A model generated the notes under the pieces. The model had not been told where the DNA came from, made no database searches, and saw only the letters and a list, made by a program, of their open reading frames with translations. From assembly GCA_028724525.1 (NCBI GenBank), contig JAQYCV010000005.1, forward strand, positions 1-64,000: a DNA stretch of 64,000 nt. The letters run 5' to 3'. Both the position numbers and the translations under genes were made by a program. Source of the DNA: Clostridiales bacterium. GTDB taxonomy: Bacteria > Bacillota > Clostridia > Saccharofermentanales > DTU023. Shown here in pieces: positions 1-64,000 of this stretch; positions within the stretch are counted from its first letter, which is position 1; each line of letters begins with the position of its first letter.

Positions 1-759
1 ATCCTGTCCGGGACCCTCAGCATGACCGAGGGGAGCCTGATCTTCGATGGTCAGCCGGTAGACAAGAATTGGACCCAGTATAAAAAGCATCTGGGTTTTA
101 TGCCGCAACAGCAAAATCTTTACCCCGATATGACACCGGCAAGCTTCTTGCAATACATGGCTGTTCTTAAGGCAATCCCTGCCAAGAGGATAAAAGCAGA
201 GCTAGACCGTGTTCTCCAGCTAACCCAACTAGAAGGCAAGCGGCACAACAAAATTCAAAGCCTGAGTGGGGGCATGAAACAGCGTCTTTTAATTAGTCAG
301 GCCCTCCTGGGAGATCCTGAGTTACTTATTCTTGACGAGCCGACGGCCGGGCTGGATCCCTCCCAACGGGTGGTTATCCGCAATCTCTTGTCAGACCTGT
401 CCCGCGAAAAGATCGTCCTAATTTCCACGCATGTGGTTTCAGACATTGAGCTGATCTCCCGAGAAATCCTCTTGATGAAAAAGGGGCGTTGTATCGTGCG
501 GGGCAGGCTTCCGGAGATTTTGCAAAAATATGCGGATATCTCTTGGGAAATTATCACAGATGAGGCCGGCAGTCAGGAGGCGGAAGACAGTTATGCGGTG
601 AGCCGGGTACAAATTCTGGCAGATGCTGGTATCCGCCTGCGCATTGTAGGTAGCTTTGATAACCCACCCCAGTTGCAGGGGCAAAACTTTGAACCCGTTG
701 AACCGACCCTGGAAGATGTCTATCTTTATCTTTTCCAGGAGGATGTGCGGCATGCTTAG
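1..759 (+). CDS. ABC transporter ATP-binding protein, 5' truncated by the window edge
   Basis: LSGGMKQRLLISQALLGDPELLILDEPTAGLDP signature and Walker B; Walker A is missing because the gene starts before the window. Confidence 0.93.
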   Translation: MLSGTLSMTEGSLIFDGQPVDKNWTQYKKHLGFMPQQQNLYPDMTPASFLQYMAVLKAIPAKRIKAELDRVLQLTQLEGKRHNKIQSLSGGMKQRLLISQALLGDPELLILDEPTAGLDPSQRVVIRNLLSDLSREKIVLISTHVVSDIELISREILLMKKGRCIVRGRLPEILQKYADISWEIITDEAGSQEAEDSYAVSRVQILADAGIRLRIVGSFDNPPQLQGQNFEPVEPTLEDVYLYLFQEDVRHA

Positions 760-3142
760 ACTTCTGGCCGAGGAAGGGAAAAAACTTTGGACCCAGCGGA
801 CCTGGCGCCGAACCCTAGTGTTGTTCGCCCTGCTCTCGCTAGGAAGTTTATTTTATCTCGTCCAGAAGAACACCCAACCGCTAGAAAGGACCCTGTTCGC
901 CAGCCTCCAAAAGTTACAAAAGCTGGTCGAGGAGGATAACCAGCCTGCTTCTGCCGCGTATGCCTACTGGCAGGCAGACCTGGAAGCCGAAAAGGCCAGC
1001 CTAGCCCTTGCTCAGACCGCCCTTGACAAGCAAGGGGGTATCATCCCTGGGGACCTTACGCCTGAGGAAGAAAGTGCTTACCAAGCCTACCTGGCCACGT
1101 TTGCTGCCATAACTGACCAGCCCTATCTCTTCAGCCGCTATGTTGTCCAACCCCTGGTCCAGCAATGCAGCTACCTAGCCCATGCAGAGGATAATTACCA
1201 GGCTATTCCCCAGAAGCTAGAGGCCCGTCTGCGTCATCCACTTTTTAGCCAAGACAGTTACGCCAGGCGCAGCTTGGAGCGCCAAAAGCAGGTCTACCAG
1301 CAAAGCGCCCAGCAGCGCTTAAACTTGTCCCTGGCCCCAGAAAAGATTTTTGATGTCTTGCAAGATTCCTTTCTGCTAGATGGCTTGCTTTGCCTATTTT
1401 TCTTTGCCGCCAGCCGCATGATCTTCTCCCGGGAGAGGGAAATCCAAAGCGGTCGTTTGATTGCGGCCACCCCGCGAGGGCTCCCGGCCAGCGCTAGGGC
1501 CAAGCATCTCCTCTATTTTCTTGTTTCTTTGGGGGCAATTTGCCTGGTTTGGGGTTTAAGCCTGCTGTTTTTGACCAAGACGATTCCCCAGGGCGACTTG
1601 GTCAGGTCCTTACAAGCTGTAGAACGCTATGACCACAGTCCCTATGTCTTGTCTGTCCGACAATACCTGTGCTGCTTTTTTCTGCAAAAGCTCCTGGTTG
1701 GCCTGTCTTTGGCCGCGGTTTTGGCCTTCCTGACTAATGTTACCCGGCAGCTGAAAAGTGCCATGCTGGCCTTTTTAGGGGTCTGGGCAGCTGGCGCGGC
1801 CCTTTACCTGGGGATAGATGCCAACTCTACAGCCAATCTGTTTAAGTTTTTTTCGGTCTGGGGGCTTCTGGATGCCGAATCCCTGCTGGGCACGGCCACG
1901 CATATTGCGTTTTTTGGCATGCCGGTCAGCAGGCTTTGGCTGAGCCTGGGCTTTGTGAGTCTACTTTTCCTGCTTGCCTATGCCAGTAGCCACGCCTTTT
2001 ATCGGAAGCGGGCCTTGGAAGAACGCAGGGAGGCCCGGGGTGGTATGGTGCAAGGCCTGCCCCTGCGCCATCTGTTCGGCAGCGAAGCTTGGCGGGTATT
2101 TTTGCAGTATCGCGGCCTCATCCTAGTCTTATTGGCGGGCGGGGTCATCTGCCTGCAGGCAGGGCCCTCGCCGGAAGAGGCCTTTTCTAGTGACCGTCTT
2201 TATTATCTCTATCACCTCCGACCTGTGGAAGGAAAACTCAGTGATGCCAGCAGGCATCAGCTGGCAGAATGGGAGGAATACTACCAAAGCCTGCCTGCAA
2301 AAGCCCAGAAAATACAAGATCAATTTGCGGATGGGGCATTAACAGTCGGTCAGCGGGATGCATCCCTGCACCAGCTGGATCTGGACCAGGCTCGTGAGCC
2401 CTTCTTTTATGAAGTTCAGGCCCAAATTACGGCAAGCGAACAAGCAGGTTCAGGCAAATGGCCTCTCTACGTGGTGGATAAAAAAGTTTCGGAATTTATT
2501 TTCTATGATACCCAGCGCCAAGCCCTCATGGGGCTGGCCTCGAGTGTGGTCTTGATCCTTTTGGCTAGCCAAACGCTAGGTTCCGACAAGCAGTTGGGCA
2601 TGTTGCGCCTCCTACAATCTACGCCCCGTGGCCACAAGAGCCTACTTGGGACTAAATTCCGCTGGGCCTGGCTTGGGGCTTTGGGTCTCACCCTTCTTAC
2701 AGCAGCTGCTGAATTGTCCAAGGCAGGGGCAGACAAAATCCGCCTGCCTTGGGAGGCTTCCCTGTATTCCCTTGCGGGTATGAGCCGGTTTCAATCAGAA
2801 GTTCCCATTTGGCTCTTTCTGCTCATGCTTGTGGCTTATCGTGTGCTCAACTTGAGTTTGCAGGCCCACCTGGTTATTTGTTTAGCGGTGGCCTTGCATT
2901 CCCAATGGGCGGTTTTGCTCCTGTCGTCAGGCATGCTTATTTTCCCTCAGCTTGTTCAGCTTTTGAGTCAAGCAAGCCTGCCAGCGTATTGGCCTTTAAG
3001 CAATGCCTTCTCGCTGGCTCAAATCTTGCCTAGCAGGACCTTTGCTACTTTAGTTATTTATGACTTCCTAGTTCTTTTGGGAATCTTACTCAGCTACCAG
3101 CTTGCCAAGCGTTGGTATTTAATAGGCAATCCTAATCTGTAA
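752..3142 (+). CDS. ABC-2 type multispanning membrane protein (permease partner of the upstream ATPase)
   Basis: ATG at 752 preceded by AGGAGG and overlapping the upstream gene; many hydrophobic segments. Confidence 0.8.
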   Translation: MLRLLAEEGKKLWTQRTWRRTLVLFALLSLGSLFYLVQKNTQPLERTLFASLQKLQKLVEEDNQPASAAYAYWQADLEAEKASLALAQTALDKQGGIIPGDLTPEEESAYQAYLATFAAITDQPYLFSRYVVQPLVQQCSYLAHAEDNYQAIPQKLEARLRHPLFSQDSYARRSLERQKQVYQQSAQQRLNLSLAPEKIFDVLQDSFLLDGLLCLFFFAASRMIFSREREIQSGRLIAATPRGLPASARAKHLLYFLVSLGAICLVWGLSLLFLTKTIPQGDLVRSLQAVERYDHSPYVLSVRQYLCCFFLQKLLVGLSLAAVLAFLTNVTRQLKSAMLAFLGVWAAGAALYLGIDANSTANLFKFFSVWGLLDAESLLGTATHIAFFGMPVSRLWLSLGFVSLLFLLAYASSHAFYRKRALEERREARGGMVQGLPLRHLFGSEAWRVFLQYRGLILVLLAGGVICLQAGPSPEEAFSSDRLYYLYHLRPVEGKLSDASRHQLAEWEEYYQSLPAKAQKIQDQFADGALTVGQRDASLHQLDLDQAREPFFYEVQAQITASEQAGSGKWPLYVVDKKVSEFIFYDTQRQALMGLASSVVLILLASQTLGSDKQLGMLRLLQSTPRGHKSLLGTKFRWAWLGALGLTLLTAAAELSKAGADKIRLPWEASLYSLAGMSRFQSEVPIWLFLLMLVAYRVLNLSLQAHLVICLAVALHSQWAVLLLSSGMLIFPQLVQLLSQASLPAYWPLSNAFSLAQILPSRTFATLVIYDFLVLLGILLSYQLAKRWYLIGNPNL

Positions 3143-3893
3143 GAAGCTTTGCCGGATCGTAATCTGTGACTTCCTCGAGGCCGGCAATGACAAACCAGCG
3201 GGAGTTGGCCTGACCGCGATAGCAGGTCATGATGGTGATAATGGCCTCTTCATCTTCATAGAGATTCAGGCGGTCTTCGTCTAGCATGTGGATGGCATCG
3301 GTATCTTTTTGTACTGTTTCTAAAACTTTATAGATATAGAGCTTATCCTTGTCGGTAACATAAATTTTTGCCCCGATCTCGGCATCCATCAAATTGTGGA
3401 GGAGGGTGCCCTTGCCCTGGACATGGTGGCCCGTCAAGATATAATTGCCCTTCCCCATGGGTCTATCCGGGAGGAGCTGGCCTACGCCGGCCAGGAGATT
3501 GGTATTTTCCGCATCGTTAAAAATAGCCAGATCAATATCTAGGGAGGGAATGATCAATTCACCTGCGATATCTTCTGTTTTCCATTTGCCCAGGAGGGGC
3601 CAAAAGTCAAAAAAACCTACTTCCTTGATGTCGGCAAAGGGGACATCCTGGCCAGTCTTTTGGGCGGCCTGCATTTGTTCTGCGCTGAGGCTGGTGAGGT
3701 CAATATTAGAATTCCGGGCCAAGAGCCAGGAGTTGAAGTAGGGGAGGAGGATGCCCAAGATCCCTAAAATAATGAGGATGGTCCCCAAAATCGTAGTGAT
3801 TTTGATCTTCTTGGCGTTTTTGGCCTTTTCTTCAGCCGACATCTCGCTGGGCTTTTTCCCCTCTAAAGATGGCTTCTCTTGATCAGATATCAT
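3132..3893 (-). CDS. Sortase (class A-like)
   Basis: N-terminal TM, LTGHH (catalytic His), TIMTC (catalytic Cys) and SRWFVIAG (Arg) motifs. Confidence 0.85.
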   Translation of the reverse strand: MISDQEKPSLEGKKPSEMSAEEKAKNAKKIKITTILGTILIILGILGILLPYFNSWLLARNSNIDLTSLSAEQMQAAQKTGQDVPFADIKEVGFFDFWPLLGKWKTEDIAGELIIPSLDIDLAIFNDAENTNLLAGVGQLLPDRPMGKGNYILTGHHVQGKGTLLHNLMDAEIGAKIYVTDKDKLYIYKVLETVQKDTDAIHMLDEDRLNLYEDEEAIITIMTCYRGQANSRWFVIAGLEEVTDYDPAKLLTD

Positions 3894-4088
3894 AAAGTTC
3901 TCATTTTCTATTTCAGATTTATCGCTTATCAGTGGCCCATTATAACATGGATGACCTAAGCTAGTCTGGTGTCCCTTTCTGCTTCAAGGAGCTAGGAATC
4001 ATGAAAAAGGATAAATTGCTTGACTTCTACAAAAGCAGGAGTTACCATAAGCTAACTTTATAGACGGGAGCGTCGGTAAGACCAAGTC

Positions 4089-4682
4089 GTGCGTGTTGTA
4101 AAAACGAAATCTGAGCGCAAAAAAGAAATCTTAAATGCGGCAAAAGCTTGCTTTTTGGAGAAAGGTTTTGCTAAGACCACGATGGAAGACATCATTAGTG
4201 CGACCTCTCTGTCCAAGGGTGGCTTCTACCACTATTACACTAATACAACAGATATCCTTCATGATTTAATGCTTGAGGGAATCACTTATCGCATTAATAT
4301 CATTCATTCAATGAATCTAGACAATAAAGAATGGGACGATGATACAGTCATCAATATTCTGGTCGATAAAATATTAGACGAGAGTGATTTGATGAGCCTT
4401 TATGTTATCTATCTGCAAGCTACCCAAAGAAATCAAGAGCTCCGAGATCTCTTTTCTGATCTCAAAAGAGAGAATCAAGAAATGTTTGCAGAACATTTCG
4501 GCGCCCAAAGTCAGAAGATGGCGCCTTTCTATTCTGACCTTATTTTGAATTTGATGAATACCGTCATGCTTGGGTCCGAAGTTTTGGGCGCTCGTGAGAG
4601 CTTTCGGAAAAATCGGTCCCTTTTTGTCTCTATCATGAAAACAGCATTAGAGTATGCCCAGGAGGGAAAAATCGTGAGTTAA
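4089..4682 (+). CDS. TetR/AcrR family transcriptional regulator
   Basis: N-terminal HTH: KKEILNAAKACFLEKGFAKTTMEDIISATSLSKGGFYHYY; GTG start. Confidence 0.93.
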   Translation: MRVVKTKSERKKEILNAAKACFLEKGFAKTTMEDIISATSLSKGGFYHYYTNTTDILHDLMLEGITYRINIIHSMNLDNKEWDDDTVINILVDKILDESDLMSLYVIYLQATQRNQELRDLFSDLKRENQEMFAEHFGAQSQKMAPFYSDLILNLMNTVMLGSEVLGARESFRKNRSLFVSIMKTALEYAQEGKIVS

Positions 4683-4770
4683 ATATTTTTTTGCTCTTTA
4701 AGTTAGCCTTTGCTAACACATGCATTCTCATTTGAAATTTATCGATTGTGATTTTTAGATAGGAGTTTTT

Positions 4771-6513
4771 ATGGGTGTTTACAAAAAAATTAAAGCTTAT
4801 GTGCCTGATATGGAGGGTTTGCTCCTGCTTGTGCTTCTTCTTGTGATAGGGTCCTCGGCTTTTTTGATTGCTGAGTATCGGAGAATTTACCTCTTTTTGG
4901 AAATAATCTTGCAAGCGCAAGGACTTGAATACTTGACCCTACTCATTGCCATGCTTGCTCTTTGCGCCCTGGCATACACGATCACCAGCTTTTTGGCTAC
5001 CTTGGTCAGCCATTTTATTGCTTTCCGCTTAGAGGCCAATCTTAAAAAGGCTGGCATGGATGCTCTTTTGGAAGCGCCTTTTTCTTTCTTTGATAAGTAT
5101 CCTTCTGGAAAAATCCGCAAAATGCTTGACGACAACACTGCGCTGACGCATACAAGTGTGGCCCACCTACTTCCGGATTTGGCGGGAGTATTGTTTATAC
5201 CGCTCTTTGGCCTGATCTTAGCTGCGCGTGTTGATTGGCGACTTTGCATCTTTATGCTGGTGACGATTATCGTGGGTGCACTCATTGGTAAGGAAATGAT
5301 GGGAGAAAGCAGCTTCATGGCTGAATATATGCAAGCTCAGGAGGAAATGGGGGCCCATGCTGTTGAGTATGTTCGCAACATGGGTGTGGTCAAAATTTTT
5401 GACGCGAACGTCAAGTCCTTGAAAAATTTTTATGACAGCATTTCCAACTATTCGGACAAGGTCTTGCGTTATAGCCTTTCATGCCGAGTTCCCTATGTTT
5501 CTTTTCAAACCTTTTTTAATTCGATCTTTCTCTTGTTGATACCTCTGGGTTTCTATTTTATCGCCAAGGGTGAGGATCCAATCCTCTATTTGTCAAAGGC
5601 CGTATTTTACGTGCTTTTCTGTGGCATCATCTTCATGGCCTTCATGAAAGTCATGTATTTCGGCATGCATAGCTATTTAGCATCCTCATCCATCGAGAAG
5701 ATCGAATCACTCATTCAGGAGATGCAAGCTGACAAAATGCAACACGGAGATCTTGTGTGTGGAGAAAATGTTGACATTGATTTTGATTACGTCTCTTTTT
5801 CCTATGGCAACCATCAGGTCTTTGATGATCTTTCCCTGCACTTGGAAGGGACAAAAACCTATGCCCTGGTAGGCTCATCCGGGGGTGGTAAGTCCACCCT
5901 AGCCAAACTGATTGCCGGGTTTTACCTACCCCAAGAAGGAGAAATTCGCATTGGTGGCCGCGCTTTAGCAGATTACTCTGAACACGCTTTGACCAATATG
6001 ATAGCCATGGTCTTCCAGAATGCCCAGCTCTTCAAGACCTCTATTTATGAAAATGTTCGCATCGGAAACCCCGAGGCCAGTTATGAAGAAGTTATGGAGG
6101 CTTTGCACCTGGCCCGCTGTGAAGATATTTTAGACAAATTTCCTGAGCGTGAAAAAACCGTCATTGGAGCCAAGGGCATTCATTTATCAGGCGGAGAAAG
6201 ACAGCGTATTGCTATTGCTAGAGCGATTTTAAAAAATGCCCCCATCATTGTTTTAGATGAAGCTTCCGCTGCAGCTGACCCAGAAAATGAATATGAAATT
6301 CAGCAAGCCTTCAGCCATTTAATGCAGGGCAAGACCGTCATTATGATTGCCCATAGACTTTCCAGCATTTGGCAGGCCGATGAAATATTGGTGATAGAAG
6401 AGGGAAAAATTCAGGAGCGAGGAAGCCACCAAGCTTTGATGGAAAAGAATGGCCGTTATGCATATTTGCAGGGCCTCTATGCGCAAGCGAATGAATGGAG
6501 GATAGGCGCATGA
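4771..6513 (+). CDS. ABC transporter, fused permease/ATP-binding protein (exporter fold), heterodimer subunit 1
   Basis: TM region plus GSSGGGKST Walker A, LSGGERQR signature, IIVLDEAS Walker B. Confidence 0.93.
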   Translation: MGVYKKIKAYVPDMEGLLLLVLLLVIGSSAFLIAEYRRIYLFLEIILQAQGLEYLTLLIAMLALCALAYTITSFLATLVSHFIAFRLEANLKKAGMDALLEAPFSFFDKYPSGKIRKMLDDNTALTHTSVAHLLPDLAGVLFIPLFGLILAARVDWRLCIFMLVTIIVGALIGKEMMGESSFMAEYMQAQEEMGAHAVEYVRNMGVVKIFDANVKSLKNFYDSISNYSDKVLRYSLSCRVPYVSFQTFFNSIFLLLIPLGFYFIAKGEDPILYLSKAVFYVLFCGIIFMAFMKVMYFGMHSYLASSSIEKIESLIQEMQADKMQHGDLVCGENVDIDFDYVSFSYGNHQVFDDLSLHLEGTKTYALVGSSGGGKSTLAKLIAGFYLPQEGEIRIGGRALADYSEHALTNMIAMVFQNAQLFKTSIYENVRIGNPEASYEEVMEALHLARCEDILDKFPEREKTVIGAKGIHLSGGERQRIAIARAILKNAPIIVLDEASAAADPENEYEIQQAFSHLMQGKTVIMIAHRLSSIWQADEILVIEEGKIQERGSHQALMEKNGRYAYLQGLYAQANEWRIGA

Positions 6514-8228
6514 AAAAACTACAAAAGACTTTTGCTTTGACTGATAAGGGCGCGCGTGGGATGCTCATTGCGTCCGTTGCTTCTTTTTGTGTCAATATCA
6601 TGTATATGCTAGCTATGATGGCGTTTTTCTATTTTGCCCAGGATATCTTGGATGATGGGCATCTCGGCCATTTATCAGTTTATTTGCTTGCATCTGCTGT
6701 TATTGTATTGCTCATGTATTTGGCTCTCGATTGGCAGTATCGGTCAACCTACAACGCGACCTATATGGAGGCTCGAGATTTGCGCCTTTCCATTGCGGAT
6801 ACTCTCAAAGGGCTACCTTTGGGTTATTTTGCCAAACATGACCTCTCTGACTTGGCGCAAACTTTAATGCAGGATGTTCTCGATATGGAACATGCTTTTT
6901 CCCATGCCATTCCACAGGCGATCGGTGCGGGTGTTTTTCTTTGTATGATGATGGCCCTCATCTTGGCCAGTAATGTTTGGATAGGTCTAGCCATGCTAGT
7001 TCCCATTGCCTTGAGCCTGGGCATTATCTTCTTTTCGAAGCGTTATCAAAAGGCATGCGTCCGGCGTTTTTATGATCAAAGCCGTGACAATATTGAGATC
7101 ATCCAGGACGCCATTGAAATGCAGCAGGAAATACATTCTTATAACCTGGTAGAAGAGAAGCGCAGTCAGGTTCATCGTGCCATCCGGACAGCAGAAAAAA
7201 TGCACATGTCTGCTGAATTGGGCCAGGGCATTCCGGTAACTACGGCTTTGTCACTTGTGAAATTAGCCATCACTACTACGATTCTTGCCATCTCCTGGCT
7301 TTTGCTGAGGGGAGAGCTCAGTCCTCTGCTTGGCGTTGGCTATCTGATTGCTGTTAGTAGAATGACCGATTCTGTGGAAGCGGTTGGTCTAAATATCGCT
7401 GAGCTCTTTTATATCGATGTCCGGGTAGACCGGATTAAAGAACTCAAGAATACCTCCATTCAAAAGGGTAAAGCCGTAAGGCTCAATACGTATGATATTG
7501 AAGTTGAGGGACTTCATTTCTCCTATGGAGAAAACTGTGTTTTGCATGATGTCAATTTCACCGCGAAACAAGGAGAAGTGACCGCCCTAGTCGGTCCTTC
7601 TGGCTCCGGCAAGACAACTATGATCCGCCTTTTGTCTCGTCTTTATGATTATGATCAGGGTTCAATTACCATCGGTGGGCAGTTACTGAAAGATATCTCT
7701 CCGGATAGCCTCTACGGTCAGATTTCTATGGTCTTCCAGGATGTGACCCTCTTCAATGGGACGGTGATGGAGAATATCCGCATTGGGCGGAAGGATGCTA
7801 GCGATGAGGAGGTGAGGGAAGCGGCCCGAAAGGCACATTGTGAAGAGTTTATTTTGAACTTGCCTGAGGGCTACCAAAGTTTGATTGGAGAAAACGGTAG
7901 CAAGCTATCTGGGGGAGAGCGCCAGCGTCTATCTATTGCCCGCGCCTTTCTGAAGAATGCGCCCATTCTTCTGCTTGATGAGATATCGGCCTCCTTGGAT
8001 GTCGAAAATGAAAAGGCCATTCAAGAGAGCTTGAACGAACTCGTGAAAAATAAAACAGTAGTGATTATCTCGCATCGGATGAAATCGATCGAAAATGTCC
8101 ACAAAATTGTTGTTTTCGAAGAAGGGCGAATAAACGCTGTTGGGACTCACAGTGAGCTTATGGCTAGTTCCGACTTGTATCGTCGCCTAGTCCATAAATC
8201 TGCCCTGACGGCAGGTTATGTCTACTAA
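6510..8228 (+). CDS. ABC transporter, fused permease/ATP-binding protein (exporter fold), heterodimer subunit 2
   Basis: ATGA overlap with upstream gene; GPSGSGKTT, LSGGERQR, ILLLDEIS. Confidence 0.93.
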   Translation: MKKLQKTFALTDKGARGMLIASVASFCVNIMYMLAMMAFFYFAQDILDDGHLGHLSVYLLASAVIVLLMYLALDWQYRSTYNATYMEARDLRLSIADTLKGLPLGYFAKHDLSDLAQTLMQDVLDMEHAFSHAIPQAIGAGVFLCMMMALILASNVWIGLAMLVPIALSLGIIFFSKRYQKACVRRFYDQSRDNIEIIQDAIEMQQEIHSYNLVEEKRSQVHRAIRTAEKMHMSAELGQGIPVTTALSLVKLAITTTILAISWLLLRGELSPLLGVGYLIAVSRMTDSVEAVGLNIAELFYIDVRVDRIKELKNTSIQKGKAVRLNTYDIEVEGLHFSYGENCVLHDVNFTAKQGEVTALVGPSGSGKTTMIRLLSRLYDYDQGSITIGGQLLKDISPDSLYGQISMVFQDVTLFNGTVMENIRIGRKDASDEEVREAARKAHCEEFILNLPEGYQSLIGENGSKLSGGERQRLSIARAFLKNAPILLLDEISASLDVENEKAIQESLNELVKNKTVVIISHRMKSIENVHKIVVFEEGRINAVGTHSELMASSDLYRRLVHKSALTAGYVY

Positions 8229-8277
8229 TTCCTGTCATGATAGCGAGTAGTGCCATGCCCCCGCTACACATAAATGT

Positions 8278-8314
8278 AAAAAGGCATCTTATTTCGAAAA
8301 TAAGATGCCTTTTC
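8278..8314. terminator. Bidirectional rho-independent terminator
   Basis: AAAAAGGCATCTTAT-TTCGAAA-ATAAGATGCCTTTT hairpin between convergent ABC gene and tRNA-Ser. Confidence 0.85.
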
Positions 8315-8320
8315 TGCGTT

Positions 8321-8410
8321 TGGCGGAGAAAGGGGGATTCGAACCCCCGCCAGGGTTGCCCCTGCTAACGGTTTAGCAAACCGTCCCCTTCACCACTTGG
8401 GTACTTCTCC
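8321..8410 (-). tRNA. tRNA-Ser(GCT)
   Basis: Reverse complement GGAGAAGTACCCAAGTGGTGAAGGGGACGGTTTGCTAAACCGTTAGCAGGGGC...GGGGGTTCGAATCCCCCTTTCTCCGCCA; long variable arm, anticodon GCT, encoded CCA. Confidence 0.95.
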
Positions 8411-8469
8411 AAGCTATGAAGCTTTTCTTGGCCAGCCAAGGGACCGGCTTAGTTCAAAGCTGTTTTGGC

Positions 8470-8498
8470 AGTATAGCAAAACAGCTTTGAAAAAACAA
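8470..8498 (-). promoter_or_regulatory. Putative promoter for tRNA-Ser
   Basis: Minus strand TTGTTT-17 nt-TATACT upstream of the tRNA. Confidence 0.45.
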
Positions 8499-8515
8499 GC
8501 TGGAGTCCTGCCAGT

Positions 8516-9517
8516 CTATTGGCCTGCCAGCTTAGGAGTAGTTTTGCCGGACGACTGGGCGACAAGCTTATTCGTAGACTTGCCTGCCTGCTTACTGCCA
8601 GCTTTTCCAGCCTTGCTGGCGGCCTTAATATAGTCAATAAATTTCTGGGTCAGGCCGCTATTATCGGCATTTTTGCGGCTGACCAAATAGTAGGATCGGG
8701 CAACTGCTCCGGGATCTTTCTCAAGGGAGAATTGGAGGACCATGCCATCCTTGACATAGGGCTCCACTAGGAGGCGAGAGATCAGAGCCAGGCCTAGGCC
8801 CCGGCTGACCATCTTGATGATGCCGTCAGAACTTTCAAATCGACCTATGATATTTAACTTATTTTTCTCTAAACCAATCTTGCTGAAGTAATCGTCAATG
8901 ACCCTTTGGGTCCCAGAACCTGCTTCACGAAAGAGGAGGGGATGGCTGAGGAACTCCTTGCCTAAGGCCCCTTCCTTCTGCTTGGTGAGATAGGGTTCCC
9001 GGGCGGGCGTGATGAGGACGATATCGTCTTGGGCAATTTCTTCATACTTGAGGGATTGGTGCTTGACAAAAGAACCAACCAAACCGACCTGGACGTCCCC
9101 CTCCATGAGGGCGCGGTGAATGGAGCTGGAATCGCCTTCTTTAATGGAGAATCTAGCCTCCGGGTGGAGGTAGGAAAATCCAGGAATATATTGGGGGAGG
9201 AGGCAGGCTGCGGGCACGGTGGAGGCACCGATGCAGAGCTCATTACTCTTATCTATGAGAATTTCATCTTCTAAGCTGTGGCAGCGCTCTAAAATGCCAC
9301 AGGCAGAATTGTAGATGCGGCGGCCAACTTCAGTTGCCTGGAGCTTGCGCTTGGAGTTGCGCAGGAAGAGGAGGACACCCAGCTCAGATTCCAGGGTGCG
9401 GATATGGGCTGAAACCGTGGATTGAGCCATGTATAGACGATTGGCGGCCTTGGTAAAAGAGCCTGTTTCTACGATGGCGACAAAGACTTCTAACTGCTTC
9501 AAAGAAAAATTCAGCAT
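8516..9517 (-). CDS. LysR family transcriptional regulator with basic Ala/Lys-rich C-terminal tail
   Basis: N-terminal wHTH MLNFSLKQLEVFVAIVETGSFTKAANRLYMAQSTVSAHIRTLESELGVLLF and substrate-binding fold. Confidence 0.93.
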   Translation of the reverse strand: MLNFSLKQLEVFVAIVETGSFTKAANRLYMAQSTVSAHIRTLESELGVLLFLRNSKRKLQATEVGRRIYNSACGILERCHSLEDEILIDKSNELCIGASTVPAACLLPQYIPGFSYLHPEARFSIKEGDSSSIHRALMEGDVQVGLVGSFVKHQSLKYEEIAQDDIVLITPAREPYLTKQKEGALGKEFLSHPLLFREAGSGTQRVIDDYFSKIGLEKNKLNIIGRFESSDGIIKMVSRGLGLALISRLLVEPYVKDGMVLQFSLEKDPGAVARSYYLVSRKNADNSGLTQKFIDYIKAASKAGKAGSKQAGKSTNKLVAQSSGKTTPKLAGQ

Positions 9518-9703
9518 GCTAAAACCCCATCTCTCTCAATATGGTGACTTGATTCTACAACATCTGGGCAGTCATTTAAAATATGAATCGATATAATTTA
9601 TAGAAAAGCGAAAATTTAAGGATTTTAGCCTCGGCTAACCTGCTTAAATTATCTATTATAGCTATGAATAAACCCCGATTTTTGAAGGCCGAGTAGCTGG
9701 GAC

Positions 9704-9943
9704 CTAGAGGTCTTTCAGGCAAAGATCTGTGATACTGGGCCCCCTGGCTTCTAAGCGCAAGATTCGGGGATCGGCCTGGTAGTTTTTCCAGATAAAATCC
9801 CGCAGGGCTGTGCCAGAATGATAGCCATGGATTAAACGTATGGTATAGACTCCCCAAGACCGGCGCAGGGCAGCCTCGATGGCAAGGCCTGCTTGGTAGG
9901 TGTTCATCCGATGAAGGTCGAGTTCTTTGACCGCTGCTGGCAT
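9704..9943 (-). CDS. Smr domain protein
   Basis: ELDLHRMNTYQA and IRLIHGYHSGTALRDFI Smr motifs; stand-alone 79 aa. Confidence 0.75.
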   Translation of the reverse strand: MPAAVKELDLHRMNTYQAGLAIEAALRRSWGVYTIRLIHGYHSGTALRDFIWKNYQADPRILRLEARGPSITDLCLKDL

Positions 9944-10077
9944 TTTGTCTATACCTCTCCCCAGAGCTTTTTGCTACAATTAATTAGTTAACACTTAAGC
10001 TATCTTGACTCATGCATCTTGATTAAGCTTAACATGAGATGGCCCTTCTGCGTGCGGGGGCTTGAAGGGGGTTGTGT

Positions 10078-11520
10078 ATGGCACAGGCAAAATTAGTTGA
10101 TATGACGACGGGTTCGCCCTATAAAAGGATTATCCAGTTTGCCGTGCCCATGTTGCTGGGTAACCTCTTCCAAGTTCTCTACAATACGGTGGACTCGATT
10201 ATCGTGGGTAACTTCTTAGGAACCCAGGCTCTGGCGGCTGTCGGCGCAGGCAACCCCTTTATTTTCGGCCTGATTTCTTTCTTTGTGGGTTTAGGCCTGG
10301 CCGCTACGGTTATGGTTTCTCAGGCTGTGGGTGCCCACGACTATGACAAAGTCCACATGGTCTCTAACACCATCTATAAGCTAAGCGCCTATCTCGCAGT
10401 TCCTTTTACGATCATTGGCGTTTTTGGTGCCCAGTCTGTTTTATCCCTCCTCAATGTACCCAATGACGGGACTTTAACCCTTGCTACAGAATATCTCCAG
10501 GTCATCTTCCTGGGTCTCATTTTTACCCTCGGCTACAATCTCAACGCCGGCCTTTTGCAGGGCTTGGGCGATAGTGTCACCTCCCTCAAACTCCTGGCCA
10601 GCTCCGCTCTTATCAATATTGTTCTGGATCTACTCTTTGTCGGGCCCTTAGGCTTGGGGGTGCGGGGGGCTGCCTTAGCCACGATCTTGTCCCAAGCTTT
10701 TTCCTGGATCATGGGCCTTATCCATATCAATCGCAAAGTGGCCTATGTCAAGCTTAACTTGGCTAAGTTGGATTTTGATCGCAGCCTGGTCAGGGAATCC
10801 TTGACGATCGGCATCCCTTCCGCCCTGCAGAATGTCATCTTTTCACTAGGGGCCATGACTATGTATTCGCTTATTAACAGTTATGGCTTTGTTTTTACGG
10901 CAGGCTTTAATGGTGCTAATAAGATTGATACCCTAGTTTTCTTGCCTGTCCAATCCCTGGCCAATGCCACCACCACCTATGTGGGGCAGAATGTTGGTGC
11001 CAAAAATATGCCCAGGGTTCAAAATGGCCTTCGGGCCGCCTTGATCCTCAATGTGGGTATCGCCCTCGTCACATCTGGGATCACCTACCCCCTCTCCCGC
11101 TTCCTTCTCGGCCTCTTTGGCGATGATCCAGGCATGATAGAGACGGGCCTCTATTACCTACATGCGGTCTTGCCTTTATATTTTTTGCTGGCCATTTTGT
11201 TTACCCTGAATGGGGCCTTACGGGGAGTGGGCAAGGCCACGATGCCCATGGTCACCTCCATGGTCTCCCTCTGGCTGGCCCGTATACCAACGGCCTACTA
11301 TATCGCCCATCACTTTGGCAAGGAATATATTTATTATTGCTATGGCATAGGCTGGTTTATCGGCTGCCTCCTCTCGGCTAGTTTCTTTTACTTTGGTAGT
11401 TGGCGGAAAAACTTCCAGTGGGAAATGCAAAGCCAGGATGATGGGGCTGACCAGGTTGCCGATGCAGACCCGACTCTACAGCGTGCAGAGCTTGAGGCAG
11501 AGGAGACAGACACAAAATAA
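10078..11520 (+). CDS. MATE family efflux transporter
   Basis: VPMLLGNLFQVLYNTVDSIIVGNFLG start and MATE-type architecture. Confidence 0.93.
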   Translation: MAQAKLVDMTTGSPYKRIIQFAVPMLLGNLFQVLYNTVDSIIVGNFLGTQALAAVGAGNPFIFGLISFFVGLGLAATVMVSQAVGAHDYDKVHMVSNTIYKLSAYLAVPFTIIGVFGAQSVLSLLNVPNDGTLTLATEYLQVIFLGLIFTLGYNLNAGLLQGLGDSVTSLKLLASSALINIVLDLLFVGPLGLGVRGAALATILSQAFSWIMGLIHINRKVAYVKLNLAKLDFDRSLVRESLTIGIPSALQNVIFSLGAMTMYSLINSYGFVFTAGFNGANKIDTLVFLPVQSLANATTTYVGQNVGAKNMPRVQNGLRAALILNVGIALVTSGITYPLSRFLLGLFGDDPGMIETGLYYLHAVLPLYFLLAILFTLNGALRGVGKATMPMVTSMVSLWLARIPTAYYIAHHFGKEYIYYCYGIGWFIGCLLSASFFYFGSWRKNFQWEMQSQDDGADQVADADPTLQRAELEAEETDTK

Positions 11521-11603
11521 ATCGGCATGTTACAATAAGTCGATGTTGGCTATAGTTACAGAAATTTAGTCCTTGACCTAAGCGTAGGCAACTAGGAGGC
11601 TAT

Positions 11604-11927
11604 ATGGCTAAAGAAGCAATCCAAGCAATTTATGCGGCAGAACAAGCTGCTGCTAGCCTTATTGAAGAGGCCAAAGTTCAGGCAGAAGAAGCGGGCCGGA
11701 CCCTGGCAGGGCAGGCCCAAGACCTCTCTGACCAGCTTTGGGCTGAGGCGGATAATCAGATCCAGGCTTTGACCCAGAAGGCCCAGGAAGAGGCCAAGGC
11801 TAAGGCTCAGCCTCTTTTGGATGCGGCGGCGATAGAAGCCAGCCACTATCAGAACCTATCTCCGGAAAAGCTGGACCAAGCTGTCGATTATGTTGTAAAG
11901 CAGGTATTAACCTATGGCGATCGTTAA
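11604..11927 (+). CDS. V-type ATP synthase subunit G/H-like (peripheral stalk)
   Basis: Ala/Glu/Gln-rich coiled coil, first gene of the V-ATPase operon. Confidence 0.75.
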   Translation: MAKEAIQAIYAAEQAAASLIEEAKVQAEEAGRTLAGQAQDLSDQLWAEADNQIQALTQKAQEEAKAKAQPLLDAAAIEASHYQNLSPEKLDQAVDYVVKQVLTYGDR

Positions 11928-13887
11928 GATGGCCAGGGCCCAGTTGACGGCTTTTGATACAGAAAAAGCCGCCTTACTCCAAGCCTTACAGGCTATGGGG
12001 GATATCCATTTTGCAGACTTGGCCGAGGATTTCCAGGCGGAAAACTACGATCATTTGCTTTACCGCGACCAGGCCGGCGCCAAGCTGGCTGGCCTCGAGG
12101 AAGAACTGGCTGCCCTTAATCATGCGATTGAGGGTTTAGAAGCCATGAAGCCCACGCCCGGCCTCCTGGCCTCCCTCAATTCGGCCCTACCCACCATGAC
12201 CTATGACCAGGCCAAAAGCCAGGCCGCCAACCTGCAAATGCGGGCCAAGGCCTTGGAGATTCGCTACAAACTCCGCAGTCTCTCCCATAATAAGGAGCTG
12301 ATCAGCCAAGCCAGGGCCGAGCGGACCAATCTACAAGCCTATAAGAAGCTGGATGTCACTCTAGCTGACCTGGACCGGCTGAAAACCACCAGTTATGCCC
12401 TGGGCACTATCCCCCGCAAGTCTGAAGATTTTTTCCGGAAGAGACTGGCAGAGACAGAAGAGACCTACTTTGAGGTGCTCAGTTCAGACGAAAAGAATCT
12501 CTATTTTCTCTTGCTCTACACGGCAGCTGAGAAGAGCTATGTGGAAGATACGCTGCGAGAGTTTGCTTTTGCTGGCAAGAAACTGCCCTATAACCAGACG
12601 GCAGACGAATTGTCCGAGGAGATAAGCCGGCGGATAAAAAAACTAGAAGCAGAAAACCAGCAGATCAGCCAGGACTTAGAGGCCTTGTCCGAGCACAATC
12701 TGGATAAGCTCAAGCTCCGTGCTGAATGGTTGCGCAACGAAGTTCTCCAGGAAGAGGCTAGGAACCGCTTTATTGCCAGCCCCCACCTCTTCATGTTAGA
12801 ACTCTATCTAGCCGAGGACCGGACCGAGGAATTAAAAAAGACCCTGGCCGCGACCCTGCATAAGGACTATCTCCTAGAGCTTGAGACTGTTGAACGGCAA
12901 GATGCCAGAGTGGCCGAAGTCCCGGTCATGCTCTGCAATAATGCCCTGGTCACTCCCTTCGAAAATGTAGTGGAGACTTTTGCAACACCCCGCTACGATG
13001 AAATCGATCCTACGCCTGTCGTCATGCCCTGGTATGCGGCTTGTTTTTCCATGATGCTAGGAGACTTCGGCTACGCCCTTCTTATCTTTGTCTTAAGCCT
13101 CATTATTCTGAAAGCCTTTAAACTCAAGCCTGCTAGCCGGCAGACCCTGCGTTTTTTCAATATCCTGTCCGTGCCTTCCATGTTTGTGGGCCTGCTTTAT
13201 GGATCCTTTTTCGCCCTGGATATTCCCCGCTATATCCCCCTGATTGGCCTTATAAGCCCTACGCGAGATACCAACCAAATGCTCATCTTCTCCTTTGCCT
13301 TTGGCCTGGCCATGCTTTTCTTTGGTCTGGGGGTCAACGGCTATATGAAGATTCGGGACAAAGATCCTATTGGTCTTTTAGCGGATGTGATCTCTTGGTA
13401 TCTCATGATCGTGGGGATTGCCCTCTTGCTGTTTGGATCTAAGATTGGCCTGAGTGACCGCTACAAGCCCGTCTATATGGGGATGGTTATTGCGGGTGTG
13501 GTCCTGGTCTTGCTCTTTTCCGCCCGGGAAGAAAAATCCTGGGGCGGCCGCCTGGGCTGGGGGGCCTACAATGTCTATGGCGTCTCCTCTTGGATAGGCG
13601 ATGTTGTCTCTTTTGCCCGTCTGACGGCCTTGGCCATGTCGGGCGGTTTCATTGGCTATGCGGTTAACCTGATTGCCAGCATGCTCATGGGCTCCATCCC
13701 AGGCTTTGCCCTATCCCTAGTCGTCTTGGTGGTCTTCCACCTCTTCAATATTTTCTTGTCCGGCCTGTCGGCCTATGTCCATACCCTACGTCTCATTTAC
13801 GTAGAGTTCTTCGGCAAGTTTTATGAGGGGGGAGGTATCCCTTTCAAGCGCTTCCGGGCGGACAGTGAGTATGTGGATATTCAATAG
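11914..13887 (+). CDS. ntpI: V-type ATP synthase subunit I
   Basis: 657 aa, coiled-coil N-terminus and multispanning C-terminus (ACFSMMLGDFGYAL...LSAYVHTLRLIYVEFFGKFYEGGG). Confidence 0.92.
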   Translation: MAIVKMARAQLTAFDTEKAALLQALQAMGDIHFADLAEDFQAENYDHLLYRDQAGAKLAGLEEELAALNHAIEGLEAMKPTPGLLASLNSALPTMTYDQAKSQAANLQMRAKALEIRYKLRSLSHNKELISQARAERTNLQAYKKLDVTLADLDRLKTTSYALGTIPRKSEDFFRKRLAETEETYFEVLSSDEKNLYFLLLYTAAEKSYVEDTLREFAFAGKKLPYNQTADELSEEISRRIKKLEAENQQISQDLEALSEHNLDKLKLRAEWLRNEVLQEEARNRFIASPHLFMLELYLAEDRTEELKKTLAATLHKDYLLELETVERQDARVAEVPVMLCNNALVTPFENVVETFATPRYDEIDPTPVVMPWYAACFSMMLGDFGYALLIFVLSLIILKAFKLKPASRQTLRFFNILSVPSMFVGLLYGSFFALDIPRYIPLIGLISPTRDTNQMLIFSFAFGLAMLFFGLGVNGYMKIRDKDPIGLLADVISWYLMIVGIALLLFGSKIGLSDRYKPVYMGMVIAGVVLVLLFSAREEKSWGGRLGWGAYNVYGVSSWIGDVVSFARLTALAMSGGFIGYAVNLIASMLMGSIPGFALSLVVLVVFHLFNIFLSGLSAYVHTLRLIYVEFFGKFYEGGGIPFKRFRADSEYVDIQ

Positions 13888-13972
13888 AGGCTAGTCGCCT
13901 CAAGAACAAGTATTTAAGGCCTAGAGGCTTTAAAGATAGAAAAAACAAATTATTGCACAATTGGAGGAAAGC

Positions 13973-14440
13973 ATGAACTTTATCACAAATAACGGGGGCT
14001 TCATCTTTATGTTACTCGGCGCTGCTCTGGCAGCTCTCCTGCCTGGTATTGGCTCTGCCAAGGGCGTTGGCTCTGTGGGTGAAGCCTCAGCCGCGCTTTT
14101 AATTGATGAACCTCAGAAATTTGCCCGAGCCTTGATCTTCCAACTCTTGCCTGGTACCCAGGGCCTTTATGGTTTCATTATCGGCATCCTGGCTATGAAC
14201 AAGGGTGGTATGGATGTCAGCCTGCAGACGGGTCTGGCGGTTTTAATTGCCTGCCTGCCCATGGCTTTTGTTGGCTATTATTCAGCTATTTATCAGGCCA
14301 AGGTTGCCCTGGCAGATATTGACCTCTTGATTAAAAATGAAAGTCAATCTACCAAGGGTATCATCCTGGCCGTTATGGTCGAGACCTACGCCATCCTGGC
14401 TCTGGTTATTTCCATTATGCTCCTGGGCAAAATTGCCTAA
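13973..14440 (+). CDS. ntpK: V-type ATP synthase subunit K (membrane rotor)
   Basis: GGAGGA SD then ATG; four-TM proteolipid with LPGTQGLYGF and VETYAILALV. Confidence 0.94.
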   Translation: MNFITNNGGFIFMLLGAALAALLPGIGSAKGVGSVGEASAALLIDEPQKFARALIFQLLPGTQGLYGFIIGILAMNKGGMDVSLQTGLAVLIACLPMAFVGYYSAIYQAKVALADIDLLIKNESQSTKGIILAVMVETYAILALVISIMLLGKIA

Positions 14441-14469
14441 GCCCAGACCAGAGAGAAATCGAGGACTGC

Positions 14470-15018
14470 ATGTCAAATCTGGACAACATTACCAATAAAA
14501 TACAGTCGGAAGCCAAGGCAGAGGCTGAAGCGATCCTCGACCGGGCCCAAAAAGATTCCCACGCCTACCTAGAAGGGGTTAAAGCCCAAGTAGAGGAGGA
14601 AATTGCCCGGCAGGTCCAGTACGCGGCCGATAAGGCTGAAGCGAGCAAGGACCACGTCATGGCCGGGGCCCGCTTGCAGGCCCGAGACCAGGTGCTTTCT
14701 GCCCAGCAGGATTTGCTGAACCGGATCTTTGATGCGGCCAGGGCTAAACTCCAGGCTATGTCAGATCGCGAGCTTTTGGATCTTGTCAAGGCAAGGCTGG
14801 CAAGCTATGCGCCAGAAACCGGAGATGTCCTGGTTCTGCCTTTGGGCCGCAAATTAGCCCTGCCCCCTGAAATACCCGTGGAGTATGATGCCCACTTGCA
14901 GTCGGGCTTTGCCCTCCGCCGTGGCGGGGTCAGTGAGAAGCATGACTATCTGGAAATCTTAGACTTCCTGCGGGACGATCTCGCTCCAGACCTGCTTGAG
15001 CTCGTCCAGAAGGCATAG
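14470..15018 (+). CDS. ntpE: V-type ATP synthase subunit E
   Basis: Coiled-coil 182 aa protein in the expected operon position. Confidence 0.88.
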   Translation: MSNLDNITNKIQSEAKAEAEAILDRAQKDSHAYLEGVKAQVEEEIARQVQYAADKAEASKDHVMAGARLQARDQVLSAQQDLLNRIFDAARAKLQAMSDRELLDLVKARLASYAPETGDVLVLPLGRKLALPPEIPVEYDAHLQSGFALRRGGVSEKHDYLEILDFLRDDLAPDLLELVQKA

Positions 15019-15026
15019 GTTTGCTT

Positions 15027-16034
15027 ATGGCCCAGCAGAGATACACCAAGCCAGAAGATTATATCTACGCATCCACCCGGGTCCGTCTCTTTGAGCGCCG
15101 TTTGCTCAAGGCAGAAGACTGGGCGCGCTTCCGCCAGGTGACTAGCTTTGGCGAGGGCTTGCAGCTACTCAAGGAGAGCCCCTATGGTAACCGCATGGAG
15201 GTTGATGGCCTCACATATGATGAGTCCCTCAACATGGAGAGCGTCCGCCTCCGCCAGGAACTCCGTAGCGCAGCCCCGGGAAGTCCTCTCCTCCGCCTGA
15301 TTTCCCTTGAGGACCTTTACCATAACCTCAAGGTTCTGGCCAAGATGCATGTCTTAGATCAAGACCTCTCCTATCTTTTAGTAGAGGTCGAGGATTTTGA
15401 CCTGCGTTATCTGGAAAACCTCTTTGCCCATCCTGAGCAAAACCGCCAGGAAAGTCCGGAAGAAAGGGCCATAGCGGAGGTCGTCGAGGACTACCACAAG
15501 CACCAGGATCCTGAGCGGATAGAGATTATCCTGGACAAGGCCCTTTATGCGGATAGGGCCCAGCTGAGCCAGGCCTTGGGTTCGGACCTGATTCAGGCCT
15601 GGCAGGCGGAACAGACCGACTATCAAAATCTGGCTATCTTCCTCCGCATGAAACGCGCGGCTAAAGCCCAGCCCCTCTTTGCCTTTGCTTTCCTGCCCGG
15701 CGGCAGACTCAAGGCCGAGGACACGGTAGCTCTTTATGGCCAAGCCGACCTGCCCACGACAGCCGAGCTCAAGGGAGCGGGTGTGGATGACGACTTGTTG
15801 GTAGCCTGGGACCAGGCTCTTGAGGGAGATATCGCCAGCCTAGAAAAACGCCGAGATGAGGCCAGTCTCAATCTGGCGAAAAAAGCCCAACGCATGACCT
15901 ATGGTCCCGAGATTTTGTTTGCCTATTATCTTTTGCGGCAAACAGAAATCCAAAATCTCCGCAGTCTGATGATCGGCCTGCAAAGCGACCTGAACGCGGC
16001 CCAAAGGGCGGCACGCCTGCGATTAGCAGATTAA
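15027..16034 (+). CDS. ntpC: V-type ATP synthase subunit C/d
   Basis: YIYASTRVRLFERRLL start, operon position. Confidence 0.88.
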   Translation: MAQQRYTKPEDYIYASTRVRLFERRLLKAEDWARFRQVTSFGEGLQLLKESPYGNRMEVDGLTYDESLNMESVRLRQELRSAAPGSPLLRLISLEDLYHNLKVLAKMHVLDQDLSYLLVEVEDFDLRYLENLFAHPEQNRQESPEERAIAEVVEDYHKHQDPERIEIILDKALYADRAQLSQALGSDLIQAWQAEQTDYQNLAIFLRMKRAAKAQPLFAFAFLPGGRLKAEDTVALYGQADLPTTAELKGAGVDDDLLVAWDQALEGDIASLEKRRDEASLNLAKKAQRMTYGPEILFAYYLLRQTEIQNLRSLMIGLQSDLNAAQRAARLRLAD

Positions 16035-16049
16035 GAGAGGAGAGGGGAT

Positions 16050-16364
16050 ATGCATAAAGTAGCAGTAGTTGGCGATAGAGAATCTGTCCTGGGCTTTCGG
16101 GCCCTGGGTCTCGATGTCCATACGCCCACGACTCCCGACCAGGCCCGCAATGCTGTGGATAGCCTGGCCAAAGAAGGGGCAGCCGTGATTTATATCACAG
16201 AAGCCCTGGCCCAGTTAATACCAGATACCATCGCCCGCTATGACGACAGCCTTATTCCTGCGATCATTCCTATCCCTGACCGCCAAGGCAGTCGAGGTTT
16301 GGGCCGGGATGCTATTTATAAACGGGTAGAAAAGGCCGTAGGCCATAATATTTTTAACGATTAG
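16050..16364 (+). CDS. V-type ATP synthase subunit F
   Basis: [23 protein letters not shown] typical N-terminus; this position is named ntpG in Enterococcus nomenclature. Confidence 0.92.
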
Positions 16365-16396
16365 TTATCTTGAGGATAGAGAAAGCGAGGACTCCA

Positions 16397-18145
16397 TTGA
16401 AAAAGGGCATTATTACGAAGGTGTCAGGACCCCTGGTAGAAGCGGTCAACATGGATGAAGCCAGAATCTATGACGTAGTTGAGGTTTCAGCCAACCAATT
16501 AATCGGTGAAGTCATTGAGATGCGGGGCGACAAGGCCTCCATCCAGGTCTACGAAGAAACGACAGGCATTGGGCCGGGTGAAGAAGTCATCTCGACCAAT
16601 ATGCCCTTGTCTGTTGAATTGGGACCGGGCCTGATTGGCCAGATTTATGACGGAATCCAGCGCCCCCTGGGACAGCTGGCCGAATTATCTGGCGAGTTTT
16701 TAGCTAAGGGGGTGACGGCCCCGGCTTTGGCCCGCAATAAGACTTGGGAATTCATCGCTACTGCTCAAGTAGGCGACGAAGTGGTCACCGGGGATATCCT
16801 GGGTACGGTCCAGGAGACTGATATCATTCAGATTAAGATCATGGTTCCGCCTGGTGTTTCCGGCAAAATTGAAAAGATTGAGTCCGGTATCTACAATGTG
16901 GAAGATAGCATCGCCACCATTGCTGGCCAAGAAGTCAGCATGTTGCAGAGATGGCCTGTCCGCCAGCCCCGCCCCTATACCCATAAAATTGACCCCAGTG
17001 AGCCCCTGATCACGGGCCAACGGATTGTGGACGCTTTCTTCCCAGTCACCAAGGGTGGAACAGCGGCCATTCCTGGTCCCTTCGGTTCGGGCAAAACGGT
17101 TATCCAGCACCAGCTGGCTAAATGGGCCGATGCCGATGTCATCATTTACATTGGTTGCGGAGAGCGCGGCAATGAAATGACCGACGTTTTGATGGAATTC
17201 CCGGAAATTGAAGACCCCAAGACCGGCAAGTCTCTTATGAACAAGGTAGTCTTGATTGCCAATACCTCCAATATGCCCGTAGCCGCCCGCGAAGCCTCGG
17301 TTTACACCGGGGTGACTATAGCGGAATACTATCGGGATATGGGCTACTCTGTGGCCTTGATGGCAGACTCTACCTCCCGTTGGGCGGAGGCCATGCGGGA
17401 AATGTCCGGCCGTCTGGAAGAAATGCCAGGTGACGAGGGTTATCCCGCCTACCTCTCTTCCCGGGTTGCTGAATTCTACGAAAGAGCGGGCCTCGTCGAG
17501 TGCCTCGGGTCCGATGAACGCCAGGGCTCCCTATCTATTATCGGGGCTGTTTCTCCTCCGGGTGGCGACCTCTCCGAGCCTGTTACCCAGTCCACCCTCC
17601 GGATTGTGAAGGTCTTCTGGGGCCTGGACTACGCCCTTTCCCATGCCAGGCACTTCCCAGCCATTAACTGGCTTTCCTCCTATTCTCTCTACCAGGCCAA
17701 GATCGATGCCTATCTGGACAAGCACTACCGGGGCTTTTCCAAACTAAGGGAAAAGGCCATGAGTCTCCTCCAAGACGAAGACCAGCTCAAGGAAATTGTC
17801 CGCCTGGTTGGCCAAGACTCCCTGTCTGACCCCGACCAGCTCAAACTCTTTACTGCTAAATCCTTGCGTGAAGACTTCCTCCAGCAGAATGCTTTTGACG
17901 AAGTCGACACCTACTGCTCCATGGCTAAGCAATACGCCATGCTGGGCATTATCCTGTCTTTCTATGAAGAAGCCCTCCAGGCCCTGGATAAGGGGGTCTA
18001 TCTGTCCGAAATAGAGAAGATGGAAGTCAATAACAAGATCTCCCGTATGCGTTATGTAGAGGAAGATAAACTGCCAGAAATTCAAGCAATTCAGGAAGAA
18101 TTGCAAACGGAATTCCACCGGCTTATTGCTAAGAGGGAGGCCTAA
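16397..18145 (+). CDS. ntpA: V-type ATP synthase catalytic subunit A
   Basis: [33 protein letters not shown]-loop; likely TTG start at 16397 after GCGAGGA (track ORF begins at 16370). Confidence 0.96.
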
Positions 18146-19615
18146 ATGCTGAAGGAATATAAAACCATTCGCGAAGCTGCCGGTCCCTTGATCTTGGTTA
18201 CCGAGGTTGAAGGGGTCAAATACGAAGAGCTGATTGATATCCGCCTGCAGAACGGGGAGATCCGTCACGGCAAGGTCCTGGAAGTCGGGGATGGTTATGC
18301 CCTGGCCCAGATTTTCGAAGGGACCACGGGGATTAATCTGAAAGAATCCAGCGTCCGCTTTACGGGCAAGCCCCAGGAACTGGGCGTAACGGAAAACATG
18401 ATCGGCCGGATCTTTGACGGTATGGGCCGCCCCATCGACAAGGGCCCCAAGCTGATCGCGGAAGAATACCGCGATGTCAACGGCTTGCCCATCAACCCCT
18501 ACGCCCGTGACTATCCGGCAGAGTTTATCCAGACCGGCATCTCGGTTATAGATGGCCTTAATACTCTGGTGCGTGGGCAAAAGCTCCCTATCTTCTCCGG
18601 GTCTGGCTTGCCCCATAACAAACTGGCCACCCAGATTGCCCGTCAGGCCAAAGTGCCTGGTTCAGATGAACGTTTCGCCGTTGTTTTTGCGGCCATGGGG
18701 ATTACCTTCGAGGAATCTGAATTCTTCATGCAGGACTTTAGAGAGTCCGGCGCCCTAGACCGGGCAGTCCTCTTTATCAACCTGGCCGACGACCCCTCTA
18801 TTGAGCGGATCTCTACCCCCCGTGCCGCCCTTACCTGCGCGGAATACCTGGCTTTTGAAAAGGACATGCACGTATTGGTCATTCTCACCGACATGACTAA
18901 CTATGCGGATGCCTTGCGGGAAGTATCTGCGGCTCGTAAGGAAGTCCCCGGCCGCCGGGGCTATCCTGGCTACCTCTACACCGACCTCTCGCAGATTTAC
19001 GAGCGGGCAGGCCGCTTGAAGGGCCATAAGGGGTCTATTACCCAGATCCCCATCTTGACCATGCCAGAAGACGATATTACCCACCCCATCCCCGACTTGA
19101 CCGGCTACATTACCGAGGGGCAGATCATCCTTTCCCGTGAGCTGGACAACCGGGGGATTACCCCACCCATTAACGTCCTACCCTCCCTGTCCCGTTTGAA
19201 AGATAAGGGTATTGGGGAAGGGAAAACCCGTAAAGACCATGCGGCGACTATGAACCAGATCTACGCAGGGGTTTCTCGGGGCCGGGATGCCTCGGAGCTG
19301 GCGACAATTTTAGGTGAAACGGCTCTCTCCGAAGCAGACAAGGCCTTTGCCAAATTCTCAGACGAGTTTGACCGCCGCTATGTCAATCAGGGCTACCAGA
19401 CAGACCGGACCATTACCGAAACCCTCGACTTAGGCTGGGACCTCCTGACTATCCTGCCCCGGAACGAACTCAACCGGATCCGGGATAGCCTGGTGGAGGA
19501 ATTTATGCCCAAGGCCGACCAGGCCGCCCAGGTGACCACAGATGAAGACGCCACTGCTACGGAGCTGTCTAAGTCCGATCAAGCCTTAGTCGACCTGGTT
19601 AAAGGAGACATTTAG
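18146..19615 (+). CDS. ntpB: V-type ATP synthase regulatory subunit B
   Basis: [51 protein letters not shown]. Confidence 0.96.
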
Positions 19616-19617
19616 TT

Positions 19618-20319
19618 ATGGCCCGACTGAACGTCAGTCCAACCCGCATGGTCCTGCAGGACCTGACCAGGCGGCTAGCTACGGCCAAAAGAGGCCATAA
19701 GCTGCTCAAGGATAAGCAGGACGAATTAATGCGGAACTTTATCGTGGCGATCCGAAAAAATATGACCCTGCGGGACCAGGTAGAAGAAGCCCTCTCAAAA
19801 TCTTTTAAGGACTTCATGCTGGCCTCAGCGGTCATGAGCCCCGAGCGTTTGGAGCAGGCCGTCTCTTTCTCCAAGTTCCAGGTCGTGGCAGCGGTGGAAA
19901 AAGAAAATATGATGTCTGTCCATGTGCCCAGTATCCGCTTCCACCAGCAAGCCCTGCCAGGCTTTGGGCCAGACGAGACAGGGGAAGACCCGGGTCAGAC
20001 TCCTGCAAGCTCTAGCCAGCCTATGAGCCAATCCTATGGCTATGCCCAGACGACAGTAGACCTGGACGAGGCAATTTCCAGCCTCCATGCCACTATGGAC
20101 ATGCTCCTGGAATTAGCGGAGTTGGAAAAAGTCTGCCAGCTCCTGGCCGCGGATATTGAATCTACCCGTCGCCGGGTCAATGCTCTGGAATACCGGACTA
20201 TCCCCAACTTGGAAGAAACCATCACCTATATCCGGATGAAGCTGGATGAAAACGAGCGGGCTACCATTACCCGCCTAATGAAGGTAAAAGATATGATCTC
20301 GGAGGAAGGGGCCCTATAG
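19618..20319 (+). CDS. ntpD: V-type ATP synthase subunit D (central stalk)
   Basis: MARLNVSPTRMVLQDLTRRLATAKRGHKLLKDKQDELMR. Confidence 0.95.
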   Translation: MARLNVSPTRMVLQDLTRRLATAKRGHKLLKDKQDELMRNFIVAIRKNMTLRDQVEEALSKSFKDFMLASAVMSPERLEQAVSFSKFQVVAAVEKENMMSVHVPSIRFHQQALPGFGPDETGEDPGQTPASSSQPMSQSYGYAQTTVDLDEAISSLHATMDMLLELAELEKVCQLLAADIESTRRRVNALEYRTIPNLEETITYIRMKLDENERATITRLMKVKDMISEEGAL

Positions 20320-20384
20320 CCGCTTTCTTCTTTTTTACGAGGAGTTGTAGGAACAAGAGTATTTTGAGGATTTAAGAAAATTAC

Positions 20385-20936
20385 ATGAAGCTTAATGACA
20401 ATACTCGCAAAATGGCCCTCACGGCCCTATGCCTGGCCCTGTGTGTGGTTTTACCCCTGGCCTTCCACGCCATTCCGGGTGGTGGTTTGGCCTTTTCCCC
20501 CATGCATATCCCAGTTTTTCTCTGTGGCTTAGCTTGTGGCCCCCTCTTTGGTTTGATCTGCGGGATCGGGGGACCAGTCTTATCCCATCTCTTGACCTCC
20601 ATGCCTCCTGTGGCCTTCCTCCCCGGCATGGCCCTGGAGTTGGCGGCCTATGGCCTTATTGCCGGCCTCTGCATGCATTACATTCATACGCAGAAGGAAA
20701 GCCTAGACATTTACCTCAGCCTGCTTTCGGCTATGCTAGTGGGCCGCCTGGTCGCAGGTCTCGCCAATGCTTGGATTTTCCAAGTGGGCCACTACAATCT
20801 CCAGCTCTGGCTGACGGCCTATTTCCTAAAAGCCTGGCCCGGCCTCCTTCTACACCTGGTCCTGGTGCCCGCCATCTATCTAGCCCTCGTCAAGGCCCAG
20901 CTTTTACCCAAACGCTATGCCCATCATCGCCATTGA
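20385..20936 (+). CDS. ECF transporter S component
   Basis: Small multispanning protein; AFSPMHIPVFLCGLACGPLFGLICGIGGPVLSHLLTSMPP resembles ECF S-components. Confidence 0.75.
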   Translation: MKLNDNTRKMALTALCLALCVVLPLAFHAIPGGGLAFSPMHIPVFLCGLACGPLFGLICGIGGPVLSHLLTSMPPVAFLPGMALELAAYGLIAGLCMHYIHTQKESLDIYLSLLSAMLVGRLVAGLANAWIFQVGHYNLQLWLTAYFLKAWPGLLLHLVLVPAIYLALVKAQLLPKRYAHHRH

Positions 20937-21627
20937 TGGACGAGCCGGGTCAGGCAAATCCAGCCTGGCTGACCAGCTGGCGGCCTTGCTGTCTGCCGCT
21001 GTTATCCACATGGATGACTTTTTCCTGCCCCCGGACCTGAGAAGGCCCGAACGCCTAGCCGAGCCAGGCGGTAATTTCCACTATGAACGTTTTCGGACGG
21101 AAGTTTTGCCCTGCCTGAGGCAAGGGGAAAGCTTCAGCTACAGGAAATTTGACTGCCGGACCATGTCCTACCAGGGAGAAATCACCATCCCGCCCTCCCC
21201 CTGGATTCTAGTAGAGGGAGCCTACAGCCTCTCTCGCCAGCTAGACCTTAGCCTGGCCCCCTATGGCCAGGCCCTGACCAATCTGGCCTCGGCCCTCTTT
21301 GGCCCTGGACCCGCTTCAAACCCAAAGCCTAGCTGGGCTCAGTCTTTAGACTGGCCCCCCTTAGAAGACAGGGGAGGGCAAGCAGACTTTTTAGCTAAAC
21401 TCCAAGCCCTGATTCTAGACCAAATTCAGAAGCCTAAAAGGCCAGAAGTCTATTACGACTGCGCCATCTTCTGTGACATAGACCCAGAAGCTCAGCGCCA
21501 GAGGATTATCGCCCGCAATGGCCCCGATCAGGCAGAAGATTTTTTTCAGCGCTGGATCCCCCTGGAGGAAGCTTATATCGCAGACCAAAATCCCCTGGGC
21601 CGAGCGCAGATTATCATTCGCAGCTAA
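20917..21627 (+). CDS. Uridine kinase-like P-loop kinase of unknown substrate
   Basis: IAIDGRAGSGKSSLADQLA Walker A, HMDDFFLP, ILVEGAYSL; 20 bp overlap with ECF-S gene. Confidence 0.75.
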   Translation: MPIIAIDGRAGSGKSSLADQLAALLSAAVIHMDDFFLPPDLRRPERLAEPGGNFHYERFRTEVLPCLRQGESFSYRKFDCRTMSYQGEITIPPSPWILVEGAYSLSRQLDLSLAPYGQALTNLASALFGPGPASNPKPSWAQSLDWPPLEDRGGQADFLAKLQALILDQIQKPKRPEVYYDCAIFCDIDPEAQRQRIIARNGPDQAEDFFQRWIPLEEAYIADQNPLGRAQIIIRS

Positions 21628-22688
21628 AAAGCTTCTACAATCCGGCCCCCACCTACGAGCAGATCTCCCTGGTACATGACCATGGACTGGCCAGGAGCCA
21701 CCATTTTGTGGTCTTCTGCAAAGGTCACTTGGACCCGGTCCTGGCCTAGGGCTTTAACCCTGGCTGGAAGGGGTTTTTCATGGTAACGACAGGCGACTTC
21801 GACCTCCATCTCCCCCTCTATGGCGGCCACAGAGACTAAATTCACCCGGTCGGCAATGAGCCCCCGGCAAATGAGGTCGGCCTTTTCTGCCAAGACCACC
21901 TGGTTTTTTTCCTTATCCAGGCGGTAGATATACCAGGGCTCTGTATGGGCCAAGCCCAGGCCCCTTCTTTGCCCTACGGTATAGGCGACCAGGCCCTTGT
22001 GCTGGCCTAAAACCTCTCCCTGTAAATTCACAAAATCCCCGGGCGGATAGGCTTCCCCCCGGTAATCTTCTAAGAAGCGGACATAGTCGCCATCTGGGAT
22101 AAAGCAGATATCTTGACTTTCTGCCTTGTCCTGATTGGCTAGATGGGCCTGGTGGGCCAGCTGGCGGACTTCCTCTTTACTGAGGCTGCCCAGGGGGAAG
22201 AGGCTGCGGGAGAGCTGGTCCTGGCTCAGGCTGTAGAGGACATAGGACTGGTCCTTGTGCCGGTCAGTCGCTCGGTAAAGGAGCCAGCGCCCGGTCTCAG
22301 GATCTTGCTTGACATGGACATAATGGCCGGTGGCCACCTTGTCACAACCCAGCTTGTCAGCCAGCTGGTAGAGGAGGTCGAACTTCATTAAGCGGTTGCA
22401 TTCGACGCAGGGATTGGGCGTTAAACCTTCTTCATAGGCAGTGACAAAAGGTTCGATGACCCGCTGACGGAACTCTGCCTGGTAATCACAAAGCTCAAAG
22501 GGGATATGGAGGTCAGCAGCCAGTTGCCGAGCCATATCCAGGTCTTCCTGGTTGGCGCAGGTCTGATGGGAGCCTGGAGGCAGTACGCTCATGGTTGCTG
22601 CTACCAGGTCGTAGCCTTGCTCCTTTAACAGCATGGCGGTTACCGCAGAATCTACCCCTCCGCTTAGGGCGATAAGAACTTTACTCAT
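21624..22688 (-). CDS. mnmA: tRNA 2-thiouridine(34) synthase MnmA
   Basis: LIALSGGVDSAVTAMLLKEQGYDL PP-loop, NPCVECNR, SQDICFIPDGDY. Confidence 0.96.
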   Translation of the reverse strand: MSKVLIALSGGVDSAVTAMLLKEQGYDLVAATMSVLPPGSHQTCANQEDLDMARQLAADLHIPFELCDYQAEFRQRVIEPFVTAYEEGLTPNPCVECNRLMKFDLLYQLADKLGCDKVATGHYVHVKQDPETGRWLLYRATDRHKDQSYVLYSLSQDQLSRSLFPLGSLSKEEVRQLAHQAHLANQDKAESQDICFIPDGDYVRFLEDYRGEAYPPGDFVNLQGEVLGQHKGLVAYTVGQRRGLGLAHTEPWYIYRLDKEKNQVVLAEKADLICRGLIADRVNLVSVAAIEGEMEVEVACRYHEKPLPARVKALGQDRVQVTFAEDHKMVAPGQSMVMYQGDLLVGGGRIVEAF

Positions 22689-22802
22689 GTCGCAGATTCG
22701 CTCACTTTCTTTCTTGCCTGTGCTTACCTAGCAATTTTATAGCATAGTGCTATGATGTATCCAAAATATACAGCAAAAGTCCTGAGGAAAGGAAGTTTTT
22801 TC

Positions 22803-23444
22803 ATGGCAGAAAACTTAAGCAAACAATTAGACCAACAAAGACAAAGAAATCTTCTGATTGCCCAAATGGCGATCATGACAGCCCTCGCCTATGTGGGCTT
22901 TCAATTTTTACGCTTTGACCTTCATATCGCAGGTGGGCGGACCTCCTTCCACTTTGGCAACGTCTTTGTTATGCTGGCCGGCCTCCTCTTAGGCCCTGTT
23001 GCCGGTGGCTTTTCCTCAGCGCTTGGCTTAACCATCGCAGACCTCACGTCGGGCTATGGCGCGGAGGCCCCTGCGACCTTGATCATCAAGTGGCTTATGG
23101 CCACCTTGGTCTACTGGGTAGGGGAGTCCCTCCTCAAGCTTAGTCAGACCAAGGACCGCAAGGCCCAGACCCGCAAGCTTATTATCGCTACAGCAGCAGG
23201 GGCGGTTTACAATGTCATCTTTGATACCTTCTTCCGCTATCTTTATAAGCGTTTTATCATGGGCCTGCCCCAGGATATCGCCGCGGCCATTGCTAAACTG
23301 GCCTCTGTCACCACCATTGTCAATGGCCTCTTAGCCATGCTGGCGGTAACCCTGGTCTACTTGGCCCTCGTCCCCACCTTGGACAAGAATGATTGGTACC
23401 ATGTCAAATTGGCCCAGCGGAATAAGGACTCTCACGCCAACTAG
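22803..23444 (+). CDS. ECF transporter S component
   Basis: ALAYVGFQFLRFDLHIAGGRTSFHFGNVFVMLAGLLLGPVAGGFSSALGLTIADL. Confidence 0.82.
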   Translation: MAENLSKQLDQQRQRNLLIAQMAIMTALAYVGFQFLRFDLHIAGGRTSFHFGNVFVMLAGLLLGPVAGGFSSALGLTIADLTSGYGAEAPATLIIKWLMATLVYWVGESLLKLSQTKDRKAQTRKLIIATAAGAVYNVIFDTFFRYLYKRFIMGLPQDIAAAIAKLASVTTIVNGLLAMLAVTLVYLALVPTLDKNDWYHVKLAQRNKDSHAN

Positions 23445-23488
23445 CTTAGCTAAGTTCGCTAAAATCTAGGCGGCCTAGTTTTAAATGT

Positions 23489-23525
23489 AAAAGGGGTGGT
23501 TCAGGTAAGTGAACCACCCCTTTTT
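23489..23525. terminator. Rho-independent terminator
   Basis: AAAAGGGGTGGTTCA-ggtaag-TGAACCACCCCTTTTT perfect stem between convergent genes. Confidence 0.9.
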
Positions 23526-23560
23526 AAGATACGCCATAATTTGTAAATCTAAGTGAAAGT

Positions 23561-24637
23561 TTAGAAGCTGAAAATCATTTCTTTGTCCATCCGCTTGATA
23601 ATTTCGCAAGCTAGCTTTACTCCATTTTCAAAGTCCGTGAAGGAAGAAATACCATAGTGGGTATGGGCGTAGCGGACAGGGATACCAATGACAATGCAGG
23701 GGCAGCCTTGTCCGGTCAGGTGGATGGCAGAGCCATTAGTGGACCCGTTAGATCGGACCGCGTCTTGGACGGGGATGCCGAGTTCTTCAGCCAAGCCGAG
23801 CGCATACCTTTGGTAGCGGGGGTTGGTGATCATCCTGGCATCAATATGGCGGAGCATAGGCCCCTTTTTGATGGCCGTTTGAACCATGTAGTCTTGGACA
23901 CAGGTGTCATCAGCCGGGCAACCTTCAAAAATGATTGCCAGGTCAGGTTTGACAACCTGAGCGGTAACAGTGGCACCCCTAACGCCGACTTCCTCCTGGC
24001 TGGCCATGGCACCTACTAGGTCGACCTTTAGGGATTCACCCTTGAGGGTTTCCAGGGTCTTGATGATAGATGCGCAGCCCAGACGATTGTCGAAACCCTT
24101 GCCTACCATGAGGTTGGTGGCTTCAATGTAGGTGAAACTGACATCGGGAACCACAGGTTCGCCAATGCGGACACCAAATTTTTCGATAGCTTCTTCACGG
24201 GAAGTGGCGCCTACGTCTACGGTGATATCCTTCATTTCTAAGGGGGCCTTACGCTCAGCCTCAGTCATGAAATGAGGGGGCTTGCTGGCCGTAATGCCAG
24301 GGAGGTATTCGCCGTGCTTGTTCCGGACCCAGACCTTGTGGGCAGGAATATTGTGATTGACCCAGCCACCGATCTGGATGATCCGAAGAGTGCCGTTGGG
24401 GCAGATGGCTTGGACCATGAAGCCGACTTCGTCAGAGTGGGCATCCAGGAGGATCTTAGGCTGGTCGCCGGTGTTTTCTTCTCTTTCGATAAAGAGGTTG
24501 AGCATCCGGTCCACATGGGTATTACCTAGCTTTTGGGCATAGGGCAGGGCAACGTCGATAACTTCGTCTTCAAAGCCGGAGATGCCTTTAGCATTGGAGA
24601 AAGATTCAATGAGTTTCAGGGTTTCTTGTTTGTTCAT
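23561..24637 (-). CDS. M42 family metallopeptidase (glutamyl aminopeptidase/endoglucanase family)
   Basis: DAHSDEVGFMVQAI, GKGFDNRLGCAS, SQEEVGVRGA, AHTHYGIS metal/active-site motifs. Confidence 0.92.
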   Translation of the reverse strand: MNKQETLKLIESFSNAKGISGFEDEVIDVALPYAQKLGNTHVDRMLNLFIEREENTGDQPKILLDAHSDEVGFMVQAICPNGTLRIIQIGGWVNHNIPAHKVWVRNKHGEYLPGITASKPPHFMTEAERKAPLEMKDITVDVGATSREEAIEKFGVRIGEPVVPDVSFTYIEATNLMVGKGFDNRLGCASIIKTLETLKGESLKVDLVGAMASQEEVGVRGATVTAQVVKPDLAIIFEGCPADDTCVQDYMVQTAIKKGPMLRHIDARMITNPRYQRYALGLAEELGIPVQDAVRSNGSTNGSAIHLTGQGCPCIVIGIPVRYAHTHYGISSFTDFENGVKLACEIIKRMDKEMIFSF

Positions 24638-24648
24638 GGCGCCCTCGC

Positions 24649-25410
24649 TTATGCTAGTTTTACTTTCTTGAATTCCTCAATAAAGTCTACAATGTAATTT
24701 GCAGTGCTCTCTAGCATCTCTTTACCCCAGGCTTCGGTAGCAGTTTTGGGATGGTCGGGGCCAATCCAGCCGCTATCGGTAACTTCGGGGGTGGACCGCA
24801 TGATTTCTACATTTACACCCTTGTATTCAACAGACCGGAAGCCTGTTGTCTTTAAATTATCGCTGAGGTGTTTGAAGTAGAGGGGGCCTCCAATTTCTTC
24901 TTTGACAACGAGTGAGGGGTCGATACCCAAGATAGCAGCAGTTTCTTCACCACCACCGTGGCCGCCCTTCCAAGCTGGGTTGAGGTCCCAGGCCATGAGC
25001 CACCAGTTGAGGAGGGCAAAGAGGCAGCCCTTGGACTCAAATTCCAGGCCTAGGCGTTCAATCATTTTCATGTTGCCACCGTGGCCGTTGAGGATGACGA
25101 ACTTTCTGGCACCGTGGCGGTAGAGGTTGAGGCAAATTTGACGGAAGAATTGGAAGAGGACTTCTTGGTCAATATCTATAGTTCCAGGGTAGGGTGCCAG
25201 GCTTTGACAGGCACCATAGGGAACAGTGGGGGCAATTAAGATGTCAGATTTCTTTTCAATTTTTTCCAACAGGTGGTCCGGGATAAGAGTGTCAGTGCCG
25301 AGGGGCATGTGCCTACCGTGGCACTCAATGCTTCCTATAGACAGGAGGACCATATCGTTTTCTTTAAAGTAGTCTTGTGCTTGGGGCCAAGTAATATGAC
25401 TGAGTCTCAT
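24649..25410 (-). CDS. Creatininase family amidohydrolase
   Basis: LLSIGSIECHGRHMPLGTDTLIPDHL, NGHGGN, GHGGGEETAAI. Confidence 0.92.
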   Translation of the reverse strand: MRLSHITWPQAQDYFKENDMVLLSIGSIECHGRHMPLGTDTLIPDHLLEKIEKKSDILIAPTVPYGACQSLAPYPGTIDIDQEVLFQFFRQICLNLYRHGARKFVILNGHGGNMKMIERLGLEFESKGCLFALLNWWLMAWDLNPAWKGGHGGGEETAAILGIDPSLVVKEEIGGPLYFKHLSDNLKTTGFRSVEYKGVNVEIMRSTPEVTDSGWIGPDHPKTATEAWGKEMLESTANYIVDFIEEFKKVKLA

Positions 25411-25438
25411 AAGATTTAAGCCTTTCTAAGGAATAGGT

Positions 25439-25465
25439 TACGGGGCTATGTGACATAGCCCCGTA
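25439..25465. repeat. Intercistronic perfect inverted repeat (13 bp arms)
   Basis: TACGGGGCTATGT-g-ACATAGCCCCGTA between SBP and creatininase genes. Confidence 0.85.
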
Positions 25466-25473
25466 TGGAGGAA

Positions 25474-27114
25474 TTACTTCTTGACCCTAACCTGGTCAAG
25501 ATTGTGATAGCCGTTAAGGTCCATCACGAAGCCTTCAACGTTTTTGTTGGCTCCTACATTAATGGAACTGTAGAAGACCGGGATATTGTTATGAATTTCA
25601 TCGAGCTTAATCGCGAGTTCTTTGTAGAGTTCCAGTCTCTCTTCTTCGTTAGTGCTAGACCTGGCTTTTTCAATGAGGGTATCGACATCCTTATCGTTGA
25701 TAAAGCTACGGTTACCAGCTGCACCCTGCTGAGAAGAGTGTTCTAGTGAGTAGTAGGTGTAGTCGGCATCACCGCTGGAGGTGGTCCAGCCAAAGTAAGC
25801 CATGTCGTGTTCACCATTGGTAGTCTTGGAAATAAAGCTACCGAATTCGAGCACTTCGATTTCGCATTGAACGCCGATTTCTAGCAGCATGGCTTGGACT
25901 GCCTGACACATTTCGATACGGGACTGGTTGTCGTTAACCCAGAGGGTCATAGAGAAACCGTCAGGATAGCCGGCTTCAGCTAGGAGTTCTTTAGCTTTTT
26001 CAGGGTTGTATTCGGGAACACCCGTTGAATAGTAACCGAATACGGCAGGCGCAATGATGGCATCTGCAGGTTGGCCGCTGCCTGCGTTGATGGTATCGAT
26101 GAGGGCTTGGCGGTTAATTGCCAGGGTGAGGGCTTCGCGAACCTTTGGGTTATCAAAGGGTTCCTTGTTCAGGTTCATGGACAGATACCAGCAGCTGAGT
26201 GAAGGCACTTCATAAACCGTGAGTTTGTCATTGTCCCTAACCTTGGGCAGGTCGTTTACTGCCATATCATAGGCTAGGTCGATTTCGCCGGTTTCAAGGG
26301 CGATAGACCTTTGAGAGGTTTCAGGAATAACCTTCATGATGAGGTTTTCGGTAGCAGGCTTGCCGGCATAGTAGCTGTCAAAGGCCTTGAGGGTGACGTG
26401 GTCGCCTTGTTTCCATTCTACAAAGGTATAGGGGCCGGAGCCGATAGGATTCAGGATAAAGGCTTTTTCATCAGCTTCTACAGCAGCCTTAGGTACGATG
26501 GCTGCAAAAGGAATGGCCAAATTACGCAGGGCAGGTGCATAGGGTTCTTTGGTCTTCAGTGTTACAGTGTATTCGTCATCTACACTAACGCTGTCGATAA
26601 AATTAACAATGTAGGAAACGGCTGCAGAGTTGCAAGCTCTATCAAGAGAGAACTTGACGTCTTCAGCAGTCAGGTCGCTACCATCGTGGAACTTGATGCC
26701 CTTGCGGATGTGGAAGACGTAACTGGTCGCGTCTTTTTGTTCCCAGCTTTCAGCAACTTGGCCTTCCAACTCGTTTGTTTCAGGGTTTAAGGCCAGGAGG
26801 GTATCAAAAATCTGGCAGGTTACCTCAACAGCAGGGGTTTCTTTACCCTGGTGGGGGTCAAGAGAGGTTACATCGGCGCCTTGGGCCCAGATGAGGGTAT
26901 CCTTGTAGTCACCTTCAGCGGCATTCTTGTCGCCAGCTTCCTTTTTTTCTTCGATGGTTTCTGTCTCTTGGTTGTCGGCAGTTGCTTCTTGCTGAGTGGC
27001 TGTTTCGTCAACCTTAGCCTTGTCTTTCTCTTGGTTGCTGCCACAAGCTACTAGGGGAAGCATCATGGCTATGGCAAGAACCAGAGTCAGAATACGTGAG
27101 AAGGTCTTTTTCAT
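25474..27114 (-). CDS. Peptide ABC transporter substrate-binding lipoprotein (SBP family 5)
   Basis: Lipobox LPLVAC, YVFHIRKGIKFHDGSDLTAEDVKFSLDRA. Confidence 0.93.
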   Translation of the reverse strand: MKKTFSRILTLVLAIAMMLPLVACGSNQEKDKAKVDETATQQEATADNQETETIEEKKEAGDKNAAEGDYKDTLIWAQGADVTSLDPHQGKETPAVEVTCQIFDTLLALNPETNELEGQVAESWEQKDATSYVFHIRKGIKFHDGSDLTAEDVKFSLDRACNSAAVSYIVNFIDSVSVDDEYTVTLKTKEPYAPALRNLAIPFAAIVPKAAVEADEKAFILNPIGSGPYTFVEWKQGDHVTLKAFDSYYAGKPATENLIMKVIPETSQRSIALETGEIDLAYDMAVNDLPKVRDNDKLTVYEVPSLSCWYLSMNLNKEPFDNPKVREALTLAINRQALIDTINAGSGQPADAIIAPAVFGYYSTGVPEYNPEKAKELLAEAGYPDGFSMTLWVNDNQSRIEMCQAVQAMLLEIGVQCEIEVLEFGSFISKTTNGEHDMAYFGWTTSSGDADYTYYSLEHSSQQGAAGNRSFINDKDVDTLIEKARSSTNEEERLELYKELAIKLDEIHNNIPVFYSSINVGANKNVEGFVMDLNGYHNLDQVRVKK

Positions 27115-27155
27115 AATTTTCTCCTTTTTCTTTCATTCTATTTACGTATTTTCAA

Positions 27156-27186
27156 AGTCCCGACCCCAAAATAAAGGGGCGGGACT
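27156..27186. repeat. Intercistronic hairpin
   Basis: AGTCCCGACCCC-aaaataaa-GGGGCGGGACT between dppF-like and SBP genes. Confidence 0.8.
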
Positions 27187-27198
27187 CTTGAAGCTTAC

Positions 27199-28176
27199 TT
27201 AAATTTCACCTCTTTGAACCCGTAGACAGGTAACGAAGTGTTCTTCTTCGGCTTCCTTTATGACCATATCTTGGGCTGTGCAGTCTGGACAGGCGTACGG
27301 ACAGCGTTTGGCAAATCGGCAACCGATTCCAGGGTTAACGGGAGATGTAAGTTCGCCTTTCATGCTAATTCGGTTCATGGCCTGATCGGGGTCAGGAACC
27401 GGTATAGCGGATAGGAGGGCCTGGGTGTAGGGATGAAGGGGCTTGGTGAAGAGTTTATCGGCAGGTGCCTTCTCAACCATTTGCCCCAAGTACATGACTA
27501 AAATGTCGTTCGAAATGTACTTAACAACGGACAGATCATGGGTGATAAACATGTAAGTGAGGCCCAGCTGATCTTGGAGGTCCAGCATGAGGTTTAGGAT
27601 TTGGGCCTGAATAGAAACATCCAAGGCCGATACCGGCTCGTCGCACACAATAAATTTGGGCTCTAGGGCAAGGGCTCTTGCAATACCAATCCTCTGCCTT
27701 CGGCCGCCGTCCAGCTCATGGGGGTAGGCGTTAACCAGCCTGTTGGCCAGGCCAACCATTTCCATGATTTCCTTAACCCTTTTCCGGATCCCTTCCTTGT
27801 CGTTTTTGACGTAAAGTTTTTGGACAAGGAGGGGAGCGGCTATGGCTTCGCTTACTGTCATTCTAGGGTTGAGCGAGGCAAAAGGGTCTTGGAAGATAAT
27901 CTGCATATCCCGACGGATAGCTTTCATGTCTTGCTTGCCGAGTGCCAGTACATCTTTGCCGTCAAAAATGACGCAACCGGAGGTTGGCTCGTGTAGACGG
28001 AGGATAGCCCGCCCCATGGTGGATTTGCCACAGCCAGATTCACCAACGACTCCTAGGGTTTCTCCCTTGTTGATGGTAAAGCTAATATCATCAACGGCGT
28101 GGAGACTACCTCCAGGGACGGAGAAATATTTTTTTAGGTGGTCTACCTTTAAGATTTCCTTATCTAGGTCTGTCAT
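27199..28176 (-). CDS. dppF: Oligo/dipeptide ABC transporter ATP-binding protein (DppF-like)
   Basis: GESGCGKSTMGRAILRL, C-terminal Cys-rich oligopeptide/dipeptide ABC domain; signature reads LDGGRRQRIGIARALAL. Confidence 0.92.
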   Translation of the reverse strand: MTDLDKEILKVDHLKKYFSVPGGSLHAVDDISFTINKGETLGVVGESGCGKSTMGRAILRLHEPTSGCVIFDGKDVLALGKQDMKAIRRDMQIIFQDPFASLNPRMTVSEAIAAPLLVQKLYVKNDKEGIRKRVKEIMEMVGLANRLVNAYPHELDGGRRQRIGIARALALEPKFIVCDEPVSALDVSIQAQILNLMLDLQDQLGLTYMFITHDLSVVKYISNDILVMYLGQMVEKAPADKLFTKPLHPYTQALLSAIPVPDPDQAMNRISMKGELTSPVNPGIGCRFAKRCPYACPDCTAQDMVIKEAEEEHFVTCLRVQRGEI

Positions 28177-28179
28177 ATC

Positions 28180-29160
28180 TTAAAACCTTTCTTTTTCCGT
28201 ACGCATAAAGCAGCGAACCTTGTGCCCATCGGTCAATTCGATTAAGTCAGGCTGTTCTTGGCGGCACTTATCGCAAACATATCTACAACGGTCAGCAAAC
28301 TTACAGCCAGATGGCAGGTTGGTGGGATCCGGCATCATTCCGTCGATGGCAGCCAGGCGCTTACTAGTACTATCCAGTTTCGGGATAGATCCGAAGAGGC
28401 CTTCTGTATAGGGGTGGAGGGTTTCCTTGTAGACCTGGTGGAGAGTCCCGTATTCCACGATTTCACCGGCATAAATGATGGCCACCCGGTCGCAGTTCTG
28501 TGCTACTACACCCAAGTCGTGGGTGATGAGGAGCATGGAAGTGTTATTCTTTTCTTTTAAGTCGCGAATCATCTCCAAAACCTGTGCCTGGATGGTAACG
28601 TCAAGGGCGGTTGTGGGTTCGTCTGCAATGAGAAGCTGAGGGTTGCAGGCCAGAGCGATTGCGATGATAACCCTTTGCTTCATACCTCCGGAGAACTGAT
28701 GGGGATAGTCTTCATAACGGCTGGCGGTGATACCGACCATTTCCAGCATCTCTTCAGCCTTCTGCTTCTGCTCGGTCCTAGGCATCCCAGGGTTATGGTT
28801 CTGGATCACTTCTAATATCTGTTGGCCTACGGGCATAACGGGGCTAAGCGAAGTCATGGGGTCTTGGAAAATCATGGAAATTTGTCGCCCCCTAAGTTGG
28901 CGCATTTCTTTTTCGCTATATTTGAGAAGGTCCTTGCCCTCATAGTAGATTTCGCCGGAAACGATCTTGCCGGGAGGGTTGGGGATTAACCTCATAATGC
29001 CCCTCGCCATGGTAGTCTTACCTGCACCGGTTTCACCAACCAGCCCCAAGGTTTCGCCCCGGAATAGCTCGAGATTGGCATCATTTAAGGCTTGGACAAC
29101 GCCATCACTGGTGGCATAGACAATGCTTAAATTTTTTATGTCTAATAGAATCTCTGACAT
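28180..29160 (-). CDS. dppD: Oligo/dipeptide ABC transporter ATP-binding protein (DppD-like)
   Basis: GETGAGKTTMARGIMRL, FSGGMKQRVIIAIALACNPQLLIADEPTTALD. Confidence 0.93.
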   Translation of the reverse strand: MSEILLDIKNLSIVYATSDGVVQALNDANLELFRGETLGLVGETGAGKTTMARGIMRLIPNPPGKIVSGEIYYEGKDLLKYSEKEMRQLRGRQISMIFQDPMTSLSPVMPVGQQILEVIQNHNPGMPRTEQKQKAEEMLEMVGITASRYEDYPHQFSGGMKQRVIIAIALACNPQLLIADEPTTALDVTIQAQVLEMIRDLKEKNNTSMLLITHDLGVVAQNCDRVAIIYAGEIVEYGTLHQVYKETLHPYTEGLFGSIPKLDSTSKRLAAIDGMMPDPTNLPSGCKFADRCRYVCDKCRQEQPDLIELTDGHKVRCFMRTEKERF

Positions 29161-29187
29161 GGATTATTTTCTCCTTTTTCTTACTGG

Positions 29188-30087
29188 CTACTTCTTGAGC
29201 TTGGGGTCCATGGCATCTCGTAGCCCGTCGCCCATGAGGTTTAGGGATAGGATAGTCAGCATGATACCCATGCCGGGAATGACGGTGACATGCCAGGCAT
29301 CTCGGATATAAACGCGGGCATTGGACAGCATGGCCCCCCATTCAGGTGTAGGAGGTTTGATACCCAAGCCCAGGAAGGAGAGGCCGGCGATTGAGAGAAT
29401 AGCACCGGCTAGGCCCAAGGTAGCTTGGACGATGATCGGAGCGAGGGAGTTCGGAATGATGTACTTGAAAATAATAGCTGAGTCACCGCAGCCTATAGCT
29501 CTGGCAGCTTCGATGAAGTCCTGGTCCTTTACGGTGAGAACGGCAGCTCGGACAGTCCTGGCAAAGGTTGGAATATAAGCAATGGCGATGGCAATCATGA
29601 CATTCCAGAGGCTGGTGCCAAGAGCAGCGACAATGGCTGTTGCTAAGAGCATAGAGGGGATAGCCAAGAGGACATCCATGCACCGCATGATGATGGTATC
29701 AGTCTTGCCCCCGTAAAAGCCAGAGAGGGCTCCCAAAATGCCACCGGTTATAAGGGCACAGATGATGGCAAGGCCACCGGTAAAGAGGGAGTACCTAGCT
29801 CCCCAGAGCATTCTCAGGAGAATATCCCTCCCAAATTCATCCTGCCCAAAAATGTGTTCCGGACTGGGGCCTTTAAGCCGGCTAAAGAGATCTTGCTTGA
29901 CCACATATTCATTGTAAATGCTGGAATCTGTGAAGAAGTCAATCAAGAGGGTAGTGATGGATACGAGGACTAAGAAACTGATAAAGGCAAGACCAACCAT
30001 GGCCATTTTGTTTTGACGAAAGCGTCTCCAAGCCTCTTGCCAGAGTGATCTTTGTGTGTTTTCTTGCATGGCTTTATGTTCTTTCAT
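29188..30087 (-). CDS. dppC: Oligo/dipeptide ABC transporter permease (DppC-like)
   Basis: HIFGQDEFGRDILLRMLWGARYSL, EAARAIGCGDSAIIFKYIIPNSLAPIIV. Confidence 0.94.
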   Translation of the reverse strand: MKEHKAMQENTQRSLWQEAWRRFRQNKMAMVGLAFISFLVLVSITTLLIDFFTDSSIYNEYVVKQDLFSRLKGPSPEHIFGQDEFGRDILLRMLWGARYSLFTGGLAIICALITGGILGALSGFYGGKTDTIIMRCMDVLLAIPSMLLATAIVAALGTSLWNVMIAIAIAYIPTFARTVRAAVLTVKDQDFIEAARAIGCGDSAIIFKYIIPNSLAPIIVQATLGLAGAILSIAGLSFLGLGIKPPTPEWGAMLSNARVYIRDAWHVTVIPGMGIMLTILSLNLMGDGLRDAMDPKLKK

Positions 30088-30092
30088 TGAGA

Positions 30093-31043
30093 CTATCTTC
30101 CCTTCTTATAGATTGACTTGATCCGGGGATCAACAAAGGCGTAAATGATATCTACCAGAAGGTTTACCAGTGTAAACATGGTAGCCATTAGGATGACGCA
30201 GCCCAGGACCATAGGAATATCTTTGGATTTAATGGATTCGACCATGAGCCTACCCAAGCCGGGCCAGGAAAAGACGGTCTCAGCCAGCATAGCTCCGCCT
30301 AGGAGGTTACCGAACTGGAGGCCTACAGCTGTAATAATAGGAATTAGGGCATTTTTAAGCATATGCTGGTAGGTGATATTTTTTTCATCGTTACCTTTGG
30401 CTCTGGCCGTGGAAATATAATCCTGGCGGATAACCTCCAGCATGGAAGACCGAGTCATCCGGGCGACCATGGCTGCGGATTGCAGGCCAAGAGTTAAGGA
30501 AGGTAAGATTAAGCTCTTGAGCAAAGGACCAAAGCCGGTGCCCATACCCTGTGAAGGCAGCCAGCCCAAGGTCAAGGAAAAGAGCATAACCAAGAGTAGG
30601 CCGGACCAGAAGTTTGGCATGGATACGCCAATTAAGGCAAAGACCATGGCCACATTATCTATGAGGGAATATTGCTTTTTTGCGGAAATGATACCGATGG
30701 GAATGCCGATTAGCAAGGCGACCAGGATCCCAGATACAGCAAGCATGGCTGTATTGGGCAGTCTTTCAATGACCTGGTCCCAGACGGGAATACTATTTTT
30801 GTAAGATACTCCTAAGTCCCCTTGGACGAGGTCGCTCATATAATTGAGGTAGCGGATGACAAGGGGCTTGTTTAGGCCCAATTCCTCACGCTTCATAGCA
30901 AGTGCTTCAGCCGTGGCCTGGTCACCTAAGATGATGGCAGCGGGGTCACCGGGTGCTAGGTTAAGAATGAAAAAGACTACAAACGTGACCCCAAGTATTA
31001 CCGGAATCAACATGAGCAGGCGCTTGAGGATATACTTGTGCAT
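30093..31043 (-). CDS. dppB: Oligo/dipeptide ABC transporter permease (DppB-like)
   Basis: MHKYILKRLLMLIPVILGVTFVVFFILNLAPGDPA, YISTARAKGNDEKNITYQHMLKNALIPIIT. Confidence 0.94.
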   Translation of the reverse strand: MHKYILKRLLMLIPVILGVTFVVFFILNLAPGDPAAIILGDQATAEALAMKREELGLNKPLVIRYLNYMSDLVQGDLGVSYKNSIPVWDQVIERLPNTAMLAVSGILVALLIGIPIGIISAKKQYSLIDNVAMVFALIGVSMPNFWSGLLLVMLFSLTLGWLPSQGMGTGFGPLLKSLILPSLTLGLQSAAMVARMTRSSMLEVIRQDYISTARAKGNDEKNITYQHMLKNALIPIITAVGLQFGNLLGGAMLAETVFSWPGLGRLMVESIKSKDIPMVLGCVILMATMFTLVNLLVDIIYAFVDPRIKSIYKKGR

Positions 31044-31169
31044 AATTATTTCTACCTCCTGTTTCCTCTTTCCAACACACTTGAGCTAAAACAGAGAGCT
31101 AATGTGCATTGTCCTGGGTCTAGCGCTCCTTTAGAGTAGTGTGCTCTAAGTCTAGACAATGCCTTTATG

Positions 31170-31229
31170 AATTGTCAACAATTTTGTGCTAATGTTAACA
31201 GAAAAATGTGACTTATTGTTTTTGTCAAC
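31170..31229. promoter_or_regulatory. Putative GntR-type operator cluster in the divergent dpp/DegT-like intergenic region
   Basis: AATTGT-CA-ACAATT (31170-31183), TGTTAACA (31193-31200), TTGTCAAC (31222-31229). Confidence 0.45.
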
Positions 31230-31301
31230 TTTTGCTTATAATTAATTGTGGGCATTGGATTTATAAAACCGGCCACATTTTAAGAAAAGAGGGATATATT
31301 T

Positions 31302-32327
31302 ATGATTAAAATTGGTGGAATGTTTCCTCTAGAACCTACCTTACCCCAAAAGAACACTTACTTTGATCAGTTTAAACACATGGGTGACATGGCCTTTGCT
31401 ATGTCTGGAAGGTGTGCCATGTATTATTGTCTGAAGGAAATAGTTGCACGGGATTCTAAAAAAGTCGCCTATGTCCCCAGCTATACCTGCGAAACTGTCC
31501 TGGCTCCCTATATAAAAGCTGGTTTTACCCTGGAGTTTTATGACCTGAGCGAGGGCCTGGAGTGCCTTTTTGATGTCGACAAAATTGATGAAATCAGTGT
31601 CTTGCATATTTGTGGCTATTACGGATTTTGTAATTATGACAAAAACTTTGTCCAAGCCTGCAAGGATAAGGGGATTGTGATTTTTGAAGATGTTACCCAT
31701 TCCCTCCTTTCGACTGACGGCTTTGACCCCTTAGCCGACTTTTGGGCAGGAAGTTTTAGAAAGTGGATGGGAATTCCTTGTGGGGGCTTTGCTGTCAAGA
31801 ATAGGGGAAAATTTAATAAGTCTTTGCTGCCGACTGAAACCACTCATTTGTACCAACGCCAGCAAGCCATAGCCCAGGCCAGTAATGAAGTCTTCTGGAA
31901 GGGAGAACTCCGCTTGAGGCAGATGTTTGATGCCTATGCCAGCGACCCTGAGTCTGAATATATTTTGCGTCATGCAGATCTCACTAGGATAGCTGAGAAG
32001 AGGCGGGAAAACTATGCCGCCCTCTTGGCTGACCTGCCCGATCAGATGACTGGCCTTAGACCTGTCTTTCCTCAATTACCTAAGGCCAGTGTTCCAAGCC
32101 ATTTTTCCTTTTATGCAGACCAGCGAGAGGCTTTCCAAGCATTCTTGGCCGACAGGGGTATTTACTCCACCGTGTATTGGCCCAGGGGTCCTGAGGTTCA
32201 CCCTGAGTATGGTTCTACTGTAGAATATATCTATGACCATATCGTATCATTGCCTTGTGACCAGCGTTATGCACCGGATGATATGGCGTATATCGCTCGT
32301 GTAATAGGGGAATACCTCGATGCTTAA
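31302..32327 (+). CDS. DegT/DnrJ/EryC1-like PLP-dependent (aminotransferase-fold) protein
   Basis: YVPSYTCETVLAPYIKAGFTLEFYD, EDVTHSLLS, AGSFRKWMGIPCGGFA (putative PLP lysine). Confidence 0.7.
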   Translation: MIKIGGMFPLEPTLPQKNTYFDQFKHMGDMAFAMSGRCAMYYCLKEIVARDSKKVAYVPSYTCETVLAPYIKAGFTLEFYDLSEGLECLFDVDKIDEISVLHICGYYGFCNYDKNFVQACKDKGIVIFEDVTHSLLSTDGFDPLADFWAGSFRKWMGIPCGGFAVKNRGKFNKSLLPTETTHLYQRQQAIAQASNEVFWKGELRLRQMFDAYASDPESEYILRHADLTRIAEKRRENYAALLADLPDQMTGLRPVFPQLPKASVPSHFSFYADQREAFQAFLADRGIYSTVYWPRGPEVHPEYGSTVEYIYDHIVSLPCDQRYAPDDMAYIARVIGEYLDA

Positions 32328-32337
32328 AGGGGGAATA

Positions 32338-33051
32338 ATGCACCAGAGTGAACAGTCAAATCGAGCCAGCTCTTCAGAGATGGTATTGGCTCACTTGCGA
32401 GAGCAAATTATTAACGGCCAGTTGGCTCCCCGGGAAAGGCTTTTAGAAAGCGACATCGCAAAGCGCTTGGGAGTAAGCAGAGGGCCGGTGAGGGATGCTC
32501 TCAAACGCTTGGCCATCGAAGGTCTGGTCGATTATAAACCTAATAAGGGATGCTCAGTTGCCAGGCTATCTCCCAAAGATGCCTACGAGGTCTTCTTTCT
32601 GAGGGGAAATTTAGAAAAACTAGCTATTAAAAAGTCTAATTGCCGGATTAACGACTATGGCCTCCTCACTATGGAAACGACCTTGGAGGAACTTAGAACA
32701 GCTACGGAGGACGAGGATCTTATGCGGGCTATCAAGGCAGACGAACTCTTTCACCAGCAAATTATCAGGTCTGCCCAGATTGACCGTCTCACCAAGATGT
32801 GGGAGCTCCTCAGCCCTTTGAATTCTGCCATGTTCCTTTCGGTCCAAGATGCTAACCGGTTTGGGATCCAAATTAACGATCGGGAGACTCTGGCAAAAGG
32901 TTCAGCCCTTGATTCCCACACAGAACTCTATAAAGCGATTAAACGTAATGACCAGGAGGCTGCATGCCGCCTCCTGGATGTTCACTACGAAGCTACTGGT
33001 GAAAGGGTGTACAGACTTTCTCTCCTCCGAGAGAAAGCTGGTATCGCCTAG
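32338..33051 (+). CDS. GntR family transcriptional regulator (FCD/FadR-type)
   Basis: wHTH VLAHLREQIINGQLAPRERLLESDIAKRLGVSRGPVRDALKRLAIEGLVDY; AAGGGGG SD before ATG 32338. Confidence 0.92.
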   Translation: MHQSEQSNRASSSEMVLAHLREQIINGQLAPRERLLESDIAKRLGVSRGPVRDALKRLAIEGLVDYKPNKGCSVARLSPKDAYEVFFLRGNLEKLAIKKSNCRINDYGLLTMETTLEELRTATEDEDLMRAIKADELFHQQIIRSAQIDRLTKMWELLSPLNSAMFLSVQDANRFGIQINDRETLAKGSALDSHTELYKAIKRNDQEAACRLLDVHYEATGERVYRLSLLREKAGIA

Positions 33052-33102
33052 CCCCGTTATCTGAGTAAGGAGCATGGTTCAAGACACACCTTATTCAAAG
33101 CC

Positions 33103-34512
33103 CTAGCGCTTTTTCCGGGGAACAGTATGAATGGACTGGTCACGAATGGCGTCTAAGGCCTCTGTGATCCCTTCACAATAAGTGGGGTGGGGCCGCATGC
33201 CCTTCAAGAGGTCTGTCAGGGTGAGTTTGTTAGCGATCACCATGGCAAATTCAGAAATGAGGTCGGTGGCCCGGCCACAGATCATGCTGACGCCCAGGAT
33301 TTCTTCTGTCTCTTCCGCTACAACAAACTTGATGAAGCCCATATCAACCTGTTCGATCACAGACTTGGAGTTGCCTGCCATGAGGTATTTAGCCGATTTA
33401 ATGGCGATTCCCTCTTCTTTGGCCTTTTCTTCAGTCAGGCCAATTGAGGAGATTTCAGGGCTAGTGTAGACGCAGGAGGGGACGAGGTCTAAGCGGGTGT
33501 GGGGCTTTTCACCTGCTAAGAGGGCGGCCACCGCCTCACCTTCTGCGGAGGCTTCGTGGGCCAGTTGATAACCACCAATCAAGTCCCCAATGGCGTATAC
33601 GCCCGGCAGAGATGTCTCAAACTTGTCATTAACCTGGACAAAGCGGCCATTCATCGCCAGGTCCAGATTGTCTGCGACAAGCTTGTCCAGTTGGGGGTGG
33701 CGGCCAACAGCGACCAGGACAGCATCGACTTCAATATATTCTTCCTTGCCCTTAGCTTCCAGGGTCAATTTGAGGCCAGAGGCGGTTTCTTCAATGTTAG
33801 AGGCGGAAGTCCCGGTGTAGACCTTGATGCCTTTTTTCTTGAAGGCCCGGTTGAGGTTGGAGGCCAATTCCTTGTCCAAAAGGGGGAGGAGGCGGGGCAT
33901 GAGCTCAATGACCGTGACCTCTGTGCCGATAGAGGCATAAAAGTCCGCAAACTCAGCGCCGATGACGCCACCGCCGATAATAGCCAGGGATTTATATTGG
34001 GGGGTGTCGCCTTCTAAGATATCGTCAGAGGTGATGACGCCCGGCAGGTGGAACATGGGGGCACCCGGCAGGTTAGGGGCGGATCCTGCGGCCAGGATAA
34101 TGGACTCTGCAGTCAGGGTCTTGACCTCGCCTTCTGCTGGTGTAAATTCCACCTGACCAGAAGCCAGGACTTTACCATGGCCCCGGAGGAGGTCTACACC
34201 ATTAGCTTGTAAAAGTCCTTCCACCCCACTACGGTTTTTCTCTACAATCTCCCGTTTGCGGTCATGTAGACGCTTCCAGTCCAGGCTAACCTGGCCTGCC
34301 TCGATGCCCAAAGTGGCAAAGTTGTCTCTGGCCTCGGCCAAGAGATTAGAAGTGTGCAGGAGGGCCTTGGTAGGGACACAACCCCGGTTCAGGCAGGTTC
34401 CGCCGACCTGATCTTCTTCAATAACAGCCACCTTTAGTCCATATTGGGCTGCGCGAATTGCTGCGACATAGCCGCCGGGGCCTGCTCCGATAATAATGAC
34501 TTGATAATCCAT
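33103..34512 (-). CDS. lpdA: Dihydrolipoyl dehydrogenase
   Basis: GAGPGGYVAAIRAAQYGLKVAVIEEDQVGGTCLNRGCVPTKALLH; HPTYCEGITEAL. Confidence 0.94.
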   Translation of the reverse strand: MDYQVIIIGAGPGGYVAAIRAAQYGLKVAVIEEDQVGGTCLNRGCVPTKALLHTSNLLAEARDNFATLGIEAGQVSLDWKRLHDRKREIVEKNRSGVEGLLQANGVDLLRGHGKVLASGQVEFTPAEGEVKTLTAESIILAAGSAPNLPGAPMFHLPGVITSDDILEGDTPQYKSLAIIGGGVIGAEFADFYASIGTEVTVIELMPRLLPLLDKELASNLNRAFKKKGIKVYTGTSASNIEETASGLKLTLEAKGKEEYIEVDAVLVAVGRHPQLDKLVADNLDLAMNGRFVQVNDKFETSLPGVYAIGDLIGGYQLAHEASAEGEAVAALLAGEKPHTRLDLVPSCVYTSPEISSIGLTEEKAKEEGIAIKSAKYLMAGNSKSVIEQVDMGFIKFVVAEETEEILGVSMICGRATDLISEFAMVIANKLTLTDLLKGMRPHPTYCEGITEALDAIRDQSIHTVPRKKR

Positions 34513-34594
34513 CTCCTCAATAACCTTTCTGCTTGATAGTGATCATGTAGTATGTACTAGATTTAGATTAGCTTAATAATGTGTCGCCACATGC

Positions 34595-35272
34595 TTAGCT
34601 AAGCTTACCATATTTACGCTTTTTTTCTCTGGCCCGTGCCGCCTTTCTGCGCCGTTGCAAAACCTCATCTTTGGCAATGGACCAGCCGAAAAAGCCTAAC
34701 CAGGAGCCGAGGCTGAAATATTCCCCGTGTACGTAAGAGATAAGTCCGGCATCTTCCAGCCGTAAGGCCTTCTGCTTGTCGATAAGGGCAGACCGGGCCC
34801 GGATAGAGACAATCTCTGCCAAGAAAAGGTCATGGGAGCCCAGGGCGTGAATATCCCGCACTTGACAGCCCAAGGACAGAGGGGCTTCGAGGATGGCAGG
34901 GGCCTGGTTCAGGCCTGGCATGGACTCTATATGCAGGCCTAAATCTTTAAATTTATCTGTGTCCCGATAGGATTTGACCCCACAATAGTCTACAGCCTTG
35001 GCCAGGGCTAGATCTGGCAGATTAATGACGAACTCACCTGTCTCTTTAATCGTCTCGTAGCTGTAGCGAGATCTTTGCAGGCTAATGGAGACCATGGGTG
35101 GCTTAGAGTTCACGATCCCATTCCAGGCGATGGCCAAGGCATTGGGCCGGTCGCCAGGCCTTTGACTGGAAACCAGGGTAACGGGGAGGGGGGATAGGTA
35201 GTTGCCCAGGTCTAAATCCTCCCTCTGAAAGAGGGGATTTTTCTTGCCTGTTATGCGCTTTGTGTCTGCCAT
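34595..35272 (-). CDS. Flavin reductase-like domain protein
   Basis: NYLSPLPVTLVSSQRPGDRPNALAIAWNGIVNSKPPMVSISLQRSRYSYETIKETGEFVINLP; SD GGAGG before MADTKR. Confidence 0.85.
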   Translation of the reverse strand: MADTKRITGKKNPLFQREDLDLGNYLSPLPVTLVSSQRPGDRPNALAIAWNGIVNSKPPMVSISLQRSRYSYETIKETGEFVINLPDLALAKAVDYCGVKSYRDTDKFKDLGLHIESMPGLNQAPAILEAPLSLGCQVRDIHALGSHDLFLAEIVSIRARSALIDKQKALRLEDAGLISYVHGEYFSLGSWLGFFGWSIAKDEVLQRRRKAARAREKKRKYGKLS

Positions 35273-35339
35273 ATTTGCCTCCTCTACGCTTGCTTCCTTA
35301 ATTTTCTTTAGCATCTTCGGCTTTTTGTTCGCTCAGGAT

Positions 35340-35364
35340 ATAGGCCCTAGCGGCTAGGGCCTAT
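35340..35364. repeat. Perfect 11 bp inverted repeat in divergent intergenic region
   Basis: ATAGGCCCTAG-cgg-CTAGGGCCTAT. Confidence 0.85.
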
Positions 35365-35514
35365 TAGGGTCTTGGTCGAGCTCCTAGCTGAGATGGTAAA
35401 TAGATGGGTTTTCTATATAATAGAGGGCGGGCTGAGCAAAAGTCGAGGGCCGCCTGGCCTAGCCCCTCTATTTTTCATGATGATTATATTAGATTTGGTC
35501 CTATAGGAATTCAT

Positions 35515-36708
35515 ATGGATTTTCAATTTAGCTTTAACCATAAACTTAAGCGGATCCTCCGCGCCGTTACCCTTGTCCTGCTTTGCTTGAGCCTCCTGAT
35601 CCCACTTGTCGCCTGCGGACCGAAGACTGTCATCCGGCCCCTGGACTATAGCCGACCCAGCGAAGAGCCAGGAGAAAGCCAGACGGAGGCGACCTCTAAA
35701 ATCAAGGATGAGGCCAAAAAGTCAGAGGCTAAGAGCAAAAAGACTGAGGAAACCACCTATGACCTGTCCAAGGAATTTAATCCCGGCAACCTGCAGGCTT
35801 TATCAGGCGGCGGCTTTAAGAATTTTGCAGGCGCCGAAAATGGTCCCGGTGTCGCGGGCCTGGCGACTGCAGTCAATCAGTTTCTCCAGGAAAAAGGCCT
35901 GGCCGGGGCAGGGATCTCCATTGCCTACCAGGACCTCACGACCAACGAGGTTTATACCCTCAATGCCGATGCCCGTTACCAGTCAGCTTCTGTCATTAAA
36001 GTGGCCGTCGCCATGGTGGTAGGCCAACTCATGGACCAAGGGCATTTCCCAGCGGATATGCAAATTGTCTACCTCCCCTCGAAATGGTTCTCCGCAGATA
36101 ATATGGACCCCGCCCAGGAGGGCAAGCTGGTGTCCATGCAAGGCCTAGTGGATTCTGCCTTGCTCTATTCTGATAATGCCGCAACCTCCGCTATCTTTGC
36201 CTACTTTGACCGCCATGGCTGCCTGCTCCACAACTTTTTGGATGCCAGGACGGGCACCCACTATGCCGGCGATGTCACCATGTCCGCCCGTGAGGGTCTG
36301 GGCCTCATCACCCAACTCTACTATGACAGCGAATTCCCCTCTTATAAAAATATTTTGACGACCATGACCTCCTCCACCTGGAATGAATTTCTGACCAAGA
36401 ATATCCCGGTGGCTGTCTCTTCTAAATACGGCAACCTGGCCGGCTTGAACCACGAAATTGGTCTGGTCTGGTCAGACCGCCCCTTTGCCTACTCGGTCTT
36501 CACCCAAAACGTAGGGGCCTACGATGTCCTGCCCGCCTTGGGTAGCCTGCTCTACCAATACAACACCGGCAGTCTGGCTCCCGCCCAGCCTTCCGTAGCC
36601 CCTCCTGGCCAAGCCGGTCAACCACCTGCGATTCCCAGCCAACCTGGCCAGGCGCCTGGAGTCCCCGGCCAAACTGGAGAGACTTCGCCCCCACCCTTGG
36701 CCCCCTAG
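35515..36708 (+). CDS. Secreted serine hydrolase (class A beta-lactamase-like), lipoprotein with proline-rich C-terminus
   Basis: Lipobox LVAC, SVIKVAVAM (SxxK), SDN motif; C-terminus GETSPPPLAP. Confidence 0.8.
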   Translation: MDFQFSFNHKLKRILRAVTLVLLCLSLLIPLVACGPKTVIRPLDYSRPSEEPGESQTEATSKIKDEAKKSEAKSKKTEETTYDLSKEFNPGNLQALSGGGFKNFAGAENGPGVAGLATAVNQFLQEKGLAGAGISIAYQDLTTNEVYTLNADARYQSASVIKVAVAMVVGQLMDQGHFPADMQIVYLPSKWFSADNMDPAQEGKLVSMQGLVDSALLYSDNAATSAIFAYFDRHGCLLHNFLDARTGTHYAGDVTMSAREGLGLITQLYYDSEFPSYKNILTTMTSSTWNEFLTKNIPVAVSSKYGNLAGLNHEIGLVWSDRPFAYSVFTQNVGAYDVLPALGSLLYQYNTGSLAPAQPSVAPPGQAGQPPAIPSQPGQAPGVPGQTGETSPPPLAP

Positions 36709-36850
36709 CCCCCAGCTTCTGGCTCTTTCAGCAACTACACCATTTTATGGACGTGATCGTATCTCGGTCCTTCTGCCGACCGCCTGCCCGACCAATTTCC
36801 TTCAGACCCCTTAGGCTAGACCTCTTTATTTCGGATTTCTCAGATTTCAG

Positions 36851-37035
36851 ACATATTTGCAAGTAATGGGTGGGTTCCAGCGGTCAAAGCACCCATTAGC
36901 TGCAGATTTGCCCTCGTAACCATCCACTTCTTGCAAATTCGCTCAGGGAGACCACCCATTAGCTGTAATAATGCCGGAGAATCCGAAAAACCGAAGTAGC
37001 ATAGCCCTCTGACCACCCATTACTTGCAAATTTGT
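36851..37035. repeat. Cluster of five approx. 25 bp intergenic repeats (one inverted)
   Basis: Consensus GACCACCCATTAsyTGCAAATTTGC; copies near 36851(-), 36885, 36918, 36950, 37011. Confidence 0.75.
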
Positions 37036-37286
37036 AGGTCCATGAACAGGCCCGCAGTGGGTTCAATAACTTAGTAGAATGTTAGTCTGAATTCACACTG
37101 GATTTTCCTGTAAGACTAAATTCCGCTTCCCACCCTTTAGTGTGGAACTTACTTTTTTACTTTAGCTTGTGAAATCATAGGAAACAGCCGTTACTCCAAT
37201 CTGCCCAGAGCTCTGTTAAAGTTAAAGAGCTAGATAGCTTGTAAAGCAAGTCTAGTTAAAGAAGCAAACAAACTGGAGGGTTTAAT

Positions 37287-37844
37287 ATGGCAAAGAAAAA
37301 GATTTTAGCGATTGTGGGTTCCTTACGGGAAGGATCTTGGAATAGGCAGTTGGCAGAGGCGGCTGGGCAATACTTAGGCGACAAAGCTGATTTTGAAATC
37401 CTCGATTACGCAGATATTCCTTACATGAATGAAGACTTGGAGGCGGATCCCCCGGCCTCTATCCAAAGAGTACGCGACAAAGTGCAGGCCGCGGATGGGC
37501 TCTGGTTTTTCACGCCGGAATACAACCACTCCTATCCTGGCCTCTTAAAAAATCTCATCGACTGGCTCTCCAGACCCCTCAATGACGGTAACCGGGCGGT
37601 CATTATTGGCAAGCCTGCTGCCATCTCTGGCGCAAGTATGGGCGGGGGAGGGACAGTTGTTGCCCAAGACCTCCTGGTTATGCTCCTGTCTATGCTTAAT
37701 TTAAAGATAATGAACCAGCCCCGGCTGACCATAGCTCGTGTGCAAGAACAAGCGGAAGATGGCAAACTAAAACTAGCAGACAGCCAAGCTTATCTGGAAA
37801 AGCAGGCAGATGCCTATCTTAAGTTTTTAGACCAAATCGCCTAA
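37287..37844 (+). CDS. NADPH-dependent FMN reductase family protein
   Basis: IVGSLREGSWNRQLAEAA, FFTPEYNHSYPGLLKNLIDWLSRP. Confidence 0.92.
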   Translation: MAKKKILAIVGSLREGSWNRQLAEAAGQYLGDKADFEILDYADIPYMNEDLEADPPASIQRVRDKVQAADGLWFFTPEYNHSYPGLLKNLIDWLSRPLNDGNRAVIIGKPAAISGASMGGGGTVVAQDLLVMLLSMLNLKIMNQPRLTIARVQEQAEDGKLKLADSQAYLEKQADAYLKFLDQIA

Positions 37845-37883
37845 TAAAGGAAGCACAACTTTAACCTAGTTTTTGCTTATTTA

Positions 37884-37915
37884 TCCTCCGGCTAACCGGG
37901 GGATTACTTTTTCCT
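37884..37915 (+). terminator. Rho-independent terminator
   Basis: TCCTCCGG-ctaa-CCGGGGGA followed by TTACTTTTT. Confidence 0.7.
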
Positions 37916-38033
37916 TATCCTGGAATCTTAGACTTAAAAGCGTGGATGTGGCGGCAAAATTGCCCCTGCAGCCTATAACTTCACCGGCTTTAAAGAATGA
38001 ATCGGCCGGAGTGCCAAGATAAGGAGAATGATC

Positions 38034-39122
38034 ATGAGAAAAAACCTGACCCAACTGCTGGCTGTACTTTTAGTAGCCCTCACTTTCCTGTCGGGTGGTG
38101 CCGTCATGGCTAAGGATGCTGGTCCCGACCAGAAGGCGGATACACAATTGCGTTTCCATGAAGATGGTAGCTTCAAGATTATGCAAATGTCCGACTTCCA
38201 AGATTTTGTGAATGCAGAAAAGACTGAAGCAAATCCTCGCAGCCTGGAACTTATGGAGAAAGCTATTGCCCAAGAAAAGCCTGACCTGGTGGTGATGACG
38301 GGTGACCAAATTGGCGGAAATATGGACGCTGCTCAACTGCAAGACTACATTGCGCAAATGGTTGCTCCCTTAGAGGCTGCGCAAGTGCCTTGGCTAGTTA
38401 CTTATGGTAACCACGATGAAGACGCCACCGATGCGCTCGCAGAAGGCTGGAATAAGATTCGTCAGCTGGACTACTACATGAGCTTTGCCCACAACATCAA
38501 CCAAGCAAGCATGAGTGGAGCTGAAGCGATCGATGAAAATGGCAATACCATTGCAGTGGGTGATATGTATGTTTTGATCTACGACCAAAAAGGTGAAAAG
38601 CCTCTCTACAATGTATGGGCCTTAGACTCCAACCGCTATGCAGACCAGGGTGGCTATGACTTTATCCGCCACGATCAGGTTGCCTGGTACTATGAAACTT
38701 CCAAAAACTTGGAAGATAAATATGGTCTCCTCAACTCCCTCATGTTTTTCCACATCCCCCTGCCAGAATGGGCCGAGATGGCGCACGATGCGCTTCGCTA
38801 CGAGGTAGCTGGTCATAAGTTTGAAAATGAATGCCCTTCCGATACCAACAGCGGACTGTTTGCAGCTATCTCTGAGCGCAAGGATGTACGTGGAGTTTTT
38901 GTCGGCCACGACCATGTTAACGATTATGTAGGTAACTATCGTGGTATTTTCTTAGGCTATGATGCTAATGTGGGCTTCCAAACCTATGGCTTGGGCGGTG
39001 ATGAGAATAACGCGATGCGTGGTGTAAGAGTCTTTGAGCTACAAGCTGATGATCTGGCCAATTTTACTACCCGCATGGTCTATGCCTCTGATCTAGGCAT
39101 TGATGTAAGTCCTGAGAAATAA
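38034..39122 (+). CDS. Secreted metallophosphoesterase
   Basis: Signal peptide, MQMSDFQD, VMTGDQIGGN, YGNHDE, GHDHVNDY. Confidence 0.9.
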   Translation: MRKNLTQLLAVLLVALTFLSGGAVMAKDAGPDQKADTQLRFHEDGSFKIMQMSDFQDFVNAEKTEANPRSLELMEKAIAQEKPDLVVMTGDQIGGNMDAAQLQDYIAQMVAPLEAAQVPWLVTYGNHDEDATDALAEGWNKIRQLDYYMSFAHNINQASMSGAEAIDENGNTIAVGDMYVLIYDQKGEKPLYNVWALDSNRYADQGGYDFIRHDQVAWYYETSKNLEDKYGLLNSLMFFHIPLPEWAEMAHDALRYEVAGHKFENECPSDTNSGLFAAISERKDVRGVFVGHDHVNDYVGNYRGIFLGYDANVGFQTYGLGGDENNAMRGVRVFELQADDLANFTTRMVYASDLGIDVSPEK

Positions 39123-39180
39123 GGCAAAAAAGAAAGGGGCTCCACTCGGATAGAGAAGCCTCCGCTCCAATGAAATAATA

Positions 39181-39224
39181 GGGTGTCTTCTGCGCACATG
39201 AGTGCCAGGGGCACCCTCTTTTAT
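39181..39224. terminator. Putative terminator between convergent genes
   Basis: GGGTG...CACCCTCTTTTATT. Confidence 0.5.
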
Positions 39225-40642
39225 TGGGAAGATTCTGTAGTGTCTACCTGGTGGTAAAGGTGGCGAAGGTTTTCCGGTAGCCAGTGCTGGGTCCGATAGT
39301 AAAACCAGACGCAGGCGAAGGTAATCACCCAAGAGACGGGGTAGGACCAATGGACCAGATTAATGGAGGCGCCGAAGTCCGCCAGACGTGGAATTTCCTG
39401 GAAAAAATGGGCGATAGGGTAGTTCCAAAGGGTACGGATGCCCACCATGCAAAAGATAGAGACCAGCATGGGGTAGAGGGATTGACCAGCTCCCCGAATG
39501 ACTCCAGACAGGACCTGGGCACTGGTAAAAATCCAGTGGAAGGGGGCATAAATTAAGATTTTGCCATAGCCATATTCAATGACACTGGGGTCCTGAGAGA
39601 AGAGGCCCATGAGGGGGCGGCCAAAGATTAGCAGGATAATACTCATGACCACGGAGAAGCCTACACCCAGGAAGGTCGTTGTTCTGGCCCCTTGCTTGAG
39701 CCGGTCCACCTTCTTGGCTCCGATATTTTGCCCGGTAAAGGTGGTCGACGCCATCATGAAGGAGTTGAGGCCCACCATCATAAAGCCGTCATAGCGGTTG
39801 GCTGCGGAAATGCCGGCGATCGCTTCATGGCCAAAACTATTGATGCGGGACTGGATCAAGACGTTAGAGAAAGAGATTAAGGCCGATTGGATGCCAGCTG
39901 GCAGGCCAATGCTGACAATTTCCTTTAATTCCTCCTTATAGACGCGGACCTGGTGCAGGTCTAGCCGGTGGAGGCCCTCGGTATTCATGAGATTGACAGT
40001 CAGAAGGAGGGAAGTCAGGCATTGGGCGATGAAGGTGGCCCAGGCAGCGCCTGCCGCTCGCATATTGAGGGGACCAACAAAGATAAGGTCTAGGACAATA
40101 TTGGTAATGGTCGAGATGATCAGATAGACCAAGGGGCTGCGGGAATCTCCTACCGCCCGCAGGATCCCTGTCCCCATGTTGTAGATTAAGAGGGGGATGG
40201 AGCCTAGAAAGTAAATGCGGGTATAGACCAAGGCCTCTTGGAAAATCTCGGGGGGTGTCCCCATGCGGTCCAGCACAAGGGGAGCAGCGAACCAGGCAAA
40301 GACAGTCAAGAAGAGGCCGGACAAGAGGGCCAGGGCATAGGTGGTATGAACAGCCCGGCTGGTTTTAGCGCTATCTTTGGCTCCAAAGGCTTGGGCCACA
40401 ACCACTGAGACCCCTGTGGCTAAGCCCATGAAAAGGCCCAACATCATGAAGATCAAAGAGGCCGTGGCGCCTATAGCGGCCATGGACAGGGAATCAGACA
40501 GATTGCCCACAATTAAAAGGTCTACTGTATTGTAGGCTTGTTGTAGCAAGGCCGTTAAGATTAAGGGAACGACGAAGTAAAGAATCTGCTTCCAGATAAT
40601 ACCCTGAGTTAAGTCTAAATTATGCATTTCGTGATTTTTCAT
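39221..40642 (-). CDS. MATE family efflux transporter
   Basis: VPLILTALLQQAYNTVDLLIVGNLSDSLSMAAIGAT; likely start MKNHEMHNLDLTQG rather than the long ORF start. Confidence 0.92.
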   Translation of the reverse strand: MKNHEMHNLDLTQGIIWKQILYFVVPLILTALLQQAYNTVDLLIVGNLSDSLSMAAIGATASLIFMMLGLFMGLATGVSVVVAQAFGAKDSAKTSRAVHTTYALALLSGLFLTVFAWFAAPLVLDRMGTPPEIFQEALVYTRIYFLGSIPLLIYNMGTGILRAVGDSRSPLVYLIISTITNIVLDLIFVGPLNMRAAGAAWATFIAQCLTSLLLTVNLMNTEGLHRLDLHQVRVYKEELKEIVSIGLPAGIQSALISFSNVLIQSRINSFGHEAIAGISAANRYDGFMMVGLNSFMMASTTFTGQNIGAKKVDRLKQGARTTTFLGVGFSVVMSIILLIFGRPLMGLFSQDPSVIEYGYGKILIYAPFHWIFTSAQVLSGVIRGAGQSLYPMLVSIFCMVGIRTLWNYPIAHFFQEIPRLADFGASINLVHWSYPVSWVITFACVWFYYRTQHWLPENLRHLYHQVDTTESSQ

Positions 40643-40763
40643 AAACTCCATGATAGCACAGGCGGGGAAAAGCCTTGTGCTATAATGATGTATATAGATT
40701 TGCGTATGGCCAGTGTCGGCTAGGGATTTCGATTGTGTCTTTACCAAGTCATAAGGAGGCTTC

Positions 40764-41429
40764 ATGAATTTCAAGCAGCTATGTACGGACTTGTCCAAAT
40801 ATGCCAACAAGCAGAAGGCTACTGAGATGGCTCATCTCATGGGCAATACCTACGCCTTTAAGGGCTTGGACTCCACAGCCCGAGCCAAAGTCATGGAGGA
40901 CCAGCTGGCCTCAGATAAGGAGCCGGAAAAGCTGGACTGGGAATTTGTCGAATGCTGCTGGGATCAAAATATTCGGGAATTTCAATATTTTGCCTTACAA
41001 TACTTGTCTGCCCGGCGAGATCTTTTGCAAAAGCAAGATTTAACCAAGTTAAAGAAATTGATTGTGGATAAGCCAGGCTGGGATACGAATAATATCTTGC
41101 ATCGGCTGGTCAATCTCTTGACTGCCCTCCACCCTGACCTGGGCGCCAAGATTCTTGCCTGGTCACAGAGTGATGACCCTTGGTTAAAACGTGCGGCCAT
41201 CCTCCACCAAATGGACCGGGGAATTTACGCCGATGAAGAGCTTCTGGCTCAAATTTGGCAGAATTGCTTGGGGGACCCTCACGATTTTGTCCAGGCTGCC
41301 CTAGTTGACAGCTTAAAAGAGCTCCATGAAAATAAAGCAGACTTTGTTGAAGCCTTTTTAAACCAGCATGAGACTGATCTCTCATCCTCTATCCGTCAGG
41401 CCTTGTGCCCCGGAGGTTGTCATGAATAA
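40764..41429 (+). CDS. DNA alkylation repair (AlkD-like) HEAT-repeat protein
   Basis: WEFVECCWDQNIREFQYFALQYL, DPWLKRAAILHQM pattern typical of the AlkD family. Confidence 0.7.
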   Translation: MNFKQLCTDLSKYANKQKATEMAHLMGNTYAFKGLDSTARAKVMEDQLASDKEPEKLDWEFVECCWDQNIREFQYFALQYLSARRDLLQKQDLTKLKKLIVDKPGWDTNNILHRLVNLLTALHPDLGAKILAWSQSDDPWLKRAAILHQMDRGIYADEELLAQIWQNCLGDPHDFVQAALVDSLKELHENKADFVEAFLNQHETDLSSSIRQALCPGGCHE

Positions 41430-42135
41430 AGAAGCGCCTAATAGCCTGGTCTGGGCCCCTGCCAGCCAAAAAATTGCCTGGGCATCCGGGGCAGTCATGT
41501 TAATTTTGGCCAGCCTGGCCATGTATTTTGGCCATCACCAATTACTAACCTTCTGGGTATACACCCTCCCTCTAGTCATGGCGGCCTTTGCCTTTGGCAT
41601 GCTGGGCATGATCTCCAACCATTTTATCCAGACCAAAAGGCTCCTGGCCCTGCCTGACCTGGCTTATCCTGTCCGGGGCTTACAGATAATGGCTATCATT
41701 TATATCTATATCTTCGTCTCGATCAGCGGCATCTACTTTGCCTCCCTTCTGCAGACGGAGGGCTTTTGGACCGACATGTTCAACAATTGGATCAACTATT
41801 TGCTCCTGCTCATCAGCCTGACGATTAGCGCGAGCGGGGGAGGGCAGGTCCTCCTCACTAAGCAGGAGGAGGGTTTGCTTTACCGGGATACCGTCTCCAA
41901 ATCCAAGCTTTCTCGTCAAGATATTTTCTTCTCCTTTTACGGCTCCTGGCGGGATGGTTTCATTATTGGCTGGAAATTATTCCCCTATGAGAACATGGAG
42001 ACCATTGAAGAGGATAAATATGCCGTCACTGTTCGGGGAATAGAAAACGGCCAGCGCTTTGCCCTGGTGATGTATACGCCCCGGATCCAAAAAAAGGCCC
42101 ACCAGCTCCTTCTGCCTCGCTTAAAACCTTACTAG
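41422..42135 (+). CDS. Hypothetical membrane protein
   Basis: ATG 41422 overlaps the upstream stop; four predicted TMs and a soluble C-terminus (YcxB-like pattern not confirmed). Confidence 0.6.
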   Translation: MNKEAPNSLVWAPASQKIAWASGAVMLILASLAMYFGHHQLLTFWVYTLPLVMAAFAFGMLGMISNHFIQTKRLLALPDLAYPVRGLQIMAIIYIYIFVSISGIYFASLLQTEGFWTDMFNNWINYLLLLISLTISASGGGQVLLTKQEEGLLYRDTVSKSKLSRQDIFFSFYGSWRDGFIIGWKLFPYENMETIEEDKYAVTVRGIENGQRFALVMYTPRIQKKAHQLLLPRLKPY

Positions 42136-42260
42136 ATCCTCCTCATTTCTTGGCCATATTGACATAGATTTAAGCTTTGCTAGAATAAAAATGTTAATCT
42201 TGCCGAATATTAATGCGCTAGGCAGGCTAGGGCCAGGTCTTGGCCCGGAAAGAGGTAGAG

Positions 42261-43295
42261 ATGAACTATTTAACGCTAGCCATTCCAGCTTATCAGGCCG
42301 AATTTACCATGGGGACCTGCCTGGATAGCCTCATCACAGCAGGGATCGAGGGTCTCGAAGTCTTAGTTGTGAATGATGGTTCCAATCCCCAAATTTCTCA
42401 GACAGTCGAAGGCTATGTTGCCAAATACCCAGACCACATCCGCCTCTTAAACAAGGAATACGGAGGCCTGGGCTCTGCTCTTAATCTTGCCCTGCGCGAA
42501 GCGACCTGCCCCTGGTTTCGAATCCTAGACGGAGATGACCGCCTAGACCCTCAGGGCTTGGCCAAACTCATGGAGGTCCTACGGGACCTAGAAGAGGAAA
42601 ATCCCAAGCCCGAGCTTGTTGTTGCGGATTATTATTACGAAATTCCCCGTAAGGGAGGGACAAAGTATCTGGAGCGCGCCAGCTTTGCCAATGTTTTTCC
42701 GGAAGTGGGGATCAATTCCTGGTCCCGCCTCAAAAACTTTGCCATCGACCAAATCTTGGGCAAGCAATCCCTAGTTTACCGCCTGGATCTCTTAAGAAAA
42801 ATCAAACTCCGCCTGCCTGACCAGCTGGCCTATGTGGATGAGATTTTCTCCTATGAACCCCTGCCCCATGTCCGCCGGATTTACTATCTGGATGAACCTG
42901 TCTATATTTTCCCTGTTGGCCGGCCCAATCAAGCGTCTAACATGAAGGTCATGGAGCGCCATCTCAAAGACCTCCTGTCGGTGGCCCTAGAGATGTTCCG
43001 CCGGGTGCGTTTGGACTCGGTCAGGCCCCAGCGCCTCCAGCAATATATGTACCGGCACATGGCTAGGGTGATCGCCGTTTGCCTCATGCTGTCCTGTGAT
43101 GAAGAACAGGGTAATGTGGCTTCTCTCAAGACCATGGACCTCATCTGGTCGGAATTTGCTAAGATCAATGCCCCAGCCGCCCGGGCTCTGCAAAAAAAGC
43201 CCATGCTGAACTCTAAGCGCATTTTGAAAGCGGCCAAGTCATATGTCGAACAAGATGTATACAACCTCATCGGCAAGGTCTTTATCATCGATTAA
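42261..43295 (+). CDS. Family 2 glycosyltransferase
   Basis: LTLAIPAYQAEFTMGTCLDSLI...VLVVNDGS, RILDGDDRLD. Confidence 0.9.
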   Translation: MNYLTLAIPAYQAEFTMGTCLDSLITAGIEGLEVLVVNDGSNPQISQTVEGYVAKYPDHIRLLNKEYGGLGSALNLALREATCPWFRILDGDDRLDPQGLAKLMEVLRDLEEENPKPELVVADYYYEIPRKGGTKYLERASFANVFPEVGINSWSRLKNFAIDQILGKQSLVYRLDLLRKIKLRLPDQLAYVDEIFSYEPLPHVRRIYYLDEPVYIFPVGRPNQASNMKVMERHLKDLLSVALEMFRRVRLDSVRPQRLQQYMYRHMARVIAVCLMLSCDEEQGNVASLKTMDLIWSEFAKINAPAARALQKKPMLNSKRILKAAKSYVEQDVYNLIGKVFIID

Positions 43296-43394
43296 TTTCA
43301 GGGACTTCCGACACAGAAATTCATTTTTCTGTCTCATTGTTCCCATGACCTCCTGCTATGCTTAAAGCATAAATTTAGGGAAGGGGTCAGCTTT

Positions 43395-44477
43395 ATGAAG
43401 AAAAGTATTTATGTGATCACAGGTGCCTCCGGCCACCTCGGCAACGTAGTGGTCAAAAAGCTTTTAGACCGCGGGGCCAATGTGCGGGTTTTGATGGTTG
43501 AAGATGAGATTCCCCCTAGCTTAGAGGGCTTGGACCTGCAAATTGTCCGGGGAAACCTTAGCTCACGTGCTGATTTGGAGAGACTTTTCCAGGGCCTAAA
43601 CGGTCTGGATATCTATGTCCTCCACATGGCCAGTATGATCACCATTGACTCACAGGTTAGCCCCCTCGTGGAAAAAGTTAATGTGACCGGCACCGAGTTA
43701 CTCCTGGATTTAGCGCTAGAGCATAAGGCCAAACGCTTCCTTTACTGTTCGTCTGTACACGCGATTCCAGAAAAGAAATATAATGCCCCGATCAGTGAGG
43801 TTACGGCTTTTGACCCGGCCTGGGTTGAAGGGGCCTACGCCAAAACCAAGGCCATGGCCTCTCAAGCGGTTTTAGATGCCAGTAAAAAGGGCTTAGATGT
43901 CGTCCTGGTTCACCCTTCAGGTATTATTGGACCCTACGATTACGAGCACAATAACTACTTAAACCAAACTGTCCGCGATTTCCTCAGAGGCAAGCTCACA
44001 ACCCTAGTCCAGGGTGGCTACGACTTTGTAGATGTTCGAGACGTGGCAGATGGTCTCCTGGCTGCTCTCTTTCAGGGGGATAGTGGGGAGTCTTATATTT
44101 TATCTGGCCATTACCTCAGCATTGAAGACTTAATTAAGCTGGCTGCTAAGGCTTCAGGCAGGACACCTATCCGCAGAGTCTTGCGCCTGGGTTTGGTCAA
44201 GCTCTTTGTCCCCCTGGTGGAGTGGTGGGGCAAACTGCGCAAACGCCGTCCTCTGTATACGGCCTATTCCCTTTACACCCTAAACGCCAATGCTAACTTT
44301 TCCCATGCCAAGGCTAGCGCTAGACTTGGCTATCACCCACGTCCGCTCAAGGAAACAGTGGAGGATACGGTCCAGTTTATTCGTGACCAAGCGAGCCAGG
44401 GAAGTTTGGGCGAAAAGCTCAAGATGAAATTAGCGGATATTCACATGGTCCCACATCGCCAAAGGCCGCTTCCATAA
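43395..44477 (+). CDS. NAD-dependent epimerase/dehydratase (extended SDR)
   Basis: VITGASGHLGNVVVKKLLDRG, YAKTKAMASQAV. Confidence 0.9.
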   Translation: MKKSIYVITGASGHLGNVVVKKLLDRGANVRVLMVEDEIPPSLEGLDLQIVRGNLSSRADLERLFQGLNGLDIYVLHMASMITIDSQVSPLVEKVNVTGTELLLDLALEHKAKRFLYCSSVHAIPEKKYNAPISEVTAFDPAWVEGAYAKTKAMASQAVLDASKKGLDVVLVHPSGIIGPYDYEHNNYLNQTVRDFLRGKLTTLVQGGYDFVDVRDVADGLLAALFQGDSGESYILSGHYLSIEDLIKLAAKASGRTPIRRVLRLGLVKLFVPLVEWWGKLRKRRPLYTAYSLYTLNANANFSHAKASARLGYHPRPLKETVEDTVQFIRDQASQGSLGEKLKMKLADIHMVPHRQRPLP

Positions 44478-44516
44478 TTGCCTGCCCCTATCTGTTCCCA
44501 AAATTTTCATGAAAAT

Positions 44517-44550
44517 AAAACCCGGATTCTCATCAGGAACCCGGGTTTTT
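44517..44550. terminator. Rho-independent terminator
   Basis: AAAACCCGG...CCGGGTTTTT. Confidence 0.8.
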
Positions 44551-44607
44551 CATGTTTCGCTTCCTGCCTATAAAAAGAGCGTCAAGGCAGCTTGAGAGAG
44601 AGGGAAC

Positions 44608-46671
44608 TTATTCGAAGTATTCCCGGTCTCCTTGGTGCTTGGCCATGAGGTCTGCGATCAGCTGATCATCAGCCAGATAGGGCAGGGTGATATGGTCTTG
44701 GCCTGCCATATTTTGATTGTAGATAGCTGAAGTTTCCATGGCGGCTGGGTTGGTAGCCCAAGCCCGGCGGGCAACCCCGCACATGACATCCCAGAGGACG
44801 GCTTGCTTCAGGATATTATCGATTCGCTCTGAACCATCCAGAACACAGCCAAAGCCTCCGTTGATGGCCTTACCGATCCCGGTCCCGCCCCCGTTGTGGA
44901 GTGCACAGAGGGACATACCGCGGGCTGCATTGCCGGCGAAGACAGAGGTAGCCATATCTGCGGTGATGTTGGATCCGTCCTTGATGTTAGAGGTTTCACG
45001 GAAGGGGGAGTCTGTCCCGCCACAGTCATGGTGGTCACGGCCAATCATGACAGGGCCGATCTTGCCTTCCCGGACCAGCTCGTTAAACTTCAAGGCGATC
45101 CGCAGGCGGCCTTCAGCATCCTGATAGAGGATCCGGGCCTTGGAGCCGACCACCAATTTATTCTTCTCTGCATCCCGGATCCAGTTGTAGTTATCGCAAT
45201 CCTGGTAGCGCCGGGTGGGATCAATGCAGGACATGGCAGCCTGGTCGGTGGCATGGAGGTCTTCGTCCTTGCCGGACAGGCAGACCCAGCGGAAGGGGCC
45301 GTAGCCATAGTCAAAGAGTAGGGGTCCCATGATGTCTTCTACATAGGAGGGCCAGATGAAGCCGTCTTTGTCGTCATGGCCATTTTTGGCAATCTCGGTG
45401 ACGCCTGCGTCAAAGACCGCCTTGAGGAAGGAGTTGCCGTAGTCAAAGAAATAGGTACCCCGGTCGGTCAAAGTTTTAATCAGCTGGAAGTGGTGCTGCA
45501 GGGTCGAGTCAACTCGCTTATGGAAGCCTTCAGGATCATCCGCCAGCATCTGGGTTCTTTGGTCAAAGTCCAGGCCCTCCGGGCAGTAGCCGCCTGTATA
45601 GGGCTCATGGCAGGAGGTTTGGTCGGAGAGGAGGGGAATAGAGATCTCATGCTCTACCGCATAGGCTAGGAGGTCCACGATATTGCCGTGGAAGGCGATC
45701 GCCTTGGCTTCCTTCTTATCCATGGCTTGCTGGGCCATAGCAAAGGCCTCCTCGGGGCTTTCAGCGATGGCCGAAACCCAACCCTGGTCATAACGGGTTT
45801 GGATACGGGAGTAGTCCACTTCCGCAATTATCCCTACCCCGCCAGCAATTTCGATGGCCTTGCCTTGGGCGCCGGACATGCCGCCTAAGCCGGAAGATAC
45901 AAAGAGGATGCCGGCCAGGTTTTCTTCCTTGCCCACACCCAGCTTGAGGCGGGCGGCGTTGAGGACGGTATTATAGGTCCCGTGGACGATGCCTTGAGGT
46001 CCAATATACATCCAGCCTCCCGCAGTCATTTGCCCGTAGGAGGATACGCCTAGGGCCCGGGCTCGGTTAAAGTCTTCTAGATTGTCATATTCGCCAATCA
46101 AGAGGCCGTTAGTCAGGATGACCCGGGGGGCATTGGGGTTGGAGTGGAAGAGGCCCAGGGGGTGGCCAGAGAGAAGAACCAGGGTTTGGTTCTGGTCCAG
46201 CTCTTCCAAATATTTTTTGATGAGTCGGTATTGGAGCCAGTTCTGGCAGACTGACCCTGTTTCGCCATAGGTGACGAGCTCATAGGGGTAGAGGGCTACA
46301 TCAAAATCCAGGTTGTTGTCGATCATGACCTGGAAGGCCTTGCCCTCAACACATTTACCCTTGTATTCATCTATGGGCTTGGCATAGATCTTGCCCTCTG
46401 GGCGATAGCGGTAAGCATAGATCTTGCCGTGTTCCTTCAGTTCCTGGTAGAACTCTTCAGCTAACTCGGCATGGAGCTTTTCCGGTACATAGCGCAGGGC
46501 ATTGCGGATGGCCAGCTCTACATCGTGGGGACTGAGCTTGGTTTCACGGCGGGGGGCCCGGCGAATACCCTCTTGAAACTTAGGGTATGCGGGTAGTTCA
46601 TCGGACAGGCAGAATTGTCTAGCCTGAGAAAAATCTACTTGAGTCAAGTCAAATGCCTCCTTCAGATACAA
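44608..46671 (-). CDS. hutU: Urocanate hydratase
   Basis: LVLLSGHPLGLFHSNPNAPRVILTNGLLIGEYDN, MTAGGWMYIGPQGIVHGT, IGRDHHDCGGTDSPFRETSNIKDGSN. Confidence 0.94.
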   Translation of the reverse strand: MYLKEAFDLTQVDFSQARQFCLSDELPAYPKFQEGIRRAPRRETKLSPHDVELAIRNALRYVPEKLHAELAEEFYQELKEHGKIYAYRYRPEGKIYAKPIDEYKGKCVEGKAFQVMIDNNLDFDVALYPYELVTYGETGSVCQNWLQYRLIKKYLEELDQNQTLVLLSGHPLGLFHSNPNAPRVILTNGLLIGEYDNLEDFNRARALGVSSYGQMTAGGWMYIGPQGIVHGTYNTVLNAARLKLGVGKEENLAGILFVSSGLGGMSGAQGKAIEIAGGVGIIAEVDYSRIQTRYDQGWVSAIAESPEEAFAMAQQAMDKKEAKAIAFHGNIVDLLAYAVEHEISIPLLSDQTSCHEPYTGGYCPEGLDFDQRTQMLADDPEGFHKRVDSTLQHHFQLIKTLTDRGTYFFDYGNSFLKAVFDAGVTEIAKNGHDDKDGFIWPSYVEDIMGPLLFDYGYGPFRWVCLSGKDEDLHATDQAAMSCIDPTRRYQDCDNYNWIRDAEKNKLVVGSKARILYQDAEGRLRIALKFNELVREGKIGPVMIGRDHHDCGGTDSPFRETSNIKDGSNITADMATSVFAGNAARGMSLCALHNGGGTGIGKAINGGFGCVLDGSERIDNILKQAVLWDVMCGVARRAWATNPAAMETSAIYNQNMAGQDHITLPYLADDQLIADLMAKHQGDREYFE

Positions 46672-46855
46672 TATCTAATAATGCAAGCATACCATTTTTT
46701 ACCGGCGGACTCTATGCTGGCAATCAGTTATAATAGTAGGACACACTTAAGCCCAAATGCCCCTTCTTGGGCTTGGAAAGGCAAAGAGCAAGGCTCTTGA
46801 TCCGTGGGGCTAACCCTTCTGGCTGGATTTTTGCAGGCCCTTGCTCCTGACACTT

Positions 46856-48265
46856 ATGACAACTAATCAAACGCTAAAGGTACAGGCTCATTTTTTCTGG
46901 CGCCGGGCCTTGTTGATTTTGACAATCCTGGCCCTCTGCTTGGGCCAAAGCTTCCTTCCAGCCCCCCGGGTCTTGGCCCAGGAGAAAGAGACTGAGACCA
47001 AGGCTCCCCGGGTCAATCTGGCGGCCCAAGATCCGGCCCGCAACCGGAGCATTGCCGAGCTCACGCCAGAGGAAAAGTTGGCCGATTACGCCGCCTTTTG
47101 GGATATTATCTATGATGCCTACCCCATGCTGGGTTACCTGCGCCGCCAGGGCGTTGACCCGGAGGCCCTCAAGGATCAGTATGAGCAGGGCGTCCTCGGT
47201 CTGTCGACCCGGGCAGACTGGCTGGCCTATTTCCAAAGGATTATCACGGACTTAACCATGGGTGGCAAGGATGTGGGCCACCTCTCGGCTGTTGGCCTGA
47301 GTAATTATTTGTTGAATGCGGACTACCAATCCTATTGCTATTTTTTGGCGGAATATCCAGATGACCCTTGGCTAGATATGATGGGAGAAGTTTTTGAAAA
47401 TCCTCATGTCTTGGGCTTTTACAATCTTGTGGAAGAAGAACGTGAGCCTGGCGTAGAACCCCATATCGATATTCCCGATAATCTCTATACAGAATTCCAT
47501 CCAGAAGCAGACTGGTCTTATCTGTATATCAATTCCTTCCTCAACCAAAATATGGATGACCAGGATATCTTGGCGGACTTCTTTATGGAGACAGAAGGGC
47601 AGGGGATCGGCAATGTGATCATTGATCTCCGGGACAACGAGGGAGGCTATAACGACTATTGGCTACTCAATATTGTGGCCCCTAATATTAAGAAAGCCCT
47701 CCAGGTCGAAAACTTTGGCCTCTACAAGGAATCGCCCTGGACCCAGGCCTGCCTAGATTATTATGCCAGCTCTACTTATGAGGAAGACCTGGTCGAACTC
47801 AAAGAGGCTGGCCCCCTGCCTACCTTGATTTTCAGCTGGAACCGCCGGCCAGACCCCCTGCCGCGGATGCCCAAGCTGGTCAAGGAAGACATCGACGACC
47901 TGGAAGAGGCTTTTCAGGAAACCATCCGGATTGCCCCTTCTACGGATCAGCCCCTCTACACGGGCAAGATTTGGATCCTCTCTGGTCCCTTATCCTACTC
48001 TGCTTCGGAATACTTCATTTCTTTTGCCAAGCGGACCGGTTTTGCCAAAATTGTGGGTGAGGAATCCGGGGGTGATGGCTCTTGCGTGGTTACTCTTTAT
48101 AATGCCCTGCCGGAATCTGGCCTTATCATTCGCTACAATGCCCTCTATGGCCTGAATCCTGACGGTAGCCCCAATGAAGACCAGGCCACCCAGCCAGACT
48201 TTCCCATTGCAGAGGGCCAAGATGCCCTCAACTTAGCTGTTGAACTGATTAGTAAAGGAGACTAA
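46856..48265 (+). CDS. Secreted S41-type peptidase-like protein
   Basis: Signal peptide; NVIIDLRDNEGGYNDYW; GPLSYSASEYFISFAKRTGFAKIVGEESGGDG. Confidence 0.75.
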   Translation: MTTNQTLKVQAHFFWRRALLILTILALCLGQSFLPAPRVLAQEKETETKAPRVNLAAQDPARNRSIAELTPEEKLADYAAFWDIIYDAYPMLGYLRRQGVDPEALKDQYEQGVLGLSTRADWLAYFQRIITDLTMGGKDVGHLSAVGLSNYLLNADYQSYCYFLAEYPDDPWLDMMGEVFENPHVLGFYNLVEEEREPGVEPHIDIPDNLYTEFHPEADWSYLYINSFLNQNMDDQDILADFFMETEGQGIGNVIIDLRDNEGGYNDYWLLNIVAPNIKKALQVENFGLYKESPWTQACLDYYASSTYEEDLVELKEAGPLPTLIFSWNRRPDPLPRMPKLVKEDIDDLEEAFQETIRIAPSTDQPLYTGKIWILSGPLSYSASEYFISFAKRTGFAKIVGEESGGDGSCVVTLYNALPESGLIIRYNALYGLNPDGSPNEDQATQPDFPIAEGQDALNLAVELISKGD

Positions 48266-48269
48266 AGAG

Positions 48270-48836
48270 ATGAAAGACGTCTTATCTGCTCAACAAAATC
48301 GTTTCTCAACCCGCAAATTCCAAGACAAGGTCCTATCAAACTTCGAGTTAGAGACCCTGGAAACCGCTGCCCTCAATGCGCCTACAGCCATGAATCGGCA
48401 AGAGTTACGTTTCGCTTTTATTCAAAGGCAAGACATCCTCAGCCGGCTGGATGAAAAAGTTCGCCAGGAGATGGAAGCCAATAACCCGGAGGCCTACCGT
48501 AGCTTCCTGCAAAGAATGGCCGAGCGAGGCAGTGACAGTGTCTTTTATGGGGCTCCCCTGGTCATCGTGATTACCGGTAGCCCGGACTCTTATTCCCCGG
48601 TCAATGCCGGCATCGCCGTGCAAAATCTCGCCCTGGCGGCTGAAGCCCTGGGTCTGGGCTCCTGTATCATCGGCATGATCCGTGACTGTTTCAAAGCTCA
48701 GGACCCCGATAACTGCTTAGACTTGATTGGGGCAGAGAAGGGCAATATTTTCCATATTGCGATTGCTATCGGCTATAAGGCTGAAGATAAGACCCCCCAT
48801 AGCTACGACTATGACCACATCATCCATTTAGATTAA
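48270..48836 (+). CDS. Nitroreductase family protein
   Basis: RFSTRKFQDKVLSNFELETLETAALNAPTAMNRQ, AAEALGLGSCIIGM. Confidence 0.9.
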   Translation: MKDVLSAQQNRFSTRKFQDKVLSNFELETLETAALNAPTAMNRQELRFAFIQRQDILSRLDEKVRQEMEANNPEAYRSFLQRMAERGSDSVFYGAPLVIVITGSPDSYSPVNAGIAVQNLALAAEALGLGSCIIGMIRDCFKAQDPDNCLDLIGAEKGNIFHIAIAIGYKAEDKTPHSYDYDHIIHLD

Positions 48837-48855
48837 TTAGATTAAGGAGTGCTTT

Positions 48856-50040
48856 ATGACTTTTAATTTTGACCAAGTAATCGACCGCCACCAGACCAAT
48901 TGCATCAAATGGGACCGCTTGCCTGAAGTGTTTGGCCCGGATGTCCCCCAAGATACCTTGGCCCTCTGGATTGCCGACATGGATTTTCCTGTAGCCCCGC
49001 CCATTGTGGAGGCTATGCGCCACCGCCTGGACCATCCCGTCTTTGGCTACACCTTCCCCGGACCAGAATTTTTCCAAACCTGTGTTGACTATATTGGCCG
49101 CCACTACCATTGGCAGGTCCAAAGTGACTGGCTGACCTTTTGCCCGGGTATTGTTCCAGCCCTTAATATGGCCGTGATGGCCTTTACCAAACCCGGGGAC
49201 AAGGTGATTTCCCTTACGCCGGTCTATGGCCCCTTTAAGGCGGCGGCAGAATCCCATGGCCGAGCCTTTATCTCCTGTGACTTGGACCTGGACGACCAGC
49301 TCCATGCCAGCATTGACTTTGACAAGTTGGAAAGCCTGATCGATGATTCCTGCAAGCTCCTCATGCTCTGCAGCCCCCATAATCCCCTAGGCAGAGTGTG
49401 GACTCGAGACGAGCTCAGCCGTCTGGGCCAGATTGCCCTCAAGCATAACCTCTTTATTGTCTCGGATGAAATCCATGCAGACTTCGTCTACCCGGGTCAG
49501 CAGCACACCCCCCTGGCCAGCCTGAGCCCCGACTTGGCTGCCCGGTCTATCACCTGCTACGCTCCTTCCAAGACCTTTAATATTGCAGGCCTCGCGGCCT
49601 CGGTTTTGGTTATTCCCAACCCTCAAGTGAAGAAGACCTTTGACGACTTTAAAAGTAAGATGCACTACTCGGGCAACCTCTTTGCCTACACGGCCATGCA
49701 GGCTGCCTGGTCCTCTTGCGACGACTGGCTGGCCCAGCTCATCACTTACTTGGAGGGGAACCGGGACTTCCTCTACCAGGAGATCAAAGACCGCCTGCCC
49801 CAGGTCCAGACGACCAAGCCTGAGGGCACCTATCTCTTATGGATGGATTTTAAGGAATTTGCTCGGACCCGTGGCCTAGATTCTGACCAGGCCCTGTGCG
49901 ATTACTTGCTGCAAAAAGCCAGTCTGGCCCTCAACCAGGGGTCCAGCTATGGCCTCTCTGGCCAGGGCTTTATGCGGCTGAACTTTGCCTGCCCCCGGTC
50001 CCAACTGGCCGAAGCGGTAGACCGACTGGCCAAACTATAG
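48856..50040 (+). CDS. patB: MalY/PatB family aminotransferase (cystathionine beta-lyase-like)
   Basis: LALWIADMDFPVAPPIVEAMRHRLDHPVFGYT, LCSPHNPLGRVW, SDEIHADFVYPG, APSKTFNIAGL. Confidence 0.94.
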   Translation: MTFNFDQVIDRHQTNCIKWDRLPEVFGPDVPQDTLALWIADMDFPVAPPIVEAMRHRLDHPVFGYTFPGPEFFQTCVDYIGRHYHWQVQSDWLTFCPGIVPALNMAVMAFTKPGDKVISLTPVYGPFKAAAESHGRAFISCDLDLDDQLHASIDFDKLESLIDDSCKLLMLCSPHNPLGRVWTRDELSRLGQIALKHNLFIVSDEIHADFVYPGQQHTPLASLSPDLAARSITCYAPSKTFNIAGLAASVLVIPNPQVKKTFDDFKSKMHYSGNLFAYTAMQAAWSSCDDWLAQLITYLEGNRDFLYQEIKDRLPQVQTTKPEGTYLLWMDFKEFARTRGLDSDQALCDYLLQKASLALNQGSSYGLSGQGFMRLNFACPRSQLAEAVDRLAKL

Positions 50041-50183
50041 GCCCCGTCGGTCAGCTAATTTGATCTGTTAGCTTCTGGGGGCCGGTTTGCGCCCCCTAGT
50101 AGCTTGTGTCACAATAGAAAGAGGCTTGGCAAACCTACACCTGGAGCCTGTCTAGGCTCCTATCTCTCCGAAAGGAGGCGCTT

Positions 50184-51482
50184 ATGCTTAAGCAAAAATA
50201 CAAGCTATACATCATCGCTGGCCTGAGCTTTTTGCTCTGCTTGACCTTGTCTGCCTGTCTGCAGGGGGACAAGACGGGCCAGCTGAAACACATGCAGGAG
50301 CAAAACCAAGCTCTGCAAACAGAAATCGCTTCTTTGCAAGCCGCTTTAAAGGACGCTCAGGCGAGCGCCCAAGAGCCAGGTCTCAGCCCTGAGACTCCCA
50401 GTGCAGAACCCTCAAGCTCAAAGACACCTACCCCGAGCTCGGACCGGCCTAGTGCCCGCCCCAGTGCGGAAGACGAATTTGTCTACCGGGGTAACCTGGA
50501 GGTCAATGGCAAACGTGTGGCCGACATGAGCCGAGAAGAAATTGAAGCCCTGCCCACCATGGGCGCGCCGGTTACGGATGTGAAGACGGGCAAAACGACC
50601 ATGATCTACCCTCCCGAGGGCATCAAAAATCTTTATGAGCAATTGGCCTATGTAGACCGCCTGACCCGTTATATGACCTGGGGCCCAGATGTACCGGAAG
50701 ATAAGCCGGTGGACTTGGGCGCCTATGATATCAGCCACAAGACCCTCCTGGTCCGCCATGATCCTGAATCTGACCTGGACCAGCTTTATGAATTAGAGGG
50801 GAAAGACCAGGAGGCCCTGGACCAGTGGCTGGATGCCAATCTCGGCCAAGCCCTGGCCGAAAGCAGACCAGACTTTTCTTACGATAGCCAGATCTTTACT
50901 CCCCAGGGTGACCATATCTACTTTAGCCAGGCCGACTTCCTGGAAAGCCAGACCGAGCCCTATGCCTACATGCGGAAGGGACAGGACCAGTTTTTCCAGA
51001 TCGACCTGAAAAGCCCTGCCGCTACGGCCTTTAAAGATCTCCTATCTCCCGCCCGAGCCAAGCTGATTTATGACGAGGAGAAGGAAGTCAGTCAGACTTC
51101 AGAAGACAAACCTGTCCATTCCCTCCAGCTTGCGACTAGCAGAGAAGCTGACCCCGAAAAAGTGAGCTTCCGCGTGACCAACCCCCAAAAGGAAGGCTGG
51201 GCCTTCCGCAACTTCTACAAGCTCTTCTATTATGAGGGCGAGTCCTGGTTCCAAATGGAGCCGACCCAGGTTGGGGAGTGCTATGAAGCACGGGAGGACC
51301 TGGTCTTACCCGCTGAGACTAGAGAGATCACGATCAACTATGGGTCCTGCTATGGCGACCTGGCCCCGGGCTATTACCGGCTTGAAGTCGGTATGGAGAC
51401 CCAGCCGGAAAAGACCTCTGGCACTGTGCCTACCCTGCGGGCAAATCGAGAAAATTATGCAATTTATTTTGTCATTAGATAA
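50184..51482 (+). CDS. Hypothetical lipoprotein with Ser/Pro-rich linker and C-terminal Ig-like domain
   Basis: Lipobox LSAC; SPETPSAEPSSSKTPTPSSDRPSARPS linker; C-terminal VSFRVTNPQKEGW...LAPGYYRLEV Ig-like pattern. Confidence 0.65.
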   Translation: MLKQKYKLYIIAGLSFLLCLTLSACLQGDKTGQLKHMQEQNQALQTEIASLQAALKDAQASAQEPGLSPETPSAEPSSSKTPTPSSDRPSARPSAEDEFVYRGNLEVNGKRVADMSREEIEALPTMGAPVTDVKTGKTTMIYPPEGIKNLYEQLAYVDRLTRYMTWGPDVPEDKPVDLGAYDISHKTLLVRHDPESDLDQLYELEGKDQEALDQWLDANLGQALAESRPDFSYDSQIFTPQGDHIYFSQADFLESQTEPYAYMRKGQDQFFQIDLKSPAATAFKDLLSPARAKLIYDEEKEVSQTSEDKPVHSLQLATSREADPEKVSFRVTNPQKEGWAFRNFYKLFYYEGESWFQMEPTQVGECYEAREDLVLPAETREITINYGSCYGDLAPGYYRLEVGMETQPEKTSGTVPTLRANRENYAIYFVIR

Positions 51483-51487
51483 TTAAT

Positions 51488-51565
51488 GGCAGGTTAGACC
51501 TGAGGAGATCCCCCTCAGAGACGTAAGGCTCAACCTGCCCCCCTGCCGCTGGTCGGCTGGGGGGC
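51488..51565 (+). promoter_or_regulatory. Structured 5' leader upstream of mgtE with overlapping alternative stems
   Basis: GGCAGGTT/AACCTGCC enclosing CTGAGG/CCTCAG, then GCCCCCC-T-GCCG-ctggt-CGGC-T-GGGGGGC. Confidence 0.5.
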
Positions 51566-51592
51566 AATAGTTTGAGACCAAAGGAGGCAAAG

Positions 51593-52966
51593 ATGGCCCT
51601 GCAAGAAGATGTTAAGACTAGACTCTGGGACCAAGTGGAGGCGCTTTTGGCCAAGCGCGATTATGCTGGCCTGCGCCAACTACTCTTACCTGAGGAGGCT
51701 GTCGATATAGCGGACCTGGCGATAGACTTGCACGGTCTGGACCTCGCGACCTTCTTTCGCTTGCTAACCAAGGACCAGGCCGCAGATGTCTTTGTCTACC
51801 TGTCTAGTGACCAGCAGGAAGAGCTCATCAAGCTGTACTCAGACCAGGAATTATCCGAGATCCTGGCTGGTCTCTATAATGACGACCTGGTAGAAATTCT
51901 GGATGAATTGCCGGCCCAAGTGGCCAAGCGGGTTCTGAAGCAAACGGACTCTAGCAGGCGGGACCTGGTCAACCGCCTCCTCCAATACCCGGAGGATTCT
52001 GCGGGCTCGATCATGACGACGGAGTACATGAAACTCTCCCAAAATATGACGGTGGCTGAGGCCTTGTATAAACTCCGCCACATCAACCAGCAGATTGAAA
52101 TGATTTATACCTGCTTTGTGACCAATGCCAGCCGGGTTTTGGAAGGCGTCGTTTATGTCGCTGATATTCTCCGGGCACGGGATGATCAGTACTTGTGGGA
52201 AATCATGAACCGTCAGCCCCACTATGTACAGACAACGGATGACCAGGAAGAGGTCGCCCGAGTGATCCGGGAATTCGACCTCCTGGCCCTGCCAGTCGTA
52301 GACGCAGAACACCGTCTTGTGGGTATTGTCACCGTAGACGATGCGGTTGAAGTCTTTGTCGAAGAGGTTAGTGAGGACCATGCCTACATGGCTGCTGTCC
52401 AGCCGGCTGAGACACCTTATCCGGAAACCACAGTTCTGGATAATGCCAGACGGCGAATTCTTTGGCTCCTGCTCCTCATGCTGTCGGGGACTCTCAATGC
52501 GATTATCCTCCGCCGCTATGAGGCTGTCTATCTGGCCCTCCCCATGCTGGTTGCCATGATGCCCCTGCTGACGGCGGCCGGCGGCAATGCCGGTTCCCAG
52601 ACCACCAGTGTGGCGATTGTCGCCTATGCCACGGGTGATATCTCCGGCCATGATTTTGGCCGGGTCCTGTGGAAGGAGTTCCGCATTTCTCTGATTTGCG
52701 GTCTAGCCCTGGCCAGTGTGAATGCGGCTCTCGTCTATGCCCGCAATGATCACAGTTTAACCCTGGCTTTGACCATTTTTATTTCTTTCTTGGCCACTAT
52801 TGTCATGGCCAAGCTTATGGCGGTTACCTTGCTCTATCTGGCCAAGGCCCTCCGCCTAGACCCTGCCATGGTGGTCTCGCCAGTCATTACGACAGTTGTG
52901 GATATTTGTGCCTTGCTCCTCTATTACGGCATAGCGGCTAGGCTCTTCAATATTAGTTTGGTATAG
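51593..52966 (+). CDS. mgtE: Magnesium transporter MgtE
   Basis: MgtE N domain, YPEDSAGSIMTTEY, CBS pair, LLTAAGGNAGSQTTSVAI; SD AAGGAGG before ATG 51593. Confidence 0.95.
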   Translation: MALQEDVKTRLWDQVEALLAKRDYAGLRQLLLPEEAVDIADLAIDLHGLDLATFFRLLTKDQAADVFVYLSSDQQEELIKLYSDQELSEILAGLYNDDLVEILDELPAQVAKRVLKQTDSSRRDLVNRLLQYPEDSAGSIMTTEYMKLSQNMTVAEALYKLRHINQQIEMIYTCFVTNASRVLEGVVYVADILRARDDQYLWEIMNRQPHYVQTTDDQEEVARVIREFDLLALPVVDAEHRLVGIVTVDDAVEVFVEEVSEDHAYMAAVQPAETPYPETTVLDNARRRILWLLLLMLSGTLNAIILRRYEAVYLALPMLVAMMPLLTAAGGNAGSQTTSVAIVAYATGDISGHDFGRVLWKEFRISLICGLALASVNAALVYARNDHSLTLALTIFISFLATIVMAKLMAVTLLYLAKALRLDPAMVVSPVITTVVDICALLLYYGIAARLFNISLV

Positions 52967-52975
52967 GAGGCGGAT

Positions 52976-54016
52976 ATGACAACTATTAAAGATACAAGAG
53001 CCCAAGTCACAGGCCCAGCTCCGCTCCCGCCCCAAGACCCCCTGGCCTATCCGGAGGACTCTGCTGGCCTCCTCATGAGCAACAATTTTGTCCGCTTGCG
53101 GCCCGATATGACCATAGGGGAAGCCTTCCAAACCCTGCGGTCCACCCCAAAACCCTTAGAAGTGATTTACTCCTGCTTTGTTACCGACAGTAACGATAAG
53201 CTTTTAGGGGTCATTTCCGTGCGTGATATCTTCGCGGCCCGCGATGACCAGCTGGTTTCAGACGTCATGGAAGACGCGGTGGTTTCTGTCCTGGCGGAAG
53301 ATGACCAGGAAGATGTGGCCGTCGCCTTTGACCGCTATGACTTCCTTGCCCTGCCGGTCGTAGACCAGGCGGGGACCTTACTGGGTGTCATTACCGTAGA
53401 TGATGCCATGGATATCATGCACGAAGAGGCCCGGGAAGACTTAACCAAGATGGCTGCCGTTACCCCGGCTGATCAGCCCTATCTGGAAACCTCCCCCTGG
53501 CAACACGCTAAATCGCGGGTCTTCTGGCTTCTCCTCCTAACCCTGTCCGGCTTAATTAATGAGGCCATCTTGAGCCACTACGAGCATGCCTTCTTAGCTC
53601 TCCCGGTCTTAGTGTCCTTCATCCCCATGCTCACGGATACAGGGGGTAATGCTGGTGCCCAGTCTTCTGCGGTGGTTATCCGGTCCCTGGCCATGGGCGA
53701 AATAAGCTTCAAGGACTTTTTCTGGGTTGTCTGGAAAGAGATTCGTATTGGTTTTGTAGTCGGTATCACTATGGCTGTGGTCAACCTAGCCCGGGTCTAC
53801 TTCATTGAAAAAGAGAGCTTTATCCTGTCGCTCACTGTCTCCTTGACCCTGGTCTGTGTGGCCATGGTCGCCAAGGCCATGGGGGCTGCCATGCCAATTT
53901 TAGCCGAGAAACTCAAGTTGGACCCTGCCGTCATGGCCGGACCTGTCATCGCAACCGTGGCCGATGGTATTACGATTATGATTTACTTTACCCTAGCTAG
54001 CCTCCTTGTCTTGTAG
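52976..54016 (+). CDS. MgtE paralogue lacking the N domain (CBS + transmembrane)
   Basis: Starts just before YPEDSAGLLM; CBS pair and MLTDTGGNAGAQSSAVVI TM signature retained. Confidence 0.9.
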   Translation: MTTIKDTRAQVTGPAPLPPQDPLAYPEDSAGLLMSNNFVRLRPDMTIGEAFQTLRSTPKPLEVIYSCFVTDSNDKLLGVISVRDIFAARDDQLVSDVMEDAVVSVLAEDDQEDVAVAFDRYDFLALPVVDQAGTLLGVITVDDAMDIMHEEAREDLTKMAAVTPADQPYLETSPWQHAKSRVFWLLLLTLSGLINEAILSHYEHAFLALPVLVSFIPMLTDTGGNAGAQSSAVVIRSLAMGEISFKDFFWVVWKEIRIGFVVGITMAVVNLARVYFIEKESFILSLTVSLTLVCVAMVAKAMGAAMPILAEKLKLDPAVMAGPVIATVADGITIMIYFTLASLLVL

Positions 54017-54078
54017 ACTGGCCTCTGGTATTTGACAGCAGATGGCCTAAAATTTACAATTCAATAGCAAATGTATGA

Positions 54079-54154
54079 GGTCCCGTAGCTCAGTGGATAG
54101 AGCAACGGTTTCCTAAACCGTGTGTCGGAGGTTCGACTCCTCTCGGGATCACCA
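54079..54154 (+). tRNA. tRNA-Arg(CCT)
   Basis: GGTCCCGTAGCTCAGTGGATAGAGCAACGGTTTCCTAAACCGTGTGTCGGAGGTTCGACTCCTCTCGGGATCACCA; cloverleaf, anticodon CCT, encoded CCA. Confidence 0.96.
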
Positions 54155-54157
54155 GTT

Positions 54158-54195
54158 CAAAGCCCTGGAGCGATCATTTCAGGGCTTTGCCTTAT
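54158..54195 (+). terminator. Probable terminator downstream of tRNA-Arg
   Basis: CAAAGCCCTG-gagcgatcattt-CAGGGCTTTG then CCTTATT. Confidence 0.65.
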
Positions 54196-54220
54196 TAAAG
54201 CAAGTTTGGAGCTTTTCCCT

Positions 54221-55459
54221 ATGTCATTTCTCAGAAGTATGAAACCGCACTCCGCCGGAGAATGGCTACTCATAGGCCTCCTCGCAGTCATGGTGGTAGC
54301 GACAGCGGTGCTCTTCATTACCCAGCCTTTTTTGCGTGACCAGGATGAGGTCCGCCTCCAAGCGATTGAAAACAGTAGCCTGTCATCTGAGGCGACAGAG
54401 GCCCTAGCTATGGCGACCACAGGCGCAACCAGTCCAACAACTCCTGACAGGGCTGGGCAAAATCTCCAGGCCTTGACTGACCGCATGAAGCTCATGGCTA
54501 GTTACAACGGCGATTTTGTCCAAAAGCAGGTCAATCCCATCCTGCGGAACTTACGGTCAGGACAAGCAGAAGAGTCGTTGCCAGAAGAAACCCTGGCCCT
54601 ACCCGGTGGTTTAGCTGTGCCGGACACCAATAGCCAGACCTGGATCGGACAAACTCCGCCTGCCGAAACACAGGCGTCTGAAACCCAGCCGGTTTATACC
54701 GGACCTACGAGCCCGCCGCCCCTCACGCCCCAGGCTAGCCAGGCTGGCCAAGTGACAGGCGAAACCAGTCCGCCCCCTTTGGATCCCAATAGGCAAACCC
54801 AGCCCCAGCAAGTAGGCGAGACCAGCCCTCCGCCTCTTCCTCCGGGTGCCAGCAGTCCGGCCGCCAGCCCGGCTCCTAATCCAGCCCCCGGGCCTAACAC
54901 CCTTCCTGGTCAAACTAGCCCTCCGCCGGGCGCCCCCTCTCCCCAGCAGACCTCACCTGTGCCCAAGCCAGGACAGGCGGGTTCAACTGTCCTGCCCGGG
55001 CCGGAAGTCATTGCCCAGGTTCAGGGGAGCGTTGTCCAATTGATTAATGGGGCCAGGGCCCAAGCAGGCCTCGGCCAGCTATCTAATCCCGGGATCATGC
55101 AGACGATTTCCAGCCAAAGAGCGGGGGAACTCTCTGTTCACTACCACGCTGCTCCCAATACCCACTACCGGCCAGACGGGTCCAATGCCCTTGTCTATAT
55201 TGCCAATACCTATGGCGGCCAATATGCTATGGGGGAATGTGTAGCCTGGTTTGATAATGTTGGCCGCTTGTCGGCACAATTGATCTTTGACGCCTTCATG
55301 AATTCTCCCCCCCACCGCGCTATCATTATGAATGCAGGGGTGGGTAGCATCGGAGTTGGTGTCTACTGTGTGCCCGGACCTGTTCCGGACAATAACACGG
55401 GCGAGCCCAACGATTCCCTGGTGGGCCGCTTCTTTGTCAGCCTGAACTTCGGCAACTAA
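54221..55459 (+). CDS. Secreted/membrane-anchored CAP (SCP/PR1) domain protein with proline-rich repeat linker
   Basis: N-terminal TM; SPPPL repeats; C-terminal VQLINGARAQAGLGQL...MGECVAWF...FMNSPPHRAIIMN CAP motifs. Confidence 0.85.
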   Translation: MSFLRSMKPHSAGEWLLIGLLAVMVVATAVLFITQPFLRDQDEVRLQAIENSSLSSEATEALAMATTGATSPTTPDRAGQNLQALTDRMKLMASYNGDFVQKQVNPILRNLRSGQAEESLPEETLALPGGLAVPDTNSQTWIGQTPPAETQASETQPVYTGPTSPPPLTPQASQAGQVTGETSPPPLDPNRQTQPQQVGETSPPPLPPGASSPAASPAPNPAPGPNTLPGQTSPPPGAPSPQQTSPVPKPGQAGSTVLPGPEVIAQVQGSVVQLINGARAQAGLGQLSNPGIMQTISSQRAGELSVHYHAAPNTHYRPDGSNALVYIANTYGGQYAMGECVAWFDNVGRLSAQLIFDAFMNSPPHRAIIMNAGVGSIGVGVYCVPGPVPDNNTGEPNDSLVGRFFVSLNFGN

Positions 55460-55484
55460 GCAGACTTATCCAACTTATTTATAT

Positions 55485-55517
55485 AGCCCTGCGCCCAGCA
55501 AGCGTGGGGCTTTCTAT
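55485..55517 (+). terminator. Probable terminator
   Basis: AGCCCtgcgcccagcaagcgtgGGGCTTTCTATT. Confidence 0.6.
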
Positions 55518-55758
55518 TCCCTCGTAAAGGGGAAGTAATTTCATGTTTTGTTGTTATGACATGTTGCCAAAACTGTCCGCGGCAGGTGGACATACCTGTA
55601 AAGTTCCTTCCTTAAACTAAGGATGCAATCCCATTATATGAGGCTTGAACAGGACTAATCTAAATGTCAAGTTGTTTAGCATGTAATTTACTTAAATTTT
55701 AAACTTGCTATCCTACGGGCTTTTAGACCGATAAAATGCGCAAAGCCTTGTCCTGGAC

Positions 55759-55788
55759 TTATGCACGAACTTATCCACATTATCAACA
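55759..55788 (+). promoter_or_regulatory. Cluster of three DnaA-box-like 9-mers
   Basis: TTATGCACG (55759), TTATCCACA (55771, perfect consensus), TTATCAACA (55780). Confidence 0.55.
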
Positions 55789-55933
55789 GTCCGAAAGCAT
55801 CGAAAAGGAGAAAAAGAGTGAAAGTTATTTCAGTTCGCTCGGCAGTGACCAGGTTGAATTTTCTTGCAGACTGACTTGTAATTTGCTGATGGCCTCACTA
55901 TTATTTGAAACAATACAGCCTCCTACGGGCTGA

Positions 55934-57608
<1,675 letters not shown>

Positions 57609-57610
57609 CT

Positions 57611-58003
57611 TTATAGATCGCCTAGGATAGATGAGTCAAAGACCTTATCCATGAGCTCCTGGGCAAAAGCTGTTATTTTTTCACGGAAGAGGAGAGCCAT
57701 GGCCAGGAGCACAGCGATAATGATCACAATTTCAATGGTTCCCAGGCCTTCTGTTTTTCGGGCCTTGGCTTGGATCTGGCAGGATAAGTCCCGGAGCCGT
57801 TTGGGATTCATGGGCGGTAGGCGAAAAGCCTTTTTTGGGCCGTAGCATAAGTCCTCTAATCTCTGGGAACTGGCCTGGCTCAAGCAGAGCGAAGCCTGGA
57901 CCAGGGTGGCTTCCTCTAGGGCCAGGTCGGCTAAGCTTTTCTCATTCTCATTGGCTTCGTCTTTAAAGCTCTTGCCTTCTTCTTGGGGGGATAAATTTTT
58001 CAT
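57611..58003 (-). CDS. Flp1-like type IVb pilin with long N-terminal extension
   Basis: EGLGTIEIVIIIAVLLAMALLFREKITAFAQ typical Flp1-like hydrophobic segment. Confidence 0.75.
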   Translation of the reverse strand: MKNLSPQEEGKSFKDEANENEKSLADLALEEATLVQASLCLSQASSQRLEDLCYGPKKAFRLPPMNPKRLRDLSCQIQAKARKTEGLGTIEIVIIIAVLLAMALLFREKITAFAQELMDKVFDSSILGDL

Positions 58004-58039
58004 ACTTTCCTTCTTTCTTAGCGCATTTGCGCGCCATTG

Positions 58040-59632
58040 CTAAATTTGGAGTTGGAGGAGGGCGGGTAGGGCAGAGATGGCCATGATCAAAATGAGGTCA
58101 TAGGTCATGGGCAGGAGGATATGGAGTCCTTTTTTGGCGAGCTGCTCCCGCATGGCATTGCGATAATGGTCTTGGGTCCGCTGGGCTTGGAGCCTGAGCA
58201 GGGTCACTTGACTTTCGGAACCTTCGCGGGCGTAGCGGGTGATGAGGTGGAGGGTTTGGGCAATCTCTGCCTGCCTTCTTTTGCCCGCGAGATTTTCGAG
58301 AACCTCCACTGCACCCAAGCCGCTTTCTAGCTCTTGTTTGACTTCCAAGAGGTCGTGCTGGAGGACACTTAAGGGCGCTTTTCTCTTCCGACCTAAGGGC
58401 AGCTTCTTCTGCTTCTTCTTCTCGGAGACTTGTTCGGCCCTGGGCAGGAGGCAGATAAGGGCGAGGGCTAGACTGCGGTCCAGGCTGAGGGCACTTTCCA
58501 GGAGAATGGCCAGGAGGTTCAAAAAAGCGGGGTATTCTGCCTGCTCGGACCGGGCCAGAGACTTAGCCCCCTCCCGCAAGCGTGCATCGGGATAGTAAAA
58601 GGCTAATCCGGCAAAGAACAAGGAGAGGGGGCTTCGGGTGATGGCAAGGCCCAAGCCGAGACCAGAGAGACTATAGAGGAGTTTTTGCCGTGTGAACCGG
58701 ATCCAGGTCAGCTGGGGGTCCGGACCAAAACTGCCGAGCTCTCGTAAAACTTTCCGTCGCCAGGGCTCTGGGTAGGCCCGGCCCACCAGCCTTGCCCAGG
58801 ACTGGTAGAAGGTCTGCTGCCAAGTCCCTGTCGCAAGTGGAGGAAGCTTGAGGTCAGGATAGGGGGGAGATTGGAGCCCCTCCCGCAACATTTTGAGGGC
58901 CAAGATCAGACCCAGGACTGACAAGACCAGCAAGACAGACTGCAGATAGGGCCAGGCTGGCAGTGGGGAGAAGTCTTGCATGTAGGTGGTTTGATTGAGG
59001 ATCCAGGAGAGGGCAAAGGGGAGGAGGGCCATGATAGCGGCTTCTGTTAGAGAGGCCGCGAGCTCAGCTTCCAGCTCTGCCTTCAGTTCAAGCTTTTTTT
59101 GCAAGGCATCTCGGTGTAATTCCAGAAAGACATCGTAGCGACCACCCTTCTCCACCAAGCTGGCGAGGGCATGGGCGAAGCTTCGGAGGTCAGCCTGCCG
59201 AAAGTTCTGGGCAAAGGCTTCCAAGGCCTGGCGCAAAGCAAGGCCTGCGTAAATGTTCAAAGATAATTGCTGGACGGCGGCATGGACTTTGCCCCGGGCG
59301 GGCAAGTCAGACCTGAGCTTTTGGCCAGCCTCCGCTAGAGAAAGTTCCAAGTTGCGGCCTGCGGATACTGCAGAGGCCAGATAGGAGAGAAAAACTGCAA
59401 AATCCTTTTCCTCCTGGCCTTCTAGGCGGGCGATCTGGAGCTTTTGCCAGGATCTTGCCAGGAGCCAGAGGAGGCCGGGACCCCAGAGGAGGGCTAGGCG
59501 GGCAGAACCGGGAAAGGCCAGGCTGGCCAGGATGAGCATGAATAGGCTCAAGGCCCAGGCCATAACCTGGTCTCGGGATATTCGGCCTATCCAAGATTTG
59601 ATGGTGGGTCCAAAACTCGACATGGGTCTCAA
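58040..59632 (-). CDS. Tad/T2SS F-type inner membrane protein, apparent TadB-TadC fusion
   Basis: Two T2SSF-like halves: FLSYLASAVSAGRNLELSLAEA...LVEKGGRYDVFLELHRDAL and FLNLLAILLESALSLDRSLALA...ITRYAREGSESQVTLLRLQAQ. Confidence 0.8.
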   Translation of the reverse strand: MRPMSSFGPTIKSWIGRISRDQVMAWALSLFMLILASLAFPGSARLALLWGPGLLWLLARSWQKLQIARLEGQEEKDFAVFLSYLASAVSAGRNLELSLAEAGQKLRSDLPARGKVHAAVQQLSLNIYAGLALRQALEAFAQNFRQADLRSFAHALASLVEKGGRYDVFLELHRDALQKKLELKAELEAELAASLTEAAIMALLPFALSWILNQTTYMQDFSPLPAWPYLQSVLLVLSVLGLILALKMLREGLQSPPYPDLKLPPLATGTWQQTFYQSWARLVGRAYPEPWRRKVLRELGSFGPDPQLTWIRFTRQKLLYSLSGLGLGLAITRSPLSLFFAGLAFYYPDARLREGAKSLARSEQAEYPAFLNLLAILLESALSLDRSLALALICLLPRAEQVSEKKKQKKLPLGRKRKAPLSVLQHDLLEVKQELESGLGAVEVLENLAGKRRQAEIAQTLHLITRYAREGSESQVTLLRLQAQRTQDHYRNAMREQLAKKGLHILLPMTYDLILIMAISALPALLQLQI

Positions 59633-60795
59633 CGCGCCCTGCTTGCTTGGAGCTTGCCCTCCTGGTCTCGCACGAAGAGGGGGACCAGGCTTAGATTATC
59701 CTCTCCCTTAGCTTGCGGGGCGACCAGGCTGTGAACCTGACGCTTACCATTGGGTAAGCGCTCTAGGTGAACGATATAGTCGAGTGAACTGTAGAGCATA
59801 TGGCGGACAGCCGCCCAGGGGAGGTCCAGGCGGAGGAGCAGGAGGAGGGCTAGGCGGTCTAGCATATCCTCGGGACTATTGGCGTGCCCCGAAGACATGG
59901 AGCCTGGGTGGCCAGACCGCATGGCTTCAATCATGGCATAGGCCTCCTCCCCTCTCACCTCGCCGACAATAATGCGGTCAGGCCGGAGGCGGAGAGCGGC
60001 CCGGATCAGACTTTCTAAGCTCAAAGCCCCCTTGCCATCCGGGCCAGGTTCTCTGGCTTCTAAGCGCAGGAGATTGGGAACCCCTTGCAAGTCCAATTCT
60101 GCTGTATCTTCTATGGTGATGACCCGGGTATCCGGTGGAATGGCCCCAGACAGGGCATTGAGAAAGCTGGTCTTGCCTGTGCCCGTGCCACCTGAAATGA
60201 AAATATTCTTGCGCTCTTTTACTGCAGTCGCTAAAAAACTGGCGAGTTCCGCTGTCAGAGAATCTCTTAGGACCAATTCCTTGAGCTGGGGGCGGAAATT
60301 TCTAAAGCGGCGGAGGGAGAGGGCTGGTCCGTCTGGACTGGCAGGAGGCAGGACGGCCTGCATGCGGGAGCCGTCTGCAAATCGCAAGGATCCTAGGGGC
60401 TTTTGCTCGTTGATATTGCGGTTGGCCCGGCCAAAACACCGGTGGATCATGCGGAGGAGGTGGTCCTGGTCATCAAAGGCTAGGGGGGCTTGGCTGACCC
60501 GACCTCCTTTTTCAATGAAAATCTGGTCGGGTCCATTAACCATGATTTCTGTAATGGCGGCATCTTCCAGGAGGTCTTGTAAAATATCCAAGCCCCGCAT
60601 GGTGTTATACAGAGACCGGGCCAGGTCCTGCTTGGCCTTGAGGCTGAGGTCGGACCCTTCATAGGCCTTGCCGACAAATTCGGCCAAGACCTTTTTAAGT
60701 TCATCATCTGAACAAGCCTCGATTCCAGGCTGGGCCAGGAGGGCTTTGGCGATAAGGGCTTGGCGGTCTTTATAGCTGAGCGGGGAGGGGGACAT
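59629..60795 (-). CDS. Tad secretion ATPase TadA/CpaF
   Basis: FISGGTGTGKTSFLNALSGAIPPDTRVITIEDTAEL, RPDRIIVGEVRGEEAYAMIEAMRSGHPGSMSSGHANS. Confidence 0.94.
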   Translation of the reverse strand: MSPSPLSYKDRQALIAKALLAQPGIEACSDDELKKVLAEFVGKAYEGSDLSLKAKQDLARSLYNTMRGLDILQDLLEDAAITEIMVNGPDQIFIEKGGRVSQAPLAFDDQDHLLRMIHRCFGRANRNINEQKPLGSLRFADGSRMQAVLPPASPDGPALSLRRFRNFRPQLKELVLRDSLTAELASFLATAVKERKNIFISGGTGTGKTSFLNALSGAIPPDTRVITIEDTAELDLQGVPNLLRLEAREPGPDGKGALSLESLIRAALRLRPDRIIVGEVRGEEAYAMIEAMRSGHPGSMSSGHANSPEDMLDRLALLLLLRLDLPWAAVRHMLYSSLDYIVHLERLPNGKRQVHSLVAPQAKGEDNLSLVPLFVRDQEGKLQASRAR

Positions 60796-61738
60796 GACTG
60801 GGGCTCCTTACTGTTAAGTTCAGGTCGTAGGGATTAAGGGGGACAAAGTGGACACTGGGCGGGAGGCTAGCGATGAGCTTTTGCATTTCTTGGCGCGCGG
60901 CCTGGGCTGCATAGTCTTGGGCCCGGGGCATCTCCGCCACGAAAACATCCGCTAGGCCAATGAGAGCACGGAGGGCGGAAAAGGGTAGGGTTCCTAGTTC
61001 TACCAAACCGGTTGAGCTCTCTGACCGAGTCCCGATAAAGAGATGAAAGAGCTTCATGACTTCTTTTTGACTTTCCAGGTCAGCAAGGATCAAATCCTCT
61101 GCCCGTCCCCCGGTCCTCAGGGCATAGAGGCCTCGGCCCTGGGCCTCAAAGCAGGGGCCTAGGGCATCGTAATCACTCCTGGCCCCTGTGCTGAGCAATA
61201 AGAGGAGTGAGGAGAGTTCGGGGCCAGGAGTGAAAGCGAGGGGGAGGGAAACTTGATAGGCTGGAGCCATGGGGAAATAGTAGAGAGGCCGGCCTAGACT
61301 GGCCTGCTGGCGGGAGAAGTTCTGCAGCCAGAGCTGACGGAGACGGGGGTTAAAACTGTAGACCATGACCAGGGGTTTTTGCGAGATTCCCCCTGGGGCT
61401 GCCCGGGCGAGACTCTGGTCCAAGAGGCGCATGACTTCTTGCAGCCTCATCCCTTGACTGAGGACTTCCTTCTGCCAGGGACGGGCCTTGCGGGTCTTTT
61501 TGACCTGAGGATAGGCGGCTAGATTTTGTTTGAGACTGGGATTCAGGGGAAAATCTTCTGCCAAAATCAGGAGGTCCCAGGCCTTATCCCTCGCCAGGAC
61601 CCGGTCAGCTTGGTCCCTGGCGCTCACACTGTGGCAGCTATAGTTCCGGCCTGGAGCCTGGTTCAATAGACGGGTCAGGCGACTAGCAAAAACCGAATCT
61701 GGGTCTAGCATGAGGATTTTCGCGGGTGAGGGTGACAA
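60770..61738 (-). CDS. TadZ/CpaE-like protein, apparently degenerate
   Basis: Receiver-like N-terminus; position immediately upstream of TadA; no Walker A seen. Confidence 0.6.
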   Translation of the reverse strand: MSPSPAKILMLDPDSVFASRLTRLLNQAPGRNYSCHSVSARDQADRVLARDKAWDLLILAEDFPLNPSLKQNLAAYPQVKKTRKARPWQKEVLSQGMRLQEVMRLLDQSLARAAPGGISQKPLVMVYSFNPRLRQLWLQNFSRQQASLGRPLYYFPMAPAYQVSLPLAFTPGPELSSLLLLLSTGARSDYDALGPCFEAQGRGLYALRTGGRAEDLILADLESQKEVMKLFHLFIGTRSESSTGLVELGTLPFSALRALIGLADVFVAEMPRAQDYAAQAARQEMQKLIASLPPSVHFVPLNPYDLNLTVRSPSHVPLPAQL

Positions 61739-61836
61739 AGGGCTTCCTCCTGTTGGATTTGTGATTTTCTGGCTTTTGACCTGTGAAAGTCTGACTGGAG
61801 TTTAGGCCATAAGGGTGGGCGGCCGAGGAGGATTCG

Positions 61837-61876
61837 TTCGACAAAAGCGCCTAATAGCTGTCAAGATTCGACAAAA
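61837..61876. promoter_or_regulatory. Two identical TTCGACAAAA sites 30 bp apart (0A-box-like)
   Basis: TTCGACAAAA at 61837-61846 and 61867-61876 in the tad/metK divergent intergenic region. Confidence 0.5.
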
Positions 61877-62044
61877 TGGCGGCATGTGGCTTATTTTGTG
61901 GCAAAATTTACTTGCTATTTCCTGATGGCCCAATCATCATAAGAAAGCACGTTTTGCCGGGACCCCTCTCCCGGCTTTCAGCTAAGCCGCCAGCAGGCGT
62001 CTTTATGCTTATAGATAAAAGAGAAAAGGAATATAGGAAAAGAT

Positions 62045-63232
62045 ATGACAAAGAAGACCATTCAGTACATCAGCTCCGAATCTGTCACGGAAGGTCATCC
62101 CGATAAGGTTTGTGACCAAATCGCAGACGCAATTTTGGACGAACTCTTGAAGCAGGACCCCCTCTCCCGGGTCGCCTGTGAGGTGGTTGCCTCTACCGGC
62201 CTGGTCCTGGTCATGGGGGAAATTACCACCAAGGCCTACTGTGATATCCCTAGCGTGGTTAAAAAGACCCTCCGTGATATTGGCTACTGCGATCGCTTCG
62301 CCGGTTTTGACGCGGACTCCTGTGCCATTTTGACCAGTATTAATGAACAGTCTCCTGACATTGCTTTAGGGGTCAATCAATCTCTGGAAGCCAAGGCCGG
62401 GGCTAGCGACTTTACCTTGGGCGCTGGTGACCAGGGCATCATGTTTGGCTATGCCTGCCGGGATACCGAAGATTTCATGCCCTTGCCCATCACCCTAGCC
62501 CACCGCCTCTGCAAGGGCCTGGCTGATGCTAGAAAATCAGGCCGGGCAAAAAGCTTCCTGCCAGACGGCAAGGCCCAGGTCACCGTCTGCTACGAAGACG
62601 GCAAGCCCCAGTATATTGACACCGTGGTAGTCTCTACCCAGCACCGGGCAGAGGCCAGCCTAGAGGAAGTCAAGGAAGAAGTTTTCCAGGAAGTGATTTA
62701 CAAGGTCCTGCCCCAGGAACTCCTGCGGCCGGAGACCAAGTATTACATTAACCCCACCGGACGTTTTGTGGTGGGTGGCCCCCAAGGTGACTCCGGCCTC
62801 ACAGGCCGTAAGCTGATTGTTGATACCTACGGGGGTTTCTCCCGCCATGGCGGCGGTTCCTTCTCCGGCAAGGATCCGACCAAGGTTGACCGGTCTGCCT
62901 CCTACGCTGCCCGCTATGTGGCCAAAAACCTGGTTGCTGCTGGCCTGGCCGACCGGGCAGAAGTCCTTTTGGCCTACGCCATTGGGGTTGCAGAGCCTGT
63001 GGCTATTGATGTGGACTGCTTTGGTACAGGCAAGCTCCCAGAGGGGGAGATTGCCCAAATTGTCCGCGACCATTTTGACCTCCGTCCCCAAGCGATTATC
63101 AGCAATTTTGACTTGCAAAGACCTCTCTACCGAGAATTGGCTGCCTATGGCCACTTTGGTCGCCCAGACTTAGACCTGCCTTGGGAAAGACTGGATAAAG
63201 TTGATCTCCTTAGAAAAGCGGCTGATCTCTAG
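62045..63232 (+). CDS. metK: S-adenosylmethionine synthetase
   Basis: [51 protein letters not shown]. Confidence 0.97.
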
Positions 63233-63980
63233 GGCCCTGGGCCAGCTTTTGGACTGCCAGGTCTGCCTCTTGTGCGGCCAGACCCTCTGGCAGGAACAAG
63301 GCCGCCTGCCTGCTTGGCTATGTAAAAACACGGGCCAGCCGGCCTGGGACCTGAGCCAGCTCACTTCTTGGCTTTGCCCCAGCTGCCTGGCCCGTCTCCC
63401 TCTTCACACCGAGGGCTGGCAGCGTCTTCCTGGGTCAGGGATTCCCCTGGCCTTTGTTTTTACCTATGAAGACCCTATCCGCCAGGCCTTTCTCAATCTC
63501 AAGTTTTCCGGCCAGCGCCTGGCTGCAGACCTCTTAGCCCGGGCCGCAGCCTTTCGTTTAAAGCAACTCGGCTACTGGCCCCAGGGCTTGATCCCCCTGC
63601 CCCTCGGTTCCCGCCGGCTCAAGGAGAGAGGCTACAACCAGGCTACTTTAATTTGCCGGTCCCTGGCCCCCCTCATAGGGGCTGAAGTCTTAGACTCCTG
63701 CCTCATTCGGGTCCGGGAGACCCCGCCTCAGACCCGGATGCCCAGTGCTGCCGCAAGATGCGCCAATGTCCGGGGGGCCTTTGCCCTCCATCCGGCCTTT
63801 GACGTCCGGTCTTGGTGGACCCGGCCCCTCTTGCTCATAGATGATATTTTTACGTCTGGGGCTAGCCTGGGCGAAGGGGCCAGACTGGTCTGGCAGGCCC
63901 AGTTGCCAGTCCGAGCCTTGGCCCTGGGTCAGGAGTTATTTTCGCCAAGCCTCACACAAAAGTCTGTAAATACGCTATGA
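63201..63980 (+). CDS. comF: ComF family protein (phosphoribosyltransferase-like)
   Basis: CLLCG and CPSC cysteines; [34 protein letters not shown] motif; TTG start inside metK. Confidence 0.88.
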
Positions 63981-64000
63981 TAAGACTACCCGGAAGGTAT

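Follow-up and report, generated by a model that had tools for sequence, protein, structure and literature searches.

An ordered proline-rich tag on unrelated exported proteins of a Clostridiales bacterium differs in concert between species of one genus

Wall enzymes of bacteria often bear extracellular disordered tails, whose mode of action is only partly understood. Here we describe a short, ordered, proline-rich tag that is carried by unrelated exported proteins. Tails of the kind concerned are described for two class A PBPs, the PBP1 proteins of Bacillus subtilis and C. difficile, in the sections of PMC12539705 and PMC13270295 cited here, and the first of these is thought to sense gaps in the wall (PMC12539705). 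Common to the two systems are wall enzymes that are anchored in the membrane and end in a disordered tail, and PBP1a is itself a tag carrier in two of the three genomes compared below (G001 and G002). In those sections, however, the class A tails are described as long and gap-sensing, and no short ordered motif across unrelated enzymes is described. The cited part of PMC12539705 also states, after Rahman et al. 2025, that streptococcal envelope proteins, PBP1a included, are O-glycosylated in disordered regions rich in Ser and Thr. The kind of carrier and the extracytoplasmic disordered location are the same, but, as far as that part describes the streptococcal regions, the tag segments studied here are unlike them in being short, Pro-rich, fixed in order and different between species, and their glycosylation is hypothetical. 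A further comparison is with the CsbB/GtcA/YfhO transmembrane glycosylation systems, the acceptors of which are teichoic acids and not proteins (PMC8035078). A GT2 enzyme, a flippase of the GtrA type and a GT-C enzyme of the YfhO family are likewise encoded in the genome under study, and their link to the tag is a hint from gene neighbourhood.

Among eukaryotic proline-rich motifs are the PxxP ligands of SH3 domains, the PPLP ligands of WW domains and the PTAP ligands of TSG101. Like the tag, these motifs are short, disordered, Pro-containing and repeated in unrelated proteins, and they have a common reader domain, as we propose for the tag; unlike them, the tag is bacterial and extracytoplasmic. 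We know of no reader domain for a bacterial extracytoplasmic tag of this kind. A search of the literature found nothing on the motif itself, several likely key papers being outside the searchable set.

The window, the whole 64,000-nucleotide stretch that was analysed (C5:1-64000), is part of a 47-contig, 1.76 Mb genome (1,761,757 bases joined), referred to here as G000. It contains two tagged genes, both on the forward strand. The first (35404 to 36708) encodes a putative lipoprotein serine hydrolase of the Beta-lactamase2 family (Pfam Beta-lactamase2, 1.2e-23); a lipobox, LVAC, with its Cys codon near 35614, was read directly from the sequence, and ATG 35515 is an alternative start. The last 10 residues of this protein, at its exact C-terminus, are GETSPPPLAP (36676 to 36705) and the stop codon follows directly (36706 to 36708). 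The second gene (54221 to 55459) encodes a CAP-domain protein (Pfam CAP, 4e-8) in which a Pro-rich linker joins one N-terminal membrane segment to the C-terminal CAP domain. Its frame is open from GTG 54122 and overlaps tRNA-Arg (54079 to 54154), and because that GTG lies inside the tRNA gene the start is probably ATG 54221. The CAP linker holds GPTSPPPLTP (54701 to 54730), GETSPPPLDP (54758 to 54787) and GETSPPPLPP (54815 to 54844), the second and third each lying 19 residues past the preceding copy, and a variant copy, GQTSPPPGAP (54908 to 54937). The preliminary description had reported these copies of GETSPPPLxP in two proteins 18 kb apart, and all its peptides and coordinates are correct.

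That description had also suggested a proteome-wide search for the motif with a test of enrichment among exported proteins. Genes of G000 were called by a simple in-frame hexamer score, a crude, home-made procedure that gave 1463 proteins over 91% of the bases, and export was predicted, again crudely, from hydropathy only, giving 200 proteins in which one or two membrane segments lie near the start. ETSPPPL is shared by more of the exported proteins than any other 7-mer, with six copies in five proteins against 0.001 expected from composition. It occurs in 5 of the 200 predicted exported proteins and in none of the other 1263 (Fisher p = 4.6e-5). The domains of the five carriers are unrelated: besides the lipoprotein serine hydrolase and the CAP protein, they comprise an exported L,D-transpeptidase with two tags in its tail (C36:40835), an exported VanW protein with one C-terminal tag (C10:74614) and an exported beta-propeller protein with two tags (C5:152248), in which a Pro-rich linker connects a membrane segment to the C-terminal beta-propeller. 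Fold prediction for the last of these says beta-propeller and nothing more specific. Counted by the shorter core TSPPP, there is one copy in the hydrolase, four in the CAP protein, two in the propeller protein, one in VanW and two in the L,D-transpeptidase. The only non-exported TSPPP in G000 is in a predicted transcription regulator (C21:7888), where it lacks the preceding E. Large adhesin-like and other Pro-rich exported proteins of G000 are without the tag.

When residues were shuffled 2000 times within the Pro-rich segments of 77 membrane-containing proteins, TSPPPL was found in at most one protein, compared with the five observed, and no 6-mer was common to more than three. The carriers share residue order and not composition alone, because shuffled Pro-rich segments never reproduce this sharing of TSPPPL. 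Generic Pro-rich low complexity is ruled out by the same shuffles, and of the 77 proteins that have such segments most lack the tag. As judged by shuffling and k-mer counts, therefore, one motif recurs beyond composition in five unrelated architectures, as is expected of a short linear motif. A copying event at the DNA level can also be dismissed. Nucleotide identity between tag copies in different genes is 0.711, with 0.696 expected from codon usage alone, and synonymous sites are randomised between copies in G000, G002 and G001 alike. Since the motif codons differ between genes as codon usage predicts in all three genomes, recent DNA duplication and gene conversion are out, which bears out the earlier remark that differing codons speak against a recent duplication.

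The tag sits in disordered tails and linkers of membrane-anchored, wall-facing proteins. For the propeller protein this location was modelled: its linker (residues 161 to 391), the site of both tags, falls below pLDDT 50 in a low-quality model built from a three-sequence alignment (mean pLDDT 54). For the other G000 carriers it is judged from position, the tags lying in C-terminal tails or Pro-rich linkers outside the Pfam domains. The terminal tags of the hydrolase and VanW are not followed by a hydrophobic segment, so these proteins are not LPXTG sortase substrates.

The tag was compared between three species of the genus, all with fragmented draft genomes, of which G001 and G002 are MAGs and were partly read. 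The core in G002 is PTSPP[PA]. It occurs in about 10 proteins, including the orthologues of all five G000 carriers, and often in the same place: the hydrolase ends in AKPTSPPPVGP, VanW ends in ARPTSPPPIGG, the L,D-transpeptidase has two copies with the last one 10 residues from the end, the CAP protein has six TSPPP or TAPPP copies and the propeller protein has four tag copies. The PBP1a tail of G002 ends in ERPTSPPPLDADDDRGFNP, and the remaining carriers are an SGNH protein, a polysaccharide deacetylase with seven copies, a small exported protein and a fragment that has a membrane segment at its C-terminus. In G001 the orthologues of all five carriers bear a different tag, YAPTAP, at matching places, and nine exported proteins are tagged; the C-terminus of the hydrolase orthologue, for example, is YAPTAPSAPEEP. 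YAPTA is found at 17 places in G001, against two for the backward control, and all but one (in an Xaa-Pro aminopeptidase) are in exported proteins. Further carriers in this genome are PBP1a, an OatA-like acyltransferase, another CAP protein and a small protein whose membrane segment is C-terminal. There is no YAPTA in G000 and no TSPPP in the protein-length frames of G001, as judged by a pattern search and 0.32 Mb that was read. The chance of all five orthologues being tagged is about 1e-7, given some 9 to 10 tagged proteins among an assumed 200 exported (a figure taken from G000). The G001 tag has no PPP, so ribosome stalling by PPP does not fit as the function of the tag.

The carriers are 38 to 56% identical between species (PBP1a, 76 to 79%), and outside the tag their tails align poorly. 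The tag sequence differs between species, but the number of copies and their spacing, some 18 residues, are approximately conserved. Across species the hydrolase and VanW have a single copy 8 to 12 residues from the C-terminus, the two copies in the L,D-transpeptidase tail are 18, 20 and 18 residues apart in the three species, and the CAP proteins have arrays with spacings of mostly 17 to 19; over 33 intervals the median is 18. PBP1a has PTSPPPL in G002, YAPTAP in G001 and IRVITP in G000 at the same tail position. It is thus tagged in G001 and G002 only, and all five G000 carriers are proteins other than class A PBPs. With five exported carriers in G000 and tagged orthologues in two genomes of the same genus, the proposal that this is a protein-level tag of exported proteins, for wall binding, glycosylation or interaction, stands in its general form. 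The preliminary description would have given it up had the motif been absent from other exported proteins and not conserved in relatives, whereas three further exported proteins have it, and the orthologues bear the same core in G002 and another tag at the same places in G001.

The identity of the tag therefore changes between species in concert across non-homologous proteins, as would be expected of a tag-and-reader pair. This points to a factor outside the membrane that reads the tag and has changed along with it. In the mechanism that we propose, membrane-anchored proteins that face, and mostly remodel, peptidoglycan would bear the tag, singly or in arrays of about 18 residues per copy, and its form would be fixed within each species (ETSPPPL in G000, PTSPPP in G002 and YAPTAP in G001). 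One common wall-side partner would read it, and a shift in the specificity of that partner would oblige all carriers to follow. The likeliest effect would be docking, by which wall enzymes are held or brought together, either at the wall or on one another. We give a probability of roughly 0.5 to this reading, in which the tag is an extracytoplasmic short linear motif that docks wall enzymes through a common wall-side partner. We hold more tentatively, at somewhat short of an even bet, that in this genus of Gram-positive anaerobes it serves as a species-specific identity tag on wall-remodelling enzymes, that a single extracytoplasmic receptor or modifying enzyme reads it, and that tag and reader have co-evolved, which would make all the unrelated enzymes differ together between species (TSPPP-type against YAPTAP-type tags). 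Not every candidate wall protein is tagged, which counts against a reader: PBP1a of G000 has no tag, nor have the two close OatA-like proteins of that genome.

Two observations favour docking over modification: it is the whole ordered peptide that differs from species to species, and G001 tolerates replacement of Thr but keeps Tyr-Ala-Pro. Thr is absent from 3 of 18 copies in that genome (YAPAPP, YAPPA) and Tyr-Ala-Pro is present in all, an invariance that is partly by construction, the copies having been collected by a YAP search. From the sequences, this loss of Thr would fit recognition of the shape of the peptide better than a Thr modification site. The main rival to docking is nevertheless O-glycosylation, with the tag as a species-specific acceptor in which a lipid-linked pathway modifies Thr or Ser beside Pro and so shields the tails from proteolysis. 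The Pro-flanked Thr of PTSPPP and PTAP does resemble mucin-type acceptors, and the O-glycosylated disordered tails of streptococcal PBP1a are a precedent in the cited part of PMC12539705. G000 also has the parts of a multi-component system, namely the GT2 enzyme, which has C-terminal membrane segments, the GtrA-type flippase and the YfhO-family GT-C enzyme. The acceptor of these enzymes is only putative, the known acceptors of YfhO systems being teichoic acids (PMC8035078), and the presence of a GT2 gene near the tagged VanW gene in all three genomes is a hint from neighbourhood only. Two large membrane proteins that lie side by side, and that were suspected of being glycosyltransferases, had no Pfam match. 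PMT_2 (PF13231), found in 10 of 14 controls, is absent from G000, G001 and G002, and PMT-type O-mannosylation is rejected as far as this one family goes. Moreover, glycosylation does not require an ordered motif of six to seven residues to be fixed, and the replaceable Thr of G001, next to a Tyr-Ala-Pro that is not replaceable, argues against such a site. We consider glycosylation less likely than docking, but a strong rival to it.

The tails could also be alike without any reader, if disordered spacers drift under a genome-wide compositional or translational bias and so come to resemble one another within a lineage. The extracellular disordered tails of B. subtilis PBP1 and C. difficile PBP1, as described in the cited sections, are compatible with this explanation, and so is the rest of the family. 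In 20 genomes the VanW and PBP1a tails are more similar within a genome than permuted pairs are (p about 5e-5, using 1- and 2-mers), and this includes genera that have low-complexity tails only. Within a genus these tails are alike, being Y/D-rich in one, TTTT/PAP in another and PTPAPT in another. When tails were permuted only within genera, p was 0.11 to 0.17, so the resemblance is a genus-level effect, with only partial control for relatedness. The tails of other genera of the family showed no discrete tag, and a family-wide DNA-pattern search for the tag gave only the genus itself and scattered chance matches. Matches to the tag pattern in other reading frames are common noise. As the tails of other genera are alike in composition and not in motif, a composition-based role could explain them. 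For the tag itself, drift of spacers is improbable: residue order is common to the carriers as well as composition, the tag is missing from other Pro-rich exported proteins such as the large adhesin-like ones, and three related species keep different discrete tags at the same positions. It is very improbable that an exported proline-directed protease recognises the tag and so trims wall enzymes or sets them free. Pro-rich linkers are typical protease targets and the linker copies do lie between membrane anchor and domain, but nothing of use would be freed by cutting 8 to 12 residues from a C-terminus, and cleavage would have no need of as many as seven copies in an array, as in the G002 deacetylase.

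If docking through a common partner is correct, the tag would be a simple addressing code, bringing peptidoglycan enzymes together outside the membrane. That related species have different tags makes the choice between a reader and a modification testable by comparison. Finally, the VanW operon has the same neighbour in all three genomes, a gene for an NlpC/P60 protein with SH3b domains. This protein is a possible candidate for the reader of the tag, which we offer as a lead.

The gene for the tagged CAP-domain protein is likely to start at the ATG at window position 54221. A tRNA-Arg (CCT) gene at 54079-54154 overlaps the first start called for it (54122), so an automatic annotation that began there would be wrong.

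Reading the sequence by eye, we found a putative sortase-like protein on the minus strand of the window (3132-3893); the tags do not look like substrates for it. Two large membrane proteins of 718 and 714 aa, each with nine predicted membrane segments, are encoded side by side (stretch L060:3096-7326), and a Pfam search with both gave no match.

Two overlapping frames (L178:692-3017) encode the OatA-like acyltransferase and its SGNH part in the same-genus genome G002, where the tags are confined to the SGNH part. In G001, of the same genus, the two parts form a single fused protein (L234:1789-4143).

In the genome containing the window (G000), the conserved genes for GT2 and VanW flank a gene for a Pro-rich exported surface protein of 3164 aa (C10:64842-74336, mostly in stretch L068). 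This gene is found at the interval in G000 only; G001 and G002 instead have a short PHP-type phosphoesterase gene there.

In a sister genus (G008 and G014), YDYD-type sequence is abundant in the tails of both PBP1a and VanW (stretches L271, L272, L206 and L213), a shared tail style that is distinct from the Pro-rich tags.
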